Part shown: in pieces, positions 1-64,000 of the stretch | How the letters are laid out: each line of letters begins with the position of its first letter | Position numbering within the stretch: position 1 is the stretch's first letter | DNA from: Gammaproteobacteria bacterium | Lineage (GTDB): Bacteria; Pseudomonadota; Gammaproteobacteria; Xanthomonadales; SZUA-36 | Direction of reading: 5' to 3' | Length of the DNA stretch: 64,000 nt | NCBI GenBank assembly: GCA_024279945.1 | Contig: JAJRRA010000091.1 | Span: 1 to 64,000 of the forward strand | Position numbers and translations under genes: made by a program | Notes under the pieces: generated by a model | What the model was told of the DNA's origin: nothing | Databases searched by the model: none | What the model saw: only the letters and a program-made list of their open reading frames with translations

Positions 1-84
1 ACAAATTCGCCGGGAGCGAATTTGAACGTCGCAGCGAAGCGCAGACGGCCCCGCAGGGGCGGAGGGCAGGATGCCCGGAGTAAC
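1..84. repeat. Structured intergenic repeat, variant A (three hairpins)
   Basis: Three consecutive stem-loops are visible: an AT-rich stem at 2-24 with a five-base loop, a CCC-GCA-GGG type hairpin at 48-60, and a five-base-pair hairpin at 64-76 with a GGA loop. The order and loop sequences match the 97-bp repeats at 312 and 8061, although the stem bases differ. The element starts at or before the window edge, so its left boundary is unknown. No gene is seen in 1-142. Confidence 0.5.
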
Positions 85-142
85 GCGCTCCCAGGGGAGT
101 GCAAAGAATTACGTATGATGCAGTAACGGAAAAACAAATTAT

Positions 143-235
143 GGAGAGGTGGCCGAGTGGCTGAAGGCGCTCCCCTGCTAAGGGAGTAAGGGTTTAAAAA
201 GCCCTTCGAGGGTTCGAATCCCTCCCTCTCCGCCA
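143..235 (+). tRNA. tRNA-Ser (anticodon GCT)
   Basis: The 7-bp acceptor stem pairs GGAGAGG (143-149) with CCTCTCC (225-231), followed by discriminator G at 232 and an encoded CCA at 233-235. The anticodon loop CTGCTAA places anticodon GCT at 177-179, which reads AGC/AGU serine codons. A long variable arm and a T-loop GGTTCGAATC are present, as expected of a class II tRNA. The 3' end is duplicated at 401-419 and the gene borders an accessory island, so it looks like an integration hotspot. Confidence 0.97.
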
Positions 236-246
236 GAAATACCAAG

Positions 247-267
247 CCCCGCTTTTGCGGGGTTTTG
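247..267 (+). terminator. Rho-independent terminator after tRNA-Ser
   Basis: A CCCCGC/GCGGGG stem with a TTTT loop (247-262) is followed by a T run. It lies 11 bases after the CCA end of the tRNA, which fits termination of the tRNA transcript. Confidence 0.85.
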
Positions 268-311
268 TATTTCTGATGCAGCGCCGGGGTTCGAACTCTC
301 GAGCCGCGGAA

Positions 312-408
312 CGTCGTACGAGGGTTTGACAAATTTGTCCGGAACAAATTTGGTCGCACCGCGTGCGCCCGCAGGGTGAAAACCAAGGATGGTTTTCAAC
401 AATCCCTC
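312..408. repeat. 97-bp structured repeat, copy 1
   Basis: This copy is about 94/97 identical to 8061-8157. It contains three hairpins: a 9-bp AT-rich stem (330-352, loop CCGGA), CCC-GCA-GGG (368-376), and an 8-bp stem (378-397, loop AGGA). Short ORFs reading through it are artefacts of the repeat. Here it ends directly in a duplicated piece of the tRNA-Ser 3' end. The intervening 268-311 contains a T-arm-like GGGGTTCGAA stretch and nothing else recognisable. Confidence 0.85.
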
Positions 409-428
409 CCTCTCCGCCACGCAGTCTG
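401..428 (+). other. Duplicated tRNA-Ser 3' end (att-like site)
   Basis: Bases 401-419 repeat exactly the last 19 bases of tRNA-Ser (217-235), including CCA. The following bases give CCGCCACGCAGTCTG (414-428), which recurs exactly at 4962-4976; its first ten bases recur again at 5858-5867. This is what an attachment-site scar of an element integrated at a tRNA 3' end looks like. No integrase gene is present in the window, so the integration role is inferred. Confidence 0.55.
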
Positions 429-488
429 ATCTCCAGTGGTAGTCTCCACTGGAGATTTTTTATATCTAAAGAAATCATAAAGATTAGG

Positions 489-2936
489 TTAACCAAAATA
501 TCCTGGGCCAGAGTTGGTTTCCTGGATGCCGTAGCCAATCGCTCGATAACCGCGTAGGCGTCTCTCGAACATGCGCGCAAGCATAGGTACATCACTGTCG
601 ACATAATCGTAGATGCGAACCTCGGTCTTGTCTGGATGGAGACGGTGGAGTCTGCCAGCGTATTGGATCAGTGTTCCTTTCCAAGACACAGGCAAGGTTA
701 GAAAAAGTGTGTCCAGTCGCGCATCGTCAAACCCTTCTCCAATATAGCGCCCAGTTGCAAGAACCAATCTCTCTTCGTCATCGGGGATAGATGCCAGCCG
801 ATTCAATTCTTCACGACGTTTTTTTGCGGTTTTACCGCCTTGCAGGATAATCAAGTTACGGGTGAAATTTTGGAATTGGCTGGCGAAGTAATTCAAGTGA
901 TCTTTGCGTTCCGTGAGCACGATCGGTGAACGGCCTTCCTCGAGTGCCTGCAGGACATCATTGAAGATCAGATGGTTTCTTTGCTCATCAGTGGCTAAAT
1001 GCCGATATATCTCTTGAATACGCAGGTTGTCGTCGATCTTTATTCCTGTCTGGCGGATGATCAAATTGTGGTTGAAGGTTAGCTTTGCCGCCTGATTTCG
1101 GGCGTCTATGGTGAAACGCACCGGACCCAATTGCATTTCAGTGATTGGGTGATGACCATCCCGGCGTTGTGGAGTAGCAGTCAAGCCGGTGATGAAGCGT
1201 GCTTTGACTTCGTTCAAAACACGTTCGAAAGACACTGCCGGCAAATGGTGACACTCATCCACGATAACGTGGCCATAGTTCGCAACCAGATCATTCACGT
1301 TCTCTTTGCGCACCAGACTCTGGATCATGGCCACATCAAGCCGGCCGTTCGGTTTGCGTTTGCCTCCTCCAATCCTTCCAATCTCCTTGGTTTCCAGCTC
1401 AAGAAATAGCGCAAGCTGCTCAACCCATTGATCCAGCAATGGTTGGCGGTGGACCAGGACCAGCGTGTTGTGTTGACGTTCGGCGATTAGCCAAGTGCCG
1501 ATGACGGTCTTACCGATACCCGGTGGCGCTACGAAAACACCAGTTTCATGTTTACACAATGCGCTGGCAGCCTGCTTTTGGGTGGCGGTGAGTTTGCCAC
1601 TGAATCGCACGTTGAGTACTTCACCGCTATTCCGCTGGTCGTCAATGACCAATTTGCTGCCGCAGTGATGGAGTAGCGCAACCAGTTCATCTTTGCACCC
1701 GCGTGGCAAAGCGATATGCCTGGAAAACTCCTCCGCACAGCTGATCACACGCGGCGTCAACGCTGTTGACAGACGCATGTTTTGTTTTTTGTAGAACTCC
1801 GGATTTTGGAAGGCCGCCAATCGCTTGATCTGATTCAACAAGGGTGATGGCAGATCGGTTTTGTCAACGAACAACCGTTGTGCGAGCACGGCATGTACTT
1901 TTTCAGGCGTTGGTTCTGTTATCCGTATTTTCTCAGAGTGTCTTGAAGGCAGGCGTTTCCACGGCGCTTCATCCTTTTCTTTCTCGTCTTTTGAACCAAA
2001 CCGAACGCCAACTACCTTCCCGCGCTGGCTTGCCTCGTCGGCAATGGATTTAACATTGGACGGCTCCATCCGCGTCAGAGATGCGAGATAGGTCCACTGG
2101 TTCGGGTGTGGCTGAAAATTCAAATCCAGGAAAACTGAGTTACCTGTTTGGCGTGGTTCATATTGCAGTGGCAGTGCTATGAGATTACCAAAGCCGCCAC
2201 GTGGCAAGGTATCCTGGTTGGGGAACAGGCGGTCATAGGAACTCATGTCCAGTTGATGATGGTGCGCCATAGTCTCTGTAATGAGATAGCAGCCCATGCG
2301 GCGGGCGATGACAGCGGGGACGGGTGACTCGAAGAAGAACCAGACATGGGCACCATTACCTGACCGTGAACGCTCTATTGCTGTTGGGACTCCGAGACCT
2401 TGGCAGGTTTCAACGAAGGCAGCCACATCATCAAGCCAGGATTCTTTGTCAAAATCAGCTGCCAGAAACCAACAGGTTTCATCTTTGAGCATGGGGTAGA
2501 CACCAATCGAATGCCGACCTTGAAGATGATCGAGAACAACTTTATCACCGAGCGGGAGGAAAGCCTGGTTTGGACACTCGCTGCACTTGACCCGGGGTTT
2601 TTCGCAGATGCCGCGTACCCATTCATTGCCGCAGGCTGGTGAATAACCTTTCCTACCGGTTTTTGAGCTTATCCAAAGTAATGGATAGACATCTTTCCGG
2701 CCGCGGAACAGTTTGCGAAATAATAAAATCTTGCCTTTCGGAGTAGTGGGTATATCGGCACTGGGTTGCACTGTCGAAGTGGAAGAGATCGAGATGGGCA
2801 ACGCTATGGCCGCAAGTTCTGCCCTGAGCGTAGCCAATCGTTCCCGGCCTTGTTGTTGTTCTTGCTCGAGAGTGGCGAGGTTTGTTTCCTCACGAGCGAT
2901 CGCTTGTCGCAGTGATTGCTCCCTCGTCAGTTCCAT
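489..2936 (-). CDS. TOTE-type archaeo-eukaryotic primase fused to SF2 helicase
   Basis: The product is about 815 residues. A short coiled coil (about 5-45) is followed by a primase-like region with four conserved cysteines, an AADFD metal motif and a later SGNGAHVW segment. These are the DxD and sxH motifs of AEP primases in TOTE conflict systems. The C-terminal half is a superfamily 2 helicase: Walker A PPGIGKT, DECHH box, GLTATP and QYAGRLHR motif VI. The start chosen is the ATG at 2936, because it overlaps the stop of the upstream AbiEii gene by 10 bases (translational coupling); the reading frame stays open to 3086. Such proteins are associated with anti-invader conflict systems. Placement behind an AbiE toxin-antitoxin in a tRNA-adjacent island supports a defence role, but the mechanism here is inferred. 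Confidence 0.88.
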   Translation of the reverse strand: MELTREQSLRQAIAREETNLATLEQEQQQGRERLATLRAELAAIALPISISSTSTVQPSADIPTTPKGKILLFRKLFRGRKDVYPLLWISSKTGRKGYSPACGNEWVRGICEKPRVKCSECPNQAFLPLGDKVVLDHLQGRHSIGVYPMLKDETCWFLAADFDKESWLDDVAAFVETCQGLGVPTAIERSRSGNGAHVWFFFESPVPAVIARRMGCYLITETMAHHHQLDMSSYDRLFPNQDTLPRGGFGNLIALPLQYEPRQTGNSVFLDLNFQPHPNQWTYLASLTRMEPSNVKSIADEASQRGKVVGVRFGSKDEKEKDEAPWKRLPSRHSEKIRITEPTPEKVHAVLAQRLFVDKTDLPSPLLNQIKRLAAFQNPEFYKKQNMRLSTALTPRVISCAEEFSRHIALPRGCKDELVALLHHCGSKLVIDDQRNSGEVLNVRFSGKLTATQKQAASALCKHETGVFVAPPGIGKTVIGTWLIAERQHNTLVLVHRQPLLDQWVEQLALFLELETKEIGRIGGGKRKPNGRLDVAMIQSLVRKENVNDLVANYGHVIVDECHHLPAVSFERVLNEVKARFITGLTATPQRRDGHHPITEMQLGPVRFTIDARNQAAKLTFNHNLIIRQTGIKIDDNLRIQEIYRHLATDEQRNHLIFNDVLQALEEGRSPIVLTERKDHLNYFASQFQNFTRNLIILQGGKTAKKRREELNRLASIPDDEERLVLATGRYIGEGFDDARLDTLFLTLPVSWKGTLIQYAGRLHRLHPDKTEVRIYDYVDSDVPMLARMFERRLRGYRAIGYGIQETNSGPGYFG

Positions 2937-3844
2937 GGGCCACCAGGTTCCCAATTTGCCCTGAATTTTTTGTCTCGGATTAATGCCTGTGTGGGTGGCA
3001 AAAGGAAAGCCTCCAGGGAAAGGCAGATATTTTTCAATGTGGGAGGAGTGGTAGTAAGTATTCCCTTGCGCACGAAAGCGTCCCACTGTGTATTCTTCTG
3101 CGCATCTTCATAGAACTCGGGACTGAGTCCGAGTGGTACATGTTCTGGTAAGAATGTGTGACGGCGTGAAAAGGTGTTACCGATCGCCTTCGACAATGTC
3201 AAGCCGTTGAAATCGAACTCGCTTGAGATGATCCAAAGGTCGTAAAAGTCTTTCATTCGACTATTAGCCATGCCAAGGGAGACCAACGCCTGAAATTTCT
3301 CCGCCACTACGGTTTCACGAGGGTATGCCTTTAAGTTCGGTGCCGGGTTGTCCAGCAGGGTGGGGTATCTGATACTTCTCGGGGCGGGTGTCACGGCATC
3401 CCCAAATCCGATGTCGGCCTGAATCGGTATTCTGGCACCGGCCAGGTTACCGAATAGTTTCACCCGTATGCCACCGTATTCTGTGTTATCGCGGATTACG
3501 TTGACTTGTATGCTATCTGCTATCAGCTTCAACCCATCATCCTCGACTGGAATCTCACGGAGGTCACAAAAGACAGTTCTCAGGCCTGTTTCACTGCTGT
3601 CGCCGAAGCCCAGAAAGTCCACATCACGTGTAGGGCGGTGGGATTGGTCACCCCACAGCACAAATAGCATTGCGCCCTTGAGGATAAAAAGATCTCGGTA
3701 TTCGGACTTGCCGAGGCGGTACAAAAGCCTTTCCAACCCATACTGAGTCAGAATCAACTGGAAATCCTCCCCCCGCTTGCGTGCCAGGTTCAGTAAGCTG
3801 TCACGCACTGATACAGCTATGTCTTGTCCACCTCTGTCATTCAC
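2927..3844 (-). CDS. abiEii: AbiEii-family nucleotidyltransferase toxin (305 aa)
   Basis: This is a DNA polymerase beta-like nucleotidyltransferase of the AbiEii/MenT type. The family inhibits growth by modifying tRNA 3' ends with nucleotides, which is family knowledge and not shown here. Visible motifs are FILKGAMLF, then RPTRDVDFLG carrying the metal-binding Asp pair, and a later RMKDFYDLW motif. The start chosen is GTG at 3844, which gives a GTGA overlap with the antitoxin stop; an open frame continues upstream to 4003 inside abiEi and is not used. It is the middle gene of an AbiEi-AbiEii-TOTE operon whose genes all overlap. Confidence 0.88.
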   Translation of the reverse strand: MNDRGGQDIAVSVRDSLLNLARKRGEDFQLILTQYGLERLLYRLGKSEYRDLFILKGAMLFVLWGDQSHRPTRDVDFLGFGDSSETGLRTVFCDLREIPVEDDGLKLIADSIQVNVIRDNTEYGGIRVKLFGNLAGARIPIQADIGFGDAVTPAPRSIRYPTLLDNPAPNLKAYPRETVVAEKFQALVSLGMANSRMKDFYDLWIISSEFDFNGLTLSKAIGNTFSRRHTFLPEHVPLGLSPEFYEDAQKNTQWDAFVRKGILTTTPPTLKNICLSLEAFLLPPTQALIRDKKFRANWEPGGPWN

Positions 3845-4452
3845 AGTGCGAGGGACTCCAGATAGGGGCGCATGACATTCTGGACACGGCAAATTTTGGC
3901 ATAATGCCAAAGATCGTCCACGGTGCAGCGCCGTGATCGCAGGCATTCCCGTAGAGACTCGATAGCAACATCCAGACCGATTTTGTTTCGGTATTTGAAA
4001 CAATCCGCCACGGTCTTTGCAGGGGAAAACACACGGATGGGAACACCTTCGATTTGGTGATCTTCAACGCCAGCTTCGAGTGTGGCCTGGGAAAATCGTA
4101 CGATACGCAGTGGTGGGTAATCCATGCGTGGCTTCCAGGCCTTTTCGCCGATGGCCAGCCAGACTTCAAACGGTGCCTGGGTCGTGATGTCGTGATACTG
4201 CAGGGCAGATAGCAGGCAAACCACGCCCTTGGGAACACGTTTACAAGCTTCTGCCAGAGAGTGGTGTTCTGTGATCTCGCTGTTAGGGAGGACATAGAGT
4301 CCTCGGGCAATACGCTGTAGTTTACCGGCAGCGCAGAGGCGGCTGAGGTGTGTTCGGGGGATGCCATGAGAGTTCAGATCCCGCGTACGCAGGATACCCA
4401 TTTTCTTGGCCAGTTCGAGGATCCTGGCTGTTTGTGTGGTTTGTGTAACCAT
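3841..4452 (-). CDS. abiEi: AbiEi-family antitoxin and transcriptional regulator
   Basis: The protein (203 aa from the ATG at 4452) has an N-terminal winged helix typical of AbiEi antitoxins. A conserved segment, IARGLYVLP, lies early, and the C-terminal AbiEi domain contains SPAKTVADCF. AbiEi proteins neutralise AbiEii and repress their own promoter by binding inverted repeats. An inverted repeat of the right kind lies just upstream (4464-4511). A longer frame to 4518 runs through that operator, so the internal ATG before VTQTTQ is preferred. Confidence 0.87.
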   Translation of the reverse strand: MVTQTTQTARILELAKKMGILRTRDLNSHGIPRTHLSRLCAAGKLQRIARGLYVLPNSEITEHHSLAEACKRVPKGVVCLLSALQYHDITTQAPFEVWLAIGEKAWKPRMDYPPLRIVRFSQATLEAGVEDHQIEGVPIRVFSPAKTVADCFKYRNKIGLDVAIESLRECLRSRRCTVDDLWHYAKICRVQNVMRPYLESLAL

Positions 4453-4463
4453 AATAAGCAGTA

Positions 4464-4511
4464 TGTTACAAAACATAGGGGTATATTTACAACTCCCTAT
4501 GTTTGGCAACA
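4464..4511. promoter_or_regulatory. Candidate AbiEi operator (17-bp inverted repeat)
   Basis: The arms 4464-4480 and 4495-4511 pair with two mismatches; the perfect core is AACATAGGG (4472-4480) against CCCTATGTT (4495-4503). It lies 12 bases upstream of the abiEi start. AbiEi antitoxins are known to autoregulate by binding promoter inverted repeats, so this is the natural operator candidate. Confidence 0.65.
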
Positions 4512-4896
4512 TAAACAAAAATATATAGCTGAGAGGGATCGTAAGCGTTTAAAGCCAGTAAATAAAACCGAAGTGATTCCACTCATTTTTGACTCAATTT
4601 ACCCAATTCTACCCACCTGTCTCTTTTAGCGAATTCATAGGTTCGGTTTTGTGAAAAAACAATTGGAACAAGGTGTTACATGCAAGGAGTTCCGCGCGTG
4701 TGTAGTAATTTGACATGGGGCACCTCCCAGAATAATTGGTTGCACGATTCAATTACTCCGTCCAGGAATCCTGGAGTTCCCTGTTATTCCCTGATACGGA
4801 ATAATCAATACATGACATGGGGTACGTCATTCGTATGAATCTATTATGAATTATTGTCTGTGAGGGTTGAAGTTGAGCCGGGAATGACAGAAAAAT
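4512..4896. other. Intergenic stretch without recognisable gene
   Basis: No convincing coding region, RNA gene or repeat was found here. Short open frames lack family features. The segment leads into the 75-bp repeat that begins at 4897. Confidence 0.5.
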
Positions 4897-4971
4897 CCCT
4901 GTATTTTCCCAGGAAAACAGGGAAATCAGGACGGAGACGGGTTCGCAGCAGACTGTACCCACCGCCACGCA
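4897..4971. repeat. 75-bp direct repeat, left copy (flanks higBA)
   Basis: It matches 5793-5867 at about 65 of 75 positions without gaps. It begins with a hairpin (CCCTG plus TTTTCC arms with a two-base bulge) and ends in ACCGCCACGCA. The end resembles the tRNA-Ser terminus duplicated at 414-428; CCGCCACGCAGTCTG is exact at 4962-4976. The two copies bracket the first HigBA module. Confidence 0.7.
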
Positions 4972-5008
4972 GTCTGGGTGTATACCGGTCACATGGTTTA
5001 CACCTTAT

Positions 5009-5038
5009 TCCGGACACATAGTTAACACTTTGTCCGGA
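5009..5038. repeat. Inverted repeat TCCGGACA/TGTCCGGA, possible IS-end remnant
   Basis: The arms 5009-5016 and 5031-5038 are perfect complements around GTTAAC-containing sequence. Similar sequence occurs near ends of some insertion sequences, but no transposase is nearby. The identity is uncertain. Confidence 0.3.
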
Positions 5039-5048
5039 CCGAAAGGAT

Positions 5049-5076
5049 CAAGGGCCGGCTCAACCCGGCCCTTTTC
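5049..5076 (+). terminator. Orphan Rho-independent terminator
   Basis: An eight-base-pair stem AGGGCCGG/CCGGCCCT (5051-5072) with a six-base loop is followed by TTTTCT. No complete plus-strand gene precedes it, so it may be left from a lost gene. Confidence 0.65.
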
Positions 5077-5173
5077 TATTACACACCTACAACAATGAGA
5101 GTTTTTTGCCGACAGATACTTGATTGCTGGTCATAGATAATGTGGCTACGTTAATTTATATGATGACTGGATG

Positions 5174-5192
5174 ATTATCGAGTTCCGATAAT
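5174..5192. promoter_or_regulatory. HigA operator candidate, first higBA
   Basis: A perfect 7-bp inverted repeat, ATTATCG-AGTTC-CGATAAT, ends 8 bases before the higB start. The same palindrome, at the same distance, stands before the second higB at 58918-58936. Conservation of both sequence and spacing strongly suggests the HigA/HigBA autorepression site. Confidence 0.75.
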
Positions 5193-5200
5193 ATGGTAAT

Positions 5201-5491
5201 ATGATTGAAACCTTTGGGAATATTCTGGCGGAGGATCTGTTTGACGACAGGCGTACGAAAGCCACGAGATCGTTTCCACCAGAGCTTCGCAGGGCCGGCA
5301 GGCGAAAATTGCTTTATTTACATGATGCAGGTGATTTGAAAGATTTAAGAGTGCCACCCGGTAACCGTTTGCAACGTCTCAAGGGTAGCTGGAAAGATTT
5401 CCACTCTATTCGGATAAATGATCAATGGAGAGTAGTGTTTCGTTGGCTAGGCGGCAGTGCCTTCGAAGTAAAGGTAATCGACTATCATTGA
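5201..5491 (+). CDS. higB: HigB-type RelE-superfamily toxin
   Basis: This 96-residue protein is a plasmid-maintenance killer/HigB family toxin; the family cleaves mRNA on the ribosome. The characteristic core is visible: LHDAGDLKDLRVPPGNRL, then SIRINDQWRVVF, with a C-terminal IDYH. The gene comes before its antitoxin (14-bp gap), which is the usual HigBA order. About three quarters of its residues match the second HigB at 58619-58909. Flanking 75-bp repeats suggest it moved as a unit. Confidence 0.92.
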   Translation: MIETFGNILAEDLFDDRRTKATRSFPPELRRAGRRKLLYLHDAGDLKDLRVPPGNRLQRLKGSWKDFHSIRINDQWRVVFRWLGGSAFEVKVIDYH

Positions 5492-5505
5492 CTGAGGCAG
5501 TAGCA

Positions 5506-5775
5506 ATGGCAAGACAACCAAAAAATCCGTTTCACCCTGGTGAGATATTACTTGAGGAGTTTCTTGATCCAAAGGGTGTCACCCAGGCGGCTTTTGCTGA
5601 GAAGATCGGCTGGACAAGGTCTCGACTGAACGAACTCATCAAGGGAAAACGAGGCATAACTGCGGTAGCAGCCCTTGACCTTGCCGAGGCATTGGGTACG
5701 TCGCCGAAGCTGTGGATGAATCTGCAGGCTACTTATGATCTGGATAAAGCGGCAAGCACCAGGCGTGTTGCTTGA
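5506..5775 (+). CDS. higA: HigA antitoxin, HTH XRE family
   Basis: This 89-residue protein has an HTH_3 domain and the typical opening NPFHPGEIL. The recognition helix region reads TRSRLNELIKGKRGI, followed by the HigA signature SPKLWMNLQ. The start chosen is the ATG at 5506, because the second copy (58604) starts identically; the frame is open upstream into higB. It is expected to bind HigB and repress from the palindrome at 5174-5192. Confidence 0.93.
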   Translation: MARQPKNPFHPGEILLEEFLDPKGVTQAAFAEKIGWTRSRLNELIKGKRGITAVAALDLAEALGTSPKLWMNLQATYDLDKAASTRRVA

Positions 5776-5792
5776 GACATTTAAAAAATATA

Positions 5793-5867
5793 CCCCGTAT
5801 TTTCCCAAGATAACAGGGAGTTCACGGTGGAGACGGGTTCGCAGCAGACTGCAACCACCGCCACGCA
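5793..5867. repeat. 75-bp direct repeat, right copy
   Basis: This is the partner of 4897-4971 (about 65/75 identical). The shared core around GAGACGGGTTCGCAGCAGACT is nearly invariant. It contains GGTTCGCA and ends CACCGCCACGCA, resembling a degenerate tRNA T-arm and 3' terminus. It starts 18 bases after the higA stop. Confidence 0.7.
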
Positions 5868-5893
5868 AGTCCGGCCGTGGGATCAAGTTCAAC

Positions 5894-6952
5894 TCAGCTC
5901 AAACCGTACCACGTACCACGCCCGGCTCCATGCTGGGCCAAGTGGCCGGCGCGTACAAGCGCTTTGAAATGATCCTTAATCGTGTTGCGGTTTGCTTTGG
6001 TGACTTTTACTGTCTCCGCCACGGTCGCACGTCCCCGCTGACGGCACAGTTCCAGTATTTGCACCGAGAGTTCAGGCAGATCACCTAAAATCAGGCGCTC
6101 TTGCTCGATCTTCTTCTCTAGACGTGCTTTCTGTTGCTGCAATGATTTCAGGAAAAATGTCACCCAAGGTTGCCAGTCGGGCACCGCCGTGCGAACGGTC
6201 TGTTGTGTTTTACGCAGTGCAAGGTAATAAGCATTCTTACTTTGCTCGATGACACTTTCAAGTGAGCTAAAAGGTACATACGCATAGCCTGAGCGCAATA
6301 ATAAAAGGGTCGTCAGTATGCGAGATAAGCGCCCGTTGCCATCCTGGAACGGGTGAATCCCCAGAAACATCACAATGAAAAGGGCGATGTTGATCAGTGG
6401 ATGTAAATCACCGCTTTCAAGATTGCCTTGCGTTGTTTCCACCAATGCTGCCATCAAGCGTGGTGTTTCGAATGGCGTAGCCGTCTCAAAGACGATTCCG
6501 ATGCTTTCACCACCCGGCCCGAAAGCTTCGACATGGTTGTCGTGAGTCTTGTATTTACCTCGATGCCGTTCGTCTTTCGAAGAATACTGCAGCAGATCGC
6601 GGTGCAACTGTTTGATGTGGTTTTCCGTGAGCATAATGTCCTTCCAATGCGCAAATATGGTTTCCATCACATCGGCGTAACCTGCGACTTCCTCTTCATC
6701 ACGAGAGGTGAAAGACTTCACGTCCAAACCGGCGAGCAAGCGTTTAACTTCTGCGTCATCCAGGTTTGAGCCCTCGATTCGCGTTGATGAGCCTATGCTT
6801 TCGATCGTTGCAACCCGGCGCAACGCCGTAAGGCGATCAGGTGAAATCCGTCCGATTGCGGTCCATGCGACTTTGAATTCGTCGATCTCAGCGATCAGCT
6901 TGAGAATTTCGGGTGTGATTATTAACGTGTCTGTACAGATGTCACCACCCAT
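5894..6952 (-). CDS. Fic family protein with winged-helix C-terminus
   Basis: This 352-residue protein contains the Fic core HPFQDGNGRLSR (about 200-211), which in this family transfers AMP (or a related group) to hydroxyl side chains. An N-terminal SSTRIEG near residue 60 fits the [S/T]xxxE[G/N] inhibitory motif, so this is probably a class II, self-inhibited Fic. The last 60 residues form a winged helix (ATVAETVKVTKANRNTI), suggesting DNA binding and autoregulation. A strong ribosome site, GGAGGTG, precedes the ATG at 6952. The target is unknown. Confidence 0.9.
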   Translation of the reverse strand: MGGDICTDTLIITPEILKLIAEIDEFKVAWTAIGRISPDRLTALRRVATIESIGSSTRIEGSNLDDAEVKRLLAGLDVKSFTSRDEEEVAGYADVMETIFAHWKDIMLTENHIKQLHRDLLQYSSKDERHRGKYKTHDNHVEAFGPGGESIGIVFETATPFETPRLMAALVETTQGNLESGDLHPLINIALFIVMFLGIHPFQDGNGRLSRILTTLLLLRSGYAYVPFSSLESVIEQSKNAYYLALRKTQQTVRTAVPDWQPWVTFFLKSLQQQKARLEKKIEQERLILGDLPELSVQILELCRQRGRATVAETVKVTKANRNTIKDHFKALVRAGHLAQHGAGRGTWYGLS

Positions 6953-7159
6953 TTACACCTCCGTTTACATCCAATTGAATGATGACATGACTACATCCAT
7001 TTGTCCATCCATTTCCACCCGTTTTTGTCTTGTACATGCACATATAGCGTCTCGGCCTTCAAAGAACAAGCCGTATACCTCAGGTAAGGGGATACTGATC
7101 AGTATCTTTCGGCGATCGCCGTTCGACGGATTTATAAAAGTATAATATGCCAAGTGAAA

Positions 7160-7207
7160 TAGTATATACTATAGTGTATAAATATATTGAATTAAATAAT
7201 ACACTAT
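7160..7207. promoter_or_regulatory. AT-rich palindromic promoter region before the GIY-YIG gene
   Basis: A perfect 12-bp palindrome TAGTATATACTA (7160-7171) abuts an inverted repeat ATAGTGTAT (7171-7179) / ATACACTAT (7199-7207). Nested symmetry immediately upstream of the start is typical of an operator, but no dedicated regulator is adjacent. The rest of 6953-7223 shows no gene I can support. Confidence 0.45.
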
Positions 7208-7223
7208 TTTTGGAATGGTAATC

Positions 7224-7973
7224 ATGGGTAAATATTCAGCTCTTCGCGATCATCTTGAGGCACTTGATGAGAATCATTGGAAGGCAACCTTTAAGGATAT
7301 AGAGGAGGTATTGGGATTTCGACTTCCTCAAAGCGCTCGCAACTACCAGGCTTGGTGGGCCAACCAACGGACGGAGGGTCATGTTCAGTGCAGGAGTTGG
7401 CTGGACGCAGGATGGGAAACATACTGGTTGAACCTCGAATCGGAGAAGGTGACATTTGTGAACGTGGACTCCCGGAACGTGCGGGTGCCAGCAGAACAAA
7501 AGAGATCAGCGGAAATCGGATGGACCGATGTTTTACTTGAGTCGGAGACGGATCCGGAAAATTTGTTCAGGATCAAATTTGCCTGGAGCAGGCTTGGAAA
7601 CGTACTAATAGACGGCAAAGAAAGACTCCTTTTCCCAAAAACGCCATTCAGACCCTCGGTGTATCGGCTAACAATAATCATTGATGGGCAAAGGTCGGTT
7701 TACGTGGGTGAGACAGATGAGATTTCAAGACGATTGCAACACTATCGCACACCAGGGATTACTCAACGAACCAACCAGCGGTTGAACTCATTGATGATGA
7801 AAGCTCTGAATGAAGGAGGATCGGTTGAAGTATCGGTGATTGAGCGATCTACCGTTCATATGGGTAATTCCCAAATCAATTTGGATATGGATAGCAAATA
7901 CATTCGAAGATTGTTCGAGAATCTGGCCATCGTGAACGAGCAACAGGCTGGGGCAGTGTTACTGAACCAATAA
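7224..7973 (+). CDS. GIY-YIG domain protein with N-terminal DUF7662-like domain
   Basis: The protein is about 249 residues. The N-terminal 80 residues (KYSALRDHLEAL, later ARNYQAWWAN and SWLDAGWETYW) resemble a small domain seen in front of restriction-type nucleases. The C-terminal half carries a GIY-YIG-like segment, SVYVGETDEISRRLQHYR. The start could be ATG 7215 or 7224; the latter puts the domain at the usual N-terminus. It sits alone in the island between AT-rich operator-like sequence and a structured repeat. A defence nuclease role is inferred from domain and context only. Confidence 0.72.
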   Translation: MGKYSALRDHLEALDENHWKATFKDIEEVLGFRLPQSARNYQAWWANQRTEGHVQCRSWLDAGWETYWLNLESEKVTFVNVDSRNVRVPAEQKRSAEIGWTDVLLESETDPENLFRIKFAWSRLGNVLIDGKERLLFPKTPFRPSVYRLTIIIDGQRSVYVGETDEISRRLQHYRTPGITQRTNQRLNSLMMKALNEGGSVEVSVIERSTVHMGNSQINLDMDSKYIRRLFENLAIVNEQQAGAVLLNQ

Positions 7974-8035
7974 AAGAGGCAAGTGGTGAGGTTCCCGGAT
8001 AGTTTCCTGTTATAAACTTGGAATAAGACCATTTA

Positions 8036-8052
8036 TTGATCTTTAAGATCAA
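8036..8052. terminator. Palindrome after the GIY-YIG gene, possible terminator
   Basis: TTGATCTT-T-AAGATCAA is a perfect palindrome 63 bases after the stop. It is AT-rich and lacks a clear T tract, so the terminator call is weak. Confidence 0.3.
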
Positions 8053-8060
8053 CAAACTAG

Positions 8061-8157
8061 CGTCGTACGAGGGTTTGACAAATTTGTCCGGAACAAATTT
8101 GGTCGCACCATGTGCGCCCGCAGGGTGAAAACCAGGGATGGTTTTCAACAATCCCTC
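8061..8157. repeat. 97-bp structured repeat, copy 2
   Basis: This is the second copy of the element at 312-408, differing at about three positions (two between the first and second hairpins, one in the last loop). It lies between the last island gene and the first chromosomal lipoprotein gene, so the two copies bracket the island. All three hairpins are intact. Confidence 0.85.
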
Positions 8158-8177
8158 ACATTATAGAATCTGTCAAG

Positions 8178-9119
8178 TCATTCAGGCCGAACATGAACGA
8201 CAGAAATCCCAACCGCATTGCGTTTCTCGGGGTTGGGAGTTGAGAATGCAATATGTCTGCCGTCTGGCGACCAGGCCGGGTGAGTTGCATTCATTTCGGA
8301 GGAGGTGATTCTTCTGAGGCCAGTACCATCACGCCTGATAATATAAACGGAATAGAGACCATGCAGATTACCCCGGTTGGATTCAAAGGCCAGCCAGTGT
8401 CCATCGGGTGACCAGGCTGGTGTTCGCCCCTGTTCTGGAGGATCTTCCAGAGTTTGAACTTCTCCTGTGCTGCTGATAAGCCAGATTGAGTTCTTTGTCT
8501 GATCGTACGGCAAACCGATATTTTTCTGACCAGCAAAGGCGATCCATTTCCCGTCTGGCGAGACGCTTGGCATACCGGCCAACACCTGGGCACGGTCTGT
8601 AAGTGCAACGGCCCTTTTACTGATGAGGTTAATACGTTTGATTACCCTGTCGCGCCAGTCCAATACGGCGAGATGGATCCCGTCAGGATACCAGGACGGA
8701 TAGTACACCTCATCTGACAGCCCTTCCGGCGTCAGCTGTTGTGCTTTTGTGCCATCGGCGTTTATCAACCAAATAGAGTTGATACCCTCCGTCGAAGTGC
8801 CTGTGAATGCAATGAGGTGGCGTTTGGCCGACCAGGTTGCCCGAGTAGCAGACACGGGTAGTTCTGATTGTGAAAACTTCTCAATCCCACCGCCTGAAAG
8901 CGAGATCGTGAAAAATTCCCAGGTTCTTCTACCATTAGTGCTTCGGCTGAACAGGACGGGGCTACCGTCCTCTAAGAAACAGGGCCAAAGGTCAATCCCG
9001 TGAGTGTTGATAGTCAGGATTTGAGCAGGGGGCTTTTCCAAGTCCAGGGAGGTACATGCTGATGCCAGGAACAGGGTGATGCACCCACTGATGAGGAGCA
9101 TAAAGTTTGGGAATGTCAT
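8178..9119 (-). CDS. TolB-like beta-propeller lipoprotein
   Basis: This 313-residue protein has a lipoprotein signal peptide with lipobox ASAC. It carries several PD40/WD40-like repeats with the motif SPDGxxIAF/LAF (for example SVSPDGKWIAFAG, WSPDGHWLAFES, WSPDGRHIAFST). The fold is that of the TolB propeller domain, but the gene is not in a tol-pal cluster and lacks the TolB N-terminal domain. It is probably a periplasmic, membrane-anchored protein of unknown function, divergent from the radical SAM gene. Confidence 0.85.
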   Translation of the reverse strand: MTFPNFMLLISGCITLFLASACTSLDLEKPPAQILTINTHGIDLWPCFLEDGSPVLFSRSTNGRRTWEFFTISLSGGGIEKFSQSELPVSATRATWSAKRHLIAFTGTSTEGINSIWLINADGTKAQQLTPEGLSDEVYYPSWYPDGIHLAVLDWRDRVIKRINLISKRAVALTDRAQVLAGMPSVSPDGKWIAFAGQKNIGLPYDQTKNSIWLISSTGEVQTLEDPPEQGRTPAWSPDGHWLAFESNRGNLHGLYSVYIIRRDGTGLRRITSSEMNATHPAWSPDGRHIAFSTPNPEKRNAVGISVVHVRPE

Positions 9120-9210
9120 ATCTATGTCTCGCCAGGGGCGTCGGAGTTATCTAAACTCAGTGTATGCTTAAGTTTCTCAAAAAAGGCAAACAGATTATAA
9201 GCAGAATCAG

Positions 9211-10272
9211 ATGTACAGAGAAACTAAAATAGCCGCCAAACCCGCCAGAACATACGATTTCGAAACCGGTGTGTACCGCCCGCCCAGTGAAGGCGGCAGC
9301 GACTCTCTTCTCATCCGGGTCACGCGCAACTGCCCCTGGAATCATTGCACGTTTTGCAGCATGTACAAAGAGGAACAATTCTCCTTGCGCTCGCCGCAGG
9401 AAGTCATCAGCGATATCGATTCCATGGCGGAGATCTGTGACGGACTCAAGGACTTGTCCCTGAAGTTGGGTTATGGCGGCGAGATCAACAGGGAAGCTGC
9501 CTTTGCCCTGATCAAGCGCCATCCGGCACTCAATACCAGCTCCGGATTCCTGATGATTTATCACTGGTTATTATCGGGTGGTAAAACGGCCTTTTTGCAG
9601 GATGCCGACAGCCTGAACATGGAAACAGAACAGTTCCTGGAAATCCTTACACATTTGAGAAGAACTTTTCCTTCATTGAACCGCGTCACCAGCTATGCCC
9701 GATCCGGGACCATTGCGAAAAAGTCGACTGAGGAATTGAGGACAATCCATAAGGCCGGGCTGGAGCGCTTGCATGTCGGCCTGGAGACCGGGGATAAGGT
9801 GCTGTTGAATAAAATCAAGAAGGGTGTCACGGCCGAAGGGCACATTCGGGCCGGAAGAAAGGCCATGGAAGCCGGTTTCCAGTTATCCGAATACTGGATG
9901 CCGGGGCTGGGGGGCAAGCAAATGTGGGAAAACCACGCTAAAAATACGGCCCGCGTATTGAATGAAATCAATCCGCATTATATCCGCTCCCGGCCTTTTT
10001 ACCCCGCCCCGGGCACACCGCTTTGTCAAGAATATGACCAGGGGGAATTTCAGCCACTCTCAGCGAGGGAACAACTGATTGAACTGAAACTGATGATCGA
10101 AGATCTGGATTTTACATCCCGGGTGTGTTTCGACCATGCCGGTAACCACTGGCGTACAAAAAATGGCCGTCTTCTGTTCAGCCAGAGTTATGAAGGCTAC
10201 CAATTCCCGCAGCAGAAACCCCTGGTGCTGGCATTGCTCGAGGAAGGAATCGAGGCTCACAGCGGCCCGTGA
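9211..10272 (+). CDS. Radical SAM protein with CX4CX2C cluster motif
   Basis: This 353-residue radical SAM enzyme has a near-N-terminal cluster motif NCPWNHCTFC, spaced CX4CX2C instead of CX3CX2C. It also has a YGG segment and a C-terminal part with RSRPFYPAPGTPL typical of HemN/Elp3-like radical SAM cores. There is no B12-binding domain. The substrate cannot be predicted. The gene converges directly on the deacylase gene, whose stop is the next base. Confidence 0.85.
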   Translation: MYRETKIAAKPARTYDFETGVYRPPSEGGSDSLLIRVTRNCPWNHCTFCSMYKEEQFSLRSPQEVISDIDSMAEICDGLKDLSLKLGYGGEINREAAFALIKRHPALNTSSGFLMIYHWLLSGGKTAFLQDADSLNMETEQFLEILTHLRRTFPSLNRVTSYARSGTIAKKSTEELRTIHKAGLERLHVGLETGDKVLLNKIKKGVTAEGHIRAGRKAMEAGFQLSEYWMPGLGGKQMWENHAKNTARVLNEINPHYIRSRPFYPAPGTPLCQEYDQGEFQPLSAREQLIELKLMIEDLDFTSRVCFDHAGNHWRTKNGRLLFSQSYEGYQFPQQKPLVLALLEEGIEAHSGP

Positions 10273-11841
10273 TTATTCACCTCTGTCGGCACGGGCTACA
10301 AAGACTCCGGGCCGCGCAGCGGTGGCATGCTGATCTTGCCAGACCCTTTCGCCGTTGACCCATACGCCGTTGATTCCATCAGACAAAAGATCATGCTGTT
10401 CGATGGTCGCGTGGTCGGTCACGGTGTGTCGGTCGAAAAGAATCAGGTCCGCAGCATAGCCCGGCGCAATCAGCCCTCTGTCCTCGATACCCACATGCTG
10501 GGCGCTGAGTGAGGTCATTTTCCGGATCATGTCCGGGAGTGTGACAATACCCAGTTCACGCACATATTTTCGCAGCGCGCGGGTAAATGCGCCGTAGCCC
10601 CTGGGGTGGCCTTCGCTGGCTCCATCCGAGCAGATATTGGAATAGGGCCAGGCCGTCAGTGCCGCTACATCCTGCTCGGACATGCTGACACCAATGACAC
10701 TTTCACGCGGTTCTTCCAGGGCCGCTATCTCCTCTACAGTGAAGCCTGCATAGGCGTCCCGGATCAGTTGCAGATAGGTTTCCTCATTGCTTGTTCCCCT
10801 TGCCGTAGCGATTTCGGCGACGGTCAGGCCAACCAGTTCCGGATCAGCGGCGTAGCGGGTGAGCGTGAGGCCGTTTGCAGGCGCCAGGTTTTCCAGCGCA
10901 AAGCGGGCCGCATCCAGGTCGTCATAATCGCGCTCCGGCAACAGCACGGTCAGAGTGGATTGCCAGTAAGTATAGGGGTAAACATCGGCAGTCACGTCGA
11001 TGCCTTCGGCCCGCGCTGCTTCCAGGCGCAGGAGCACAGGTTTCGCGTGGCCCCAGGTACTGAGTGCCGCCAACTTGAGGTGTGAAATTTGTACCGGTAT
11101 TTGTGCTTCCCGGCCAATCCGGATCAGTTCCTCCACGGCCTCATAAAACGCCCGGTCTTCACTGCGCATGTGACTGGCATAGCGCCCGCCGTCAGTGGCG
11201 GCCGTTTTCGCCAGGGCAATGACTTCATCCGTGTTGGAATAGATGCCCGGGTCATACTCGAGTCCGGTCGACAGCCCCAGTGAGCCGTTTTGCAGGTCTG
11301 TGGCAAGAAGTGCTTGCATCCGGGTAATTTCCGATGGTTTGGCTTCGCGCTTGTAGTCAGCGCCCATTACCTGGTAGCGAATCGAGCCGTGACCCGTATA
11401 GCTGGCCACGTTGACGGCCGGTGGGTTTCTTTCCAGGTCCTGTTTGAAATCTTCAATGGGGTAATTGGATTGCCCGTCAACACCTACCACAATGGTCGTG
11501 ATGCCCTGAGAAATCGCAGCGACTGCCTGTGGAAACTTATCGAGGCCGATGTCGTGATGGCTGTGTGTATCAATGAAACCGGGTGCGAGAATCAGGCCCC
11601 TGGCGAAAACCACTTCATCCGTTTCAAGGGCTTCCAGGTCACCCACTGCAATGATCCTCTTGCGGTTGAAGCGAACATCGCCTGGAAAAGCCGGCGCTCC
11701 GCTGCCATCGATAATCAGGGCATTCTTGATCAGTTGAGGCGCGCCGGCTGGATCATCAGGGAGTACATCCGTTTCGGATGTGCAAGCGGCGAGCGCGACT
11801 GTGCTACAGAGTGAAATCATGAACCTGTGATATCTCATCAA
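10273..11841 (-). CDS. N-acyl-D-amino-acid deacylase-like amidohydrolase, lipoprotein
   Basis: This 522-residue amidohydrolase-superfamily protein has a lipoprotein signal (lipobox LAAC). The metal motif THSHHD is followed downstream by QISHLK and CSDGA, matching D-aminoacylase/dihydroorotase-like metal ligands. The family removes N-acyl groups from D-amino acids. Its ATG overlaps the stop of the NRDE gene (ATGA), so the two are co-translated. A second, divergent paralogue lies at 17472-19145. Confidence 0.85.
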   Translation of the reverse strand: MMRYHRFMISLCSTVALAACTSETDVLPDDPAGAPQLIKNALIIDGSGAPAFPGDVRFNRKRIIAVGDLEALETDEVVFARGLILAPGFIDTHSHHDIGLDKFPQAVAAISQGITTIVVGVDGQSNYPIEDFKQDLERNPPAVNVASYTGHGSIRYQVMGADYKREAKPSEITRMQALLATDLQNGSLGLSTGLEYDPGIYSNTDEVIALAKTAATDGGRYASHMRSEDRAFYEAVEELIRIGREAQIPVQISHLKLAALSTWGHAKPVLLRLEAARAEGIDVTADVYPYTYWQSTLTVLLPERDYDDLDAARFALENLAPANGLTLTRYAADPELVGLTVAEIATARGTSNEETYLQLIRDAYAGFTVEEIAALEEPRESVIGVSMSEQDVAALTAWPYSNICSDGASEGHPRGYGAFTRALRKYVRELGIVTLPDMIRKMTSLSAQHVGIEDRGLIAPGYAADLILFDRHTVTDHATIEQHDLLSDGINGVWVNGERVWQDQHATAARPGVFVARADRGE

Positions 11842-12617
11842 TCCGACTCCTGTGTGATCCGGAATTCATGGCTTTGAGTACTGCTGCTCAGGCCATCCTT
11901 ATCGAACTGTCGTTCCACAAACGTGACCTGGCCGTTGCGGTCCACCAGCAGCACCGTGGATGAACGTGTCCCGTATTCCGGGGATACGAGAAACATCTTC
12001 CGGGTGGTTATTTCAGGCGCCAGGCTCAGTTCGAAGCCCGGCGGTTCACTGCCGGTCACAAGGTTCCGGGCTGCCAGCAATTCAAGCAGGGCCTCCGGGT
12101 CCACCCGTTCATCCTCAAGCAACTTTTCGAGACGGGCGCGGCCTTCGTGAACCTTGGGCCAGTCCGTGTCCAGCAGGTGGTTGCTCAGGCCATGGCTGCC
12201 GGCCTTCACCAGCGTGGTTTTATCACTGCGGTTGGAAACGTGGACCAGTGTATCTCCGTCTCCAAGCAGCAGGTTGAACCCACTGTATTGCTCACCGAGC
12301 TGCCGCATTCGCTCTGCATACTCGGTAGCCGTAGTGGTATCCAGCAAATAGTCCCGGATCAGGTGGCCACGCGATTGCGCGAGTGGCGGAGCGCTGGTCT
12401 GCGGTTCGCGGTAGTTGGTAATCGCCGCAAAGCGGCCCCGGCGGGTTATCCCCAGCCAGGTGCCGCCTGCCTGCAGATCCCGCCCAGCCAGCAGTTGCGG
12501 GGACTCTTGCCAGTAATCAGCGGCGGCAGTGGGGCGGCGGTGGAACTCATCACGGTTGGCAGCCACCACCAGGGAGTAGCGTGGGTGGGATTGCCAAGCG
12601 AAAAGAATCAGGCACAT
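11838..12617 (-). CDS. NRDE (TANGO2-like) family protein
   Basis: This 259-residue protein opens with MCLILFAW and the eponymous AANRDEFHRRPT motif. It continues with GGTWLGI and ITNYR, all diagnostic of the NRDE/TANGO2 family. The family is widespread; human TANGO2 affects lipid and coenzyme A-linked metabolism, but the bacterial role is unsettled. It is the first gene of a two-gene unit with the downstream deacylase. Confidence 0.9.
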   Translation of the reverse strand: MCLILFAWQSHPRYSLVVAANRDEFHRRPTAAADYWQESPQLLAGRDLQAGGTWLGITRRGRFAAITNYREPQTSAPPLAQSRGHLIRDYLLDTTTATEYAERMRQLGEQYSGFNLLLGDGDTLVHVSNRSDKTTLVKAGSHGLSNHLLDTDWPKVHEGRARLEKLLEDERVDPEALLELLAARNLVTGSEPPGFELSLAPEITTRKMFLVSPEYGTRSSTVLLVDRNGQVTFVERQFDKDGLSSSTQSHEFRITQESD

Positions 12618-12724
12618 GATGGGGAATGATAGCGCATTTGCCGTGACAATTGACTGGGCACGGGAAGCAAATAAGCATTATCCTTCGGATTCGAAAATAT
12701 ACGGTTTCGATCAGGGGAGAAGTT

Positions 12725-14176
12725 GTGCTTGCAAAGATAGAGGAACTGGAGCGGATCGCACGTCAGCTTGAGCCTGACCACGGCGAACGGGTAATAATGC
12801 TGGATGAAGTGCGGGAACATGCAGAGACTTTCCTGAAGGGTTTACCGGCGGCACGTGCCTATACGCGGGATGAAGGGAGAAGAGGGTTTACTGCGGAGTC
12901 CATTGGTGAGACGCCGGTTGGAATCACTACGCTTCTGGAAACGCTGCGCAGCGAGGTTGAAACGACCGGACTCAATTCCGCTTCCAGCGGACAACTCGGT
13001 TACATCCCGGGCGGCGGTTTGTACCCGTCTGCTCTGGGTGACTACCTGGCGGACATCAGTAACCGCTATTCGGGCGTTGCATTTGCCGGTCCCGGCGCGG
13101 CCGAGATGGAATTTTCGCTGCTTGCCTGGATGTGCCGCCTGGTGGGATACCCGGATTCTGCCGGCGGAGATCTCACTTCAGGAGGCAGTCTGGCGACACT
13201 TTCAGCCCTGGTCACCGCACGTGACGCGCACGGGATTGTCTCCGGTCAGATTCAGCACTGTTGTGTTTACCTGACCGGCCAGGTTCATCACTGTGTCAGC
13301 AAGGCTCTGCACATCGCCGGACTGAAGGACGTCACCACGCGCCTGGTGCCAATGGATCGGAGTCATCGCATGGATGTCGCACTGCTGGAGCAGATGATTG
13401 CAGCAGACAGGAACCAGGGCTTACGACCCTGGCTGGTGGTGGCCTCAGCAGGTACCACCGACACCGGGGCGGTCGACCCCATTGCGGACATAGCCCGGAT
13501 CGCAAAACAACAGGAAATGTGGTTCCACCTGGATGCCGCCTATGGTGGCTTTTTCATGCTCTGTGAGGAAGGGCGTGAGCGCTTGCAAGCGATGGAACAG
13601 GCCGATTCAATCGTACTCGACCCACACAAGGGGCTTTGCCTGCCTTACGGCTCGGGCGCCGTCCTGATCAAGGACAGGCAGTTGCTGGCTGAATCAAATC
13701 GCTTCTATGCCGATTACATGCAGGATGCCAAACGGGCTGATCCGGCCCCTGATGCCGCTTATTCGCCCGCTGACCTGTCGCTGGAGCTTTCCCGGCCATT
13801 TCGGGGGCCCCGCATGTGGTTTCCGCTCAAGCTGTTCGGCTTAGAACCATTTCGCGCCTCGCTTGCTGAAAAAATCTACCTGGCCCGCTACTTTCACCGG
13901 GAGTTATCCGCGATGGACGGTTTTGAGACCGGACCTCACCCGGATCTCTCCATTGTCACGTACCGCTATTTGCCGAAAAATGGTGATGCCGATGCGTTTA
14001 ACAAACGCTTGCTCGAAGCGGTGCTTGATGATGGCAGGATATTTATTTCTTCCACGCGGATTGACGGCAACTACACCCTGAGGCTGGCTGTACTGAATTT
14101 CCGCACCCACCTGGAGACCATCGATTACCTGCTCAAGTTGTTGCAGCGTAAAGCATTTGAACTGGATAAGTCCTGA
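12725..14176 (+). CDS. Group II PLP-dependent amino-acid decarboxylase
   Basis: This 483-residue fold-type I decarboxylase belongs to the aromatic-amino-acid/glutamate decarboxylase superfamily. It has HLDAAYGGF and the PLP lysine in LDPHKGLCLPYG (about residue 301), plus TSGGSLATLSAL for cofactor phosphate binding. The start chosen is GTG 12725, preceded by AGGGGAGAAG at correct spacing; an open frame extends to 12650 without support. Substrate specificity (aromatic or acidic amino acid) cannot be read reliably. Confidence 0.85.
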   Translation: MLAKIEELERIARQLEPDHGERVIMLDEVREHAETFLKGLPAARAYTRDEGRRGFTAESIGETPVGITTLLETLRSEVETTGLNSASSGQLGYIPGGGLYPSALGDYLADISNRYSGVAFAGPGAAEMEFSLLAWMCRLVGYPDSAGGDLTSGGSLATLSALVTARDAHGIVSGQIQHCCVYLTGQVHHCVSKALHIAGLKDVTTRLVPMDRSHRMDVALLEQMIAADRNQGLRPWLVVASAGTTDTGAVDPIADIARIAKQQEMWFHLDAAYGGFFMLCEEGRERLQAMEQADSIVLDPHKGLCLPYGSGAVLIKDRQLLAESNRFYADYMQDAKRADPAPDAAYSPADLSLELSRPFRGPRMWFPLKLFGLEPFRASLAEKIYLARYFHRELSAMDGFETGPHPDLSIVTYRYLPKNGDADAFNKRLLEAVLDDGRIFISSTRIDGNYTLRLAVLNFRTHLETIDYLLKLLQRKAFELDKS

Positions 14177-14354
14177 GCCGGTTACGCCGGAGTCCTGGCT
14201 GGCGCTGTGGATCATCATTCTGCTGGAATATGCGGATACGGTGAATTGAGCCCATTCGCTGCATAATAAATCTCATTTTTCCGGTCCTTCTCTGCAGTCA
14301 ACGCAAACTCCAGGCAGCGTAATTTTGGTAGCACCGTCCCAATTCAGACCCCAC

Positions 14355-15740
14355 ATGATTTTGCAGAACCTCAAGATACTCGGCTGGCTGGTTTTGCTTC
14401 CGATCCTGTCCGCCTGCAGCACGATGGCCGGGCCGGATCTGCCGCGCTTGTATCAGCAAAGCCGGGAAGTGAGCCAGCCACCGGTGATCCTGATTCACGG
14501 CATCATGGGTTCACGCCTGGAAGAGACTGCAAGCGGTGAAGAAGTCTGGTTTGGCAGTGTCTTCAAACTGATGTTTTCTGATTACCGCGAAGTCGCACTG
14601 AAAATTGATCCCCTGTCACTGCAACCTCTGCCATCCGCGTTGTCCCCGTCCGGGTTGGCGGATCAACTGGCGGGAAAGGATTTTTACGGAAACATCACAC
14701 GGACTCTGGAACAAGCGGGTCGGTATCAGCGAGCCTCGCCGGGTGAAACCCATAAACCCGGGTCACGTTCATACTATGTCTTTCTCTACGATTGGCGGCA
14801 GGATAACGTGAAATCTGCCGGGCAGCTTTTTCGGTTTATTGAGCAAATCAGGAAGGATTATTCGAACCCAAAGCTCAAGGTTGACCTTATTGCACACAGC
14901 ATGGGTGGGCTCATTGCACGGTATTTTCTGCGGTATGGGACAGCAGATGTACTCGATGGTAATACCTTTGAGGTGAATTTGAGTGGCGCCGACAGAGTGC
15001 AGCGGACCATTCTTCTGGGCACCCCCAACCTGGGTTCAGTTAATGCGCTACATGCATTCATCAAGGGCAAAAGGATCGGTTTCGGCCGCTTGCCTCCTGA
15101 AGCCCTGGCCTCGATGCCCAGTGTGTACCAGACGTTTCCCCATATCCTGAATGACTGGATCATATCGGCTGATGGCAAGCCCCTGGACAGGGATCTTTTT
15201 GACATTCGGATATGGCGCCGATTCCAGTGGTCGATATTCGATCCACAAGTCCGCCAGCGAATTATTGAACAATCAGCAAGTCCCCAGTCGGGACGGGAAT
15301 ACCTGGAAGTGCTTGAGAAGTATTTTGAAGTTCAACTCGAGCGCGGCCGGCGTTTTGTATGGTCGCTCACGGTGCCTTTGCCTGCTGACAGTCACTCCTT
15401 GATTGTATTCGGCGGCGATTGCCTGCTCACGCCGGCACGTTTGTTGGTGGAGGAGGTGAACGGCGTTTCTGAAGTTCGCCTGTGGCCACATGAACTGAGT
15501 GATCCTCTGCCGGGAGTGGACTACGATGCATTGATGCTGGAGCCTGGGGACGGAATTGTGACCAAGGCCTCCTTGCTCGCGCGTGAATCCCTGGATTCAT
15601 CGATCACGCGCCACAGATACATCCATTTTCCACTCGACTACCCACTGTTTCTGTGTGAAAAACACGATGCGCTGACCGGAAATAAAACCTTTCAGGATAA
15701 TCTGCTGCAGGCGCTACTGAACCTGGATCAGCGCGAATGA
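14355..15740 (+). CDS. Lecithin:cholesterol acyltransferase-like alpha/beta hydrolase, lipoprotein
   Basis: The protein is about 461 residues. A lipoprotein signal (lipobox LSAC) is followed by LIHGIMGSRL, the oxyanion-hole region typical of LCAT/PGAP1-type lipases. The nucleophile elbow is AHSMGGL (Ser near residue 182), and a late GDGIVTKAS with RHRYIHFPLD is consistent with the Asp and His parts of the triad. It is likely a membrane-anchored esterase, phospholipase or acyltransferase. The start could also be 14325; the ATG at 14355 gives a better signal peptide. The gap 14177-14354 shows no feature. Confidence 0.78.
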   Translation: MILQNLKILGWLVLLPILSACSTMAGPDLPRLYQQSREVSQPPVILIHGIMGSRLEETASGEEVWFGSVFKLMFSDYREVALKIDPLSLQPLPSALSPSGLADQLAGKDFYGNITRTLEQAGRYQRASPGETHKPGSRSYYVFLYDWRQDNVKSAGQLFRFIEQIRKDYSNPKLKVDLIAHSMGGLIARYFLRYGTADVLDGNTFEVNLSGADRVQRTILLGTPNLGSVNALHAFIKGKRIGFGRLPPEALASMPSVYQTFPHILNDWIISADGKPLDRDLFDIRIWRRFQWSIFDPQVRQRIIEQSASPQSGREYLEVLEKYFEVQLERGRRFVWSLTVPLPADSHSLIVFGGDCLLTPARLLVEEVNGVSEVRLWPHELSDPLPGVDYDALMLEPGDGIVTKASLLARESLDSSITRHRYIHFPLDYPLFLCEKHDALTGNKTFQDNLLQALLNLDQRE

Positions 15741-15819
15741 CCTGCATTGTGACATCACATTCGATAACATGATGGCCTACAATCGCGTTATGACATGGGT
15801 GATAAACCGGAGCTAAACC

Positions 15820-16905
15820 ATGATAGACCTTTTTGAAAACCCGATGGGTTTGAACGGATTTGAATTCGTTGAATTTGCTTCGCCCACACCGGGTGTGCTG
15901 GAACCCCTGTTTGAAATGATGGGGTTTACTGCAGTAGCCAGGCATCGCTCCAAAAAAGTAACCTTGTATCGTCAGGGGGATATTAATTTTATTCTCAACG
16001 AGGAACCCAGAAGCTATGCGGCTTATTTTGCCGAGGAGCACGGCCCCTGCGCCTGTGGTATGGCGTTCCGGGTTGCCGATTCCCACCAGGCTTACGCCCG
16101 GGCGTTGGAACAGGGTGCTCAGCCCATTGAAATCCCTACCGGTCCGATGGAGTTACGACTGCCGGCGATCAAAGGTATCGGTGGGGCGCCGCTTTACCTG
16201 ATCGACCGCTACCAAGAAGGCGAGAGCATCTACGACATCGATTTTAAATTTTTCCAAGGGGTGGACCGCCACCCGCAAGGCTGTGGTTTCAAGCTTATCG
16301 ACCACCTGACGCATAATGTTTATCGTGGGCGCATGGAATACTGGGCAAATTTCTATGAGAATGTTTTCGGTTTCCGCGAACTGCGCTATTTCGATATCAA
16401 GGGTGAATACACCGGCCTTAAATCCAGGGCGATGACGGCGCCCGATGGCAAGATCCGTATCCCGCTGAACGAGGAAGCATCGAAGGGCACCGGGCAAATT
16501 GAAGAATTCCTGATGGCTTACAATGGCGAGGGCATCCAGCACATCGCCTTGATCTGTGATGACCTGCTGGCCTGCTGGGACACACTCAAAGCCAGGGGCG
16601 TCCCCTTCATGACGCCACCACCAGATACGTACTACGAGATGCTGGAGGAGCGCCTGCCGGGACATGGAGAACCAGTGGATGAGCTTCAAACCCGTGGTAT
16701 CCTGCTGGATGGCTCTACCGTTGACGGCGACCCGCGTTTGCTGCTGCAGATTTTCTCTGAGACCCTGATCGGGCCGGTGTTCTTCGAGTTTATCCAGCGC
16801 AAGAAAGACGAAGGGTTTGGCGAAGGCAATTTTACCGCCTTGTTCGAGTCCATGGAGCGCGACCAGTTGCGCCGTGGTGTTATAGATTCCGAAGATCCAG
16901 CCTGA
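15820..16905 (+). CDS. hppD: 4-Hydroxyphenylpyruvate dioxygenase
   Basis: This 361-residue enzyme has two vicinal-oxygen-chelate domains. The iron ligands are visible: His in DHLTHNV (about 161), His in GIQHIAL (about 240) and Glu in FFEFIQRK (about 322). It converts 4-hydroxyphenylpyruvate to homogentisate in tyrosine catabolism. The C-terminal sequence LLLQIFSE followed by PVFFEFIQR is diagnostic. A homogentisate dioxygenase gene is not in the window. A VOC gene follows 19 bases later and is probably co-transcribed. Confidence 0.95.
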
Positions 16906-16924
16906 AGGCTGTAAGGATATTTAC

Positions 16925-17458
16925 ATGGAAATCAAGAAAATCCATCACGTTGCCTATCGCTGCAAGGATGCAAAGGAGACGGTTGAGTTTTACCGTGACA
17001 TGCTGGACATGGACCTGGTGCTGGCAATTGCCGAAAACGAGGTTCCCAGCACCAAAGAACCCGATCCCTACATGCACATTTTCCTCGATGCCGGGCAGGG
17101 CAACGTGCTGGCCTTTTTTGAGATCCCCAACTCGCCGCCGATGGGCCGGGATGAAAATACCCCTAGCTGGGTGCAGCACATCGCTTTTGAACTCGGCAGC
17201 ATGGACGAACTGCTGTCAGCCAGGGAGCGGATTGCAGCGGCCGGCATCGATGTGATCGGACCGGTCGATCATCATATTTTCAAATCTATCTACTTTTTTG
17301 ATCCCAGTGGACACCGCCTCGAACTGGTCGCCAACGTGGAGCGCCCCGGCGCCCTGGAAAAACTGCACGAAGTCGCGCCCGATATGATCGAGGAATGGAG
17401 CCGGACCAAACGGGCTCCGCGCCACGCGGCCTTCCTGCATGAGGATGAGTTCAGCTAG
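16925..17458 (+). CDS. VOC-family metalloprotein
   Basis: This is a 177-residue protein with one pair of VOC beta-alpha-beta repeats. Likely metal ligands are His in IHHVAYR, Glu in LAFFEIPN, His in VQHIAFE and Glu in HRLELVAN. The fold is shared by glyoxalases, extradiol dioxygenases and epimerases, so activity cannot be assigned. Its position right after hppD hints at a role in aromatic catabolism. It converges on the deacylase gene (13-bp gap). Confidence 0.82.
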   Translation: MEIKKIHHVAYRCKDAKETVEFYRDMLDMDLVLAIAENEVPSTKEPDPYMHIFLDAGQGNVLAFFEIPNSPPMGRDENTPSWVQHIAFELGSMDELLSARERIAAAGIDVIGPVDHHIFKSIYFFDPSGHRLELVANVERPGALEKLHEVAPDMIEEWSRTKRAPRHAAFLHEDEFS

Positions 17459-17471
17459 GATCTTGTGGGTG

Positions 17472-19145
17472 TTATTTTTTCCACCCAATCCAGCCGGGCC
17501 CGTGGATGGCGCGTCCCGGTGTCGCTCCGGTGTGTTTGCCGTTACGCACAACCGGCACGCCGTTGACCAGTACGTAGGCGACACCTGTGGCGTATTGATG
17601 TGGATCATCGAAGGTCGCATGATCCTGAATGGTGTCCGGATCGAAAATGGTGATGTCTGCGAAATAGCCGGGTACCAGTCGGCCCCGTTCACGGATATTC
17701 AGGGTTTGCGCCGGCAGCAGCGTCAGGCGGCGGATGGCTTCTTCCAGTGGAATAACCTTTTCATCACGGACGTATTTGGCGAGCAGGCGGGCCACGTTGC
17801 CGTAGGTGCGCGGATGCACGCTGCTTTCAAGGGCCTTGCCCTCGGCGGCCGGGGCGGCGGCATCGGAACCGAACATCACCCAGGGCTGGCGGATCTGTTT
17901 CCGGATATTATCTTCGGACATAAGGAAGTATACGGTCTCAACGCGTGAGCCGTCTTCGATGACGAGATCAATGATCGTGTCCAGGGGATCCTGTTCCCGA
18001 TCAGCGGCTACCTCGGCCAGCGTCTTGCCCGTATATTTTCTGAGTTTTTCATTCTTGAAATCGATGAACATCATGCCGTCCGGACCGGCAAAATAGCCGA
18101 GGTTTTCCCAGTCCTGGGCATTGGTTGCCATTTCGGCTTTCACTCGCGCCCGGATTTCCGGGTCCTGCAAGCGCTCGGTCCACTTATCGTAACCGCCCGC
18201 TTGCACCCAGGTCGGCATCGATGCATCCAGGCCGGTGGCCCCGGCAATATAGGTGTACATATCCGCCGTCACCGGGATGCCTTCCTTGCGGAGTACTTCA
18301 ATCTTGTCGATGGCGGTATCCATTTTGTACCAGTTCGGTTGTCCCCCGGCTTTGAGGTGATGAATTTTGACCGGCAGTTTCGCTTCGCGCCCAATCAACA
18401 GTATCTCGTCAAGGGCCTCGATGAACTGATTGGCTTCGCTGCGGATATGGGCGGTGAAAATGCCGCCGTAAGACGCTGCGACTTTGGCGAGTTCGATCAG
18501 TTCCGGGGTCTCTGCATAGGTAGCGGGCGCGTAGATAAGCGCAGTCGTCAGGCCAAAGGCGCCGTCCTGCATGGCCTCGCCGACCTGTGTTTTCATGGCT
18601 TCGAGCTGTTCCGGCGTCGGGTCCACGTCATCCATGCCGATGATGTTCATGCGTACCGTGGCGGCGGATACGAAGGTACCGAAGTTGGGCGCCACGCCAC
18701 CGGTTTCAACCACTTCCAGGAATTCACCCAGCCGGGTCCAGCTCAGTTCGACGCCCTCTTCGGGAAACAGACCACTCCAGTATTGGGCTGTCCGTTTTGT
18801 GAGAGGACTCAACGAAATCTCGCTAAGGACCTCGAAGGTCACCCCTTGCAGCACGTCGCTCTTGGCCCGGCCGTCACTGATCAGCGACAGGTGCGCATGG
18901 CTCATCATATTGAAAAAGCCGGGTGCAACGGCCAGACCGTCCGCGTCAATGTCCAGATCGGCGGAGCTTTCGGCAAACTGGCCGATGGCAACAACGCGAT
19001 CACCCCTGATGGCGACGTCCGCAGCATATCCCGGCGCACCGCTGCCGTCGTAAACTGTGCCGTTACGGATCAGCACATCATAGTCAGCGGCATGTGCTGT
19101 GTTTACGGCCAGGATCATAAGAAAACTGAAGATTACGCGGTGCAT
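17472..19145 (-). CDS. N-acyl-D-amino-acid deacylase-like amidohydrolase, secreted
   Basis: This 557-residue amidohydrolase has a Sec signal peptide ending NTAHAAD. The metal motif SHAHLS replaces the more usual HSHDD; IHHLKAGG and FGSDAAAPA give the later His and Asp ligands. It is a distant paralogue of the lipoprotein at 10273-11841. The atypical first metal motif and the absence of the usual Cys-containing segment after GVT make the exact substrate doubtful. A periplasmic location is expected. Confidence 0.82.
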   Translation of the reverse strand: MHRVIFSFLMILAVNTAHAADYDVLIRNGTVYDGSGAPGYAADVAIRGDRVVAIGQFAESSADLDIDADGLAVAPGFFNMMSHAHLSLISDGRAKSDVLQGVTFEVLSEISLSPLTKRTAQYWSGLFPEEGVELSWTRLGEFLEVVETGGVAPNFGTFVSAATVRMNIIGMDDVDPTPEQLEAMKTQVGEAMQDGAFGLTTALIYAPATYAETPELIELAKVAASYGGIFTAHIRSEANQFIEALDEILLIGREAKLPVKIHHLKAGGQPNWYKMDTAIDKIEVLRKEGIPVTADMYTYIAGATGLDASMPTWVQAGGYDKWTERLQDPEIRARVKAEMATNAQDWENLGYFAGPDGMMFIDFKNEKLRKYTGKTLAEVAADREQDPLDTIIDLVIEDGSRVETVYFLMSEDNIRKQIRQPWVMFGSDAAAPAAEGKALESSVHPRTYGNVARLLAKYVRDEKVIPLEEAIRRLTLLPAQTLNIRERGRLVPGYFADITIFDPDTIQDHATFDDPHQYATGVAYVLVNGVPVVRNGKHTGATPGRAIHGPGWIGWKK

Positions 19146-19246
19146 GGAGTGCTCCCTTTTTTGGCGACATTTAGATGGGACAGACGTGCCGAACGGTGAA
19201 GTTTACTATAGGCTAAGCTTGAAGAAGATGGCTCAGGGGTCCGTAA

Positions 19247-20536
19247 ATGAAAAAGATTGTCGCCCGTCTGGAAGCGCTGTTCAAAGGTATGGCATTCGAC
19301 TGCCATGCCTGTGGCCAGTGTGTGCTGTCGCAGACTGGTATCGTTTGTCCGATGAGTTGCCCGAAAGGACTGCGCAATGGGCCCTGTGGCGGCACAGTTA
19401 ACGGCTTGTGTGAAGTCTATCCGGACAAGCAGTGTGTCTGGGTGCGAATTCATGAGCGCGTGGCGAAGGGGTCCCTGGACTTACCGATCCTGTTGCCGAC
19501 TCCGGACAATGCGCTGATACACACTTCTTCCTACCTTAACCGCTTGCGGGGGCATGACAAATACGGGCGTACGCCGGTCACCTACCCGGATCTTGGCGTA
19601 GAACGGACCCGTCAGCCGCTGCAGACCGGGTCGCTGCTGGAAGCGAAGCTGAAAGCGGGTGAGTTTGTTCGTAGTTGTGAGATACACTCGCCACGCGATG
19701 GCAACCTTGATGGAGTTCGGCGTCTCGCGGGGATTCTGGGACCACACTTTGATGCCATCAATGCTTCTGCATTTCTCAACGGCAAACCTTCGCTGCCTTC
19801 ACCACGGGTCGCGGCGGAACTGAAGAAACTTGGCGTTGACGCGATCTGCCAATCGACCTGTCGCGATCACACCAAAACCACCTTCATTTCCGAGATCATT
19901 CACAATCACAGTAACGACGTGAGCAACGTGTTGTGCCTGACCGGTGACTCCTACGCCACCCTGCCCCGGATTCAGCAGGTATGGGACATGGATTCATCCC
20001 TGATGATCTTTGAAGCCCGCCATTTGCGCGAAACCGGCCGGGTTCATTTCACCGGTGAGGAAGTCAAAACCCTGCCACGGCCTTTTATCGGCGGTGCGAT
20101 CAATCCCTTCACCCAGCCTGAGAATATTCCGATCCACCGGCTGAAACAAAAGGTCGCCGCCGGCGCAGATTTTATTCAGACGCAGTTGATCTTTGACCTC
20201 GATGTGTTCCGCGCTTTCATGGCGCGGGTGTGCGATGAAGGGCTGGACGACGACGTGTTTATCCTGGCTGGGGTTCCGGTGGTCACTTCCAAAGCGGCTC
20301 CCCAGTTCATCCCGACCATTCCCGGCGTACACTGCCCGCAGGAGATACTCGATCGCCTGGCCGCAGCACCAGATCCGCAGCGCGCAGGCCTGACGATGGC
20401 GGCAGAGTGGATATCTCAGCTCCGCCAGATAAAGGGGGTGAGTGGCATTCACCTGATGCTGCTGGGCCCGGATCATACGGTATTGCCCGAACTGGTCGAA
20501 AATCTGCCGCGTTCCGGAAGCAGTCCCAAATCTTGA
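19247..20536 (+). CDS. Methylenetetrahydrofolate reductase with N-terminal MetV-like Cys domain
   Basis: In this 429-residue protein the first 55 residues hold a Cys-rich MetV/MTHFR_C-type domain (CHACGQCVLSQTG, then CPKGLRNGPCGG). The rest is a MetF-type barrel with LCLTGD and GGAINPFTQP. Here the order is MetV-like then MetF, fused in one chain. The protein is expected to interconvert methyl-H4folate and methylene-H4folate, with electrons entering through the iron-sulfur or zinc domain. AGGGG precedes the ATG. It is the first gene of the corrinoid methyl-transfer cluster. Confidence 0.87.
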   Translation: MKKIVARLEALFKGMAFDCHACGQCVLSQTGIVCPMSCPKGLRNGPCGGTVNGLCEVYPDKQCVWVRIHERVAKGSLDLPILLPTPDNALIHTSSYLNRLRGHDKYGRTPVTYPDLGVERTRQPLQTGSLLEAKLKAGEFVRSCEIHSPRDGNLDGVRRLAGILGPHFDAINASAFLNGKPSLPSPRVAAELKKLGVDAICQSTCRDHTKTTFISEIIHNHSNDVSNVLCLTGDSYATLPRIQQVWDMDSSLMIFEARHLRETGRVHFTGEEVKTLPRPFIGGAINPFTQPENIPIHRLKQKVAAGADFIQTQLIFDLDVFRAFMARVCDEGLDDDVFILAGVPVVTSKAAPQFIPTIPGVHCPQEILDRLAAAPDPQRAGLTMAAEWISQLRQIKGVSGIHLMLLGPDHTVLPELVENLPRSGSSPKS

Positions 20537-20551
20537 GTATTGAGTAAGGGC

Positions 20552-21703
20552 ATGAATACAGGCATAGATGACAAAGAGGCACTTTTTGCGACCCGGCGAC
20601 GCCGCATCGAGAAAACCATTGCGCTGGAAGCTGTTGATCGCATCCCGACTGCATTCATGGGCATGGCGTTCGCACCGCGTTACATGGGCATGTCAATTGC
20701 GGATTTCTGTGAAGTACCGGAGAACCGTACCGAGGTCACCCTGGCAGCCATGGACAAGCTCGGTGCGGATGTGTGGGACGGCATCAACGCACTGCCCTGC
20801 GGGCGGATTGTTCCCTCGCTGACCGACCTGTGGCTGTCCCGCATCGCCGCCCCGGGCAGAGAACTTCCCGAGGACAGCTTGTGGCAGGTCCAGGAAGCCG
20901 AGGTGATGAAGCCGGAAGACTACGACGTGATCCTGGAACAGGGCTGGCGAGCCTTTCTCCAGGGCTACTACCTGCGTGTCATCGATGTGGATGAGCTCAG
21001 GGAGAGCCGGGCCTGGGTGCGTAATAACGTCAAGCAGGTCATCCGCAGATGCCGCGAGCACGCCTATGTGCCGATTTCTTTCGGTGGCACCTCCATTCCT
21101 TTTGAGTACCTGTGTGGCGGCAGGTCGATGGGGCGCTTCTATATTGACCTGTACCGCCATAAGGACAAGGTCAAAGAAGTCATGGATGTCATGATGCCGC
21201 ATATGATCCGCGATGGAATCCGCACCGCTGAGGTGTCCGGCATAGCTGCGGTTTGGGTGGGTGGCTGGCGCTCGGCCAGTTCCCTGATTGCGCCGAAAAT
21301 CTGGAATGAACTGGTGTTTCCCTATTTTGTCGAGTTGACTCATGCACTGGCCGATCAGGGAATTGTTTCTGTATTGCATTTTGACCAGGACTGGGGCCGT
21401 GATCTCGAACGCTTTAAAGAGCTGCCGGCAAAGATGTGCCTGCTCAACGCGGACGGCATGACTGACCTGCGTAAGGCAAAGAAAATCCTCGGGGATCACA
21501 TGGCGATCATGGGAGATGTACCCTCCAGCCTGCTTTCCTCCGGCAGCCCCGAAGAGGTGGTGACTTACATTCGTGAGTTGATCCGGGACGTCGGCCCGAC
21601 CGGCCTGATTCTCTGTCCGGGCTGCGATGCGCCGATCAATGCAAAACCTGAAAACATGGAAGCGATGGTAGCTGCCAGCAGAGAATATGGGAGTACAGCA
21701 TGA
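20552..21703 (+). CDS. UroD-family corrinoid methyltransferase
   Basis: The protein is about 383 residues and belongs to the uroporphyrinogen decarboxylase-like family, which includes MtaA, CmuA-type and O-demethylase methyltransferases. The probable zinc-site residues are His in LHFDQDWGR and Cys in LILCPGCDAPI near the C-terminus. The heme-pathway HemE signature is absent. It overlaps the corrinoid gene (ATG within ATGATG at 21700), so it most likely moves a methyl group from an unknown donor to that protein's cobalt. A TTG at 20540 is an alternative start. Confidence 0.85.
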   Translation: MNTGIDDKEALFATRRRRIEKTIALEAVDRIPTAFMGMAFAPRYMGMSIADFCEVPENRTEVTLAAMDKLGADVWDGINALPCGRIVPSLTDLWLSRIAAPGRELPEDSLWQVQEAEVMKPEDYDVILEQGWRAFLQGYYLRVIDVDELRESRAWVRNNVKQVIRRCREHAYVPISFGGTSIPFEYLCGGRSMGRFYIDLYRHKDKVKEVMDVMMPHMIRDGIRTAEVSGIAAVWVGGWRSASSLIAPKIWNELVFPYFVELTHALADQGIVSVLHFDQDWGRDLERFKELPAKMCLLNADGMTDLRKAKKILGDHMAIMGDVPSSLLSSGSPEEVVTYIRELIRDVGPTGLILCPGCDAPINAKPENMEAMVAASREYGSTA

Positions 21704-22335
21704 TGTTGGAACCACTGGTAACCGCACTGGCCGATCTGGAAGAGGACCGGGTTCTCGATATCGTCGGCGAAGCGCTGAATGAAGGTGCCGAGCCACTGAG
21801 CATATTGCAGGCTTGCCAGCGGGGCATGACCGAAGTCGGGGATCGTTTCGAGAAAAAGGAATATTTCGTTTCCGACCTGATGATGTCGGGGGAAATATTC
21901 AAGCAGGTGGGCCTGATCCTGGAACCGCATCTCAAGTCTTCGACCCGAATCAGCGGCGGTGCGGTCGTTATCGGTACGGTTCAGGGCGATATACATGACA
22001 TCGGTAAAGACATTGTCGTCAATATGCTTAAATCGGCAGACCTTGATGTGACCGACCTGGGTGTCGATGTTCCGCCGGCCCGGTTTATTGACGCGCTCAG
22101 GGAAACCGATGCCAGTGTGCTGTGCATGTCGGGCCTGCTGACGTTGGCTTTCGACTCAATGAAGGAAACCATTCATGAGGTCACGGATGCAGGCCTGCGC
22201 GACAAAGTCAGGATCATGGTCGGTGGCGGACCGGTTAACAACTTGGTATGCGAGGTCGTGGGGGCGGATGACTGGGGCGCCGATGCCCAGGCGGCGGTTC
22301 GGCTGGCGAAAAGCTGGCTGGAGGTCGGCGCCTGA
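21700..22335 (+). CDS. Corrinoid (B12-binding) methyl carrier protein
   Basis: This 211-residue protein has an N-terminal helical cap domain (methionine-synthase B12-binding type). The cobalamin domain follows, with GDIHDIGKDIV (DxHxxG, the His being the lower cobalt ligand), then SGLLTLAFDSM and GGGPVN. It resembles MtaC/MtbC/MtvC-type carriers. It is translationally coupled to the UroD-family enzyme before it and is followed three bases later by its likely reactivase. Confidence 0.95.
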   Translation: MMLEPLVTALADLEEDRVLDIVGEALNEGAEPLSILQACQRGMTEVGDRFEKKEYFVSDLMMSGEIFKQVGLILEPHLKSSTRISGGAVVIGTVQGDIHDIGKDIVVNMLKSADLDVTDLGVDVPPARFIDALRETDASVLCMSGLLTLAFDSMKETIHEVTDAGLRDKVRIMVGGGPVNNLVCEVVGADDWGADAQAAVRLAKSWLEVGA

Positions 22336-22338
22336 GTC

Positions 22339-24186
22339 GTGCCGGGCGATTCAATCACAATTACTTTCCAGCCCGTCGGCACACGGGTGGTGGTCAGCGC
22401 CGGTTCCACGGTGCTCGAAGCGGGCCGGGAGGCCGGCCTGATCCTGGCCGCTAACTGCGGCGGTAATGGCCTTTGCGGACGCTGCCGGGTGAGCGTGCTG
22501 GGTGAAAACATCCCCGCAGCCACAGAGGTGGAATGCAGTGTCTTGAGCCGCGAGGAGATTGACGCGGGTCAGCGGCTGGCGTGCAGGGCGCGTTTGCCGG
22601 GTGATACGGCGGTACACGTTCCGCGGACCACACTGGGCAACCAGCAAAGGCTGCAACTGGATGGAGAGAAAAAAAACGTAAGGCTTGACGCTTGCGTGCG
22701 CCGTCACCCCATCGAGGCCCTCGCTCCATCGTTGGACGACAGCTTGTCCGATTTTAGCCGGGTGGCACAGATACTGAACTCGGAACCAGGGCGCCAGACC
22801 CGGTGGCATGCAAGCATCCGTACCATCCGCAGGCTCTCACGACTGGCTCGCGAATCCGCCTGGCGATTCACCGTATTCAGCCGGGGCGATGAAGTCATCG
22901 GTTTCACCGGGGCAGGTAAACACCCACTGGGTGTGGCGGTTGATCTCGGTTGCACCAAAATTGCGGCCTATCTGCTTGATCTGGAAAACGGCGATCAGCT
23001 TGCCGCCTGCGGCATTCCCAACCCGCAAATCTCTTATGGTGAAGACCTGATCAGCCGCCTGGTTCTGGCGCGCCAGGGCCGGGAGAAGTCGCTGGAGCTG
23101 GCCCGCGCCGTGCAGCGGGGGATAACAGAGCTGATCGAGAGCCTGGCAGATCAAGCCAACGTTGAACTCAGCCAAATCGCGGATATCTGCATTGTGGGCA
23201 ATACCGCGATGAGTCACCTTCTGCTCGAACTGCCGGTCGATGGGCTGCTGGCGGCGCCGTTCATTGCCGCCACCGCCTCGGCTGTGGATGCCCGGGTCCG
23301 GGAGATCGGTATCGACTTGCCCAACGACATCTGTATGCATGTGCTGCCGGCAATCGGCGCGTTTGTCGGCGCCGACCACGTTGCGATGATACTTGCCAAC
23401 GGCCTGCATCGCAGTAGCCACGTGGCCCTGGGGATCGATATCGGCACCAATACCGAGATCGTGTTACACAAGCCTGATCGAGAGTTGCTGCTGATCGCAT
23501 CCTGCCCGTCCGGGCCGACTTTTGAAGGCGGGCATATCCGTCACGGGATGCGCGCAGCGCCCGGTGCGATTGAGAGGGTTCTATTCACGGAGGATAGCCT
23601 TGCTGTGAAAACCATTGATGATCTGCCACCCATCGGCTTGTGCGGGTCCGGCGTGATCGATGCGATTGCCCAACTCCGCCAGACCGGTGCGATCGACTAC
23701 CGGGGCCATCTGCAGGCCGGTCAGCCACGGGTCCGCCAGGGTGAGTTGGGTAACGAGTATGTGCTGGTCGAGGCCAAAGACAGCGGACACGGCAAGGACA
23801 TCGTCATCACCCAGCAGGACATCAGTGAAGTCCAGTTGGCCAAGGCTGCGGTCGCAGCCAGCATCAAAACGCTGCTGAGATTGTCGAATACCCGGGAGGA
23901 GGAGATCGGGGAAATGGTGCTGGCCGGGGCTTTTGGCACCTACCTGGATGTGGACAGTTCCGTTGCCATTGGCCTGCTGCCGAAACTTCCCAATGCGAGC
24001 TGTATCCAAGCCGGTAATTCTGCCGGTACCGGCGCGAAGATGGCGCTGGTCTCCCGCACGATGCGTGATGAGGCCGGCCAGATCGCACGGCGTGCGGTGA
24101 GAATAGAACTGAAGCAACAAAAAGACTTCAATCGCGAACTGGCGCTGGCTACCCGTTTTCCCGGAAACGAGGATGAAAAGGAATAA
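22339..24186 (+). CDS. RACE-type reductive activator of corrinoid protein
   Basis: This 615-residue protein begins (GTG start) with a plant-type [2Fe-2S] ferredoxin domain (CGGNGLCGRC, later LACRAR). A linker leads to an ASKHA ATPase-like domain with AVDLGCTKIA, GIDIGTNTEI, LCGSGVIDAI and LAGAFGTYLD. Such proteins (AcsV/RACE family, DUF4445) use ATP and a low-potential electron to return inactive Co(II) corrinoid to Co(I). Its position between the carrier and methyl-H4folate methyltransferase genes supports that job. Confidence 0.92.
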   Translation: MPGDSITITFQPVGTRVVVSAGSTVLEAGREAGLILAANCGGNGLCGRCRVSVLGENIPAATEVECSVLSREEIDAGQRLACRARLPGDTAVHVPRTTLGNQQRLQLDGEKKNVRLDACVRRHPIEALAPSLDDSLSDFSRVAQILNSEPGRQTRWHASIRTIRRLSRLARESAWRFTVFSRGDEVIGFTGAGKHPLGVAVDLGCTKIAAYLLDLENGDQLAACGIPNPQISYGEDLISRLVLARQGREKSLELARAVQRGITELIESLADQANVELSQIADICIVGNTAMSHLLLELPVDGLLAAPFIAATASAVDARVREIGIDLPNDICMHVLPAIGAFVGADHVAMILANGLHRSSHVALGIDIGTNTEIVLHKPDRELLLIASCPSGPTFEGGHIRHGMRAAPGAIERVLFTEDSLAVKTIDDLPPIGLCGSGVIDAIAQLRQTGAIDYRGHLQAGQPRVRQGELGNEYVLVEAKDSGHGKDIVITQQDISEVQLAKAAVAASIKTLLRLSNTREEEIGEMVLAGAFGTYLDVDSSVAIGLLPKLPNASCIQAGNSAGTGAKMALVSRTMRDEAGQIARRAVRIELKQQKDFNRELALATRFPGNEDEKE

Positions 24187-24191
24187 TCAGC

Positions 24192-24992
24192 ATGATGATC
24201 ATCGGTGAAAAGATCAATGGCACACGCAAACAGGTCGGCGCCGCCATACGGGATCGCGACACGGCGTTCATAGAATGCCTCGCGCTGGAGCAGGTCGAGG
24301 CCGGCGCCCACTACCTGGATGTCAATGCCGGCACTTCATCGGAAAGAGAGGCAGATGACCTGGTCTGGCTGGTACAGACCGTGCAGCAGGCCGTCACGGT
24401 TCCACTGTGCCTGGACAGTCCGCGCGCGGGGACCCTGCAAGCTGCAATCAGGGTGGTTGAACGCCAAGCGATGATCAACTCCATCAGCGGTGAACCGGAT
24501 CGCCTGGAGCAGGTGCTGCCACTGGTGGCCGAGCAGCAGTGCCCGGTGATTGTCCTCGCACTGGATGACCAGGGTATTCCAAAAACCGTGGAAGACCGCC
24601 TGAAAATTATCGAGCACGTGGTCAAGGCGACTCGCGCCTCCGGTGTTGCCGATGACAAGCTTTACATCGACCCCCTGATCATGGCGATATCCACTGCCGA
24701 TGATGCCGGCCTGATTGCTTTTGATACCATGCGTCGCGTGCGTGAACTGTACCCGGAAGCTCATCTCACCGGAGGGCTGAGTAATATTTCCTTCGGCGCC
24801 CCGGCCAGAAAATACATTAACCAGGCTTTCCTGGTCCTGGCGATTGAGGCGGGCATGGATTCCGCGATCATGGATCCCTCGTCACCCGGCATCGCCCCTC
24901 TTTTACTTGCGGCACAAGCCGTTCTGGGCCGTGACCGCTTTTGCAACCGGTACAATCGCGCTTACCGTGCCGGTAAATTTGGATCACCGTAA
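24192..24992 (+). CDS. Methyltetrahydrofolate:corrinoid methyltransferase
   Basis: This 266-residue pterin-binding TIM barrel (AcsE/MtvA type) carries IIGEKINGTR, HYLDVNAGT, PLCLDSP, YIDPLIMAIS and LTGGLSNISFG. It is expected to transfer the methyl group from the corrinoid protein to H4folate. It begins five bases after the activator gene. With the upstream MetF/MetV-like protein, this completes a route from a methyl donor to methylene-H4folate. Confidence 0.93.
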   Translation: MMIIGEKINGTRKQVGAAIRDRDTAFIECLALEQVEAGAHYLDVNAGTSSEREADDLVWLVQTVQQAVTVPLCLDSPRAGTLQAAIRVVERQAMINSISGEPDRLEQVLPLVAEQQCPVIVLALDDQGIPKTVEDRLKIIEHVVKATRASGVADDKLYIDPLIMAISTADDAGLIAFDTMRRVRELYPEAHLTGGLSNISFGAPARKYINQAFLVLAIEAGMDSAIMDPSSPGIAPLLLAAQAVLGRDRFCNRYNRAYRAGKFGSP

Positions 24993-25002
24993 AAATCTGC
25001 TA

Positions 25003-26640
25003 ATGTGCACAAACATGACCGACTCCGTTTATCAAACCGAAGTGGTAATTGCAGGCGGCGGTCTGGCCGGCATGGTGACGGCTTTCGAATTGCTGGATGC
25101 CGGCAAAAAAGTACTGCTGATCGACAAGGACGTGAAAGCGAATTTCGGTGGCCTGGCGAAAGAATCCTTCGGCGGCATATTGATGGTGGATACGCCGCAG
25201 CAGAAACGCATGGGTATCAAGGACAGACCTGAACTGGCGCTGCGTGACTGGCTGTCCTATGCCGGTTTTACGCAGGATGACCATTTGCCTCTGGAGTGGG
25301 CAAAATTCTATTGTGAAAACTCCATTGAATATATTTATGAATTCCTCAACGATCGGGGGATCGAATTCCTGCCCCTGGTCAACTGGCCGGAACGGGGCAT
25401 GTACAGGCCTGGTAATACCGTTCCGAGGTGGCACATCGTCTGGGGCATCGGCCACGATATCGTGCTTAAAGTCGAGGCAGGGCTGGCCGCGCATTCCCGC
25501 AATGCGAATCTCACCCTGATGTTCGAGCACGAAGTATCCGGCTTCGAACAGCACGATGGCCGGGTGGTGGGAATCCACGGCAGGAAAATGCCGGATGGTT
25601 CCACTTTTTCTGTGCAGGCTGAGCACGTGGTGGTAGCCTCGGGTGGGATCTGTGGCGGGGACTTGAGCAAGCTTCGTGAGAACTGGTATCAGCCCTGGGG
25701 CAAGGCGCCCGAATTGCTTCTCAATGGCGCACATGACTTCGGTGATGGCCTGCTGCATGATCAGGTGGCGGCTTTAGGCGGAAACCTCACCCATATGGAC
25801 AGGCAATGGCACTATGCGGCCGGTGTGCATCATCCGCGCAACAAGCGGCCCCATGACGGCCTCAGCCTGGTGCCGCCGCGCAGCGCCCTGTGGCTCAACG
25901 CCCTGGGCGAGCGGATTCGCAATCCTGACCCGCTGATCGGCTATACCGATACCCGTCATCTGGTCGAGTCGATCCTGAAACAGCCGGGGCAGTATTCCTG
26001 GCAGTTGATGAACTGGAAAATTGCCATCAAGGAGCTGGCTGTTTCCGGTTGCGATTACATGTCGGCTTTCCGGAACAAGCGCAAACTGGAACTGATCAGG
26101 GATCTGTTATTCGGCAACAGGAAACTCGTCGACAGGCTGATCAGCGAATGTGCCGGGGATATCGTAGTGGCGCGGTCCCTTGCCGAACTGGTTGACAAAA
26201 TGAATGAAAAAAATCTGTACGGCCTGACCACAGACCTGCCTGTCTTAAGCGCTGAAATCAAGGCATACGACGATCAGATTGACCGGGGTCCGGCTTTTTT
26301 CAATGACGATCAACTGCGCCGCATCATGAACTTCAGGACCTACCGGGGTGATCGGATCAGAACCTGCAAGTATCAGAAAATCGATGACTCCGGCGCTATG
26401 CCGTTCATCGCCATTCGTGAATTCATCCTAGCCCGTAAAAGCCTGGGTGGCATTCAGACCAATATCGACAGCAAGGTGCTCGACAGCGCAGGTCAGCCGA
26501 TTCCGGGGCTTTACGCGGTGGGTGAGGCAGCCGGATTCGGCGGCGGCGGTTTGCACGGCAAGGGCGCTCTGGAAGGCGCCTTCCTGGGCGCCTGTGTATT
26601 GACCGGCAAGCGCGCCGCCATGTCCATAAACCGGGTCTAG
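25003..26640 (+). CDS. FAD-binding dehydrogenase (KstD/fumarate-reductase-like)
   Basis: The protein is about 545 residues. The Rossmann FAD motif IAGGGLAGMVTAFELLDAGK lies at the N-terminus. A C-terminal GLYAVGEAAGFGGGGLHG matches FAD contacts of the 3-ketosteroid dehydrogenase/fumarate reductase flavoprotein group (COG3573-like). No signal peptide or heme domain is present. It starts 10 bases after the methyltransferase and could oxidise the substrate or product of demethylation. The ATG at 25015 is an alternative start; the frame is open upstream but overlaps the previous gene. Confidence 0.85.
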   Translation: MCTNMTDSVYQTEVVIAGGGLAGMVTAFELLDAGKKVLLIDKDVKANFGGLAKESFGGILMVDTPQQKRMGIKDRPELALRDWLSYAGFTQDDHLPLEWAKFYCENSIEYIYEFLNDRGIEFLPLVNWPERGMYRPGNTVPRWHIVWGIGHDIVLKVEAGLAAHSRNANLTLMFEHEVSGFEQHDGRVVGIHGRKMPDGSTFSVQAEHVVVASGGICGGDLSKLRENWYQPWGKAPELLLNGAHDFGDGLLHDQVAALGGNLTHMDRQWHYAAGVHHPRNKRPHDGLSLVPPRSALWLNALGERIRNPDPLIGYTDTRHLVESILKQPGQYSWQLMNWKIAIKELAVSGCDYMSAFRNKRKLELIRDLLFGNRKLVDRLISECAGDIVVARSLAELVDKMNEKNLYGLTTDLPVLSAEIKAYDDQIDRGPAFFNDDQLRRIMNFRTYRGDRIRTCKYQKIDDSGAMPFIAIREFILARKSLGGIQTNIDSKVLDSAGQPIPGLYAVGEAAGFGGGGLHGKGALEGAFLGACVLTGKRAAMSINRV

Positions 26641-26761
26641 AATTGTCGCTGGAAGATGCCTCCCCCGGCTGCCTATAATACCGACCTGATGCGTGTCAGA
26701 CCCTTTCCGGCAGTGCTGGAGTAATATTCTCATTTCACCTCAAAATAGAATTTTGAATCAT

Positions 26762-28219
26762 ATGAACAATGAAATCAGAGACCTTGAACCCAAAGCACTG
26801 TGGAATAATTTTGCAGACCTCAATGAAGTGCCCCGTCCTTCGAAAAAGGAAGAGAAAGTCCGCCAGTTCATGGTCGACTTTGGTAAGCGGCTGAATCTGG
26901 AGACCGTTGTTGACCCGGTCGGGAATGTCATCATCAGGAAACCGGCCAGTACCGGGATGGAAAACCGCAAAGGCATTGTGATGCAGTCGCATCTGGACAT
27001 GGTTTGCCAAAAAAACAATGAAACGGAATTTGATTTTGATAGCCAGGGCATTGACATGTTCGTTGACGGGGACTGGGTCAGGGCCAGGGGTACCACGCTG
27101 GGTGCGGACAACGGGATCGGCGTCGCTTCGATCATGAGTGTCCTGGAGTCTGATGACATCATGCACCCGGCTATTGATGCGCTTTTCACCATTGATGAAG
27201 AAACCGGTATGACCGGCGCGATGGGCTTGCAGACAGGGTATCTGAACGGTGAAATTCTGCTCAACCTGGATACCGAAGATGATGGGGAAATCGGTGTGGG
27301 TTGTGCCGGCGGAATTGATCTGAATGCTTATAAGACCTGCGAACTGATTGAATGTCCTGCCAGTGCAAAGGCCTTCAGGATCACGGTACGCGGCCTGCGG
27401 GGCGGGCACAGCGGAATGGATATCCACCGGGGTTTTGCCAATGCTAACAAGCTGATGAACCGCATTCTCTTTGCTCTCAATGGCGTTGCATCCATTGCGG
27501 AAATTGATGGCGGAGGTTTACGTAACGCCATTCCGCGGGAGAGCAATGTTGTGCTTGTCTGCGCGGATGAAGAAGAACTGAAACGTATTCTGCAGCAGAT
27601 TACCGCCGACATCCGAGGTGAATACCTGAGCATTGAAAAAGACCTCGAAATTGTCATTGAAGCACTTGCATTGCCACGCACAATCCTTGCTCAAGCGGAG
27701 CAAGACGTTTTGCTCAAGGCCATTTATTCCATTCACAACGGTGTCTTCAGAATGAGCCCGGATATCGAAGGGCTGGTGGAAACCTCGAACAATCTGGCCC
27801 GCGTTGTGCTGAAGGACGGTGCGGTTGAAATCTCTTGCCTGACCCGCAGTTCGGTGGAATCCGGCAAAATGGATCTGGCTTATCACATCAGAAGCGGGCT
27901 TGAGCTTGGTGGGTTCCGGGTTGAGCTGGGTGGTTCCTATCCCGGTTGGAAGCCCAATCCGGATTCGGCAATTTTGCAGGTGATGTCTGGAATATACGAA
28001 AAAACGTTCGCCAAAAAGCCACGGGTCCTGGCCTGCCATGCGGGTCTGGAATGTGGAATCCTGGGAACGAATTACCCGGAAATGGATATGATTTCTTTCG
28101 GTCCGACGATCAAAGGCGCGCACTCGCCAGATGAGCGAGCGAGTATTTCCTCGAGCCAGAAATACTGGAAATACCTGTTGGAAATACTAAAAAACATTCC
28201 TGTTGACAGGCGACTTTAG
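26762..28219 (+). CDS. pepD: Aminoacyl-histidine dipeptidase (peptidase D)
   Basis: This 485-residue M20-family zinc peptidase carries QSHLDMVCQ with the first metal His-x-Asp. It continues with TLGADNGIGVA, IDEETGMTGA and GLRGGHSGMDI in the lid domain, and a late CHAGLECG. It hydrolyses Xaa-His (carnosine-like) dipeptides in the cytoplasm. The start chosen is the ATG at 26762, matching the family N-terminus LEPKALWNNF; an upstream frame to 26693 is not family-like. Confidence 0.94.
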   Translation: MNNEIRDLEPKALWNNFADLNEVPRPSKKEEKVRQFMVDFGKRLNLETVVDPVGNVIIRKPASTGMENRKGIVMQSHLDMVCQKNNETEFDFDSQGIDMFVDGDWVRARGTTLGADNGIGVASIMSVLESDDIMHPAIDALFTIDEETGMTGAMGLQTGYLNGEILLNLDTEDDGEIGVGCAGGIDLNAYKTCELIECPASAKAFRITVRGLRGGHSGMDIHRGFANANKLMNRILFALNGVASIAEIDGGGLRNAIPRESNVVLVCADEEELKRILQQITADIRGEYLSIEKDLEIVIEALALPRTILAQAEQDVLLKAIYSIHNGVFRMSPDIEGLVETSNNLARVVLKDGAVEISCLTRSSVESGKMDLAYHIRSGLELGGFRVELGGSYPGWKPNPDSAILQVMSGIYEKTFAKKPRVLACHAGLECGILGTNYPEMDMISFGPTIKGAHSPDERASISSSQKYWKYLLEILKNIPVDRRL

Positions 28220-28242
28220 TTACATTGGCCCAATGGTGGCTT

Positions 28243-29349
28243 TCAACTTCCGACTTTGACTCCTGTGTGCCGCCAAATCCGGACCAGTCCAATCGTCAGT
28301 ACCGGTACCACGAAAACCAGGATAAAAACCCAGGTTATAAAGCCATAACCCTTTGCAATCAGCGCCACCAGGCCAAGCTTGCCACCGGCAACAATCGCGA
28401 AGATCAGCGCCGACACGGCAATCACCGGTCGCAGGTAGGCGGGCAGGGTGTGACCACGCTCCTGAGCAGTGTGGAACACGCGTTCATTGAGTGAGTGTAA
28501 AAGACCGGATCCGGTCTCGATGAAGGTGCCGTAGATGACGACCTGGAACAGCACTTCAAACCAGCGGGAACCAAAAGCAGCCAACAGGGTGTTGGACGGG
28601 ACGCTGCTGTCGACGATCGCCGGGTACATGCCGACCATGACAATGAAAAACAACACGCCTGGAATAATTCCAATCACGCCGGCGATGGCGCCCGAGGCCA
28701 GAGCCTGCTTGCGTTTGCCGAGGTGGCGTATGCTGAACAGCACGGCTGGAATAACCGCCAGGTTATAACCCGCATAGGCGACTCCACCGGTAAACCAGCC
28801 GGGCCCGACGGCTGACTGACTGAAATTACGACTGATATCACCGCCAAACCGTGATACGCCCCAGGCCAGAAAAACAAGATAGACGCCGTATAGCAGCAGG
28901 GACCAGTACGACAGAAATTTTTCAATCACCGTGGTGCCGAAAAAAGTCAGCAGACCGATCGCGCTCATGATGATGATGGTGCTGATGGCCCGGGGAATAC
29001 CAAAAGAACTTTCCATCATATCGCCACCGGCCGCAGCGATGACTGACAGAACCAGCACCAACAGGGCCACATAGGCAATTTCGTATACAAACCATGCTTT
29101 TCCCAGTAATTTCTGAAAAAAGGACCGGTAATCATAGCTTTGGGTCATGCGGGTAAATTCGAAACTCACCGCAGCCACGGTGCTCCAGACCAGTGTCGTG
29201 ATCAGCATGCCGAGCAAACCGGTGAGTGGCCCAAGGCGCAGGAAGAATTCAACCAATTCGCGGCCGGTTGCATAACCGCCGGCGATGACCAGCGACTGGA
29301 AAACAAACCCAGGCAGGAGGTAGATCGTGAACCAGTTATCCTTTTTCAT
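28243..29349 (-). CDS. YkvI-like LeuT-fold membrane protein
   Basis: This 368-residue protein has about ten hydrophobic segments. The first carries the broken-helix motif VIAGGYATGRELVEFF, characteristic of the uncharacterised YkvI family (COG3949) of the LeuT/APC fold. It is an inner-membrane transporter of unknown substrate. It converges with pepD (23 bp) and is divergent from the BTAD regulator. Confidence 0.85.
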   Translation of the reverse strand: MKKDNWFTIYLLPGFVFQSLVIAGGYATGRELVEFFLRLGPLTGLLGMLITTLVWSTVAAVSFEFTRMTQSYDYRSFFQKLLGKAWFVYEIAYVALLVLVLSVIAAAGGDMMESSFGIPRAISTIIIMSAIGLLTFFGTTVIEKFLSYWSLLLYGVYLVFLAWGVSRFGGDISRNFSQSAVGPGWFTGGVAYAGYNLAVIPAVLFSIRHLGKRKQALASGAIAGVIGIIPGVLFFIVMVGMYPAIVDSSVPSNTLLAAFGSRWFEVLFQVVIYGTFIETGSGLLHSLNERVFHTAQERGHTLPAYLRPVIAVSALIFAIVAGGKLGLVALIAKGYGFITWVFILVFVVPVLTIGLVRIWRHTGVKVGS

Positions 29350-29434
29350 CGTCCGGTGATGTCACACATGATCAACCTTGGTACTATATATGTTTGAATT
29401 CTAAGCTGTTACTGTACGTTGAGGTGAAACAGGA

Positions 29435-31630
29435 GTGAGTTCAATCAACTCAAGCCACCATGCTCATAATAAATCAATAGCCGACCCCATTGAGGATCGC
29501 CTGGAGTCCCTTGCCAAGAAAGATCAATGGCAGGAAGTTGCCGGCATTTTACAGAAAAGGGCGCCGCGGTGGATTGATGATGGGCAAGGCCCTGGTTTGA
29601 AAAAATGGCTTGAACGAATTCCCGAAGAACTGGTTTCAAAATCTCCCTGGTTATTGTTCTGGTTCGGCATCGTACTGCTTCCCTCGTCACCACGTAAAAG
29701 CAGTCCCTGGTTCGAGCAATCCTTCGCCTTGTTCGAACGCAAATATCACATCATTGGCATGTTTGCCGCCTGGAGCGGGGCTGTGGATGCTATTTTGTAC
29801 ACTTGGGATGACCTGAAGGGGCTGAATGCCTGGATCGACAAATATGAGACGATAAGGAAATACTACGCGTGGATTCCGACCCGGGCCATCAAGGCGCGTG
29901 TAGCCGCCAGCATGTTCGCTGCTTTGATGTATTGCCAACCCTATCACCGGGATATGGAGAAGTGGGTTCGCCGTGCTGTGGCTGCATCAAAGTCAGGTTT
30001 GCATCCCACCCAACGTATGCTGATCAACTATCAACTGGTCTACTATTTCGTCTGGATGGGTGAATTCAGTAAAGCGTGCCTGATTACTCAGCACGTCAGC
30101 AAGGAAGCGGCCTTTGGAGAGGCTGCACCAATGGCCAAAATCACCAGTTCCCTGGTTGAAGCTATTTATACGGGGGTTGCCGATGCAAATGTGGATGCCT
30201 GTCACCAGGCAGTTGCACGGGGTTTGAAACTGGCTGAGCAAACCAACATCCACATCTGGGATGGACGCTTGCTGGGGCAGGGCGCCTGGGGCGAGTTGAT
30301 GCAAGGCGACACGGAAGCGGCGGAACACTACCTCGAGCATATTAATGCTCTGCTCAACCCCGAACGTCGATTGGAGTATTCGTTTTACCATAATCAACGC
30401 GGTTGGCAGGCTCTGCTTAAGCAGAATTTTCCACTGGCCCTGGAGCACACACGAGAAGCGCTAAAGCTCGCCAGGCAAGTGGGCGTCATTGGCGTTCAGA
30501 CCATAAATCATCAGGCTCTGTGTCTGATACTGCTTGAGATGGGTGAGCTTGAGCAGGCCCACAGACATGTTATTCAGGCCAGAGATCTTGGTCGCGGCAG
30601 AAAAAGCGGGCTATTTCAGTTTTTCCGGCACCTGCTTCTGGCCCGAATTTGGTTCGAACGAGGTCACAACAGCCAGGGCTTGAACGAATTGCGTTTGGGC
30701 ATGGAGATGGGGCGACAACGAGGTTATCGCACTACTCCATGGTGGCATGCGCCCAGCATGGTGCAGCTTTGCACACGGGCCCTGGAAGCGGGCATCGAGG
30801 TGGAATATGTGCAGGAACTCATACGCAATCGTAATCTTAAACCGCCAACCCCACCGCTGGCGGTTGAGAACTGGCCCTGGCCTCTCAAAATAACCACGCT
30901 GGGTGGCTTTTCCATGTTGATAAATGACCAGCCTTATCAGCCCTCCGGCAAGGCTCAACATAAACCAATTGAGTTACTGGAAGTGATGATTTCGCTGGAC
31001 GGTCGCAGTGTCTGTCAGGAGACCCTGGCGGATATTCTGTGGCCTGACGTTGATGGCGACAAGGCCCAGCAAGCCTTTACCATTACACTGCACCGATTAC
31101 GCAAACTGCTTTACCCTGTTGAGGCGATCCAGCTTCGGGAAAAGAAGTTGAGCCTTGTTGAGAGTGTTTGCTGGCTGGACATCTGGGAAGTGAATCATCT
31201 GCAGAAAAAAATAAACACAGCGATCATCCAGGGCAAGAAAAACGAAACGGAAATCTCCTATCTGACCCAAAGGCTTTTGTCCTTGTATCAAGGACACTTC
31301 CTGAGTGATGAGGCCAGCGCTTCCTGGCTGTTGTCATGTCGAGAACGCCTGCGTAGCGGAATGTTACACCAGTTAAGGAGGCTTGGCCGGTATTGGGAGG
31401 AACTGGAAGAGTGGGAAACGGCAAGAGATATCTACCTGTGTGCGCTGGAGGTGGATATGCTGATGGAGGAGTACTATCGGCGTTTAATGATCTGCTACTG
31501 GAAACAGGATCGACGGGCCGAAGCGCTCGCCCTGTATGAGCGATGCCGGCGGATTCTGCGTTCCCGCCTGGATATTGAGCCTTGCACTAAAACACAGAGG
31601 CTGCACTCTCAAATCCTGGCGAATCGATAA
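29435..31630 (+). CDS. TPR/MalT-like and BTAD-domain transcriptional regulator
   Basis: In this 731-residue protein a long N-terminal alpha-helical repeat region (about 1-480) resembles the MalT/SARP-associated TPR superhelix. It is followed by a winged helix (ITTLGGFSMLING-like region, then LADILWPDVDGDKAQQAFTI) and a C-terminal bacterial transcriptional activator domain (YEELEEWETARDIY-like, MEEYYRRLMICY). The start is GTG, with GAGGTG ten bases upstream. It is likely a signal-sensing activator of the two co-directional genes downstream. Confidence 0.85.
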   Translation: MSSINSSHHAHNKSIADPIEDRLESLAKKDQWQEVAGILQKRAPRWIDDGQGPGLKKWLERIPEELVSKSPWLLFWFGIVLLPSSPRKSSPWFEQSFALFERKYHIIGMFAAWSGAVDAILYTWDDLKGLNAWIDKYETIRKYYAWIPTRAIKARVAASMFAALMYCQPYHRDMEKWVRRAVAASKSGLHPTQRMLINYQLVYYFVWMGEFSKACLITQHVSKEAAFGEAAPMAKITSSLVEAIYTGVADANVDACHQAVARGLKLAEQTNIHIWDGRLLGQGAWGELMQGDTEAAEHYLEHINALLNPERRLEYSFYHNQRGWQALLKQNFPLALEHTREALKLARQVGVIGVQTINHQALCLILLEMGELEQAHRHVIQARDLGRGRKSGLFQFFRHLLLARIWFERGHNSQGLNELRLGMEMGRQRGYRTTPWWHAPSMVQLCTRALEAGIEVEYVQELIRNRNLKPPTPPLAVENWPWPLKITTLGGFSMLINDQPYQPSGKAQHKPIELLEVMISLDGRSVCQETLADILWPDVDGDKAQQAFTITLHRLRKLLYPVEAIQLREKKLSLVESVCWLDIWEVNHLQKKINTAIIQGKKNETEISYLTQRLLSLYQGHFLSDEASASWLLSCRERLRSGMLHQLRRLGRYWEELEEWETARDIYLCALEVDMLMEEYYRRLMICYWKQDRRAEALALYERCRRILRSRLDIEPCTKTQRLHSQILANR

Positions 31631-31741
31631 TCCGGGCTATCTTCCGGATATATTTCAATCGCAAGCGAATACGTAAGCTATCTGTAAGTCCTCAGTTGCT
31701 ATAAAGAGTTTCACCGGTAATTTGTTCCACTGGGGGAACGA

Positions 31742-31963
31742 ATGGCATCGGATAATTTTATCGTACATGTGTACCGCAGGGACAAGGAGCGCCCTGATTG
31801 TCTGGTCGGTCAAATCGAGGATATTGATTTGGGTTGCAAGCACTCTTTCCACAGCGTGGATGAACTCTGGCGCATCCTGGTTGGCGCTAATCTCCATCCA
31901 TCACAAACCCAAAAATCTGGACCAGGCCGCCAAATCCCTGAAAAGGGGAGGAGTAAGCCATGA
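31742..31963 (+). CDS. Small conserved-looking protein between regulator and SBBP gene (73 aa)
   Basis: The reading frame FIVHVYRRDKERPDCLVGQI followed by HSFHSVDELWRIL has coding character. A GGGG ribosome site stands seven bases before the ATG. The stop overlaps the start of the SBBP gene (ATGA at 31960), which strongly argues for real translation. It lacks a signal peptide. I do not know its function; it may belong to the signalling unit formed by the upstream regulator. Confidence 0.72.
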   Translation: MASDNFIVHVYRRDKERPDCLVGQIEDIDLGCKHSFHSVDELWRILVGANLHPSQTQKSGPGRQIPEKGRSKP

Positions 31964-34893
31964 AAATCCAGAAAATACTTTGTACTGTTGTTCTTGTCAC
32001 CCTGGCTTTCCAGGGTTACGCATTCAACGGAGTGGGTCACGACGAAGCGGAGGGCAGTCAAACGGTGCCACCCGGGGTTCGCGATTCAGCGCCCGGTAGA
32101 ATGACGGAGCAGATAGCCAGCGCGCAAGTGCCGTTTATTGTAAATCAGGGGCAAGTGGATGAGCAGGTTAAATTCTACGCTCATACCTTTAGTGGAATTG
32201 TATTTGTCACCAGGACCGGTGACATAGTCTATTCCTTACCTGAGAAGGGTAAGGAAGGGCGGTCGCTGGCCCTCAGGGAGAGGGTTGTCAGCAGCAAAAC
32301 ACCTGATATTGAGGGGCTCTCTGAAGCAAGCACCAGGATCAGTTATTTCAAAGGCAATGATGCCGGTAAGTGGCGAACCGGTCTGCCAACTTTTAATGAG
32401 CTGAGTTTTGGCAATGTATATCAGAACATCGGACTGAAGCTGAAAGCACACGGTAACAATGTGGAGAAACTGTTCTACGTACAAGCCGGCGGAGATGCGG
32501 GGGAAATCCAACTGCAGCTCAACGGAACTGAAGAACTACTTGTTGGCACCGATGGTGAACTTCAAGTGAAAACAGCGCTCGGAAATGTCACTTTCAGCAG
32601 GCCCATCGCTTTTCAGGAAACAAATGGGAAGCGGAACTATGTAAAAGTCGCTTATTCCGTAAATAATGATACCTACGGGTTTACCGTGGGACCCTATGAT
32701 CATTCAAGGGAATTGGTAATCGACCCGACACTTGCCTCCACATTTATTGGTGGAAGCGGTGATGAAAATGCACATTTGATTCGATTTGACAGCGGTGGCG
32801 ACCTGTACGTGTCCAGTACCACTGCATCGTTGGATTTCCCGGTTACTTTTGGAGCTTATAACGTTGCTCATAATGGTGGGAATATTGATGTCTATATCGC
32901 CAGGCTGGATGCCGATCTCAGCAGTGTGCTGGCTGCCACATATTTTGGTGGTTCAGGCGATGATTATGTGGGAGGAGTTGAATTCGACTCGTCAGGAAAC
33001 GTACTCATAGCGGGCAAAACAAAGTCATCCGATATTCCTACTACAGCGGGCGCTTATCAAATCGCAAAAAGCACACAGATAGTTGATTTCTATGTCGCAA
33101 AGCTGGATGCCAATCTGAACAGCGTACTGGAGTCAACATATGTTGGAGGAATTGGGGGTAACCTGGGTGGTACTTTGTTCAAAATTGATTCAACAGACAA
33201 TGTCGTGCTTGCATCCTATGTCCTGGGCACGAGTTTTCCGACCACTCCGGGGGCCTATGATACAACTCACAATGACTATGATTACGCCAAGAACCATGGA
33301 GATGTCGGCATTGTCAAGCTCAACAGCAATTTGTCGATACTTCTGGCTGGAACCTATATTGGCAGCGGCCTTTGGGATGTCCCTTACGATCTGCACATAG
33401 ATGCCGCTGACAATATTTATGTGGTCGGCAGGACCTCGCCCTCGTCCTGGTATGGGGCCATGTATCCTACCACTCCCGGTGCCTATGCTGCATGTTCCAA
33501 TCATGCCTGGAGCACCGAGGGATTCATTTCAAAGTTCTCGAGTGACCTGTCGACACTGCTGGCTTCAACCTGCATTGGGCAATATGCCAAGACGGATATT
33601 ATCTGGGGAATCACCGCCGCTCCGGATGGCAGTGTGTATGTCACTGGCAACACTACTTCTCCTGGATTTCCAACTTCACCAGGCGCCTTCGATGCGACCT
33701 ACAGCGGCGGGCCGGGTGCTCCTCCCAACTACTGGTTCGGAGATGGATTTGTTACCCGGTTTGATGCCGGGCTCAGTACGGTGATCGCCTCGACCTATTT
33801 AGGCGGGACAGGCAGAGATCGGCCTCTGGGTATCACAGTGGATGGGAGTGGTGATGTCCATGTTGCCGGATTGACGGATTCCCCGAATTTTCCGATCACG
33901 CCGGATGGCTTGCAAACGGCCTATAACGGTGGGGTCTGGGATGGGTTTTATGCCCGTCTGGATGGTGCCCTGACCTCTCTCCAATATGGCACATACATAG
34001 GTGGTTTGGATTTAGACATTGTTTATTCTCCTGCCATGAATGCAGCAGGGGAAGTTTATCTGAGTGGCTATACCGCCTCTCCTGACTTCCTTACCACTGT
34101 TGGCGCCTATGACACCACACATAATGGTGGTACAGATGGTTATATCATGAGAGTGGGAGTGATAGGGCCGACAGATACAACGCCTCCGACCGGTACGATC
34201 ACCATTAACGGAGGTGCAAACCTGACCGGTAGCGCGAACGTGGTGCTTTCACTTAGCTGTGATGATGGCACGGGCTCGGGATGCTCGGAAATGCAGTTCA
34301 GCAATGATGGCGCCACCTTCAGCGTTCCCCAGCCATTCGTTTCAAGCACAAACTGGATACTGGCTGCAGGTGCTGATGGCCTGAGTACGGTGACGGTAAG
34401 GTACATTGATGCGGATGGTAATATTTCGACTGGCGTGATCAGTGATTCCATTACTCTGGATACAAGCGCTCCGGTAATAACCGCCAGCCTGGATCCATTT
34501 GTTAGCGATGATGATTCGAGTGATAACAACAGTGACTCCGATGATGGTAGTGGCGACTCCGATGATGGTAGCCGTGACTCAGATGATGACAGTAGTGGCC
34601 CCGATGATGGGCTGTTGATTGTCCAGTATTCGGCAACGGACAATATCGACACCCAACCGCTTGTCACCGCAGAACTCATTATTGTTGGTTATGGCGCACC
34701 CATAAGCGTCAGCAACGGTCAGATCATCAAGTTTGAATACGAGGATGATGAGACCGAGGTTGAAGTGGAGGATGGTGTATTGGAAATTGAAGCACCCGGT
34801 ATGTTGCTCCGGGTCACGGCGACTGACGCAGTTGGTAACTCGGCAGTTGTCGAAGTTCAGGCACAAAACCTGGATGAAGACAGTGATGATTGA
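31960..34893 (+). CDS. Secreted SBBP-repeat beta-propeller protein with acidic C-terminal tract
   Basis: This 977-residue protein has an N-terminal signal peptide (cut near QGYA-FN). A conserved SBBP N-domain (PFIVNQGQVD) is followed by at least seven SBBP repeats with the pattern ASTYLGG, D, VAGxTxSxxFPTTxGA. After about residue 740 comes an Ig-like region, then an Asp/Ser-rich tract (positions 34507-34611) made of SDD-GS-D units, and a final beta domain. It is an extracellular or surface-exposed protein of unknown ligand; the acidic tract may bind calcium. Confidence 0.85.
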   Translation: MKIQKILCTVVLVTLAFQGYAFNGVGHDEAEGSQTVPPGVRDSAPGRMTEQIASAQVPFIVNQGQVDEQVKFYAHTFSGIVFVTRTGDIVYSLPEKGKEGRSLALRERVVSSKTPDIEGLSEASTRISYFKGNDAGKWRTGLPTFNELSFGNVYQNIGLKLKAHGNNVEKLFYVQAGGDAGEIQLQLNGTEELLVGTDGELQVKTALGNVTFSRPIAFQETNGKRNYVKVAYSVNNDTYGFTVGPYDHSRELVIDPTLASTFIGGSGDENAHLIRFDSGGDLYVSSTTASLDFPVTFGAYNVAHNGGNIDVYIARLDADLSSVLAATYFGGSGDDYVGGVEFDSSGNVLIAGKTKSSDIPTTAGAYQIAKSTQIVDFYVAKLDANLNSVLESTYVGGIGGNLGGTLFKIDSTDNVVLASYVLGTSFPTTPGAYDTTHNDYDYAKNHGDVGIVKLNSNLSILLAGTYIGSGLWDVPYDLHIDAADNIYVVGRTSPSSWYGAMYPTTPGAYAACSNHAWSTEGFISKFSSDLSTLLASTCIGQYAKTDIIWGITAAPDGSVYVTGNTTSPGFPTSPGAFDATYSGGPGAPPNYWFGDGFVTRFDAGLSTVIASTYLGGTGRDRPLGITVDGSGDVHVAGLTDSPNFPITPDGLQTAYNGGVWDGFYARLDGALTSLQYGTYIGGLDLDIVYSPAMNAAGEVYLSGYTASPDFLTTVGAYDTTHNGGTDGYIMRVGVIGPTDTTPPTGTITINGGANLTGSANVVLSLSCDDGTGSGCSEMQFSNDGATFSVPQPFVSSTNWILAAGADGLSTVTVRYIDADGNISTGVISDSITLDTSAPVITASLDPFVSDDDSSDNNSDSDDGSGDSDDGSRDSDDDSSGPDDGLLIVQYSATDNIDTQPLVTAELIIVGYGAPISVSNGQIIKFEYEDDETEVEVEDGVLEIEAPGMLLRVTATDAVGNSAVVEVQAQNLDEDSDD

Positions 34894-34916
34894 TTGATAA
34901 ACAGACCGTGCTGGTA

Positions 34917-34953
34917 AAAGAGAGGGCTCGCTTCGGCGGGCTTTCTCTTTTTA
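34917..34953. terminator. Bidirectional terminator between SBBP and E2 genes
   Basis: AAAGAGAGGGCTCGC pairs with GCGGGCTTTCTCTTT around a TTCG tetraloop, flanked by A and T runs. It lies between two convergent genes and can serve both. Confidence 0.85.
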
Positions 34954-35014
34954 TTCTTCAAATCCGTCCCTCTGTCACAATAATCGCGATATAAGGTGTA
35001 GAAGTGCTGGATGG

Positions 35015-36214
35015 TCAGGCGTTCCAATTCTCCAGGGTCTCAACCAGTTTGGCCAGGAAAGCGTTGGTCTGGTAACCATCGAGCACACGGTGGTCGATGG
35101 TCAGACTGACGTAGCAGGTGGGTCGGATTGCCAGCACGTCCTGTCCGTCGACTTCTTTCACCTTGACCCGTTTCTCAATCTTGCCCACGCCGAGAATGGC
35201 TGACTGGGGCTGATTGATGATGATCGGGGTTGCGATCAGGCTGCCTGAGACGCCGTGGTTGGAAATAGTGAAGGTTCCGCCGCGCACGTCCGCAGGTGTC
35301 AGCCTGGCGGCACGGGCGCGAGTGGTGAGGTCGGCGAGGCCTGCCGCGATTTCCTTGAGGTTTTTCTGCCCGGCCTGGTGCAGCACGGGGACGATTAGCC
35401 CCTGGTCACCCAGCGCCGTGCCAATGCCGATGTGGATATCGCGGTACATTTCCAGATAGTCATCATGCCAGCGACTGTTGGCCTGTGGTACTTCTCGCAG
35501 GGCTGCGACCGATGCAGCGACAAAATAGGCGGTCAGCGTCAGGGGTGTCCCGCACTTGTCGAACTCATCCCTGTGCTCCAGGCGGTGGCGCATAACTGCG
35601 GTCAGGTCTGCCTCGAATACGGAAGTCACGTGCGGAGCAGTGTGCATCAGGCTGCTCACCATGTTCTGTGCGATCCGTTTGCGCATGTTGTTGTGCGGTA
35701 TTTTTGTGGAATGCAGGCCCAAGTCAATGGGTTCCGCTGCCATTTCCTGTTGTGCGAATGCTTCTACGTCCTGCACGGTAATGCGCCCATTTTTTCCACT
35801 GCCTGAGATCTGCCCGGCATCGATCTCATACTTCATCAGGCGATGACGTACGGCTGGGCTCAGTTTGCCACGCCCCTTCGTATTGATTCCGGGTGTCGGA
35901 ATGGGCTGTGATGTTGTGGAAACGGGTTCAGCGGAAGTGACTTGTTTTTTTGTTCCTGCCGGCCCATTCCTGCCGGTCATCAGGGTACACAGCAGATCCC
36001 CCGGCTTGGCAGGCTCGCCTTCCTGCAGCTGAATTTCACCCAGGGTTCCGTCGGCAGGTGCGGTGACTTCCACCACGACCTTGTCGGTCTCGATTTCTGC
36101 CACGGCCTGGTGTGCGGTAACGAAATCGCCAGGCGCTTTCAGCCATTTCAACAGAACGGCTTCGGTTCCTTCCTGCTGATCTTCCGGAAAGCGGATGTCC
36201 AGATAGTCTGTCAT
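35015..36214 (-). CDS. 2-Oxoacid dehydrogenase E2 (dihydrolipoamide acyltransferase)
   Basis: This 399-residue protein has one N-terminal lipoyl domain (EIETDKVVVEV, lipoyl Lys about 45). A linker leads to a peripheral subunit-binding domain (LSPAVRHRLMKYEID) and a CoA-dependent acyltransferase core ending DHRVLDGYQTN. The gene follows E1 by two bases. With an Lrp-type regulator divergent from the pair, a branched-chain 2-oxoacid complex is most likely, but pyruvate or another 2-oxoacid cannot be excluded. No E3 gene is in the cluster. Confidence 0.92.
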   Translation of the reverse strand: MTDYLDIRFPEDQQEGTEAVLLKWLKAPGDFVTAHQAVAEIETDKVVVEVTAPADGTLGEIQLQEGEPAKPGDLLCTLMTGRNGPAGTKKQVTSAEPVSTTSQPIPTPGINTKGRGKLSPAVRHRLMKYEIDAGQISGSGKNGRITVQDVEAFAQQEMAAEPIDLGLHSTKIPHNNMRKRIAQNMVSSLMHTAPHVTSVFEADLTAVMRHRLEHRDEFDKCGTPLTLTAYFVAASVAALREVPQANSRWHDDYLEMYRDIHIGIGTALGDQGLIVPVLHQAGQKNLKEIAAGLADLTTRARAARLTPADVRGGTFTISNHGVSGSLIATPIIINQPQSAILGVGKIEKRVKVKEVDGQDVLAIRPTCYVSLTIDHRVLDGYQTNAFLAKLVETLENWNA

Positions 36215-36216
36215 GT

Positions 36217-38345
36217 TCAGATTCTGATTAGTTCATTCATGGCAGAGGCAATGGAATCTGCATCAGGCAGCACAGCATCCAGCAACAAGGGGCTGTGCGG
36301 GCTGGGAATATCGGGCATGGCCATGCGCCGGGGTGGTGCATCCAGTTCGAAAAGGCCTGGTCGGCAATCAGTGCGGTGATCTCGGCGCCGAAACCGGCGG
36401 TGAGGTTGTCCTCATGGACGACCAGGCAACGATGGGTTCGCGTCACCGATTCCATCACTGCGTTTTTGTCCCAGGGCATCAGCGTTCGCAGGTCAATGAC
36501 GTCCACATCGCCGCCGATGCGGTCCGCAGCCTGCTCACAACGCGCTACCATGGCGCCCCAGGTGATTACGGTCAGTCGCCGGCCGTGCCGGACTTTGCGC
36601 GCCTTGCCAAAGGGAATCACGTAGTCGTCGCCGGGGTAGGGGCGTCTGGCCCATGCGCTGTCCAGCATGGAGCGGTGCTCCAGGAAGATGGTCGGGTTGT
36701 TGTCACGCAAGGCATAACGCAGCAGTCCGACCGCATCCTGGGCATTCGACGGCATGGCCAATTGCCAGCCGATGGCATGTACCCACTTCACCTCATTGCT
36801 CTGGCTGTGCCAGGGGTCGCCCACCTTGAAAAACCCACAGGGTATTCGCACCACCATAGGCGCCGCGAAGCGGTTTGCCGTGCGCCAGCGCAGGGTGCCG
36901 CAGTCGTTGAGCTGTTCCTCGGCCGAGTCCGCATACTTGCGGAACTGGATTTCCGGAACAGGCATCAGGCCTGCCGTGGCCATACCCACTGCGCGGCCGA
37001 TGATGCCTTCCTCGGACAGGCTGGTGTCGAAAACGCGCCCGGTACCATACTTTTCCTGTAAGCCCAGCGTTGCGGCATGGACACCGCCCTTGGGGCCGAC
37101 GTCCTCGCCGAACACGATCAGTTTCGGGTTGCCGCCCAGTTCAAGATCCAGCGTGCGCCGGATCGCGGTTAGCATGTTGATGCGTTCGCTCTCCGGCTTA
37201 AGCTCTGTACTGCAGGTTGGAAACACATGTCCCAGTGGCCACAGCCCCCCCTGCTGTTGCACATCCGGCTGACCGTCGGGATTCATTTCACTGAACACAT
37301 GGCGCTGGATATGCGTGGGGTCGGGCTGTGGACGCCGGCGGACAACCGCCAGGGCCGCCATTACCTGCTCCTGTGCGCGTTGCGCTGTTTTGGCCCACTC
37401 CGACTCCGTCATCCAATCTTCTTCGGTGACAAATTTTTTCAAACGGGGCAGAGGGTCGCGAGCGCGCTCGGCCTGAATTTCCGTATCGCTCTTGTATTTC
37501 TGGGTGTCTTGACCGGAATGTCCGGCCAGGCGGGGAACGGTTAACCGGACCAGGGCCGGGCCGTTCCCGGCACGAACATGTTGCAGACCTTCGGAAAGGC
37601 ATTCCGCTGCCTGGCGAGGCTCGCATCCGTCGCCATCGAGTACATACAAATCACTGAAGGATTGCAGATTCCGGGCAATGTTGCCGCCGGGTGTTTGCGC
37701 TGCGGATGGGACAGACAGGCCATAGCCGTTGTCCTCGATGTAAAACAGCATCGGAAGTTTGCGGGTCGTCGCATTGTTCAGCGCTGCCCAGAATCCATTG
37801 GTGGCCGTGGAACCGTCGCCGCCGAGGGCAACACCGGCCGCACCTGCCTGAGTGGTGTCGCCGAGTTGCTCACGCTTGTAAACGATGGATTCAGCCCATC
37901 CGGATATGGGTGTGTATTGAGTACCCACCCCACCGCACATGGGCAGGAAACAGGCGCTGTCTCTGCGCGGCAGGTTGAATACCACACCGATGTCGCGGCC
38001 GTCGTTCAGCCCGCCGGCACGCATCATGGGGCCGGCCAGGGCGTCTTCCAGGTCCAGGCCCAGTGTCAGCATCAGCGGACGCGAGCGATAATAACCGCAG
38101 GCGGCATCGCCCGGGTGGTTCAGCAAAGAGCCAAGGATGACTTGCGCCATATCATGCCCACGGGCGGAAAACTGATAAATAAGTTCACGCGACGGAAGTA
38201 GTTTTTCTTCTTCCAGATCGTCCAGCGCACGCGACAGCAAGGTTAAATAGGCGATTCGGGGCCAGTCAAGACCGGTAGCGGTGGTGGCCGCAGGGCTGTG
38301 CAGATGCTGGAGTGGATGAACTGCGACCATGGTAATAATTCTCAT
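36217..38345 (-). CDS. 2-Oxoacid dehydrogenase E1, fused alpha-beta, with C-terminal frameshift
   Basis: About 700 residues hold alpha (TPP motif GGDGSTATNGFW) and beta (FGEDVGPKGGV) halves in one chain. As sequenced, the last 40 residues are scrambled, ending at 36237. Shifting frame at the A4 run 36350-36353 (minus-strand TTTT) restores ELDAPPRRMAMPDIPSPH and a stop at 36217, two bases from the E2 start. This points to a one-base deletion (real or sequencing). ATG 38330 is a possible alternative start. Confidence 0.85.
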
Positions 38346-38393
38346 TTACATTATGAATAGTGAAACAATATACCTTTTTGTAGGGAATTATCT

Positions 38394-38420
38394 TGCGATA
38401 GATGGATATGTATGCGATAG
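38394..38420. promoter_or_regulatory. Direct repeat TGCGATAGA in E1/Lrp divergent promoter
   Basis: TGCGATAGA at 38394 recurs at 38413 as TGCGATAGA, 19 bases apart, about two helical turns. It is in an AT-rich region between the divergent E1 and Lrp genes. This is compatible with binding by an Lrp octamer but unproven. Confidence 0.35.
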
Positions 38421-38454
38421 AATAGCAATAATATTTCATATAAATAGGTAAATA

Positions 38455-38937
38455 GTGAAAAAAGTTGCTATCAAACTTGGCCGTCAAGACATTGCAATCC
38501 TCGATACCCTGCAAAAAGATGGCCGAATATCCAACCGCGATCTTGCCAGGAGCGTTTCGCTGTCGCCTTCACCGAGTTGGCGGCGCCTGAAGGCACTGGA
38601 AGAAGAAGGGGTTATCGATCACTATGCTGCCGTGCTGAACCGGGAAATGGTTGGCCTGTCGATTCTCGGCTTTGCCCACGTATCCCTACATGATCATCAC
38701 AGCAAAACGGTGGAAAAATTTGACCGTGCCATCATGCGTGCCCCCCAGGTACTGGAATGTCATGCCACCAGCGGGGAATACGATTACATGCTGAAAATTG
38801 TCGCCCCCGATATGGCGGCTTACCAGGAATTTCTCAGTGGCTATCTGCTGAAGATCGGTGTGGTGCGTACAGTCAACACCAGCTTCGCCTTGAAACAACA
38901 GAAAAGTACGACGGTGTTACCGCTGGATGAACTCTGA
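38455..38937 (+). CDS. Lrp/AsnC-family regulator, BkdR-like by context
   Basis: This 160-residue protein has an N-terminal helix-turn-helix (DIAILDTLQKDGRISNRDLA, then SPSPSWRRLKALEEEGVI). A RAM ligand domain follows (VLECHATSGEYDYMLKI). The start is GTG. It is divergent from the E1-E2 operon, the same arrangement as the Lrp-type bkd activator of Pseudomonas. It probably controls that operon in response to amino acids. Confidence 0.92.
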   Translation: MKKVAIKLGRQDIAILDTLQKDGRISNRDLARSVSLSPSPSWRRLKALEEEGVIDHYAAVLNREMVGLSILGFAHVSLHDHHSKTVEKFDRAIMRAPQVLECHATSGEYDYMLKIVAPDMAAYQEFLSGYLLKIGVVRTVNTSFALKQQKSTTVLPLDEL

Positions 38938-38974
38938 AACCGGACAGAGGACATGCAGTTAGGGCGGGTATGTG

Positions 38975-39340
38975 CTATTTCAGGATGAGCTTTTTCTCAT
39001 AGTTCACCATCTTCCTTTTGTAGTACAGGTCCAGTTCCCGTTTGTAGTTCACCTTGATCAGATACCCGTCTCCCTTTCGCGTTACATAGAATTTGTCCTC
39101 CATGTTGTTCATCAGGTTGATATCCAGTTGCCTTTTTATCGCTCTCATGATTTCACTGCTGTCGCGAAAGGGGGTGGTTCTGTGGTTCTTTTCAATGTTG
39201 TCCAGGATGGAATTCACCGTGCCGGACTCGATGAACTGCGGGAAGTACTGAAGCCCCACATAAATGCCGTAAGAGAAAACTACCAGGGTGATGAGGAGGC
39301 TGATGACGGAAGCGCCGCTCTGCTTTGATTGCATATGCAT
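38975..39340 (-). CDS. DUF4845 family protein
   Basis: This 121-residue protein has one N-terminal membrane helix (SVISLLITLVVFSYGIYVGL) and a small soluble domain with YFPQFIESGTV, as in DUF4845 proteins. In many gammaproteobacteria this gene lies near lepB-rnc; here it ends the Rnf operon, 14 bases after apbE. Function unknown. ATG at codon 3 is an alternative start. Confidence 0.82.
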   Translation of the reverse strand: MHMQSKQSGASVISLLITLVVFSYGIYVGLQYFPQFIESGTVNSILDNIEKNHRTTPFRDSSEIMRAIKRQLDINLMNNMEDKFYVTRKGDGYLIKVNYKRELDLYYKRKMVNYEKKLILK

Positions 39341-39354
39341 AGTGCCTTTGATCC

Positions 39355-40419
39355 CTATTGTGTGACAATGTGGCGTGTAAGTGTATTCGTCTCGACGATG
39401 ACTCTTTCCACATCTCCGGAAAACTGCATCCTCTGCTCCATTTCCGGCGTCAGGTAGACCATTCCGGCCTCATCCACGACCAGTACCTGGTTCAGGCCAA
39501 GTGCAAGGGCGACTGCAGGCCAGCCTTTGATGCCGGCAACCACCAGTGCGGTTGCGGCCGCATCGGCGACAATACCCTCAGCGGCAATCACCGTGACGGA
39601 TGCCACGTCCTTCACCGGCCAACCGGTGCGCGGATCCAGGATGTGCGGGTAACGTTCTGTCTGGTCTTGCCGGAAGCGCTCATAATTTCCCGAAGTAAAC
39701 AGCGATTCATCTTCACGGACCGCCACCGCCCCGATGATGCCGCCACCCGGCTTTTTGACGGCCACATTCCAGGGCCGGTCCCCGTGTCGACCTATTGCAC
39801 GCAGGTCTCCCCCCGCATTTACGATGGCGCTGGTGATCCCCTGTTCACGTAAATACCTGATGGCCAGATCCACGGCATAGCCCTTGGCAATGCCGCCAAA
39901 GTCCAATTGAACGTAGGGGTCTGCAGAGCTCACTTGCAGGCCATCTATCCGGATATCCAGGCTTGAGGGGTGGTGAACGAGAATCTCATCAATGTTGGCC
40001 TGGCTCGGAGGCGGACCGATGACCGGGTAATCAGAAGTGTGAAAGCCCCACAAGCCGATCAGCCCGCCGATCGCCGCGTTGAAACGCCCCCCGGAAAGTT
40101 GTTCCATTTTCTGTGAACGCCGGATCATTTCAATGATGTCGGCATCGGCTGTTGCCGGCCGTCCTGCGGCGAAGGCCTGGTTGATATCGGTCAGCCGGCC
40201 TGGTTCCCAGGCGTGCCAGTCCCGGTGCATGCCGTTGAACATTTCCTGCAATTGTGAGAAAGCGTGATCACCCTGTTCCGGGGTGGCGCCCCAGAGCTTT
40301 ATTTCGATAATCGTGCCGAAAATAAACAGGTCGGCATTTTGTTCCCGGTTTCTTTGGCAGCCGGCCAGCAAGGTCAGGCAAACCAGGAGGCTTACTGAAA
40401 TTTTGAGGACCGACCTCAT
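39355..40419 (-). CDS. apbE: FAD:protein FMN transferase ApbE
   Basis: This 354-residue lipoprotein (lipobox LAGC) has an ApbE core: FGTIIEIK, RFNAAIGGLIGLWG, DFGGIAKGYAVD, VNAGGDLRAIG, then HILDPRTGWPV. It attaches FMN through a phosphoester bond to threonines in RnfG and RnfD on the periplasmic side. Cotranscription with rnf genes fits exactly that maturation role. It begins 6 bases after the small Cys-rich gene. Confidence 0.95.
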   Translation of the reverse strand: MRSVLKISVSLLVCLTLLAGCQRNREQNADLFIFGTIIEIKLWGATPEQGDHAFSQLQEMFNGMHRDWHAWEPGRLTDINQAFAAGRPATADADIIEMIRRSQKMEQLSGGRFNAAIGGLIGLWGFHTSDYPVIGPPPSQANIDEILVHHPSSLDIRIDGLQVSSADPYVQLDFGGIAKGYAVDLAIRYLREQGITSAIVNAGGDLRAIGRHGDRPWNVAVKKPGGGIIGAVAVREDESLFTSGNYERFRQDQTERYPHILDPRTGWPVKDVASVTVIAAEGIVADAAATALVVAGIKGWPAVALALGLNQVLVVDEAGMVYLTPEMEQRMQFSGDVERVIVETNTLTRHIVTQ

Positions 40420-40425
40420 ATCGTG

Positions 40426-40578
40426 CTAAGAGGCCTGATCCTTTTTCGTGCATTCCGATTTGTCGGCACAGCTTGTGCAACTCGCGCAGCCGGCAGCCTT
40501 TTGCCCCCGCCGGTGTGAGAGGCCAAAACCAACAAACAGCACACCCAATAAAATCAATGGTGCGATATAATCTTTCAA
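40426..40578 (-). CDS. 50-residue Cys-rich single-span membrane protein
   Basis: From a TTG at 40578 (GAGAG ribosome site eight bases upstream), the frame encodes a membrane helix (PLILLGVLFVGFGL). A short soluble tail follows with five cysteines in C-x2-C-x2-C then C spacing (GCASCTSCADKSEC). It resembles FeoB-associated or NqrM-like Cys-rich anchors. NqrM is needed for iron delivery to Nqr, so a maturation or electron-relay role in Rnf is plausible but inferred. It lies between rnfA and apbE. Confidence 0.68.
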   Translation of the reverse strand: MKDYIAPLILLGVLFVGFGLSHRRGQKAAGCASCTSCADKSECTKKDQAS

Positions 40579-40617
40579 GGTATTACTCTCGGGCGCCCGC
40601 TAAAGGCTACCTGCTCA

Positions 40618-41193
40618 TTATAGGAGCCCTGCGAAGCCCATAAAAGCGAGGGAAAGGATTCCCGCGATAATCAAGACCAGGCCGGTACCCTTGGCGATCC
40701 CCGGAATATCTGAAAACTCCAGGGATTCACGAATGGAAGCCATCAACACCAGCGCCAGCGTCAGGCCAAGCCCGGCGCCCACGGCAAAAGTCAGCCCCTG
40801 CAAAAATCCGTAGCCCCGATTGGTTTGAAAAATGGCTAATCCAAGAATGGCGCAGTTGGTGGTCATCAAGGGCAGAAAAATTCCCAGTTGCCGGAACAGG
40901 GTTGGCGAAAGTTTTTTGACCGCCATCTCCACGATCTGTACCAGTGAGGCAATCACGATAATGAAGGAGATGATGCGTAAGTAGGGAACGGTTTCCAGAA
41001 TGTAGGTATTGAGTACCCAGACACTCAGCGCAGTCAGCACCAGCACGAAAATATTGGCCAGGCCCATTCGCAGTGCCGTTTCCACCCGTGCGGAAACGCC
41101 CATAAAGGGACACAAACCCAGGAACATGGCTAGAGTAAAGTTGTTTACCACCATGGCGGAGAAGAAAATCGAAAACAGTGTCTGGTCATTCAT
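40618..41193 (-). CDS. rnfA: Rnf complex subunit RnfA
   Basis: This 191-residue membrane protein has six helices. Characteristic segments are NNFTLAMFLGLCPFMGVS near the N-terminus and TTNCAILGLAIFQ in the middle. These carry the paired cysteines (LC, NC) that hold an intramembrane iron-sulfur cluster with RnfE. It overlaps rnfE by four bases. Confidence 0.96.
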   Translation of the reverse strand: MNDQTLFSIFFSAMVVNNFTLAMFLGLCPFMGVSARVETALRMGLANIFVLVLTALSVWVLNTYILETVPYLRIISFIIVIASLVQIVEMAVKKLSPTLFRQLGIFLPLMTTNCAILGLAIFQTNRGYGFLQGLTFAVGAGLGLTLALVLMASIRESLEFSDIPGIAKGTGLVLIIAGILSLAFMGFAGLL

Positions 41194-41831
41194 AATGCTG
41201 TCTTCACTTGTTCATTGACTATTTCATTCGCTTTCTTGCGGTGTTCGGCATAGCCCATCGCCAGCAATATGAAACCCAGGGTGAGGAAACCACCGGCCGG
41301 AAGAACCATGATGACCCAGGGTTCAAAGTTCGGCCCAAATAATGAATACTCCAGGAATGCACCTGTTCCCAGGATCTCGCGAAAACCACCCATCATGAGC
41401 AGGGCGATGGTAAAACCAATGCCGGTTCCCACCGCATCGAGCAGCGAGCGGAAGGGATTATTTTTGGATGCAAAAGCTTCCTGGCGGCCCAGAATCATGC
41501 AGTTCACCACAATCAGGGCCATGAAGGCGCCCAGTTCTTTATGCTGCACCGGCGCATATGCCTGCAGCAGCATGTCCGCCAGGGTCACAAAGGTGGCTAT
41601 CACCAAAATGTACGCCGAAATACGCACCTCGTTGGGGATAAAACGCTTACAGCTTGAAACCAGTACACTCGAGCAGCAAATCACAAAAAAGGTCGCTGCA
41701 CTCATGGCCAAAGCGTTTTTCACACTGTTGGTAACAGCCAGTGCCGGGCACAAGCCAAGCATCTGGACCAGAACCGGGTTTTCGTCCCAGATACCGCGAA
41801 TAAAATCCTGAGACGGTGTTGTTGTCCTCAC
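41190..41831 (-). CDS. rnfE: Rnf complex subunit RnfE
   Basis: This 213-residue membrane protein is paralogous to RnfA with inverted topology. Motifs are NPVLVQMLGLCPALAVTN and VVNCMILGRQEAFAS. The GTG start overlaps the rnfG stop (GTGA). It supplies two cysteines to the intramembrane cluster. Confidence 0.96.
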   Translation of the reverse strand: MRTTTPSQDFIRGIWDENPVLVQMLGLCPALAVTNSVKNALAMSAATFFVICCSSVLVSSCKRFIPNEVRISAYILVIATFVTLADMLLQAYAPVQHKELGAFMALIVVNCMILGRQEAFASKNNPFRSLLDAVGTGIGFTIALLMMGGFREILGTGAFLEYSLFGPNFEPWVIMVLPAGGFLTLGFILLAMGYAEHRKKANEIVNEQVKTAL

Positions 41832-42562
41832 TGCTGCGCCTCCTCATCCACTGAACGCGCGGGCGCCTGTGGAATGCCCTGATCCAGTATTGGCTTCCAT
41901 TCCTCCAGTCCGTGGTTGATGATGCCAATCACTGTTTTTGAAGAAATAGTGGCCCCTGTAATCGTATCAATTTCGTTTGGAAGTCCTTTACCCGCACCTG
42001 ATTTAACCGGTACCAGAGGCGTTTCCGGACCTGCAAAAAACTGATCAACGAATGCTTTGTCCTTGTAGATTTTGTCACCCAGGCCGGGGGTTTCTTTGCT
42101 GTCCAGCACCTTCATTCCGGTCAGTTTTCCGGTCACATGATCAAAGCCGAAAATTATCTGCACGACATCCTGGAATCCCGATTCACCCCGCGAAACAGCC
42201 ACACCGAGTCGCTGGCCTGCGGCTGTGTATCCCACATAAACCCGCTTGAAATCGCTCTCTTTTGCACCTTCGGGAAGCGATAAAGACAGTGAACCATCGA
42301 CCAGGTAGTAGGTGTCATAGTGCTCTGCCCCGGGAAGCACTTCGTAGACCGCTTTGCGCAGTTGTTCGGCCTTGTATTTATCAATAATGGGTTTCGTGTG
42401 CTGGTTCACCAGCACGATCAGCAAGCCGGCCAGGGCGCCTGCGACGGCCAGGGTCGCCACCAGTTGAAAAGTGGAAACTTCCGCTTTGGCCGGGCTTTCC
42501 TGCTCAGGAGGTGTGCCGGAATCTTGCACTTCAAGGCCTTCGTTCATGCCTTCTTCACTCAT
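41828..42562 (-). CDS. rnfG: Rnf complex subunit RnfG
   Basis: The protein is about 244 residues. A cytoplasmic N-terminal stretch of roughly 30 acidic or polar residues precedes one membrane helix and a periplasmic FMN-binding domain. DTITGATISSKTV includes the S/TGAT motif whose threonine receives covalent FMN from ApbE. The start chosen is the ATG at 42562, which overlaps the rnfD stop by eight bases; the frame extends to 42595. Confidence 0.95.
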   Translation of the reverse strand: MSEEGMNEGLEVQDSGTPPEQESPAKAEVSTFQLVATLAVAGALAGLLIVLVNQHTKPIIDKYKAEQLRKAVYEVLPGAEHYDTYYLVDGSLSLSLPEGAKESDFKRVYVGYTAAGQRLGVAVSRGESGFQDVVQIIFGFDHVTGKLTGMKVLDSKETPGLGDKIYKDKAFVDQFFAGPETPLVPVKSGAGKGLPNEIDTITGATISSKTVIGIINHGLEEWKPILDQGIPQAPARSVDEEAQQ

Positions 42563-43571
42563 TGTCGGCCTCCTTTTTCTTTCCAGAGGTTCCAAACAGG
42601 CGAGGCTGTGTAGCGCGATTAATAAAGGGAACCAGCGCGTTCATCAGCAGGATGGCATACATCACGCCTTCCGGCAGGCCGCCCCAGATACGAATAACCA
42701 CGACCAGGAAGCCAATACCAAAACCAAACAGCCAACAGCCTTTGTTGGTGATCGGAGAGGTCACCATATCGGTTGCCATGTAGAACGCACCGAGCATCAT
42801 ACCGCCCGACAAGAGCATGAACATCGGCGGGAACTGCGAAATTCCGAGGGTGTAAAAGAGACCGGATACGGCAAAAGCAGAAACAAAAATACTGAGGGGA
42901 ATATGCCAGTTCAAGTGCCCCCGCCAAGCCAGGTAGAGGCCGCCGAGCAAAATCAACAAAGCGGATGTTTCCCCCAGTGAACCCCCGGTTGTCCCCATGA
43001 ACAGGTCGAGCAAAGGCGTCACCACCGGATCATCGCCGAACTTGAGGTTACCCAGTGGCGTCGCCGCAGTTGCCGCATCTACCACCGGACTCATAAACGG
43101 GAGTGCAAAATTATCACCCTGCAGTGTCCACCAGTGCTGTGTTTTGGCCGGCCAGGTGGTAATAGCCACCGGAAAAGCAGCCTGCAGAAAAGCACGCCCG
43201 ACCAGGGCCGGGTTAAAAATATTCTGCCCCAGTCCGCCAAAAATGATCTTGCCGAAGGCCATGCCGAAACCAGCGCCCAGGAAAGCCATCCAGAGGGGAA
43301 ACCCGGGCGGCAGCGTCAGGCCCAGTAACAGGCCGGTGATCATCGCAGACCCGTCTGCCAGAGAACCGGGAGTGGAGCCAAACAAGCGCTCTGTCAACAG
43401 GCAACCGGCGACACTGGCAAGCAAAACGAAAATCGCACTTGGCCCGAAGAAATAGATCGAGGCGGCAATTACCGGCACAAGGCTGATCACCACCGACCAC
43501 ATAATCCGGATCGTGGAATCAGCCGACCGGACGTGTGGTGAGGCGGTAATTTTGACGATGGAATCAGTCAT
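42555..43571 (-). CDS. rnfD: Rnf complex subunit RnfD
   Basis: This 338-residue membrane protein is homologous to NqrB. It has NPALVGRAFLQAAFP and GSLGETSALLILLGG; the Thr of GETSAL is the expected covalent FMN site. ATG 43571 overlaps the rnfC stop (ATGA); the frame is open to 43664 but that part lies inside rnfC. Confidence 0.95.
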   Translation of the reverse strand: MTDSIVKITASPHVRSADSTIRIMWSVVISLVPVIAASIYFFGPSAIFVLLASVAGCLLTERLFGSTPGSLADGSAMITGLLLGLTLPPGFPLWMAFLGAGFGMAFGKIIFGGLGQNIFNPALVGRAFLQAAFPVAITTWPAKTQHWWTLQGDNFALPFMSPVVDAATAATPLGNLKFGDDPVVTPLLDLFMGTTGGSLGETSALLILLGGLYLAWRGHLNWHIPLSIFVSAFAVSGLFYTLGISQFPPMFMLLSGGMMLGAFYMATDMVTSPITNKGCWLFGFGIGFLVVVIRIWGGLPEGVMYAILLMNALVPFINRATQPRLFGTSGKKKEADNE

Positions 43572-44902
43572 GGCGTAGCAAGTTTTCTCAGTTGGGCTCG
43601 GGAAGCGGCGAACAATTGGGACAAAGGGATATTGGACGGGCAGACATAGGAACAACATCCACAAAGCATGCAGTCACTCAAATGTGCTTCCGAAGCCATC
43701 TCCTCATAGCGTTCTGCTTTTGCCAGTATTCCCAATAATTGCGGATTGAGGAAGACCGGGCAGGCATCAAGGCATTTTCCGCAACGAATACAGGGCAGTA
43801 TATCCTGTCGTTTACACTCATCCCTGGAAAGAATGAGAATGCCGCCAGTGGCCTTCAGGATCGGCACATCCAGATTCGCCTGGCCCAGGCCCATCATTGG
43901 GCCGCCGAAAATAATTTCGGCTGCATCTTCGGTCAGGCCGCCACAGTGTTTGACTACATCACGCAGTTTTGTGCCGAACGGTATCAGCCAGTTGCCGGGT
44001 TTGCGAATACCCCGTCCGGTCACGGTGATGATGCGCTCGATCAGTGGCTGTCCCGTCTCAAATACCGTGGCTACATTTGCTGCCGTAGCGACATTCTGCA
44101 CCATAGCGCCGATCGCGCTGGGCAGGGCGCCCGAGGGAACTTCACGGCCCATCACGGCCTTAATCAACATTTTCTCGGCGCCTTGCGGGTACTTGACCTG
44201 CAAAGGCAGAACCGTGACATCGAGGTCATCCGGAGCAGCCTTGCGCATCACCTCGACGGCGTCCATTTTATTGGCCTCGATGCCAATCACGGCGCGGCTG
44301 ATGCCCAGCGCCTTGAGGGCGATACGAATGCCCAGGTATACCCTTTCCGGATACTCCAGCATCGTTCGGTGATCTGAGGTGAGATAGGGCTCACACTCAC
44401 AACCATTGATCAGCAAGAGTTCAATCGGCTGATCTTTCGGTGGGGTCAACTTGACATGGGACGGGAAGGCGGCACCGCCCAGGCCCACGATACCTGCCTT
44501 GGCAATTTCCTTTGAAAGGTCTTCGTCCTTAACATCCTGCCAACGCGGGATAATGCGTGGTCGCTGCATCTGCGTTGAATTGGGATCAACGTCAATGCGG
44601 ATGGACGGAACCATATCACCGTTTGGGTGTGGCCACAGTTCGATCGACTTCACCGTGCCCGAAGCGGTCGCATGAACAGCAGAGGAAATATAACCAGCCG
44701 CTTCTGCAATGGCATCCCCTCGCTCAACACGGTCACCCGGCTGCACCAACGCTTTGGCCGGTGTTCCGATATGCTGTGACAGGGGAAGGATTATTTCATC
44801 GGGAAAGGGAAATCGCCGGGAGGCAATTCCCGCGGTAATATCCTTGTTTTCCGGGGGATGAACCCCGTGTTTGAAGCTAAGCAAGCCTTTCATTCCTGAC
44901 AT
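43568..44902 (-). CDS. rnfC: Rnf complex subunit RnfC
   Basis: This 444-residue peripheral subunit has an N-terminal HGVHPPENK signature and a Rossmann-like NADH/FMN region (GIVGLGGAAFPSHVK, NGCECEPYLTSD). Two C-terminal [4Fe-4S] motifs follow (CIRCGKCLDACP and CMLCGCCSYVCP). It is the NADH-side subunit. The length matches compact RnfC proteins without the long Ala-rich tail of many gammaproteobacterial forms. It starts 13 bases after the PFOR stop. Confidence 0.96.
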   Translation of the reverse strand: MSGMKGLLSFKHGVHPPENKDITAGIASRRFPFPDEIILPLSQHIGTPAKALVQPGDRVERGDAIAEAAGYISSAVHATASGTVKSIELWPHPNGDMVPSIRIDVDPNSTQMQRPRIIPRWQDVKDEDLSKEIAKAGIVGLGGAAFPSHVKLTPPKDQPIELLLINGCECEPYLTSDHRTMLEYPERVYLGIRIALKALGISRAVIGIEANKMDAVEVMRKAAPDDLDVTVLPLQVKYPQGAEKMLIKAVMGREVPSGALPSAIGAMVQNVATAANVATVFETGQPLIERIITVTGRGIRKPGNWLIPFGTKLRDVVKHCGGLTEDAAEIIFGGPMMGLGQANLDVPILKATGGILILSRDECKRQDILPCIRCGKCLDACPVFLNPQLLGILAKAERYEEMASEAHLSDCMLCGCCSYVCPSNIPLSQLFAASRAQLRKLATP

Positions 44903-44915
44903 ATCCAGTCGATGC

Positions 44916-47900
44916 TCAATTGAAGGGCTCGGCTCGTTTGATCAACTTGTCCAAACCTTTTTCTTTGGGATTCAGGGGATCGCCGGGATGGATACACTCT
45001 GCCGGGCAAGCCTCCGCCGCAACAACAAGCTGCTTGAACGTTCCCAATTTCGGATCTGAAATGTAGGCTTGCTGGTCATCGTTATAGACAAACATCTCGG
45101 TGTTTACCTTCAGACAATCATCACAGGAGGTACAACGAATGGTGTCGATATAGGGGTCATTGCCCATATCTTCGTCATCGTCGTCTTCCTCAGCAACCGG
45201 GGCTGGTGTTGTTGCGGCCGCTTCATCCTGGGCATCCGCAGGAACAGGAGATACGGAATCTGTTGCTGGCGCGCCGGAAAGGCTGATTGAATCCGGCGCA
45301 ATGAACGCGGGACCCTCCCAGTTTTCCGCTTTCTCAAGCAGTTGAGCAACCGTGTCGTTGGCACTTGCTTGCAACAGGCCTTCGGCAAGGCGCCTTGCAA
45401 TCAGTTGTGGATACTGGGTAGCCAATGTTTTGATTTTCGCTTCGTACTCTGCCTTGAGCGCTGCAAACCGGCCTTCCATTTCTTCCGTCAGAGTTTCGGT
45501 GACAGCCTCACGCATGTTCTGCGAAACATCGAGTCCAGCCATTTCTTTAAGTTGCGCCCAGTGGCTCAACCGTTCTTCTGCGAGTTGTACGATCTCGTCC
45601 GATACCGTCATTTTGCTCAGGCGCCGCTTGGCATCAACTGTGTAAACAAAGGCGGTTTCACCCTCCCGCTCGTCTGCATCCATTTCGACATACTCATGGA
45701 AGGGAACCAGTTCATCATCCTCGACCGCCTTGCGGAAGTGCCCTCGGAATCGTGCTTCACCCAGGGCCCAGTCAGCAGTCGTGACCGGCAAAGTCATCTT
45801 TTGTTCTTCGCCTTCCTCATCGACATAAACGAGTTCATAGCTTGTCCAGGTTTCCAGTGGCGAGGGATTGCCTTCCAGGTCAAGGCATTCAGAGAAGGTC
45901 GTGCCCCGGTCGGGATCAAACACAATATTCGGCACCGCGCGGCTTTCTAGTGCAAGCCTGGCGGCATCCGGTGCGCCGAAATCTGCGATTCCCCATTCCG
46001 GCGGGCAAGGCGTATTCATGATGAACAGGGCGGGCCGTCTGGCCTGCAAACCTTTCAGGACATTTTGAATAAGATGTGATGGTGTTGCCTGCGAAGATTG
46101 CATCACGAATACACCCCGGTGGGCCATTGCGATCAGGGCAAGTTCCTTGCGAACCTCTTCCTTGCCGCGCTGATCAGGCCCGAATTCAGCCATATCGGAT
46201 ACCTGGCCGGTGAAACCGGAGGTACAGGCCTGGCCACCCGTGTTGGAGTAAACCTGGGTGTCGACCACGACCACCCGGATCGGCTTGTTCGAAGCCATCA
46301 GGCGTGACAGGTTCTGGAAACCGATATCCATCATGGCGCCGTCACCGCCAACGGCAAACAAAGGCGGGCACAGCGTAAATTCATCGTCCGAGAACTGTTC
46401 CCATTCAAAGTTCGACAGGAATGTTTCGTCGGTCTCGGCGTCATAGGAATTGGACAGCAGTTTTTCAGCCCGGCGAACGGTGACAAAACCGTCTGCCATC
46501 TTGCGCATATGGCCTTCAAAAATGCCCACAGCAACCGATGGCGCATCCTGGAACAGGTGGTTCACCCAGGGGAAGGGGTAGGGGTTATAGGGATAGGATG
46601 AACCCCATACCGAACTGCAACCGGTGGAGTTGGTAAAGCCCAGATGGGCACGGCCACGACCACTGGGGCCTTCTTCATAACGCCACTTGAGGTCTTTCAG
46701 TTGCTCAATGGTTTTGTGGATCAGTCGCACCCTTGCTTTCTTTTCTTCGGCAAGCGGCACAGAAAGCTCTTCCGAGCCGGAAGAGACGGCGGCCAGATCG
46801 GTTTCCGATATCAGCAGGCTGCGGGCCGCTTCATCCAGTTTGTTGATCAGTTGCGTCAGGTGTTTAATGTGTTCCGCTACACGCGGCGCCATGAAGGCAT
46901 TGACGGTGGAAAGAATCAGGTGAATAGTGGTTTTTTCACCGCAGCCCATGCAGGCGCCATCACCACCGACCATGGACAGGTAGTTGCTTTGCTTCAACAA
47001 CAGCGATGACATGACACCAATGCCTTCGTCCAGGCTGGAAATCTTGATGTACTGATCATCGGTTTCCGGCAGTTTTTGCCAGAACTTCCAGTTTGATTCG
47101 AGGGTTTCCTGGAATTCTTCGGTCTGGCGCACGCTGACCAGAGCGCCATCGGCACAAACGGCAACACAAATGTCGCAACCCTTGCAGGTTTCCGGGTTGA
47201 CGGTGATCGAAAGCAGTCCGCCGCTGCCCTTCTTTTTGCTTTCCGGCAGATCAAAGAAGGGTGCAGTTTTGGCCAACGGGAATTCCGCCACGGCGGCATA
47301 AACCAGGTTGTACTGGGCATCGACTTCGGCCCGCCGCTCGGCATCCCAGTTGGATTTGTCGGCCACCGTTTCATAGGCCTGCGCCAACACTGCGGCATAG
47401 GTTTTGAAGGTGCCGCTGGAGATGATCTTGCGGGATTCTTTACCCAGGTGTTTTATGATCTGGGAAAACCGTGTCAGTGGTTTTTGCGGGGAAGAAATGA
47501 CTGCAACAGCGGTTTCCAGTATTTCTTCCACCGTGTTGACCACGCCGGGGATGGCGGAGTCGGGGCACTGAGTCCAGCACTTGCTGCAACCGGTGCATTT
47601 TTCTGCAATAAATTCAGGCACATTGAAACGAACCGCCGACATGTCGCGCATGCTCGATGTCGCTGCCGGAATCGCACTGATGGCCGTGAACGGATCGGCG
47701 ATCACATCTTTGCCGGTCTTGTACTGAACGCAGACCTGGTTCCAGAAATCTCCCTGATTGCCCAACCCGGTGGCCGCGTCAGCGCCCGCCATGGCATGTG
47801 GAATCAAGGGCAATAGTTCTTCGTGCCCGGCATCCCCCAGTTCGGCAAGATCCAGTTCCTGTACCTCGTCAAACCCCCGTGTGATAACGCGAATATTGTC

Positions 47901-49937
47901 TTCTACAACGCTTGGGCCTAAATGACCGAACTTCTTGTTCAGTTGTTTTTCAATGCCCTCGAACAGGCGCTCCCGTGAGAGGCCGTGTGCCTTCATCAAG
48001 GGGGCCGCCCGGAAGAAGGCGCCCAGAAAGGCTACGCCCTGCATGCGGAAACGAAGTTCCGCTTTTGACGCCTCGGAAAGTGCGATATTGAAGCCGTCAA
48101 CCGAAAATACCCTGATTTTCTTCGCCCGGATTGTCGCCTGGGCTGTTTTTGGAAAGCTGTTCCACAGTTCCTCACCACTGAGTTCACTCTGGATGATGAA
48201 CACACCCTCATCACACAAGCCCGCCAGCGGGTTTGAATGCAAAAAGACATTCGGGTCAGGGGAAAGCACCACGCTGACATGCTTCAGTTCGCAATTCAGG
48301 CGCAAGGGTTCCTTTGACAACATGGCATAGAACGTTGTCGGCTGACCCTTCTTTTCCGAACCATATTTCGGGTTGGCCTTGATGTGCATGCCGAGCAGTT
48401 CGGCTGCGGTCATCGCCAGGTTCTTGCCCATGGTGATGGCGCCCCAACCACCCACCGAATGGATACGCAGCTCAACGGAATCTTCGGGAAAGAGGTTTAA
48501 ATTCCCCGCCGATGCAAGCGCCAAATCCGCTACATGCGGGTAATCGGCAAGAATTTTCTCCTGCCAGATTTGCATTTTGGGCAGCGGTGTGTCCTTCTGA
48601 ATGAAATCAATACCGAGGTAGAACTGACGCTGCTTACGCCCACCTTCAAGCATGTTGTTAATCGCGGCGATAATATCACCCGGCTGCAGATCGCGGCTTC
48701 CCAGGCCGAAGCACCCAGAGTAGAAATCGGGGATTTGATCTCCGCGTAGTGCGGCCAGGCCCGGATAGGGAAGACCGGCATCATTGCCTGAACGGCCATT
48801 TTCAGCCGCCTGCGCCATCGCCGTGCGAATCTCACGAATCATCGGTAATTCAACCGCCAGCGGTTGATCGGTTCGCTCCAGAACAACCACCCCTTTCTTG
48901 CCTGCCAGCATGCTGGAAATCAAGTCTGCCGGGAACGGACGGAACATCACCAGGTCGAGCACACCCACTTTCAAACCACGTTTTTCGCGCAGGTAGTCTG
49001 CAACGACTTCTGCATTGCAAATCACAGAGCCCTGGCCAACGATCACATACTCGGCATCTTCCAGGCGGTAGCCCAGGGCACGATTGTATTTACGACCGGA
49101 CAGCGCTTCAAACTCGGAAAAGGCCTGGTCGGCCAGGTCTGCAATATGATCAAAATAGAAGGGTCGCTGCGCGGCAACGCCCTGTGCATAGGATTCCTGG
49201 TTTTGCACCACGCCCAGCATGGCGGGGTAATCAAAATTGTAAAGTTCGGGGATGCGCCGCCGGCGCTCACCAAACACGGCCCTTTGCGCCCCGGTTGGCG
49301 AGTCAATGATATCCGCCGGGTCACCCAGGTATTCCCGGATCAATTCACGTTCCGGTTCACGGAAGGACTCAATGACATGACTGGTCAGGAAGCCGTCCTG
49401 CGCGCACATGCCCGGGTTGAGTGAAAGCTCCGCGATGCGGTGCGCGATAAGATTCAGATCAGCAACACTCTGCACATCTTTCGCAAACAGTTGAAAAAAT
49501 CCGGTGTCGTCAACGGCATGGTAGTCATCGTGCCCGGCATGCACGTTGAGCGAGTGCTTGGTCATGGCACGGCAGGCCACATTCAGAACATAGGTGAGGC
49601 GCTTGCCTACCGCCGCGTACAGCGACTCGTGCATGTAGGCGATGCCCTGACCGCTGGAAAAATTGGTTGAGCGCAAACCGACCATGCTCATTCCCGCCGT
49701 GACACCGGCGGCGGCGTGTTCGCCTTCAGGTTCAAAGAAAATCAGGTTGCGCCCGTTGACGTTCTTGTCACCGCGGGCAACCGCGGCTGCCCAGCCTTCA
49801 CCCATCTGCGTTGAAGGCGTGATCGGATAGGCGCCTGCTGCTTCACTTGCAGCGGTTTCCATTGAAACTACGGCCGAACTTCCATCCTCGGTTTTAAAAA
49901 TTCCGGGGTACTTGGCCTCGTTCATTCCCTGGCTCAT
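44916..49937 (-). CDS. nifJ: Giant pyruvate:ferredoxin oxidoreductase with fused C-terminal ferredoxin
   Basis: At 1673 residues this exceeds the usual 1170-1230 of single-chain PFOR. N-terminal alpha domain: SEAAGAYPITPSTQMG. Gamma domain near 500: SVGGWGAITMGKNLA. Two 4Fe-4S motifs lie near 780 (CTGCSKCWTQCP) and 919 (CKGCDICVAVC). TPP domain: GGDGACMGCGEKTT near 994 and AVGGDGAMMDIGF near 1200, with YSNTGGQACTSG. An added helical region and an Ala/Pro/Asp linker (about 1545-1600) lead to a single-cluster ferredoxin (CTSCDDC, later ACPAEC). It converts pyruvate plus CoA to acetyl-CoA, CO2 and reduced ferredoxin, possibly reversibly. It overlaps rnfB by four bases. The substrate could also be another 2-oxoacid. 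Confidence 0.93.
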   Translation of the reverse strand: MSQGMNEAKYPGIFKTEDGSSAVVSMETAASEAAGAYPITPSTQMGEGWAAAVARGDKNVNGRNLIFFEPEGEHAAAGVTAGMSMVGLRSTNFSSGQGIAYMHESLYAAVGKRLTYVLNVACRAMTKHSLNVHAGHDDYHAVDDTGFFQLFAKDVQSVADLNLIAHRIAELSLNPGMCAQDGFLTSHVIESFREPERELIREYLGDPADIIDSPTGAQRAVFGERRRRIPELYNFDYPAMLGVVQNQESYAQGVAAQRPFYFDHIADLADQAFSEFEALSGRKYNRALGYRLEDAEYVIVGQGSVICNAEVVADYLREKRGLKVGVLDLVMFRPFPADLISSMLAGKKGVVVLERTDQPLAVELPMIREIRTAMAQAAENGRSGNDAGLPYPGLAALRGDQIPDFYSGCFGLGSRDLQPGDIIAAINNMLEGGRKQRQFYLGIDFIQKDTPLPKMQIWQEKILADYPHVADLALASAGNLNLFPEDSVELRIHSVGGWGAITMGKNLAMTAAELLGMHIKANPKYGSEKKGQPTTFYAMLSKEPLRLNCELKHVSVVLSPDPNVFLHSNPLAGLCDEGVFIIQSELSGEELWNSFPKTAQATIRAKKIRVFSVDGFNIALSEASKAELRFRMQGVAFLGAFFRAAPLMKAHGLSRERLFEGIEKQLNKKFGHLGPSVVEDNIRVITRGFDEVQELDLAELGDAGHEELLPLIPHAMAGADAATGLGNQGDFWNQVCVQYKTGKDVIADPFTAISAIPAATSSMRDMSAVRFNVPEFIAEKCTGCSKCWTQCPDSAIPGVVNTVEEILETAVAVISSPQKPLTRFSQIIKHLGKESRKIISSGTFKTYAAVLAQAYETVADKSNWDAERRAEVDAQYNLVYAAVAEFPLAKTAPFFDLPESKKKGSGGLLSITVNPETCKGCDICVAVCADGALVSVRQTEEFQETLESNWKFWQKLPETDDQYIKISSLDEGIGVMSSLLLKQSNYLSMVGGDGACMGCGEKTTIHLILSTVNAFMAPRVAEHIKHLTQLINKLDEAARSLLISETDLAAVSSGSEELSVPLAEEKKARVRLIHKTIEQLKDLKWRYEEGPSGRGRAHLGFTNSTGCSSVWGSSYPYNPYPFPWVNHLFQDAPSVAVGIFEGHMRKMADGFVTVRRAEKLLSNSYDAETDETFLSNFEWEQFSDDEFTLCPPLFAVGGDGAMMDIGFQNLSRLMASNKPIRVVVVDTQVYSNTGGQACTSGFTGQVSDMAEFGPDQRGKEEVRKELALIAMAHRGVFVMQSSQATPSHLIQNVLKGLQARRPALFIMNTPCPPEWGIADFGAPDAARLALESRAVPNIVFDPDRGTTFSECLDLEGNPSPLETWTSYELVYVDEEGEEQKMTLPVTTADWALGEARFRGHFRKAVEDDELVPFHEYVEMDADEREGETAFVYTVDAKRRLSKMTVSDEIVQLAEERLSHWAQLKEMAGLDVSQNMREAVTETLTEEMEGRFAALKAEYEAKIKTLATQYPQLIARRLAEGLLQASANDTVAQLLEKAENWEGPAFIAPDSISLSGAPATDSVSPVPADAQDEAAATTPAPVAEEDDDDEDMGNDPYIDTIRCTSCDDCLKVNTEMFVYNDDQQAYISDPKLGTFKQLVVAAEACPAECIHPGDPLNPKEKGLDKLIKRAEPFN

Positions 49938-50785
49938 ACGGCTTTCTTCTCCAACTCTTGTGAGCTTTCTTCAAACTGCTGTCCTTCAATCCACACAATC
50001 GCATGGGTCGGACATCGTGAAATTGCCTTCGGGTCGGTCAAGGCATTCTTTTCATAATTAATAACAGCGAGATTATCAATGATTTCAATGACACCAGGCT
50101 CTGAATCAGCGACACATTTGTTACAGGCATTGCAGGCAACACTGCAAAGATCTTCGGCAGCATCGCCATTGAGCAAATTCTTGCACTGCACGATCAATTT
50201 CTGCTCCACCGGCATCAGCACAAAAAGATCCTTGGGGCAGGCTACAACGCAGTCGTTGCAAGCCGTACAAAGTTCAGGAATGACGACCGGCAGATCATCC
50301 TCATTCATGTAGATCGCGTCGAGCAGGCAGACCACTTCGCAATCGGCAAGACCCAGGCATCCCCAGGTGCAGGCTTTACCACCGCCTGCTACTGCAGCGG
50401 CAGCCTTGCAGGTTTCAAAGCCCGAGTAATCGGAATGACGCACGGCTTCATTTTTGCCGCCTGCGCAAAGCAGGCGGGCAACACGTTTGGTTGCTTCGCC
50501 GGCATCAACGCCCAGGTAAGCGGCTACATTGTCAATGTCATCAGAGCCCATCACCGTACAACCCGACGGTGCCTGTTCCCCGGAAACCACGGCTTCGGCA
50601 AATGCCCGGCAACCCGGCATACCACAAGCGCCACAGTTGGTGCTCGGCAACAACTCTTCCACCTCATCGATGCGGGGATCTTCCCACACCCAGAATTTCT
50701 TGTTCGCCATCGCGATCAGAAAACCGAAGAATAGCCCCACGCCCCCGAGAATCAGGGCTGAATCCAAAATGGAGTTTCCGGTCAT
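49934..50785 (-). CDS. rnfB: Rnf complex subunit RnfB, long polyferredoxin form
   Basis: In this 283-residue protein a membrane helix is followed by the CGACGMPGCRAFAEA cluster domain. A segment typical of long RnfB (CTWGCLGLADCEVVC) and two further cluster motifs (CTACNDCVVACP and CSVACNACNKC) come next. Classical gammaproteobacterial RnfB is about 190 residues; this length and layout resemble the forms of anaerobes. It is the ferredoxin-accepting subunit, encoded directly before the PFOR with an ATGA overlap, which suggests direct electron hand-off. Confidence 0.94.
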   Translation of the reverse strand: MTGNSILDSALILGGVGLFFGFLIAMANKKFWVWEDPRIDEVEELLPSTNCGACGMPGCRAFAEAVVSGEQAPSGCTVMGSDDIDNVAAYLGVDAGEATKRVARLLCAGGKNEAVRHSDYSGFETCKAAAAVAGGGKACTWGCLGLADCEVVCLLDAIYMNEDDLPVVIPELCTACNDCVVACPKDLFVLMPVEQKLIVQCKNLLNGDAAEDLCSVACNACNKCVADSEPGVIEIIDNLAVINYEKNALTDPKAISRCPTHAIVWIEGQQFEESSQELEKKAV

Positions 50786-50809
50786 GAATTACGGCCTTTC
50801 AACACTTGC

Positions 50810-51772
50810 CTAGGCAGACAAGTTCGTTTGACTCAATAGCCAGGCTGAGAGTTTGCCTGCGGGGTCTGATGCGGCATCCCCTGTTGCCACAGGCGCCACG
50901 GACAGGCTTTCCAGCAATGCGTAATCTTCCGCCTGTTGCGTTGGGCTGAGGCCGCCAATCGCGCGTTTTTTCACTTCCTTCGGAAAAGCCACTGAGACAA
51001 AACGTTCAAAGCTCGTCTCGCCTGCCGCAGGGTCATGCACAAAGCTCGCCGCATTGGCCGGAAGCAGCGCGGCGACAGCCATTCCATCAAAACCCGCGAA
51101 GGCTTCCAACGGCGCATCACCGGTTTCCTGCTGCACAAACACGGAGGGAGAAACCACGCGTGACAGAGCTGCCGCAGGCGCGTCACCATCCAGGTTGAAA
51201 ACAAATTTTATCTTTGCATCGAGCAAAGGAATAATCGCTGCCGGCTTTAAATCAGCGCCGGTCAATTCAATCACCAGGGCAGGGGCCAGCGCACGCTCTG
51301 AACTGTTCCACTGGGCGAACGGGAACCGTTCCAGTGTCGCCGCGTGTTTGTCTTCCTTGTAGGCGCCACGTTTCGCCAGTTCAATGACCCGTGCTGCCGC
51401 AAAGGCGCGCCCGATTTTTGCAAATCGCATACCGACCTGACGACCCAGCCCTCTGCCTTCTTCCAACTGAAGGACGAACAGTTCATCTCCTTCTGCCAGC
51501 AGGGAAGTCAGCACTTCCTGCGCAGCGCGAATGGGTGCTTCAGCCTCATCATTAATCCGTGCAGCCTTCGGCGCAAAAGAAGCGAAACGGTCGACATTCA
51601 CTTTGCCTTCTGCAAAATGACCTAATGCTACCGATTGATCATCTGCGGTATTGCCTGATCCGGACAACAGGCCTCGAACCTGGTCCGAAGCAGTCGCAAC
51701 TGCAGAATGAAACAATTCAATACGTGAGCGAATTGCATCCAGGGCAATTCCCTTTCGTTCGTCAGACGGCAT
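50810..51772 (-). CDS. Unrecognised 320-residue protein in the kor-rnf operon
   Basis: I do not recognise a family. The ATG at 51772 overlaps the korB stop by 11 bases and rnfB begins 24 bases after its stop, so it is embedded in the operon. The sequence is soluble, Ala-rich, with no cysteine, membrane helix or signal peptide. Segments include FVLQLEEGRGLGRQVGMRF, ALVIELTGADLKPAAIIP and IKFVFNLDGDAPAAALSRVV. It might be a scaffold, assembly factor or regulator linking the oxidoreductases to Rnf; this is inference from position only. An upstream open frame to 51985 lies within korB. Confidence 0.75.
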   Translation of the reverse strand: MPSDERKGIALDAIRSRIELFHSAVATASDQVRGLLSGSGNTADDQSVALGHFAEGKVNVDRFASFAPKAARINDEAEAPIRAAQEVLTSLLAEGDELFVLQLEEGRGLGRQVGMRFAKIGRAFAAARVIELAKRGAYKEDKHAATLERFPFAQWNSSERALAPALVIELTGADLKPAAIIPLLDAKIKFVFNLDGDAPAAALSRVVSPSVFVQQETGDAPLEAFAGFDGMAVAALLPANAASFVHDPAAGETSFERFVSVAFPKEVKKRAIGGLSPTQQAEDYALLESLSVAPVATGDAASDPAGKLSAWLLSQTNLSA

Positions 51773-52715
51773 AGCGGTCAAACTCCTTTTCCAGCCGGGT
51801 GGTTTTTTCCTCTGCAGAAACAGGGCTAACGGCCCGGATTTCATCGTAGACGGGAAAACTGTCATCACGGAAGAAGATACCCAGGCGCAGCATGTCGGTG
51901 CGTTGCGCCAGGGCTCTCGCCTCATCCAGGTTCTTCGGATCGTGCTCACGTCGTGCCTTGAACAGCTTGTCCAGGCCGGGCGCATTCACACCATCTTCGT
52001 GAATCAGCAACTCGGTCAGGTCGGGGTTTTTAACCTGCTCGGTAAATACGTCAGGCGTAAACTTGGGACAACGCTGCAGGATGCGGACAAAGGAAAAACC
52101 CGGGTGCTCATAAGCCGCCTGCAGGGTGGCATAGAGATGCGCAGGTACCCAGTCGGCGGTCTGGGCCACAAAGGATGCATTCGAAACACCCAGTGTCGCC
52201 TGCAGCGGATTGAGTGCAGGCAGGAACGAACCCCGCGGTGTGGTGTTTGAGGTATGACCCTGCGGGGTGGTCGGTGAGGTTTGATTCTTGGTCAAGCCGT
52301 AGATGTTGTTATCCAGCAGCAAGACAGTCAGGTTCGGGTTGTAGCGTGTGGCATGGAGCCAGTGCCCGGCGCCGATGGAGGTGCAGTCACCATCGCCCAT
52401 GACGACAAACACATCCAGTTCAGGTCGCGCGAGTTTCAATCCGGTGGCAATGGGCAACGCGCGGCCATGAATGCCATGGAAGCCGTAGGCGTTGACGTAA
52501 TGAGGGAAGCGACTGGAACAGCCGATACCGGATACGAAAGCCATCTTCTCAGGCTGGAGTTGTTCACTGGACAATAATCGCTTTACCGCATTGAGGGCGC
52601 CGAAGTCGCCACAGCCGGCACACCACTTGCCTTCACGGGTCTGATAATCTTCCGGCTCAAGACAGACGAAGTTGTCGGCTTCAAGATCCAGCAGAGAAAT
52701 TGCGATGCTGCTCAT
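51762..52715 (-). CDS. korB: 2-Oxoglutarate (2-oxoacid):ferredoxin oxidoreductase beta subunit
   Basis: This 317-residue TPP-binding subunit carries WCAGCGDFGALNAV, SGIGCSSRFPHYVN, HGRALPIATGLKLA and VVMGDGDCTSIGAGH (TPP-Mg site), followed by NNIYGLTKNQ. The ATG overlaps the korA stop (52712-52715). KorAB pairs convert 2-oxoglutarate to succinyl-CoA with ferredoxin, or the reverse in reductive carbon fixation; the exact 2-oxoacid is inferred. Confidence 0.93.
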   Translation of the reverse strand: MSSIAISLLDLEADNFVCLEPEDYQTREGKWCAGCGDFGALNAVKRLLSSEQLQPEKMAFVSGIGCSSRFPHYVNAYGFHGIHGRALPIATGLKLARPELDVFVVMGDGDCTSIGAGHWLHATRYNPNLTVLLLDNNIYGLTKNQTSPTTPQGHTSNTTPRGSFLPALNPLQATLGVSNASFVAQTADWVPAHLYATLQAAYEHPGFSFVRILQRCPKFTPDVFTEQVKNPDLTELLIHEDGVNAPGLDKLFKARREHDPKNLDEARALAQRTDMLRLGIFFRDDSFPVYDEIRAVSPVSAEEKTTRLEKEFDRYAV

Positions 52716-54580
52716 GGGGTGACTCCTTTCTCTAAATTATCGACAATCGAATTATAGATGTCTTGTGGTCGAAGGGGTTGTCCGGGACAACTGGTCCAGC
52801 AATCAATGTCAACCAGGGTCTGGGCGCGAAGCAGCCAGGCGAGTTGACCGTAGCGTCGTGTTTCTTCCGTAATGTATGGGTCGCCAACGGTGTCGGAGTA
52901 GTTGATCTCTACGGTCATCACTTTCCCAAACCGGCTAAAAATTTCTTTCAGGCCGGGTTCCAGTGGCGAGAGGAAAGTCAACTGGCAGGAAGAGACTTTT
53001 TTTCCTTCTGCGCGGGCACGCTCCACTGCTTCTTCAATGGCGCCCTGGGTTGAGCCCCAGCCAACCACCAGGAGGTCACCATCCTCATCGCCAAAAACAG
53101 TGGGAGGCATCAGTGTAGACTGGAAGACCGCCAGTTTGCGACTGCGCATTTTACATCCCCGCTCGTTACTTTCGGGGTCATAGGAAACTTTGCTCTCCTC
53201 ATCATGCGCCAGCCCGGTCACGGTGTGCTGGCCACCGGGCGTACCGGGAATAACCCGCCGGGACATACCCGTCTCGGGGTCCCAGTCATACGGTCGCAAG
53301 CCTTCCGGAAGGGCTGAAAAATCAATCGGGTCCTGCTGCCAGCGCGGGTCAAATTCAGGGCGGGTAAACTGCTGTACACCGGAGGCCAGGTTGGCATCGG
53401 TGAGGACGATCACCACGCAACGGAAAGTCTCTGCGATACGGCGTGCCGTGATCATGGAATGGAAACATTCTTCGATGGTTCGTGGCGCAATAACAACGCG
53501 CGGCGCATCACCGGGCTGGGCATAAAGTGCCGCCAACAGATCAGATTGCTCCACCTTGGTGGGCAGGCCGGTTGACGGCCCGCCGCGCTGGACATCCAGC
53601 ACCACCAGTGGGATTTCAACCATGATGGCCAGCGCCAGGAACTCTGTTTTGAGCGCCAGTCCCGGACCGGACGTGACCGTCAAAGCCACTTTACCGCCAT
53701 AAGATGCACCGAGCGCCACACCGGCGGCCGCAATTTCATCTTCAGCCTGATGCACCATGCCGCCATAGTTTTCGAAAATATCTGAAAGCTCATGCGACAC
53801 CGATGTCGCCGGTGTGATGGGGTACATGGCGCAGATTTCCATGCCGGCAGCGATAGCGCCCAGCGCACTCGCCTGGTTGCCGTTCATTACCACACGTGAT
53901 TCTTCGGCCGGTACTGAATCGATTTTGAACTGGAAGCCCAGATTCTCCCGTGCCCAGGCGATTCCGTTTTTCACCAGTTCTACATTGATTTCAGTTATTT
54001 TAGCCGGCTTGTGCCGGAAGATGTGTGCAATCTGCTTTTCGATGATGGACAGGTCGCGCTGATAGATTTCAGTCAGAAGCCCCAATGCAAACATGTTTTT
54101 ACCATGTTGCGGGTTGTCCACCACTTTGAGTGTTTCTTCTTCAATGGGTACGGCGAAAAAACGATAGTTTTTCGAGGACATTTCCTCCATCGCTTCGGCA
54201 TAGGCTGTGCGGATCGCTTCATCCTCGTGGTTTTCCCACATGCTTTCAAGGAGAATGATGCAATCGTCATCGAAAGAGTTCAGTCGGTGGCGTGAGAGCA
54301 GCACCTGATCATTGAAGGCGATTGCCAGTTTTGATTGATCCCCCCAGTTGGTAATCAATCCCGTGCCGAAACGCACGATGTTCCCTGATGTACTGGTCAC
54401 CGTGTGATGTGGCGGTTCGATCTCGGCAGGAATGATCTCAACCGTCCAGACACCGTTACCCATCTTGGCACATGTTTGACCGAAAATCTGCGCGCATTTC
54501 TGTGCACCTTCACCTGAATTGGTAATGATTTCAACGGTATGTTCGGGGACTTCGGTAATTGTTGTTTCTTTATTAGCCAT
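52712..54580 (-). CDS. korA: 2-Oxoglutarate (2-oxoacid):ferredoxin oxidoreductase alpha subunit, gamma-alpha fusion
   Basis: The protein is about 622 residues. An N-terminal gamma domain (GEGAQKCAQIFGQTCAKMG) is fused to the alpha domain (ALGAIAAGMEICAMYPITPA, VTSGPGLALKTEFL, QRGGPSTGLPTK). The start chosen is the ATG at 54580 (ANKETTITEV); the frame continues to 54709 through promoter sequence. It is the first gene of the long operon and divergent from pyc. Confidence 0.94.
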   Translation of the reverse strand: MANKETTITEVPEHTVEIITNSGEGAQKCAQIFGQTCAKMGNGVWTVEIIPAEIEPPHHTVTSTSGNIVRFGTGLITNWGDQSKLAIAFNDQVLLSRHRLNSFDDDCIILLESMWENHEDEAIRTAYAEAMEEMSSKNYRFFAVPIEEETLKVVDNPQHGKNMFALGLLTEIYQRDLSIIEKQIAHIFRHKPAKITEINVELVKNGIAWARENLGFQFKIDSVPAEESRVVMNGNQASALGAIAAGMEICAMYPITPATSVSHELSDIFENYGGMVHQAEDEIAAAGVALGASYGGKVALTVTSGPGLALKTEFLALAIMVEIPLVVLDVQRGGPSTGLPTKVEQSDLLAALYAQPGDAPRVVIAPRTIEECFHSMITARRIAETFRCVVIVLTDANLASGVQQFTRPEFDPRWQQDPIDFSALPEGLRPYDWDPETGMSRRVIPGTPGGQHTVTGLAHDEESKVSYDPESNERGCKMRSRKLAVFQSTLMPPTVFGDEDGDLLVVGWGSTQGAIEEAVERARAEGKKVSSCQLTFLSPLEPGLKEIFSRFGKVMTVEINYSDTVGDPYITEETRRYGQLAWLLRAQTLVDIDCWTSCPGQPLRPQDIYNSIVDNLEKGVTP

Positions 54581-54750
54581 GCTGCTCACTGCTACAAACT
54601 CCAAAAGCCGGGGGCATTGAACCAGAGCACTTTTTCTCCGGGAATCCAGACCCACTGATATTGGTGCATGGTAGAGCATCAATAGTGCCTTCCACTTGAT
54701 TTTGATCAACTCAAACAGGGGGTTTTCTGTACAGTGGAGTAATCAAAAAT

Positions 54751-54802
54751 ACGTTAATTCAGAGCATTAACACTTTGACTTGTAGTTAAGGGTCATTAAC
54801 GT
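54751..54802. promoter_or_regulatory. Nested TTAA inverted repeats in the korA-pyc divergent region
   Basis: ACGTTAAT (54751-54758) and ATTAACGT (54795-54802) are perfect inverted arms. Between them lie ATTAACA (54766) and GTTAA (54785), so two smaller palindromes GTTAA-N-TTAAC nest inside. This lies 40-90 bases from the pyc start and could be a shared operator of both transcription units. The regulator is unknown; the rest of 54581-54841 shows nothing else. Confidence 0.4.
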
Positions 54803-54841
54803 GTTCAATATAGACTCCGGTAGTTTCGATCAGGTAAAAAT

Positions 54842-57800
54842 ATGCCCAGAAAAATCGATAAAATCCTCGTTGCCAACCGCGGTGAGATTGCCATTCGCAT
54901 CCTGCGCGCTGCCGCAGAACTTGGAATTCGCACGGTCAGTATTTTTACTCATGAAGACCGTTTCTCCTCTCATCGCTACAAATCCGACGAGGCTTACCAG
55001 GTCGGTGACGACGATGATCCACTGAAACCCTATCTTGATATCGATGCCATCATCGAGGTGGCACGGCTCAACGATGTGGACGCCATTCATCCGGGCTACG
55101 GCTTTTTATCTGAAAATGTTGAGTTCGTGACCCGCTGCCGGGATGAAGACATCATTTTTGTCGGTCCTTCTCCTGAGTCCATGGCGCAGTTGGGAGACAA
55201 GATCCGGGCCAAGGAAAATGCCGTGGCTGCCGGATTGCCGGTGATCGAAGCCAGCCGGCTGGATCTGGATAATCTGGAGACTGCCCTGGCCGAGGCCGGT
55301 CGTATCGGCTATCCCCTGATGCTTAAAGCCGCATCCGGTGGGGGCGGGCGCGGGATGCGTGTGGTTCGCAACGATGAAGATCTCAAGACCGCGTTCGTTG
55401 AGGCTCGCAGCGAAGCATTCAAGGCCTTTGGCGATGACACGGTATTTCTCGAAAAATTCATTGAATCACCCAAGCACATCGAAGTGCAGATACTGGGGGA
55501 TGAGGATGGCCACCTGGTTCACCTCTTTGAGCGCGACTGCTCGGTGCAGAGACGCTTCCAGAAAGTGGTGGAAATTGCCCCCAGTTGTGGCCTGAAGGAG
55601 ACAACCCGACAGGCATTGTTCGAGCATGCGCTGGCCGTCACCCGCCAGGTTAAATACCACAGTGCCGGCACGGTCGAATTCCTTCTCGATAAAGAAGAAA
55701 ATATCTATTTCATCGAGGTCAATCCGCGTATCCAGGTGGAGCACACCATTACCGAGCAGGTTACCGGCATTGACATCGTGCGCAGTCAGATCCAGATCGC
55801 CCGGGGCTACCGCCTGACGGATCCTGAAATTTCCATCAAATCACAGGAATCCATTCGCTGCACCGGTTATGCAGTGCAGTGCCGCATAACCACCGAAGAT
55901 CCGGCCAATGGTTTTCAGCCCGACTACGGCACCCTGATCGCCTATCGCAGTGCGGCCGGTTTCGGCATCAGGCTGGATGTCGGCGCCGCCTATACCGGCG
56001 CCCGTGTATCGCCTTTTTTCGATTCCTTGCTGGTTAAGGTCACGGCCCAGGGGCGTACACTGAAAGGCGCTGTGCAGCGCGGTCAGCGGGCTCTGCGCGA
56101 GTTCCGTATCCGTGGTGTGAAAACCAATATCGGTTTCCTTGAAAACGTGCTGGAACACCCGACCTTCAATAGCGGCAAAGCGACGGTCAGTTTTATCGAC
56201 AACCACCCCGAACTGTTTCAGATTTCCCAGATGTTCGACCGCGCCACCAAGACCCTGAAATACATTGCCAAGCTGACGGTGAATGGCAATCCGGATGTCG
56301 GGCATATTGAGCCTGGCCGGACGTTCCGCAAAGCGATTATCCCACCGGTCAACCGCCTGGCAGCTTATCCCCGCGGCACGAAACAGATGCTGGATGAGAT
56401 GGGACCTGAGGCTTTCTGCGGTTGGGTTAAAGAACAGAAGCACATCCTTTATACCGATACCACTTTCCGTGACGCTCACCAGTCCCTGCTGGCAACCCGC
56501 GTGCGTACGCTGGACATGCTGGCGGTGGCCGAGGGTTTTGCCAAGGCGCACCCGCAACTGTTTTCCCTGGAGATGTGGGGCGGGGCGACGTTTGACGTTG
56601 CCATGCGCTTCCTGCGGGAATGCCCGTGGAGTCGGTTGCAGCAATTGCGCGAAGCGATACCCAATATCCTCTTCCAGATGCTGTTTCGGGGCTCCAATGC
56701 AGTGGGCTACAAAGCCTACCCGGATAACCTGATCGAAAAATTTATTGAAGAAAGCTGGAACAACGGCATTGACGTGTTTCGCATCTTTGATTCCCTCAAC
56801 TGGATCGAAGGGATGAAGCGCTCTATCCAGGTGGTGCGTGAACGTACACAAGGAATTGCCGAGGCTACCATCTGCTATACCGGCGATGTGCTGAACCAGG
56901 AGCCCGGCTATCGCTACAATCTGCAGTATTACCTGGACATGGCGCGGCGTCTGGAAGATGCTGGCGCACACATGCTGGCGCTGAAGGACATGGCCGGTCT
57001 GCTCAAGCCCTATGCCGCCGCCAGGCTGATCCCGGCCCTGAAATCAGCCGTGGACATCCCCATCCACCTGCATACCCATGACACTTCCTCTATGCAGGCT
57101 GCAACTCTGCTCAAGGCAATTGAGAACGACGTGGATATCGTCGACGTGTGCCTCAGTTCCATGTCGGGACTGACCTCGCAGGTGAACATGAACTCCCTGG
57201 TTGCTGTGTTGAAGGGGCATGAGCGCGAACAGCCTTTCGATCTGGATTCTCTTAACGATTACGCTAACTACTGGGAAGCGGTGCGTGAGTATTACTATCC
57301 CTTCGAATCCGGGCTGAAGTCAGGAACCGCAGAAGTTTATGATCACGAAATCCCCGGTGGGCAGTACTCCAACCTGCGCCCCCAGGCGATCGCGCTGGGA
57401 CTGGAGCACAAATTCGAGTTGATCAAGAAAAATTACGTCGTGGTCAACAAAATGTTCGGTGATATCGTGAAGGTGACACCATCTTCCAAGGTTGTCGGCG
57501 ACATGGCGCTGTTCATGACCGCCAACGGCCTGGATGAAGAAGACGTGATGGCGCAGGGACGTGAACTGGCCTTTCCCGATTCCGTCATCGACCTGTTCAG
57601 CGGCAAGCTTGGCCAGACTGAAGGTGGTTTTCCAGCCGAACTGAGCGCCATGGTGTTGAAAGACAAACAGCCATTGACCGGCCCTCCCGGCGCCAGCCTG
57701 CCGCCGGTGGATTTCGATGCGGAATTTGCGGTGTTCCAGCAGGAATTTGATCACCGGCTGAGTATTCTTGATTTTCTGAGTTACAAGATATACCCCGATG

Positions 57801-58285
57801 TATTTCGTGATTTCTACCAGCACCGGAAAAAATTCGGGGATATTGATTACCTGCCGACCCCGGCCTTTTTTTATGGACTGGGGCAGGGTGAAGAAATCCT
57901 GGTCAAACTGCAACGCGGCAAGACCATCTCGATTCGCTTCGTCTATCGCTCAAAAACTGATGAGAACGGACGTTGCAAAGTTACATTTGATCTCAACGGC
58001 CAGACGCGGAGTGTACAGATTCGGGATGAATCCACTGCACCGACAGCGGTAATCCACCGAAAAGCGGTGGAAGACAACGAAATTGGCTCACCCTTAATGG
58101 GCCGACTGGCCTCGGTGCTGGTTGCACCCGGTGATGCGGTGAAAAAGGATACACCGTTATTTGTTATCGAGGCGATGAAAATGGAAAGCACGATTACCGC
58201 CCCTGTAGACGGCAAGGTGAAAGCCGTGCATCTGGATGCCGGTACGCTGGTGGAGCAGGGGGACCTGGTGGTTGAGTTGGCGTAA
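54842..58285 (+). CDS. pyc: Pyruvate carboxylase, single chain
   Basis: This 1147-residue enzyme has a biotin carboxylase domain (ILVANRGEIAIRI, KAASGGGGRGMRVV, EVNPRIQVEHT; about 1-450). A carboxyltransferase barrel follows from about 530 (TDTTFRDAHQSLLATRVRT, with ALKDMAGLL and LHTHDTS). The biotinyl domain holds EAMKMES (Lys about 1113). It makes oxaloacetate from pyruvate, bicarbonate and ATP. Divergent from korA and possibly sharing its control region, it could feed carbon into an oxidative or partly reductive TCA cycle. Confidence 0.97.
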   Translation: MPRKIDKILVANRGEIAIRILRAAAELGIRTVSIFTHEDRFSSHRYKSDEAYQVGDDDDPLKPYLDIDAIIEVARLNDVDAIHPGYGFLSENVEFVTRCRDEDIIFVGPSPESMAQLGDKIRAKENAVAAGLPVIEASRLDLDNLETALAEAGRIGYPLMLKAASGGGGRGMRVVRNDEDLKTAFVEARSEAFKAFGDDTVFLEKFIESPKHIEVQILGDEDGHLVHLFERDCSVQRRFQKVVEIAPSCGLKETTRQALFEHALAVTRQVKYHSAGTVEFLLDKEENIYFIEVNPRIQVEHTITEQVTGIDIVRSQIQIARGYRLTDPEISIKSQESIRCTGYAVQCRITTEDPANGFQPDYGTLIAYRSAAGFGIRLDVGAAYTGARVSPFFDSLLVKVTAQGRTLKGAVQRGQRALREFRIRGVKTNIGFLENVLEHPTFNSGKATVSFIDNHPELFQISQMFDRATKTLKYIAKLTVNGNPDVGHIEPGRTFRKAIIPPVNRLAAYPRGTKQMLDEMGPEAFCGWVKEQKHILYTDTTFRDAHQSLLATRVRTLDMLAVAEGFAKAHPQLFSLEMWGGATFDVAMRFLRECPWSRLQQLREAIPNILFQMLFRGSNAVGYKAYPDNLIEKFIEESWNNGIDVFRIFDSLNWIEGMKRSIQVVRERTQGIAEATICYTGDVLNQEPGYRYNLQYYLDMARRLEDAGAHMLALKDMAGLLKPYAAARLIPALKSAVDIPIHLHTHDTSSMQAATLLKAIENDVDIVDVCLSSMSGLTSQVNMNSLVAVLKGHEREQPFDLDSLNDYANYWEAVREYYYPFESGLKSGTAEVYDHEIPGGQYSNLRPQAIALGLEHKFELIKKNYVVVNKMFGDIVKVTPSSKVVGDMALFMTANGLDEEDVMAQGRELAFPDSVIDLFSGKLGQTEGGFPAELSAMVLKDKQPLTGPPGASLPPVDFDAEFAVFQQEFDHRLSILDFLSYKIYPDVFRDFYQHRKKFGDIDYLPTPAFFYGLGQGEEILVKLQRGKTISIRFVYRSKTDENGRCKVTFDLNGQTRSVQIRDESTAPTAVIHRKAVEDNEIGSPLMGRLASVLVAPGDAVKKDTPLFVIEAMKMESTITAPVDGKVKAVHLDAGTLVEQGDLVVELA

Positions 58286-58334
58286 CCTGACCAGAATCAG
58301 CAGTTCCCATGCAGTGGCCTGTTGCCAGAACCGC

Positions 58335-58604
58335 TCAGGCTACCCGCCTCACCTTAGCCGCTTTATCCAGATCATAAGTAGCCTGAAGATTCATCCACAA
58401 CTTCGGTGATGTGCCGAGTGCGTCAGCGAGGTCAAGCGCCGCTGCCGCAGTGATACCTCGCTTGCCCTTGATGAGTTCATTCAAACGAGCCTTCGTCCAG
58501 CCGATCTGTTCTGCGAAAGCCGCCTGCGTGACACCCTTTGGCGCGAGAAATTCCTCAAACAAAATCTCGCCCGGATGAAACGGATTTTTAGGTTGTCTTG
58601 CCAT
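58335..58604 (-). CDS. higA: HigA antitoxin, second copy
   Basis: This 89-residue HTH XRE antitoxin is nearly the same as that at 5506-5775; differences are scattered conservative changes (for example FEEFLAPKG against LEEFLDPKG). The SPKLWMNLQ signature is identical. It lies 14 bases after higB, as in the first module. Cross-regulation or cross-neutralisation between the two modules is plausible. Confidence 0.93.
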   Translation of the reverse strand: MARQPKNPFHPGEILFEEFLAPKGVTQAAFAEQIGWTKARLNELIKGKRGITAAAALDLADALGTSPKLWMNLQATYDLDKAAKVRRVA

Positions 58605-58618
58605 TGCTGCTGCCTGTA

Positions 58619-58909
58619 TCAGTGATAATCTAAAACTTGCACATCAAGGGCGTTTCCACCCTCCCAGTGAAAAACCACTCTCCATTGATCATTGATCCGG
58701 ATTGAGTGGAAACCCTTCCACCTCCCTTTGAGACGCTCCAGGCGATTGCCGGGTGGCACCCTCAAATCCCTCAGCTCACTTGCATCATGCAGGTAAAGCA
58801 GTTTTCGCCTGCCTGCCCGGCAAAGCTCGGGCGGGAATGCTCTGGTGGCCTTCGTTCGCTTGTCATCGAACAGGTCTTCCGCCAGAGTATTTCCAAAGGT
58901 CTCAATCAC
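58619..58909 (-). CDS. higB: HigB-type toxin, second copy
   Basis: This 96-residue HigB family toxin starts with GTG at 58909. The core LRVPPGNRLERLKG and SIRINDQWRVVF is shared with the copy at 5201-5491. Changes cluster in the middle and C-terminal third (GRWKGFHS, HWEGGNALDVQVLDYH). It is preceded by the same palindromic operator at the same distance. Confidence 0.92.
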   Translation of the reverse strand: MIETFGNTLAEDLFDDKRTKATRAFPPELCRAGRRKLLYLHDASELRDLRVPPGNRLERLKGRWKGFHSIRINDQWRVVFHWEGGNALDVQVLDYH

Positions 58910-58912
58910 GTT

Positions 58913-58943
58913 ATTATATTATCGGAACTCGATAATAAGTCAA
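58913..58943 (-). promoter_or_regulatory. Promoter and HigA operator of second higBA
   Basis: On the minus strand TTGACT (58938-58943) and TATAAT (58913-58918) are spaced by 19 bases. The palindrome ATTATCG-N5-CGATAAT (58918-58936) fills the spacer. Binding there would block RNA polymerase. The palindrome matches 5174-5192 exactly in its arms. Confidence 0.7.
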
Positions 58944-58977
58944 GAAAGAAGAATAGATACCGTCTTCATTGATGGGT

Positions 58978-59165
58978 GCGGTGAGAAATGAAATGGTGGT
59001 CGCGATGCCAATCAGGGTTGCAAAAGAACGTATAAAAAACAGCAGTACACTCATCGCACCGATATCGAAAACTAACAGGGCGCCGGCAAAGAGTGCAAAG
59101 TTTGACTGGTCTGAGGCAAGTTCTGCGGGTATCTCGGTACGCCAGAATCGTTGTACGAGCACGGC
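58978..59165 (-). pseudogene. Duplicated 3' fragment of Nramp-like transporter gene
   Basis: These 188 bases align without gaps to 61545-61732 (about 87% identical by eye). They encode AVLVQRFWRTEIPAELASDQ and SFATLIGIATTISFLTAP. Homology stops abruptly at both ends, and the surrounding open frame reads into unrelated sequence. It is a gene fragment, and with the other copy it brackets the AbiE pair between them. Confidence 0.8.
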
Positions 59166-59235
59166 TAATCCTGAAAATGCTTCGCATAACAGAGATCGAT
59201 TATTACAGGCAGGCACTTCTGAAGTTTGCTTTCAG

Positions 59236-60450
59236 TTAGAACCGCCCTCTACGGCCGATTCGACGCATCGAGATCGGGCCAGTTGCACTGATTTCTATGG
59301 GATACTTTTCAACGTAGGATAAATTTGTTACATCCACCGATTCAATCTTGCGTAGAGAATAAGCCTTTGCGTGGCCCGCTTCTCGCTCGTAGCCGTAGAA
59401 CAGTCGATTGCCGCTCTTTGAACGTCTGAACGACAGGGGTTCTACGGTTCTGATTCTCCCGTGGTAACGCAAAGAAACACAGACGCGGTTCGCGGCAGCG
59501 AATTGAATGCGTTGCAGGATAGGTTCTATGGTGAAGGCGCTCAATACGCGCCCTGGGTGAAAAGGGACTTCGCCGGTTTTTTGCGGTAGTGCTGCGAGCG
59601 ATTCGACGGATTGCAATCCTGTCAGCCATTCGAAGAAGGCCGGCAGCTCAGCCCAAAACGATTCCATAGGCGGAAGAGTGGGCAACTGATGGGCAAGCAT
59701 ATTTGCCCACTGTGGTTCCAGTTCATCGAGTTTTTCGTGTAGTTCGATGCTTTCGTACGTCGGCGTCGTCATATTCTTGAAAGCACACTTTTTTTGAAGC
59801 ACTTTGAAGATCAATTTCGGGTTTTCAATCATTGCTCGGTTGCGATAAACGTGTACGACATCGTAGAGATCTCTAGGCCGGGCACGCTGTGCGAGCGCAC
59901 GTATCTTTTCTGCAATCACTTCTTCAAATGCGTAACAAGTTGCTTTTATGCCACCATCCGGGCCATCGGAGAATGGATGGTGAACGTCCTTTGTGACAGT
60001 ATCGAGCACCAGAATTTCGTCATTCGTCAAATCGAGTTTGATACTTGCAACGCCCTGGGTTCGTCGTAAAGGACCGTTGTAATGAATTTTCCCCTGCGCA
60101 GAGAGTTGGCCCTGACTCTTTTCCCTGATCTTAAACGTGAATCGGTCGCTAAAAAATTCGATGCCAACTTCCTCTGAAAGTCGCTCGGTAATCTGGATAA
60201 ATGCCTGTCCCAAAAAATCACTTGTGAGATGTGAGGTATCCGACAGAGTAAAATCCAGGTCTTCTGAAAATCGGAATGTTTCAAAATGACACTTCTTGAA
60301 ACTGGTACCACCCTTGAATGCCCATTCAGAAATGACGGGATGCTGATTGATACCCCATAACATCCAACCCAGTATGTAGTCCTTTTCAATTGTGTCTGGC
60401 CGGAGACCGAGCTCAGTCGCCATTTTCAGAATTTCATTTTTTTCGATCAT
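59236..60450 (-). CDS. AbiEii/AbiGii-family nucleotidyltransferase with C-terminal WYL-like domain
   Basis: In this 404-residue protein the N-terminal half has EKDYILGWMLW, FKGGTSFKK, the catalytic RFSEDLDFTL (Asp pair) and RARPRDLYDVVHV, as in AbiEii toxins. After about residue 310 comes a separate region, VSLRYHGRIRTVEPLSFR and LFYGYEREAGHAKAYSLRKI. It has the look of a WYL-like ligand-binding beta domain. Toxin and sensor in one chain would be notable; the second-domain call is by pattern only. The start overlaps the antitoxin gene. Confidence 0.8.
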   Translation of the reverse strand: MIEKNEILKMATELGLRPDTIEKDYILGWMLWGINQHPVISEWAFKGGTSFKKCHFETFRFSEDLDFTLSDTSHLTSDFLGQAFIQITERLSEEVGIEFFSDRFTFKIREKSQGQLSAQGKIHYNGPLRRTQGVASIKLDLTNDEILVLDTVTKDVHHPFSDGPDGGIKATCYAFEEVIAEKIRALAQRARPRDLYDVVHVYRNRAMIENPKLIFKVLQKKCAFKNMTTPTYESIELHEKLDELEPQWANMLAHQLPTLPPMESFWAELPAFFEWLTGLQSVESLAALPQKTGEVPFHPGRVLSAFTIEPILQRIQFAAANRVCVSLRYHGRIRTVEPLSFRRSKSGNRLFYGYEREAGHAKAYSLRKIESVDVTNLSYVEKYPIEISATGPISMRRIGRRGRF

Positions 60451-61252
60451 AAAGCATTTTCCAGGATCGGGACGTCTTCAATCGCCACTTCGAAACAGTG
60501 CAAGTCGAGGCTGTTGCAGGATCAAAGATAGAGTACCCTTTCGACATGTTTTCACGTAGGGCGAATAATGGTTCATCGCTTACGGAAAAGCCGGTGTCGA
60601 GTAAAAACCCCAGCCGCTTAAAAATTGACTTGTTACCGATCTGCAGTATGTAACTTAGAAGCAGGTCAAAATCGTAGTAGTCCGACTCAAAATACTCGGA
60701 AAAGACGTCATTAACGATAGTCATGCCACCCACCAAATTCGGATCATCAAACAGATCGACGATCGTTTTGGTGGGGTCACTGATAGAAATTTTTTTGCTG
60801 CCTACCCAAAGGGTCTTTAGGCCAAATATTTTATGCTCGACAACCGTTTTTATACGGAACTTTACGCCCCCGTACGTCGGATTGCGGTTCTTGATTTTTT
60901 TGCGTGTAAAATACGTGACAGTTTCGATTATCTGTTCGGACAAATCCCAGTGCTTAATGGCGCTGAAGCCGCCAACGTAGCCTGGTCCATAGATCGACTC
61001 AGCGATCAGGAAAGGCTCCTCCACGACGGGCTCGGTACTGGTCGATGATAACGAGATGGGCAGATATACTCCCCGTTTGACTCGATGTACCCAGCCGCGC
61101 CTATTCCACCGGGCAAGCAGTCGCCCCGATTCCTGGGTGGAGACCCCCAGTACTTCCGCAACAATTTTTGGCGTGATAACGCCGGCATGCTGCTCCAACA
61201 CCCGGCTGAGTTTGGAGCGGTATGCTTTGCCGATTCCTGCAAGCTGATTCAT
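60434..61252 (-). CDS. AbiEi-like antitoxin
   Basis: In this 272-residue protein the N-terminal winged helix (ITPKIVAEVLGVSTQESGRL, then RGWVHRVKRGVYLP) is followed by an AbiEi C-terminal domain (ISDPTKTIVDLFDDP). It precedes its toxin with a 17-base overlap. An alternative frame over the last 20 codons ends in an ATGA overlap with the toxin start and reads FEVAIEDVPILENAL, so a small frameshift near 60515 is possible. It is only distantly related to AbiEi at 3841-4452. Confidence 0.78.
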   Translation of the reverse strand: MNQLAGIGKAYRSKLSRVLEQHAGVITPKIVAEVLGVSTQESGRLLARWNRRGWVHRVKRGVYLPISLSSTSTEPVVEEPFLIAESIYGPGYVGGFSAIKHWDLSEQIIETVTYFTRKKIKNRNPTYGGVKFRIKTVVEHKIFGLKTLWVGSKKISISDPTKTIVDLFDDPNLVGGMTIVNDVFSEYFESDYYDFDLLLSYILQIGNKSIFKRLGFLLDTGFSVSDEPLFALRENMSKGYSIFDPATASTCTVSKWRLKTSRSWKMLYDRKK

Positions 61253-61273
61253 CGTATATATAATATACTATAT

Positions 61274-61290
61274 TTGCCTTATATTGGCAA
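61274..61290. promoter_or_regulatory. Candidate operator of second AbiE pair
   Basis: TTGCC-TTATATT-GGCAA is a perfect 5-bp-arm inverted repeat 22 bases upstream of the antitoxin start, in a strongly AT-rich promoter region (61253-61320). It is the likely autorepression site. The rest to 61389 shows nothing. Confidence 0.45.
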
Positions 61291-61389
61291 TTTAAGAATA
61301 TTATTAGTACATCAACTCGGCACGACCGAAAGGTATCTGCCAATGGGTCTCACCGTACATCACGAACCCGAATGATTGCACGAGCATTG

Positions 61390-62362
61390 TTATCCGGCAA
61401 TCAAGTACAGATAAGCCAACGCGAACAGGGTAAGTATTCCGATACAAGACATGCTGTACCATTCCAGGCTCTTACTGATCCGTTGTGCTTGCGGAATATC
61501 ATCCGAAACCATCGCCCGGTGAATCAACCAGGGCCAGTACCGGGGCGGTGAGAAATGAAATGGTTGTTGCGATGCTAATCAGGGTGGCAAAGGAATGCAT
61601 AAAAAATGTCAATACACTCATCGCACCGAGATCAAGCACCAACAGGGCGCCGGCAAAGAGCGCAAAGTTTGACTGGTCCGAGGCAAGCTCTGCGGGTATC
61701 TCGGCACGCCGGAATCGATGAATGAGCACGGCGATACTTCTCGGATAACCATCCAGGAGGACCAACACCGTCGACAGCATGACCGCCAAAGCAGTCATGG
61801 AAATAACTGATTTGCTCCAGGCGCCCAGTGACTGCTCATACATGGCAATTAACTGAATGGCAAAGCCGGTAGCACTGCCCGCCAGGTCCGCCCCGCGGCC
61901 GTGGAGGATGGCCGTTCCCAACAACAGAAAACACACAGCAATCACGGCGGTTCCCATAAAACCAATATGAAAGTCTGGTGAGGACTGCTTCCAGCTTGGC
62001 TTGCGCTGCAGGTCGCGGAATTTTTCCAGTGTCCACAGCGACTGCCATATCGCGGTGTCCAGCGGTGCCGGCATCCAGCCGACCAGCGCCGCGATGAAAA
62101 TCAACAGCGCCGGACTGAACTCAATAACAAACAGTGATCGCGGCTCCGACCAGTCGATCAGTGGCACGGCCATGGCCGTGGCGATGACGGTCGTGATCAC
62201 AAGCACCACCATCAGCACCTTGATGATGATATCCAGCCAGTGATAACGGCCGACCAGAATAATCACCGAGCACAGTGCGATTAAAAAGCCGGCAACTACC
62301 TGGGGACTCGCCGTCAGTTTGTTGGGAAAGAACAACCCTGAATAAGGCAGGTCGGTGTTCAG
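61390..62362 (-). pseudogene. Decayed Nramp-like metal-ion transporter gene
   Basis: An open frame (61499-62335, 278 residues, TTG start) encodes Nramp-type helices: LFFPNKLTAS, GWMPAPLDTAIWQSLW and EIPAELASDQSNFALF. The N-terminal third with the DPGN-type helix is missing; an in-frame TAG stands at 62363, next to the stop of the SelA-like gene. Near 61531 an extra C shifts frame. Correcting it gives LIHRAMVSDDIPQAQRISKS and a last helix ending ALAYLYLIAG with a stop at 61390. It is truncated and frameshifted, hence probably non-functional. Confidence 0.8.
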
Positions 62363-62366
62363 CTAC

Positions 62367-63698
62367 TCACGGTGATAACGGTTTGGTTTCAAGGCCACTG
62401 CACAAAACATTTTTCAGTTTTTCAATGACTATCTTCTCTTCTCCATCTTTCACCCCGCGACTGAAAAGCTGTAATCGTTTCCACGGGGCCAGAACATCAC
62501 ATCCAGCCATTTCTACAGCGGGCGGTTCACCGGTCAGCATCAGCTGATTCAGATCTGTGATCCTTATATTCAGGGCTTGCTCATCTATCTCCAGTACACA
62601 CGACGGACCACCTTCATGCATGTTGTCGTTCGGCCAGTCACTTTCCGGTACCACCCCTATGGCTTTCACATGGGGAAAATCTCTGAATTGATCTGCCATC
62701 CAGTTACATAGTTTCATATCTCTGGCTGTTACTGCCTGGTCATCCATGGCGAGGTATCTTTTCAAGGCTGCAACCAGACCGACAATTTGCTCTTTGCTTA
62801 CTTTGAATCCCCTCCCGATCAATTCCGATCTCGTTTTAGGATATTCAGGAAATTCACTGGATTCATAATTCAATGGAAATGCGGATGTCCCTTGTGGCGC
62901 GGCTGCTTCAACTAAATCTTTTCGACCATAAACAAGACCGGTGTTGTTTGGTGCTTCCATCGCTTTACCGCAGGAGGTACAGACCAGATCGACGCCCATA
63001 TCCAGGTATTTTTTCAACAAAGCTTGCCCCCTTTTACCACCCGATGTCGGGAGATGTGAAGAATCTACTATCGTTGGAATGTTATGCTTTTGAGCAATCT
63101 TGACGATATCCTCTATTGGCACAGTAAGTGGAGGTGGCACTGATTTGGAAGTCGGGACCGCCGCTATAATCCCGGCGGTTCTTTCAGTTATGGCTTCTTC
63201 GATATCTTCGGGTAAAATTATAATTCCCATGGCTTTCCTTATGGATAACTCAGGATCATAAATTTGATTTCTTTCCGCGCCTTTACTTCCGGCCCAAATG
63301 ATCTTTCCGCCAGCAACCCTGAGTGATGTGAGATAGGCAGGGAACGTACCGACTTGTACTATGAATTCATTTCGCAGTTTGATCGGATAATCTGTTTCAG
63401 GAAGCTGTCGCATTTTTGTCAGATCCTTACCCGTCATCACGGCGGCGGCAGCCAGGGTAAGCGCCGCCGATCCGCCACTGGTAATAAACGCGGCTTCAGC
63501 ACCAATAAGATCGGCAACTGTTCTGCCTGCCTGGATAAGTAATGCCCTTTGATCAACCTTGTACTTCCCCGCTTCATGCATCGCTTGAAGCACCTCTTCT
63601 GAGAGGCGTGCTCCACCGGTAGGGGATAGCCAGGGAAATCCGATGGGAATACGGGGTTTGATTCCAAACCAATCTTCAAATATCGATTTATTCTTCAT
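62367..63698 (-). CDS. SelA-like PLP-dependent enzyme
   Basis: This 443-residue fold-type I PLP enzyme is of the SelA/DgaE-like group. It carries AAFITSGGSAALTLAAAA for cofactor phosphate, IVDSSHLP for the ring Asp, and Lys in TSCGKAMEAPNNTG as probable Schiff-base residue. Family members include seryl-tRNA(Sec) selenium transferase and D-glucosaminate-6-phosphate ammonia-lyase. Full SelA features are lacking, so a lyase or aminotransferase on a small substrate is likelier. The ATG overlaps the upstream MFS stop. Confidence 0.82.
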   Translation of the reverse strand: MKNKSIFEDWFGIKPRIPIGFPWLSPTGGARLSEEVLQAMHEAGKYKVDQRALLIQAGRTVADLIGAEAAFITSGGSAALTLAAAAVMTGKDLTKMRQLPETDYPIKLRNEFIVQVGTFPAYLTSLRVAGGKIIWAGSKGAERNQIYDPELSIRKAMGIIILPEDIEEAITERTAGIIAAVPTSKSVPPPLTVPIEDIVKIAQKHNIPTIVDSSHLPTSGGKRGQALLKKYLDMGVDLVCTSCGKAMEAPNNTGLVYGRKDLVEAAAPQGTSAFPLNYESSEFPEYPKTRSELIGRGFKVSKEQIVGLVAALKRYLAMDDQAVTARDMKLCNWMADQFRDFPHVKAIGVVPESDWPNDNMHEGGPSCVLEIDEQALNIRITDLNQLMLTGEPPAVEMAGCDVLAPWKRLQLFSRGVKDGEEKIVIEKLKNVLCSGLETKPLSP

Positions 63699-64000
63699 AA
63701 TTTTCTCCTGTTTGCCGCCATCGCAGCCGACCGATAGGATTTCAGTCCGGACCAGAAAATCAGCCCGCTGAGTGGAGCAAAGATGACTGCAACGATGGAA
63801 ATCGAATAGCGCAATGCCAGATCGTCCCCGAATCCGTAGTCGGTAATCAACGCCACCACCAACGGTCCCAGACCTTCACCCAAAAGTGTCACAATGAAGA
63901 GAGAGTAAGCGGTGACCTGACCCCGGAGCTGGTTCGGAGTAACGAGTTGAAATGCGGTCGGAACAAGTGCTCCTATCACGAACAGCAACAGGGGAAGGAT
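63695..64000 (-). CDS. MFS transporter, C-terminal part (runs off window)
   Basis: At least 102 codons of open frame continue beyond the right edge. Hydrophobic helices with QLVTPNQLRGQVTAYSLF and GEGLGPLVVALITDY match the tenth and eleventh helices of a major facilitator permease. It overlaps the SelA-like gene by four bases (ATGA), so the transporter may import or export that enzyme's substrate. Confidence 0.8.
   Translation of the reverse strand: MLPLLLFVIGALVPTAFQLVTPNQLRGQVTAYSLFIVTLLGEGLGPLVVALITDYGFGDDLALRYSISIVAVIFAPLSGLIFWSGLKSYRSAAMAANRRKL

Follow-up and report, generated by a model that had tools for sequence, protein, structure and literature searches.

A second Rnf gene cluster with an interleaved, ferredoxin-tailed PFOR and an adjoining KorAB in a gammaproteobacterial genome

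Among the described 2-oxoacid:ferredoxin oxidoreductases, the canonical NifJ enzymes (the PFORs of Desulfovibrio africanus and Moorella) share with the PFOR considered here their domains, their TPP/substrate residues and three [4Fe-4S] clusters, and the mycobacterial-type KorAB shares with the KorAB encoded here a fused gamma-alpha KorA and a KorB. The 2-oxoacid couple lies near -500 mV and NAD+ at -320 mV; pyruvate and 2-oxoglutarate dehydrogenases leave this gap uncaptured, and respiring and facultative bacteria would gain an additional coupling site from an enzyme line able to convert it to an ion gradient. As to the pumps, the Rnf of acetogens and other anaerobes (Acetobacterium woodii, Thermotoga maritima) resembles the one described below in its six subunits, the NAD/FMN motif of RnfC, the flavinylation-type motif of RnfG and the presence of ApbE, and the housekeeping rnfABCDGE (rsx) of Gammaproteobacteria has homologous subunits. 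The Na+-NQR operon likewise combines ion-pump genes with apbE and the gene of a small Cys membrane protein, the NqrM and ApbE genes being co-located according to PMC12174285.

In the window, by which we mean the whole 64-kb stretch of gammaproteobacterial DNA analysed, a single minus-strand run extends from 54580 down to 38975 and contains the following features.

korA: 52712..54580, minus strand; 2-oxoacid:acceptor oxidoreductase alpha subunit, fused gamma-alpha (TIGR03710 515 bits, cut-off 483; PF01855, PF01558)
korB: 51762..52715, minus strand; TPP-binding beta subunit (PF02775 over cut-off; TIGR02177 226 bits, below the cut-off of 262)
X: 50810..51772, minus strand; protein of 320 aa with no Pfam/NCBIfam match
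rnfB: 49934..50785, minus strand; polyferredoxin electron-entry subunit (PF04060; TIGR01944 91 bits, cut-off 69; 20 Cys)
PFOR-L: 44916..49937, minus strand; 1673 aa (PF01855, PF17147, PF01558, PF02775; PDB matches to PFOR), catalytic residues intact
C-terminal ferredoxin domain of PFOR-L: 44919..45149, minus strand; residues 1597-1673, Cys 1602, 1605, 1608 and 1644 (PF13370 over cut-off)
rnfC: 43568..44902, minus strand; NAD/FMN-binding subunit (TIGR01945 515 bits), with the motif GIVGLGGAAFPSH
rnfD: 42555..43571, minus strand; Rnf subunit D (TIGR01946 325 bits)
rnfG: 41828..42562, minus strand; Rnf subunit G (PF04205; TIGR01947 101 bits, just below 102), with a TGAT flavinylation-type motif
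rnfE: 41190..41831, minus strand; Rnf subunit E (TIGR01948 227 bits)
rnfA: 40618..41193, minus strand; Rnf subunit A (PF02508 over cut-off; TIGR01943 223.5 bits, just below 229.3)
small membrane Cys-rich protein: 40426..40578, minus strand; TTG start (PF12669 17.5 bits, under the cut-off of 27)
apbE: 39355..40419, minus strand; FAD:protein FMN transferase (PF02424 237 bits)

An earlier note on this DNA had claimed a one-strand cluster of 13 genes in a given order, and this order was confirmed: korA-korB-X-rnfB-PFOR-rnfC-rnfD-rnfG-rnfE-rnfA-small Cys protein-apbE (12 genes), then DUF4845. The same note had described most junctions as overlaps of 4-11 bases, which is true of seven of the 12 (4, 11, 4, 4, 8, 4 and 4 bases), the other five being gaps of 24, 13, 39, 6 and 14 bases. 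It was also right that the layout is not the classical rnfABCDGE, the order here being B-PFOR-C-D-G-E-A; minus the PFOR, rnfB-C-D-G-E-A is the Chlorobi/Bacteroidetes-type order given in PMC4014512. The whole Rnf pump is present as stated, with all six subunits over their Pfam cut-offs; the NCBIfam cut-offs are passed by RnfB, RnfC, RnfD and RnfE, and RnfA and RnfG fall slightly under. DUF4845, which had been counted as part of the module, is no longer retained as a member: blastp found none 3' of apbE in the three close relatives with at least 2 kb past this gene (L041, L053 and L076), and likewise none after apbE in the other relatives' loci compared. Past the 13-gene run, 629 bases separate it from the following gene on this strand, which encodes a dehydrogenase E1. 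A scan for promoters and terminators was uninformative, giving 10 and 21 matches against 10.2 and 20.4 in shuffles.

The gene previously labelled nifJ does code for a PFOR, but not for a canonical NifJ, scoring 380 bits against the NifJ equivalog TIGR02176 (cut-off 911). Judged by its sequence, it is a member of a distinct PFOR family, here called PFOR-L, which is about 450-500 aa longer than canonical NifJ and is characterised by inserts and a C-terminal tethered [4Fe-4S] ferredoxin. Residues T40, E73, R123, GDG 1198-1200 and N1232 of the window protein align with T31, E64, R114, GDG and N996 of the D. africanus enzyme, which we take to be its TPP/substrate residues, and all 12 Cys for three [4Fe-4S] clusters are present. 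Among 107 aligned PFOR-L rows, a set that includes duplicates (e.g. L060 twice, and the identical L044 and L059), the Cys of the two relay clusters are kept in 107, those of the proximal cluster in 105 and those of the tail in 101; of the other six, five are truncated at the end of a contig, and in L184 the ferredoxin is a separate gene of 98 aa. All 74 closed frames have the fusion, recognised by a pattern in 71 and by visual inspection in the other 3; the exception, L184, lies outside that set. In its fold the tail corresponds to D. africanus ferredoxin I, and it superposes on 1fxr with an rmsd of 0.9 A and a TM of 0.84; in the predicted structure it is preceded by a low-confidence linker.

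The rnfB-PFOR-rnfC junction recurs across phyla. The rnfC gene lies directly 3' of PFOR-L in 67 of 69 testable loci, whose record titles span about ten phyla, and rnfB directly 5' in 53 of 74; a second sample, of 232 genomes from the class, gave rnfC next to PFOR-L in 10 of 11 testable loci (L182 and L184-L186 being left out of this count). PFOR-L without an adjoining rnfC was seen in L118, L183 and L097, rnfC being 7.5 kb away in the last. Related unlinked or split PFORs had no rnf in the stretch examined in 10 of 10 loci (L185, L186, L220, L226 and L231-L236), this stretch being only 4.5 kb for L220, and L220 and L226 representing another PFOR type. The surroundings of eight weaker PFOR matches were looked at, and none of nine NifJ-like matches was on the same contig as rnfC. 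For the operon of G070, no second case was identified among its relatives (1 of 20, G070 itself). Most related loci come from metagenome bins, possibly misbinned, which might have left room for chance clustering or an assembly artefact; this is extremely improbable, being refuted by the recurrence and by the fact that records of isolates (Gemmatirosa, Persicobacter, Algoriphagus, Rubripirellula and others) and the single-contig genomes G110 and G147 also show PFOR next to rnfC, and no support for it was found. The search for the junction in other genomes, proposed in the earlier note, thus excludes a gene order unique to this assembly.

Compared with acetogen-type Rnf, PFOR-L is here interleaved with or ahead of the rnf genes, the electron donor is probably tethered rather than diffusible, and the PFOR-linked RnfC forms one clade of its own, apart from canonical Rnf (support 100), in a tree without A. 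woodii and T. maritima. Distances between PFOR-L and RnfC sequences are correlated (r = 0.917 over 79 pairs, against a maximum of 0.10 in 200 permutations), and, among 41 genomes, a second rnfC is confined to those with PFOR-L. The Rnf of the window is itself a second Rnf, since the genome carries a classical rnfABCDGE at a separate locus (G000:C46); the gene orders differ, and the window RnfC is about 40% identical to the RsxC of its own genome and shorter, with 444 aa against an open frame of 523 aa. It harbors PF01512, PF13375, SLBB and Fer4 domains, and the eight Cys of its two [4Fe-4S] motifs are invariant across 15 aligned RnfC. Of the interpretation in the earlier note, the part that proposes a dedicated 2-oxoacid oxidoreductase/Rnf module is strongly supported by the junction counts, the single RnfC clade, the correlated distances (r = 0.92), the fused ferredoxin and the distribution of the second rnfC; because the same pairing of PFOR and Rnf recurs in many bacterial phyla, these genes very probably specify a dedicated machine. 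A ferredoxin-NADP reductase-like flavoprotein is encoded in 36 of 92 loci, all in clade 2, where electrons may therefore leave by other routes. The link between PFOR-L and Rnf is concealed by plain nifJ and rnf labels, and no description of the arrangement was found in the parts of open-access papers searched.

We lean slightly towards reading the operon as a second, specialised Rnf with its own 2-oxoacid front end, that is, an energy-conserving, ion-pumping 2-oxoacid:NAD+ oxidoreductase switched by FNR. PFOR-L would use CoA to oxidise a 2-oxoacid, in all likelihood pyruvate, and the electrons would reach RnfB by way of the three conserved [4Fe-4S] clusters of PFOR-L and its tethered C-terminal ferredoxin, Rnf then handing them to NAD+ and pumping ions. 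KorAB, whose substrate is probably 2-oxoglutarate, would feed the same line, with the relay clusters and ferredoxin tail of PFOR-L and protein X serving for docking and wiring, and FNR would turn the operon on when oxygen is short. Physical docking of PFOR-L on Rnf is fairly likely, as is a net forward direction; ion pumping, the identity of the substrates and the role of X we infer. The genome also has OGDH and, close to the operon, PDH-type E1/E2 genes, which counts against this reading in that any gain over these enzymes is putative. More tentatively, and at somewhat less than even chance, the components may be assembled into one stable supercomplex in the membrane, an ion pump fuelled by 2-oxoacids. 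Its electrons would bypass the pool of free ferredoxin altogether, KorAB and PFOR-L would be docked on RnfB via the relay clusters and the tethered ferredoxin of PFOR-L, and in some lineages PFOR-L would be an electron wire without catalytic activity. If true, many phyla would possess an ion-pumping counterpart of pyruvate/2-oxoglutarate dehydrogenase. The PFOR-L family is known in isolates (Algoriphagus, Gemmatirosa, Rubripirellula) and is therefore testable.

The genes could instead be co-regulated only, PFOR-L and KorAB reducing diffusible ferredoxins for Rnf with no physical complex and the tail being just a convenient ferredoxin, in line with the ordinary ferredoxin fold of the tail, the free ferredoxin gene of L184 and the concerted action of PFOR (NifJ) and Rnf that PMC4478896 describes for rumen butyrivibrios. 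We regard such a shared pool as quite unlikely, since the window operon, with gaps of at most 39 bases, could not accommodate a free ferredoxin gene, the fusion is found in every closed frame (L184 standing outside that set), and the retention of decayed PFOR-L copies with their relay clusters is hard to explain if their sole job is making ferredoxin.

KorAB, a putative mycobacterial-type 2-oxoglutarate:ferredoxin oxidoreductase, differs from its mycobacterial counterpart in lying in one operon with Rnf and X; the start of korA is either ATG 54580 or GTG 54589. A role as a stand-in for a missing OGDH was rejected, PF16870 being present in 41 of 41 genomes, including the genome of the window. 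Protein X can be read as a paralogue of PFOR-L domain VI that has neither TPP nor catalytic function, albeit with marginal scores in profile and fold comparisons. Aligned by hhalign with PFOR-L residues 1144-1364, it gave an E of 6.4e-5 and a probability of 64%, against E of 0.08-0.44 for KorB, NifJ, RnfC and KorA as controls, and hmmsearch matched PFOR-L but not the controls. The best match of its fold is PFOR domain VI (Z 7.1-7.6), whereas unrelated helical proteins reach Z 6.3, and Foldseek returned nothing under E 0.001. Neither the TPP-binding GDG...N motif nor the proximal-cluster Cys is present in the X alignment. A relationship to KorB, or an identity as part of RnfC, KorA or NifJ, was rejected, the profile comparisons giving no match.

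Among 39 operons that contain korAB, 9 have an altered PFOR-L catalytic site, as against 0 among the 36 that lack korAB (p 0.0024 by Fisher's test, with no correction for kinship; rows more than 99% identical dropped, 112 to 105, and L220 and L226 left out); if only sites that have decayed fully are counted, the figures become 3 of 33 and 0 of 36 (p 0.10), and the association with KorAB is confounded with one clade. L093, L094, L184 and L225 have lost TPP/substrate residues and retain both relay clusters, the proximal cluster being also lost in L093 and L184 and the ferredoxin tail kept in L093, L094 and L225. Since changed sites were seen in operons with KorAB and in none of the 36 without, while the relay clusters persist, PFOR-L may have the additional role of connecting KorAB to Rnf. 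A stronger version would make PFOR-L mainly a structural conduit, its own catalysis being dispensable in korAB lineages and its retained job being the transfer of KorAB electrons to RnfB; the four decayed copies with their relay clusters, the presence of korB or korAB in the operons of L093, L184 and L225, and the position of the TPP-less, domain VI-like X between korB and rnfB all speak for it. We consider it somewhat unlikely, and it cannot be the whole story here because most operons, including that of the window, have an intact site. The PFOR-L tree needs only about three origins of decay, L184 being on a very long branch, and in the genome of L094 korA-korB-X are on another contig and not joined to rnfB. 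That set had been considered as the front of the L094 operon, an assignment dropped because the whole contig shows no rnfB in the 2.35 kb past X, so that L094 is counted without an operon context. The Bacteroidota operons L110 and L112 bear KorAB and have an intact PFOR-L site. An in-place swap from another clade was also considered and rejected for the L093 and L094 proteins (identity about 50%), which the site audit and the tree identify as decayed members of the same clade. The decayed copies offer a natural test of the idea that redox enzymes can turn into wires.

Upstream of korA, by about 110-120 nt from its start, lies a further feature.

FNR/Anr-type box TTGAT-N4-ATCAA: 54696..54709, minus strand; TTGATCAAAATCAA on the operon strand

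The box is perfect with respect to what we take to be the FNR/Anr-type consensus and is the sole match in the 64 kb, where 0.18 were expected and 16 of 100 shuffles had at least one. Similar boxes were found 5' of korA in L039, L040, L041, L053 and L076, and none upstream of korA in L042, L043, L045 and L046. The genome encodes an FNR with an N-terminal Cys cluster, and the perfect box preceding korA suggests expression of the operon at low oxygen. The earlier note had overlooked this box, and also the ferredoxin fused to PFOR-L, the classical rnf elsewhere in the genome, what X probably is and the decay of some PFOR-L copies.

Low oxygen also bears on the direction of electron flow, being a condition under which cells may plausibly need NAD+-linked oxidative decarboxylation. 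This speaks against a reverse use in which NADH and the ion gradient would push electrons back via Rnf to the tail, PFOR-L and KorAB acting as pyruvate and 2-oxoglutarate synthases whose CO2 fixation would serve anaplerosis or the assimilation of acetate. For other bacteria, PMC11889175 and PMC12174285 describe Rnf as reversible, and a pyruvate carboxylase gene adjoins the operon in divergent orientation, here and in the same-genus locus L040. A carboxylating role would moreover not be redundant, because oxidative PDH-type and OGDH enzymes already exist in this genome. On balance, we judge reverse use unlikely.

Candidate covalent FMN motifs are TGAT in RnfG, presumably of the flavinylation type, and TAAT in RnfD, and these two subunits are probably served by ApbE. 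With respect to Na+-NQR, the entry subunit is here RnfB and not NqrF, and the small Cys protein has no NqrM family match; its assignment as NqrM was given up, the sole match being the weak one to PF12669 (17.5 bits against 27). By blastp this protein is also present in gammaproteobacterial relatives and in L055, and it is possibly an Fe-S maturation helper, NqrM-like by architecture only. In many clade-1 operons, rnfA is followed by apbE.

All genes of the operon that the earlier note described, from korA to DUF4845, were found on one strand in the claimed order:

54580 down to 38975, minus strand: korA-korB-X-rnfB-PFOR-rnfC-rnfD-rnfG-rnfE-rnfA-small Cys membrane protein-apbE-DUF4845

The overlaps of 4-11 bases are real at seven of the 12 junctions, the other five being gaps of 6-39 bases, and 629 bases separate the operon from the next same-strand gene. 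A PFOR gene does lie between rnfB and rnfC, but its identification as nifJ does not stand: the 1673-aa product scores 380 bits on the NifJ equivalog, far under the cut-off of 911, and a domain search resolves it into PFOR domains plus a terminal Fer4_13 ferredoxin (the family is called PFOR-L here). Past DUF4845 (38975-39340, 3' of apbE) by those 629 bases lie same-strand genes for a PDH/BCKDH-type fused E1 and E2 (35015-38345); blastp found no match to these beside the operon in relatives, and no DUF4845 copy was found accompanying it there. A full-length pyruvate carboxylase (54842-58285) is divergent from korA, as in the same-genus locus L040.

The search of other genomes for the junction, which the note proposed, showed that PFOR-rnfC recurs widely. 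At least 80 PFOR-L loci exist (80 were retained from a genome-collection scan), and rnfC directly follows in 67 of the 69 listed loci with enough sequence, the exceptions being L097, where 7.5 kb of other open frames intervene (9405-16958), and L118; rnfB directly precedes PFOR-L in 53 of 74 listed loci. Record titles name Gammaproteobacteria, Gemmatimonadota, Planctomycetota, Rokubacteria, Hydrogenedentota, Calditrichota, Acidobacteriota, Myxococcota, Bacteroidota and Verrucomicrobia/Kiritimatiellae. Most are metagenome bins, and the junction also occurs in isolates, among them Gemmatirosa, Persicobacter, Algoriphagus, Aquiflexum, Cecembia and Rubripirellula. Three layouts are found: korA-korB-X-rnfB-PFOR-rnfCDGEA (clade 1, including the window), rnfB-PFOR-rnfCDGEA, and PFOR-rnfCDGEA...rnfB (mostly Bacteroidota). 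Among 232 drawn class members, 16 gave a strong match, own genome counted; these include a decayed type (G070) and two split PFORs without rnf (G133, G239), and rnfC was adjacent in 10 of 11 testable PFOR-L loci (exception L183). Split or unlinked PFOR relatives had no rnf in the fetched stretch (10/10), the eight placed in the tree all fell outside PFOR-L, and the four checked (L185, L186, L226, L231) had no ferredoxin tail.

Several loci carry further genes. A second rnf cluster lies immediately past apbE in a Gemmatimonadota bin (L064 21397-25130), and another lies upstream in a Calditrichales locus (L086 2-4848), preceded by a divergent PFOR-like C-terminus, possibly a further PFOR-Rnf type. 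Just upstream of PFOR-L, L103 (9580-9942) and another 11 loci, almost all from Bacteroidota, encode a conserved protein of ~120-140 aa; the one member scanned matched no Pfam family. An HdrA-like flavin/Fe-S protein occurs near clade-2 operons (L087 4699-6138 and five other loci); the L087 copy lies next to a distant korAB pair.

PFOR-L and its RnfC appear to share a history. In a quick tree, the 79 RnfC linked to a PFOR grouped with two extra copies in one clade (support 100), outside which fell the same genomes' RsxC and the included Bacteroides, Fusobacterium and clostridial Rnf. Across 79 pairs, tree distances of the two proteins correlated at r = 0.917, against a highest value of 0.10 in 200 permutations, and 41 of 76 splits were common, with seven strongly supported pairs in conflict. 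The window's family contains both clade-1 and clade-2 versions, which suggests horizontal transfer. The own genome has an additional rnfABCDGE (G000:C46), whose RnfC is ~40% identical to that of the window. Among this genome and 40 relatives, 14 carry PFOR-L, adjoined by rnfC in 13 (in G006 the contig ends); read by eye, the 27 PFOR-L-free genomes include none in which another RnfC passes the family cut-off besides the first, and none of nine NifJ-like matches in the 41 shares a contig with rnfC.

All 14 aligned sequences have every tail cysteine, as do 101 of 107 PFOR-L rows; of the remaining six, five are cut short by contig ends and one is L184. The predicted model has a confident ferredoxin domain preceded by a linker of pLDDT <50 (model residues 230-267), and among solved structures this domain is closest to D. 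africanus ferredoxin I (rmsd 0.9 A, TM 0.84). L184, from a single-contig gamma genome, has korA-korB-X', a free ferredoxin gene, rnfB, a decayed PFOR and, after two further genes, rnfCDGEA. Its PFOR has no tail and its free 98-aa ferredoxin is 54% identical to the PFOR-L tail; judged by sequence, the two are the same part, unfused and fused.

X (320 aa) had no match in Pfam/NCBIfam searches. Its profile aligned with PFOR-L residues 1144-1364 (hhalign E 6.4e-5, probability 64%) and with none of KorB, NifJ, RnfC and KorA (E 0.08-0.44). By hmmsearch it matched PFOR-L in 107 domain rows at E <1 from 92 proteins, against 1/92 reversed and 0/92 shuffled controls, and 0/4 NifJ, 0/15 KorB and 0/104 RnfC. 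The X model (pLDDT 83.5) matched PFOR domain VI best, at ranks 1-7, with Z 7.1-7.6, middling by the tool's own scale, on which unrelated helical proteins reach 6.3. The alignment shows no TPP motif in X, and L184 encodes a longer protein of this kind, X'. We infer that X is a dead copy of the PFOR-L TPP domain, retained as a structural part.

Catalytic sites were audited at residues equivalent to T31, E64, R114, GDG and N996 of D. africanus PFOR, which we take to be catalytic, and at all cluster cysteines, with positions from the PDB match. The eight relay cysteines are kept in 107/107 rows. Catalytic residues are gone in L093, L094 and L184, N1232 alone is lost in L040, L042-L047, L059 and L060, and L225 is a further decayed copy; the tree implies about three origins, with L184 on a long branch. 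After removal of near-identical rows, sites were changed in 9 of 39 with korAB versus 0 of 36 without (Fisher p 0.0024, kinship uncorrected); korAB status is unknown in 30 rows, two of them changed. Restricted to fully decayed sites, the figures are 3/33 versus 0/36 (p 0.10). L094 adds nothing to this count, since its genome has korA-korB-X on a contig other than that of PFOR-L, with 2.35 kb past X lacking rnfB. The window's PFOR-L site is intact, so that on sequence grounds both it and KorAB should work in this organism.

PFOR-L would oxidise pyruvate and pass electrons from its tail through RnfB to RnfC, ions being pumped during the transfer while NADH forms; PMC11889175 places reduced ferredoxin at ~-430 to -500 mV and NAD+ at -320 mV. 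A flavoprotein gene resembling ferredoxin-NADP reductase follows rnfA at 36 of 92 loci, each of them in clade 2 (e.g. L086 19404-20258); in the one scanned, the NAD-binding reductase domain is above the Pfam cut-off and the FAD-binding domain just under. It is perhaps an NADP branch or NADPH outlet. Each operon component belongs to a known type; our searches of the open-access literature turned up no description of the fused ferredoxin, the dedicated Rnf clade, X or the decayed PFOR-L copies.

The 64 kb contain one perfect FNR-type box (TTGAT-N4-ATCAA), just before korA (0.18 expected; at least one in 16/100 shuffles). Upstream of the operon's first gene, the looser TTGAY-N4-RTCAA occurs at 5 of 82 loci tested, the window's own site not counted (0.0036 expected per 500 bases). 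All five are clade-1 gammas, and four more of that group (L042, L043, L045, L046) lack it. The own genome has haem-copper oxidase-family genes and encodes an FNR whose N-terminus carries the Cys pattern, and thus the host is likely an aerobe or facultative organism using the operon at low oxygen. This genome also has two more 2-oxoacid oxidoreductase loci, L169 (G000:C78) and L170 (G000:C65), which share 33-40% identity with KorAB.
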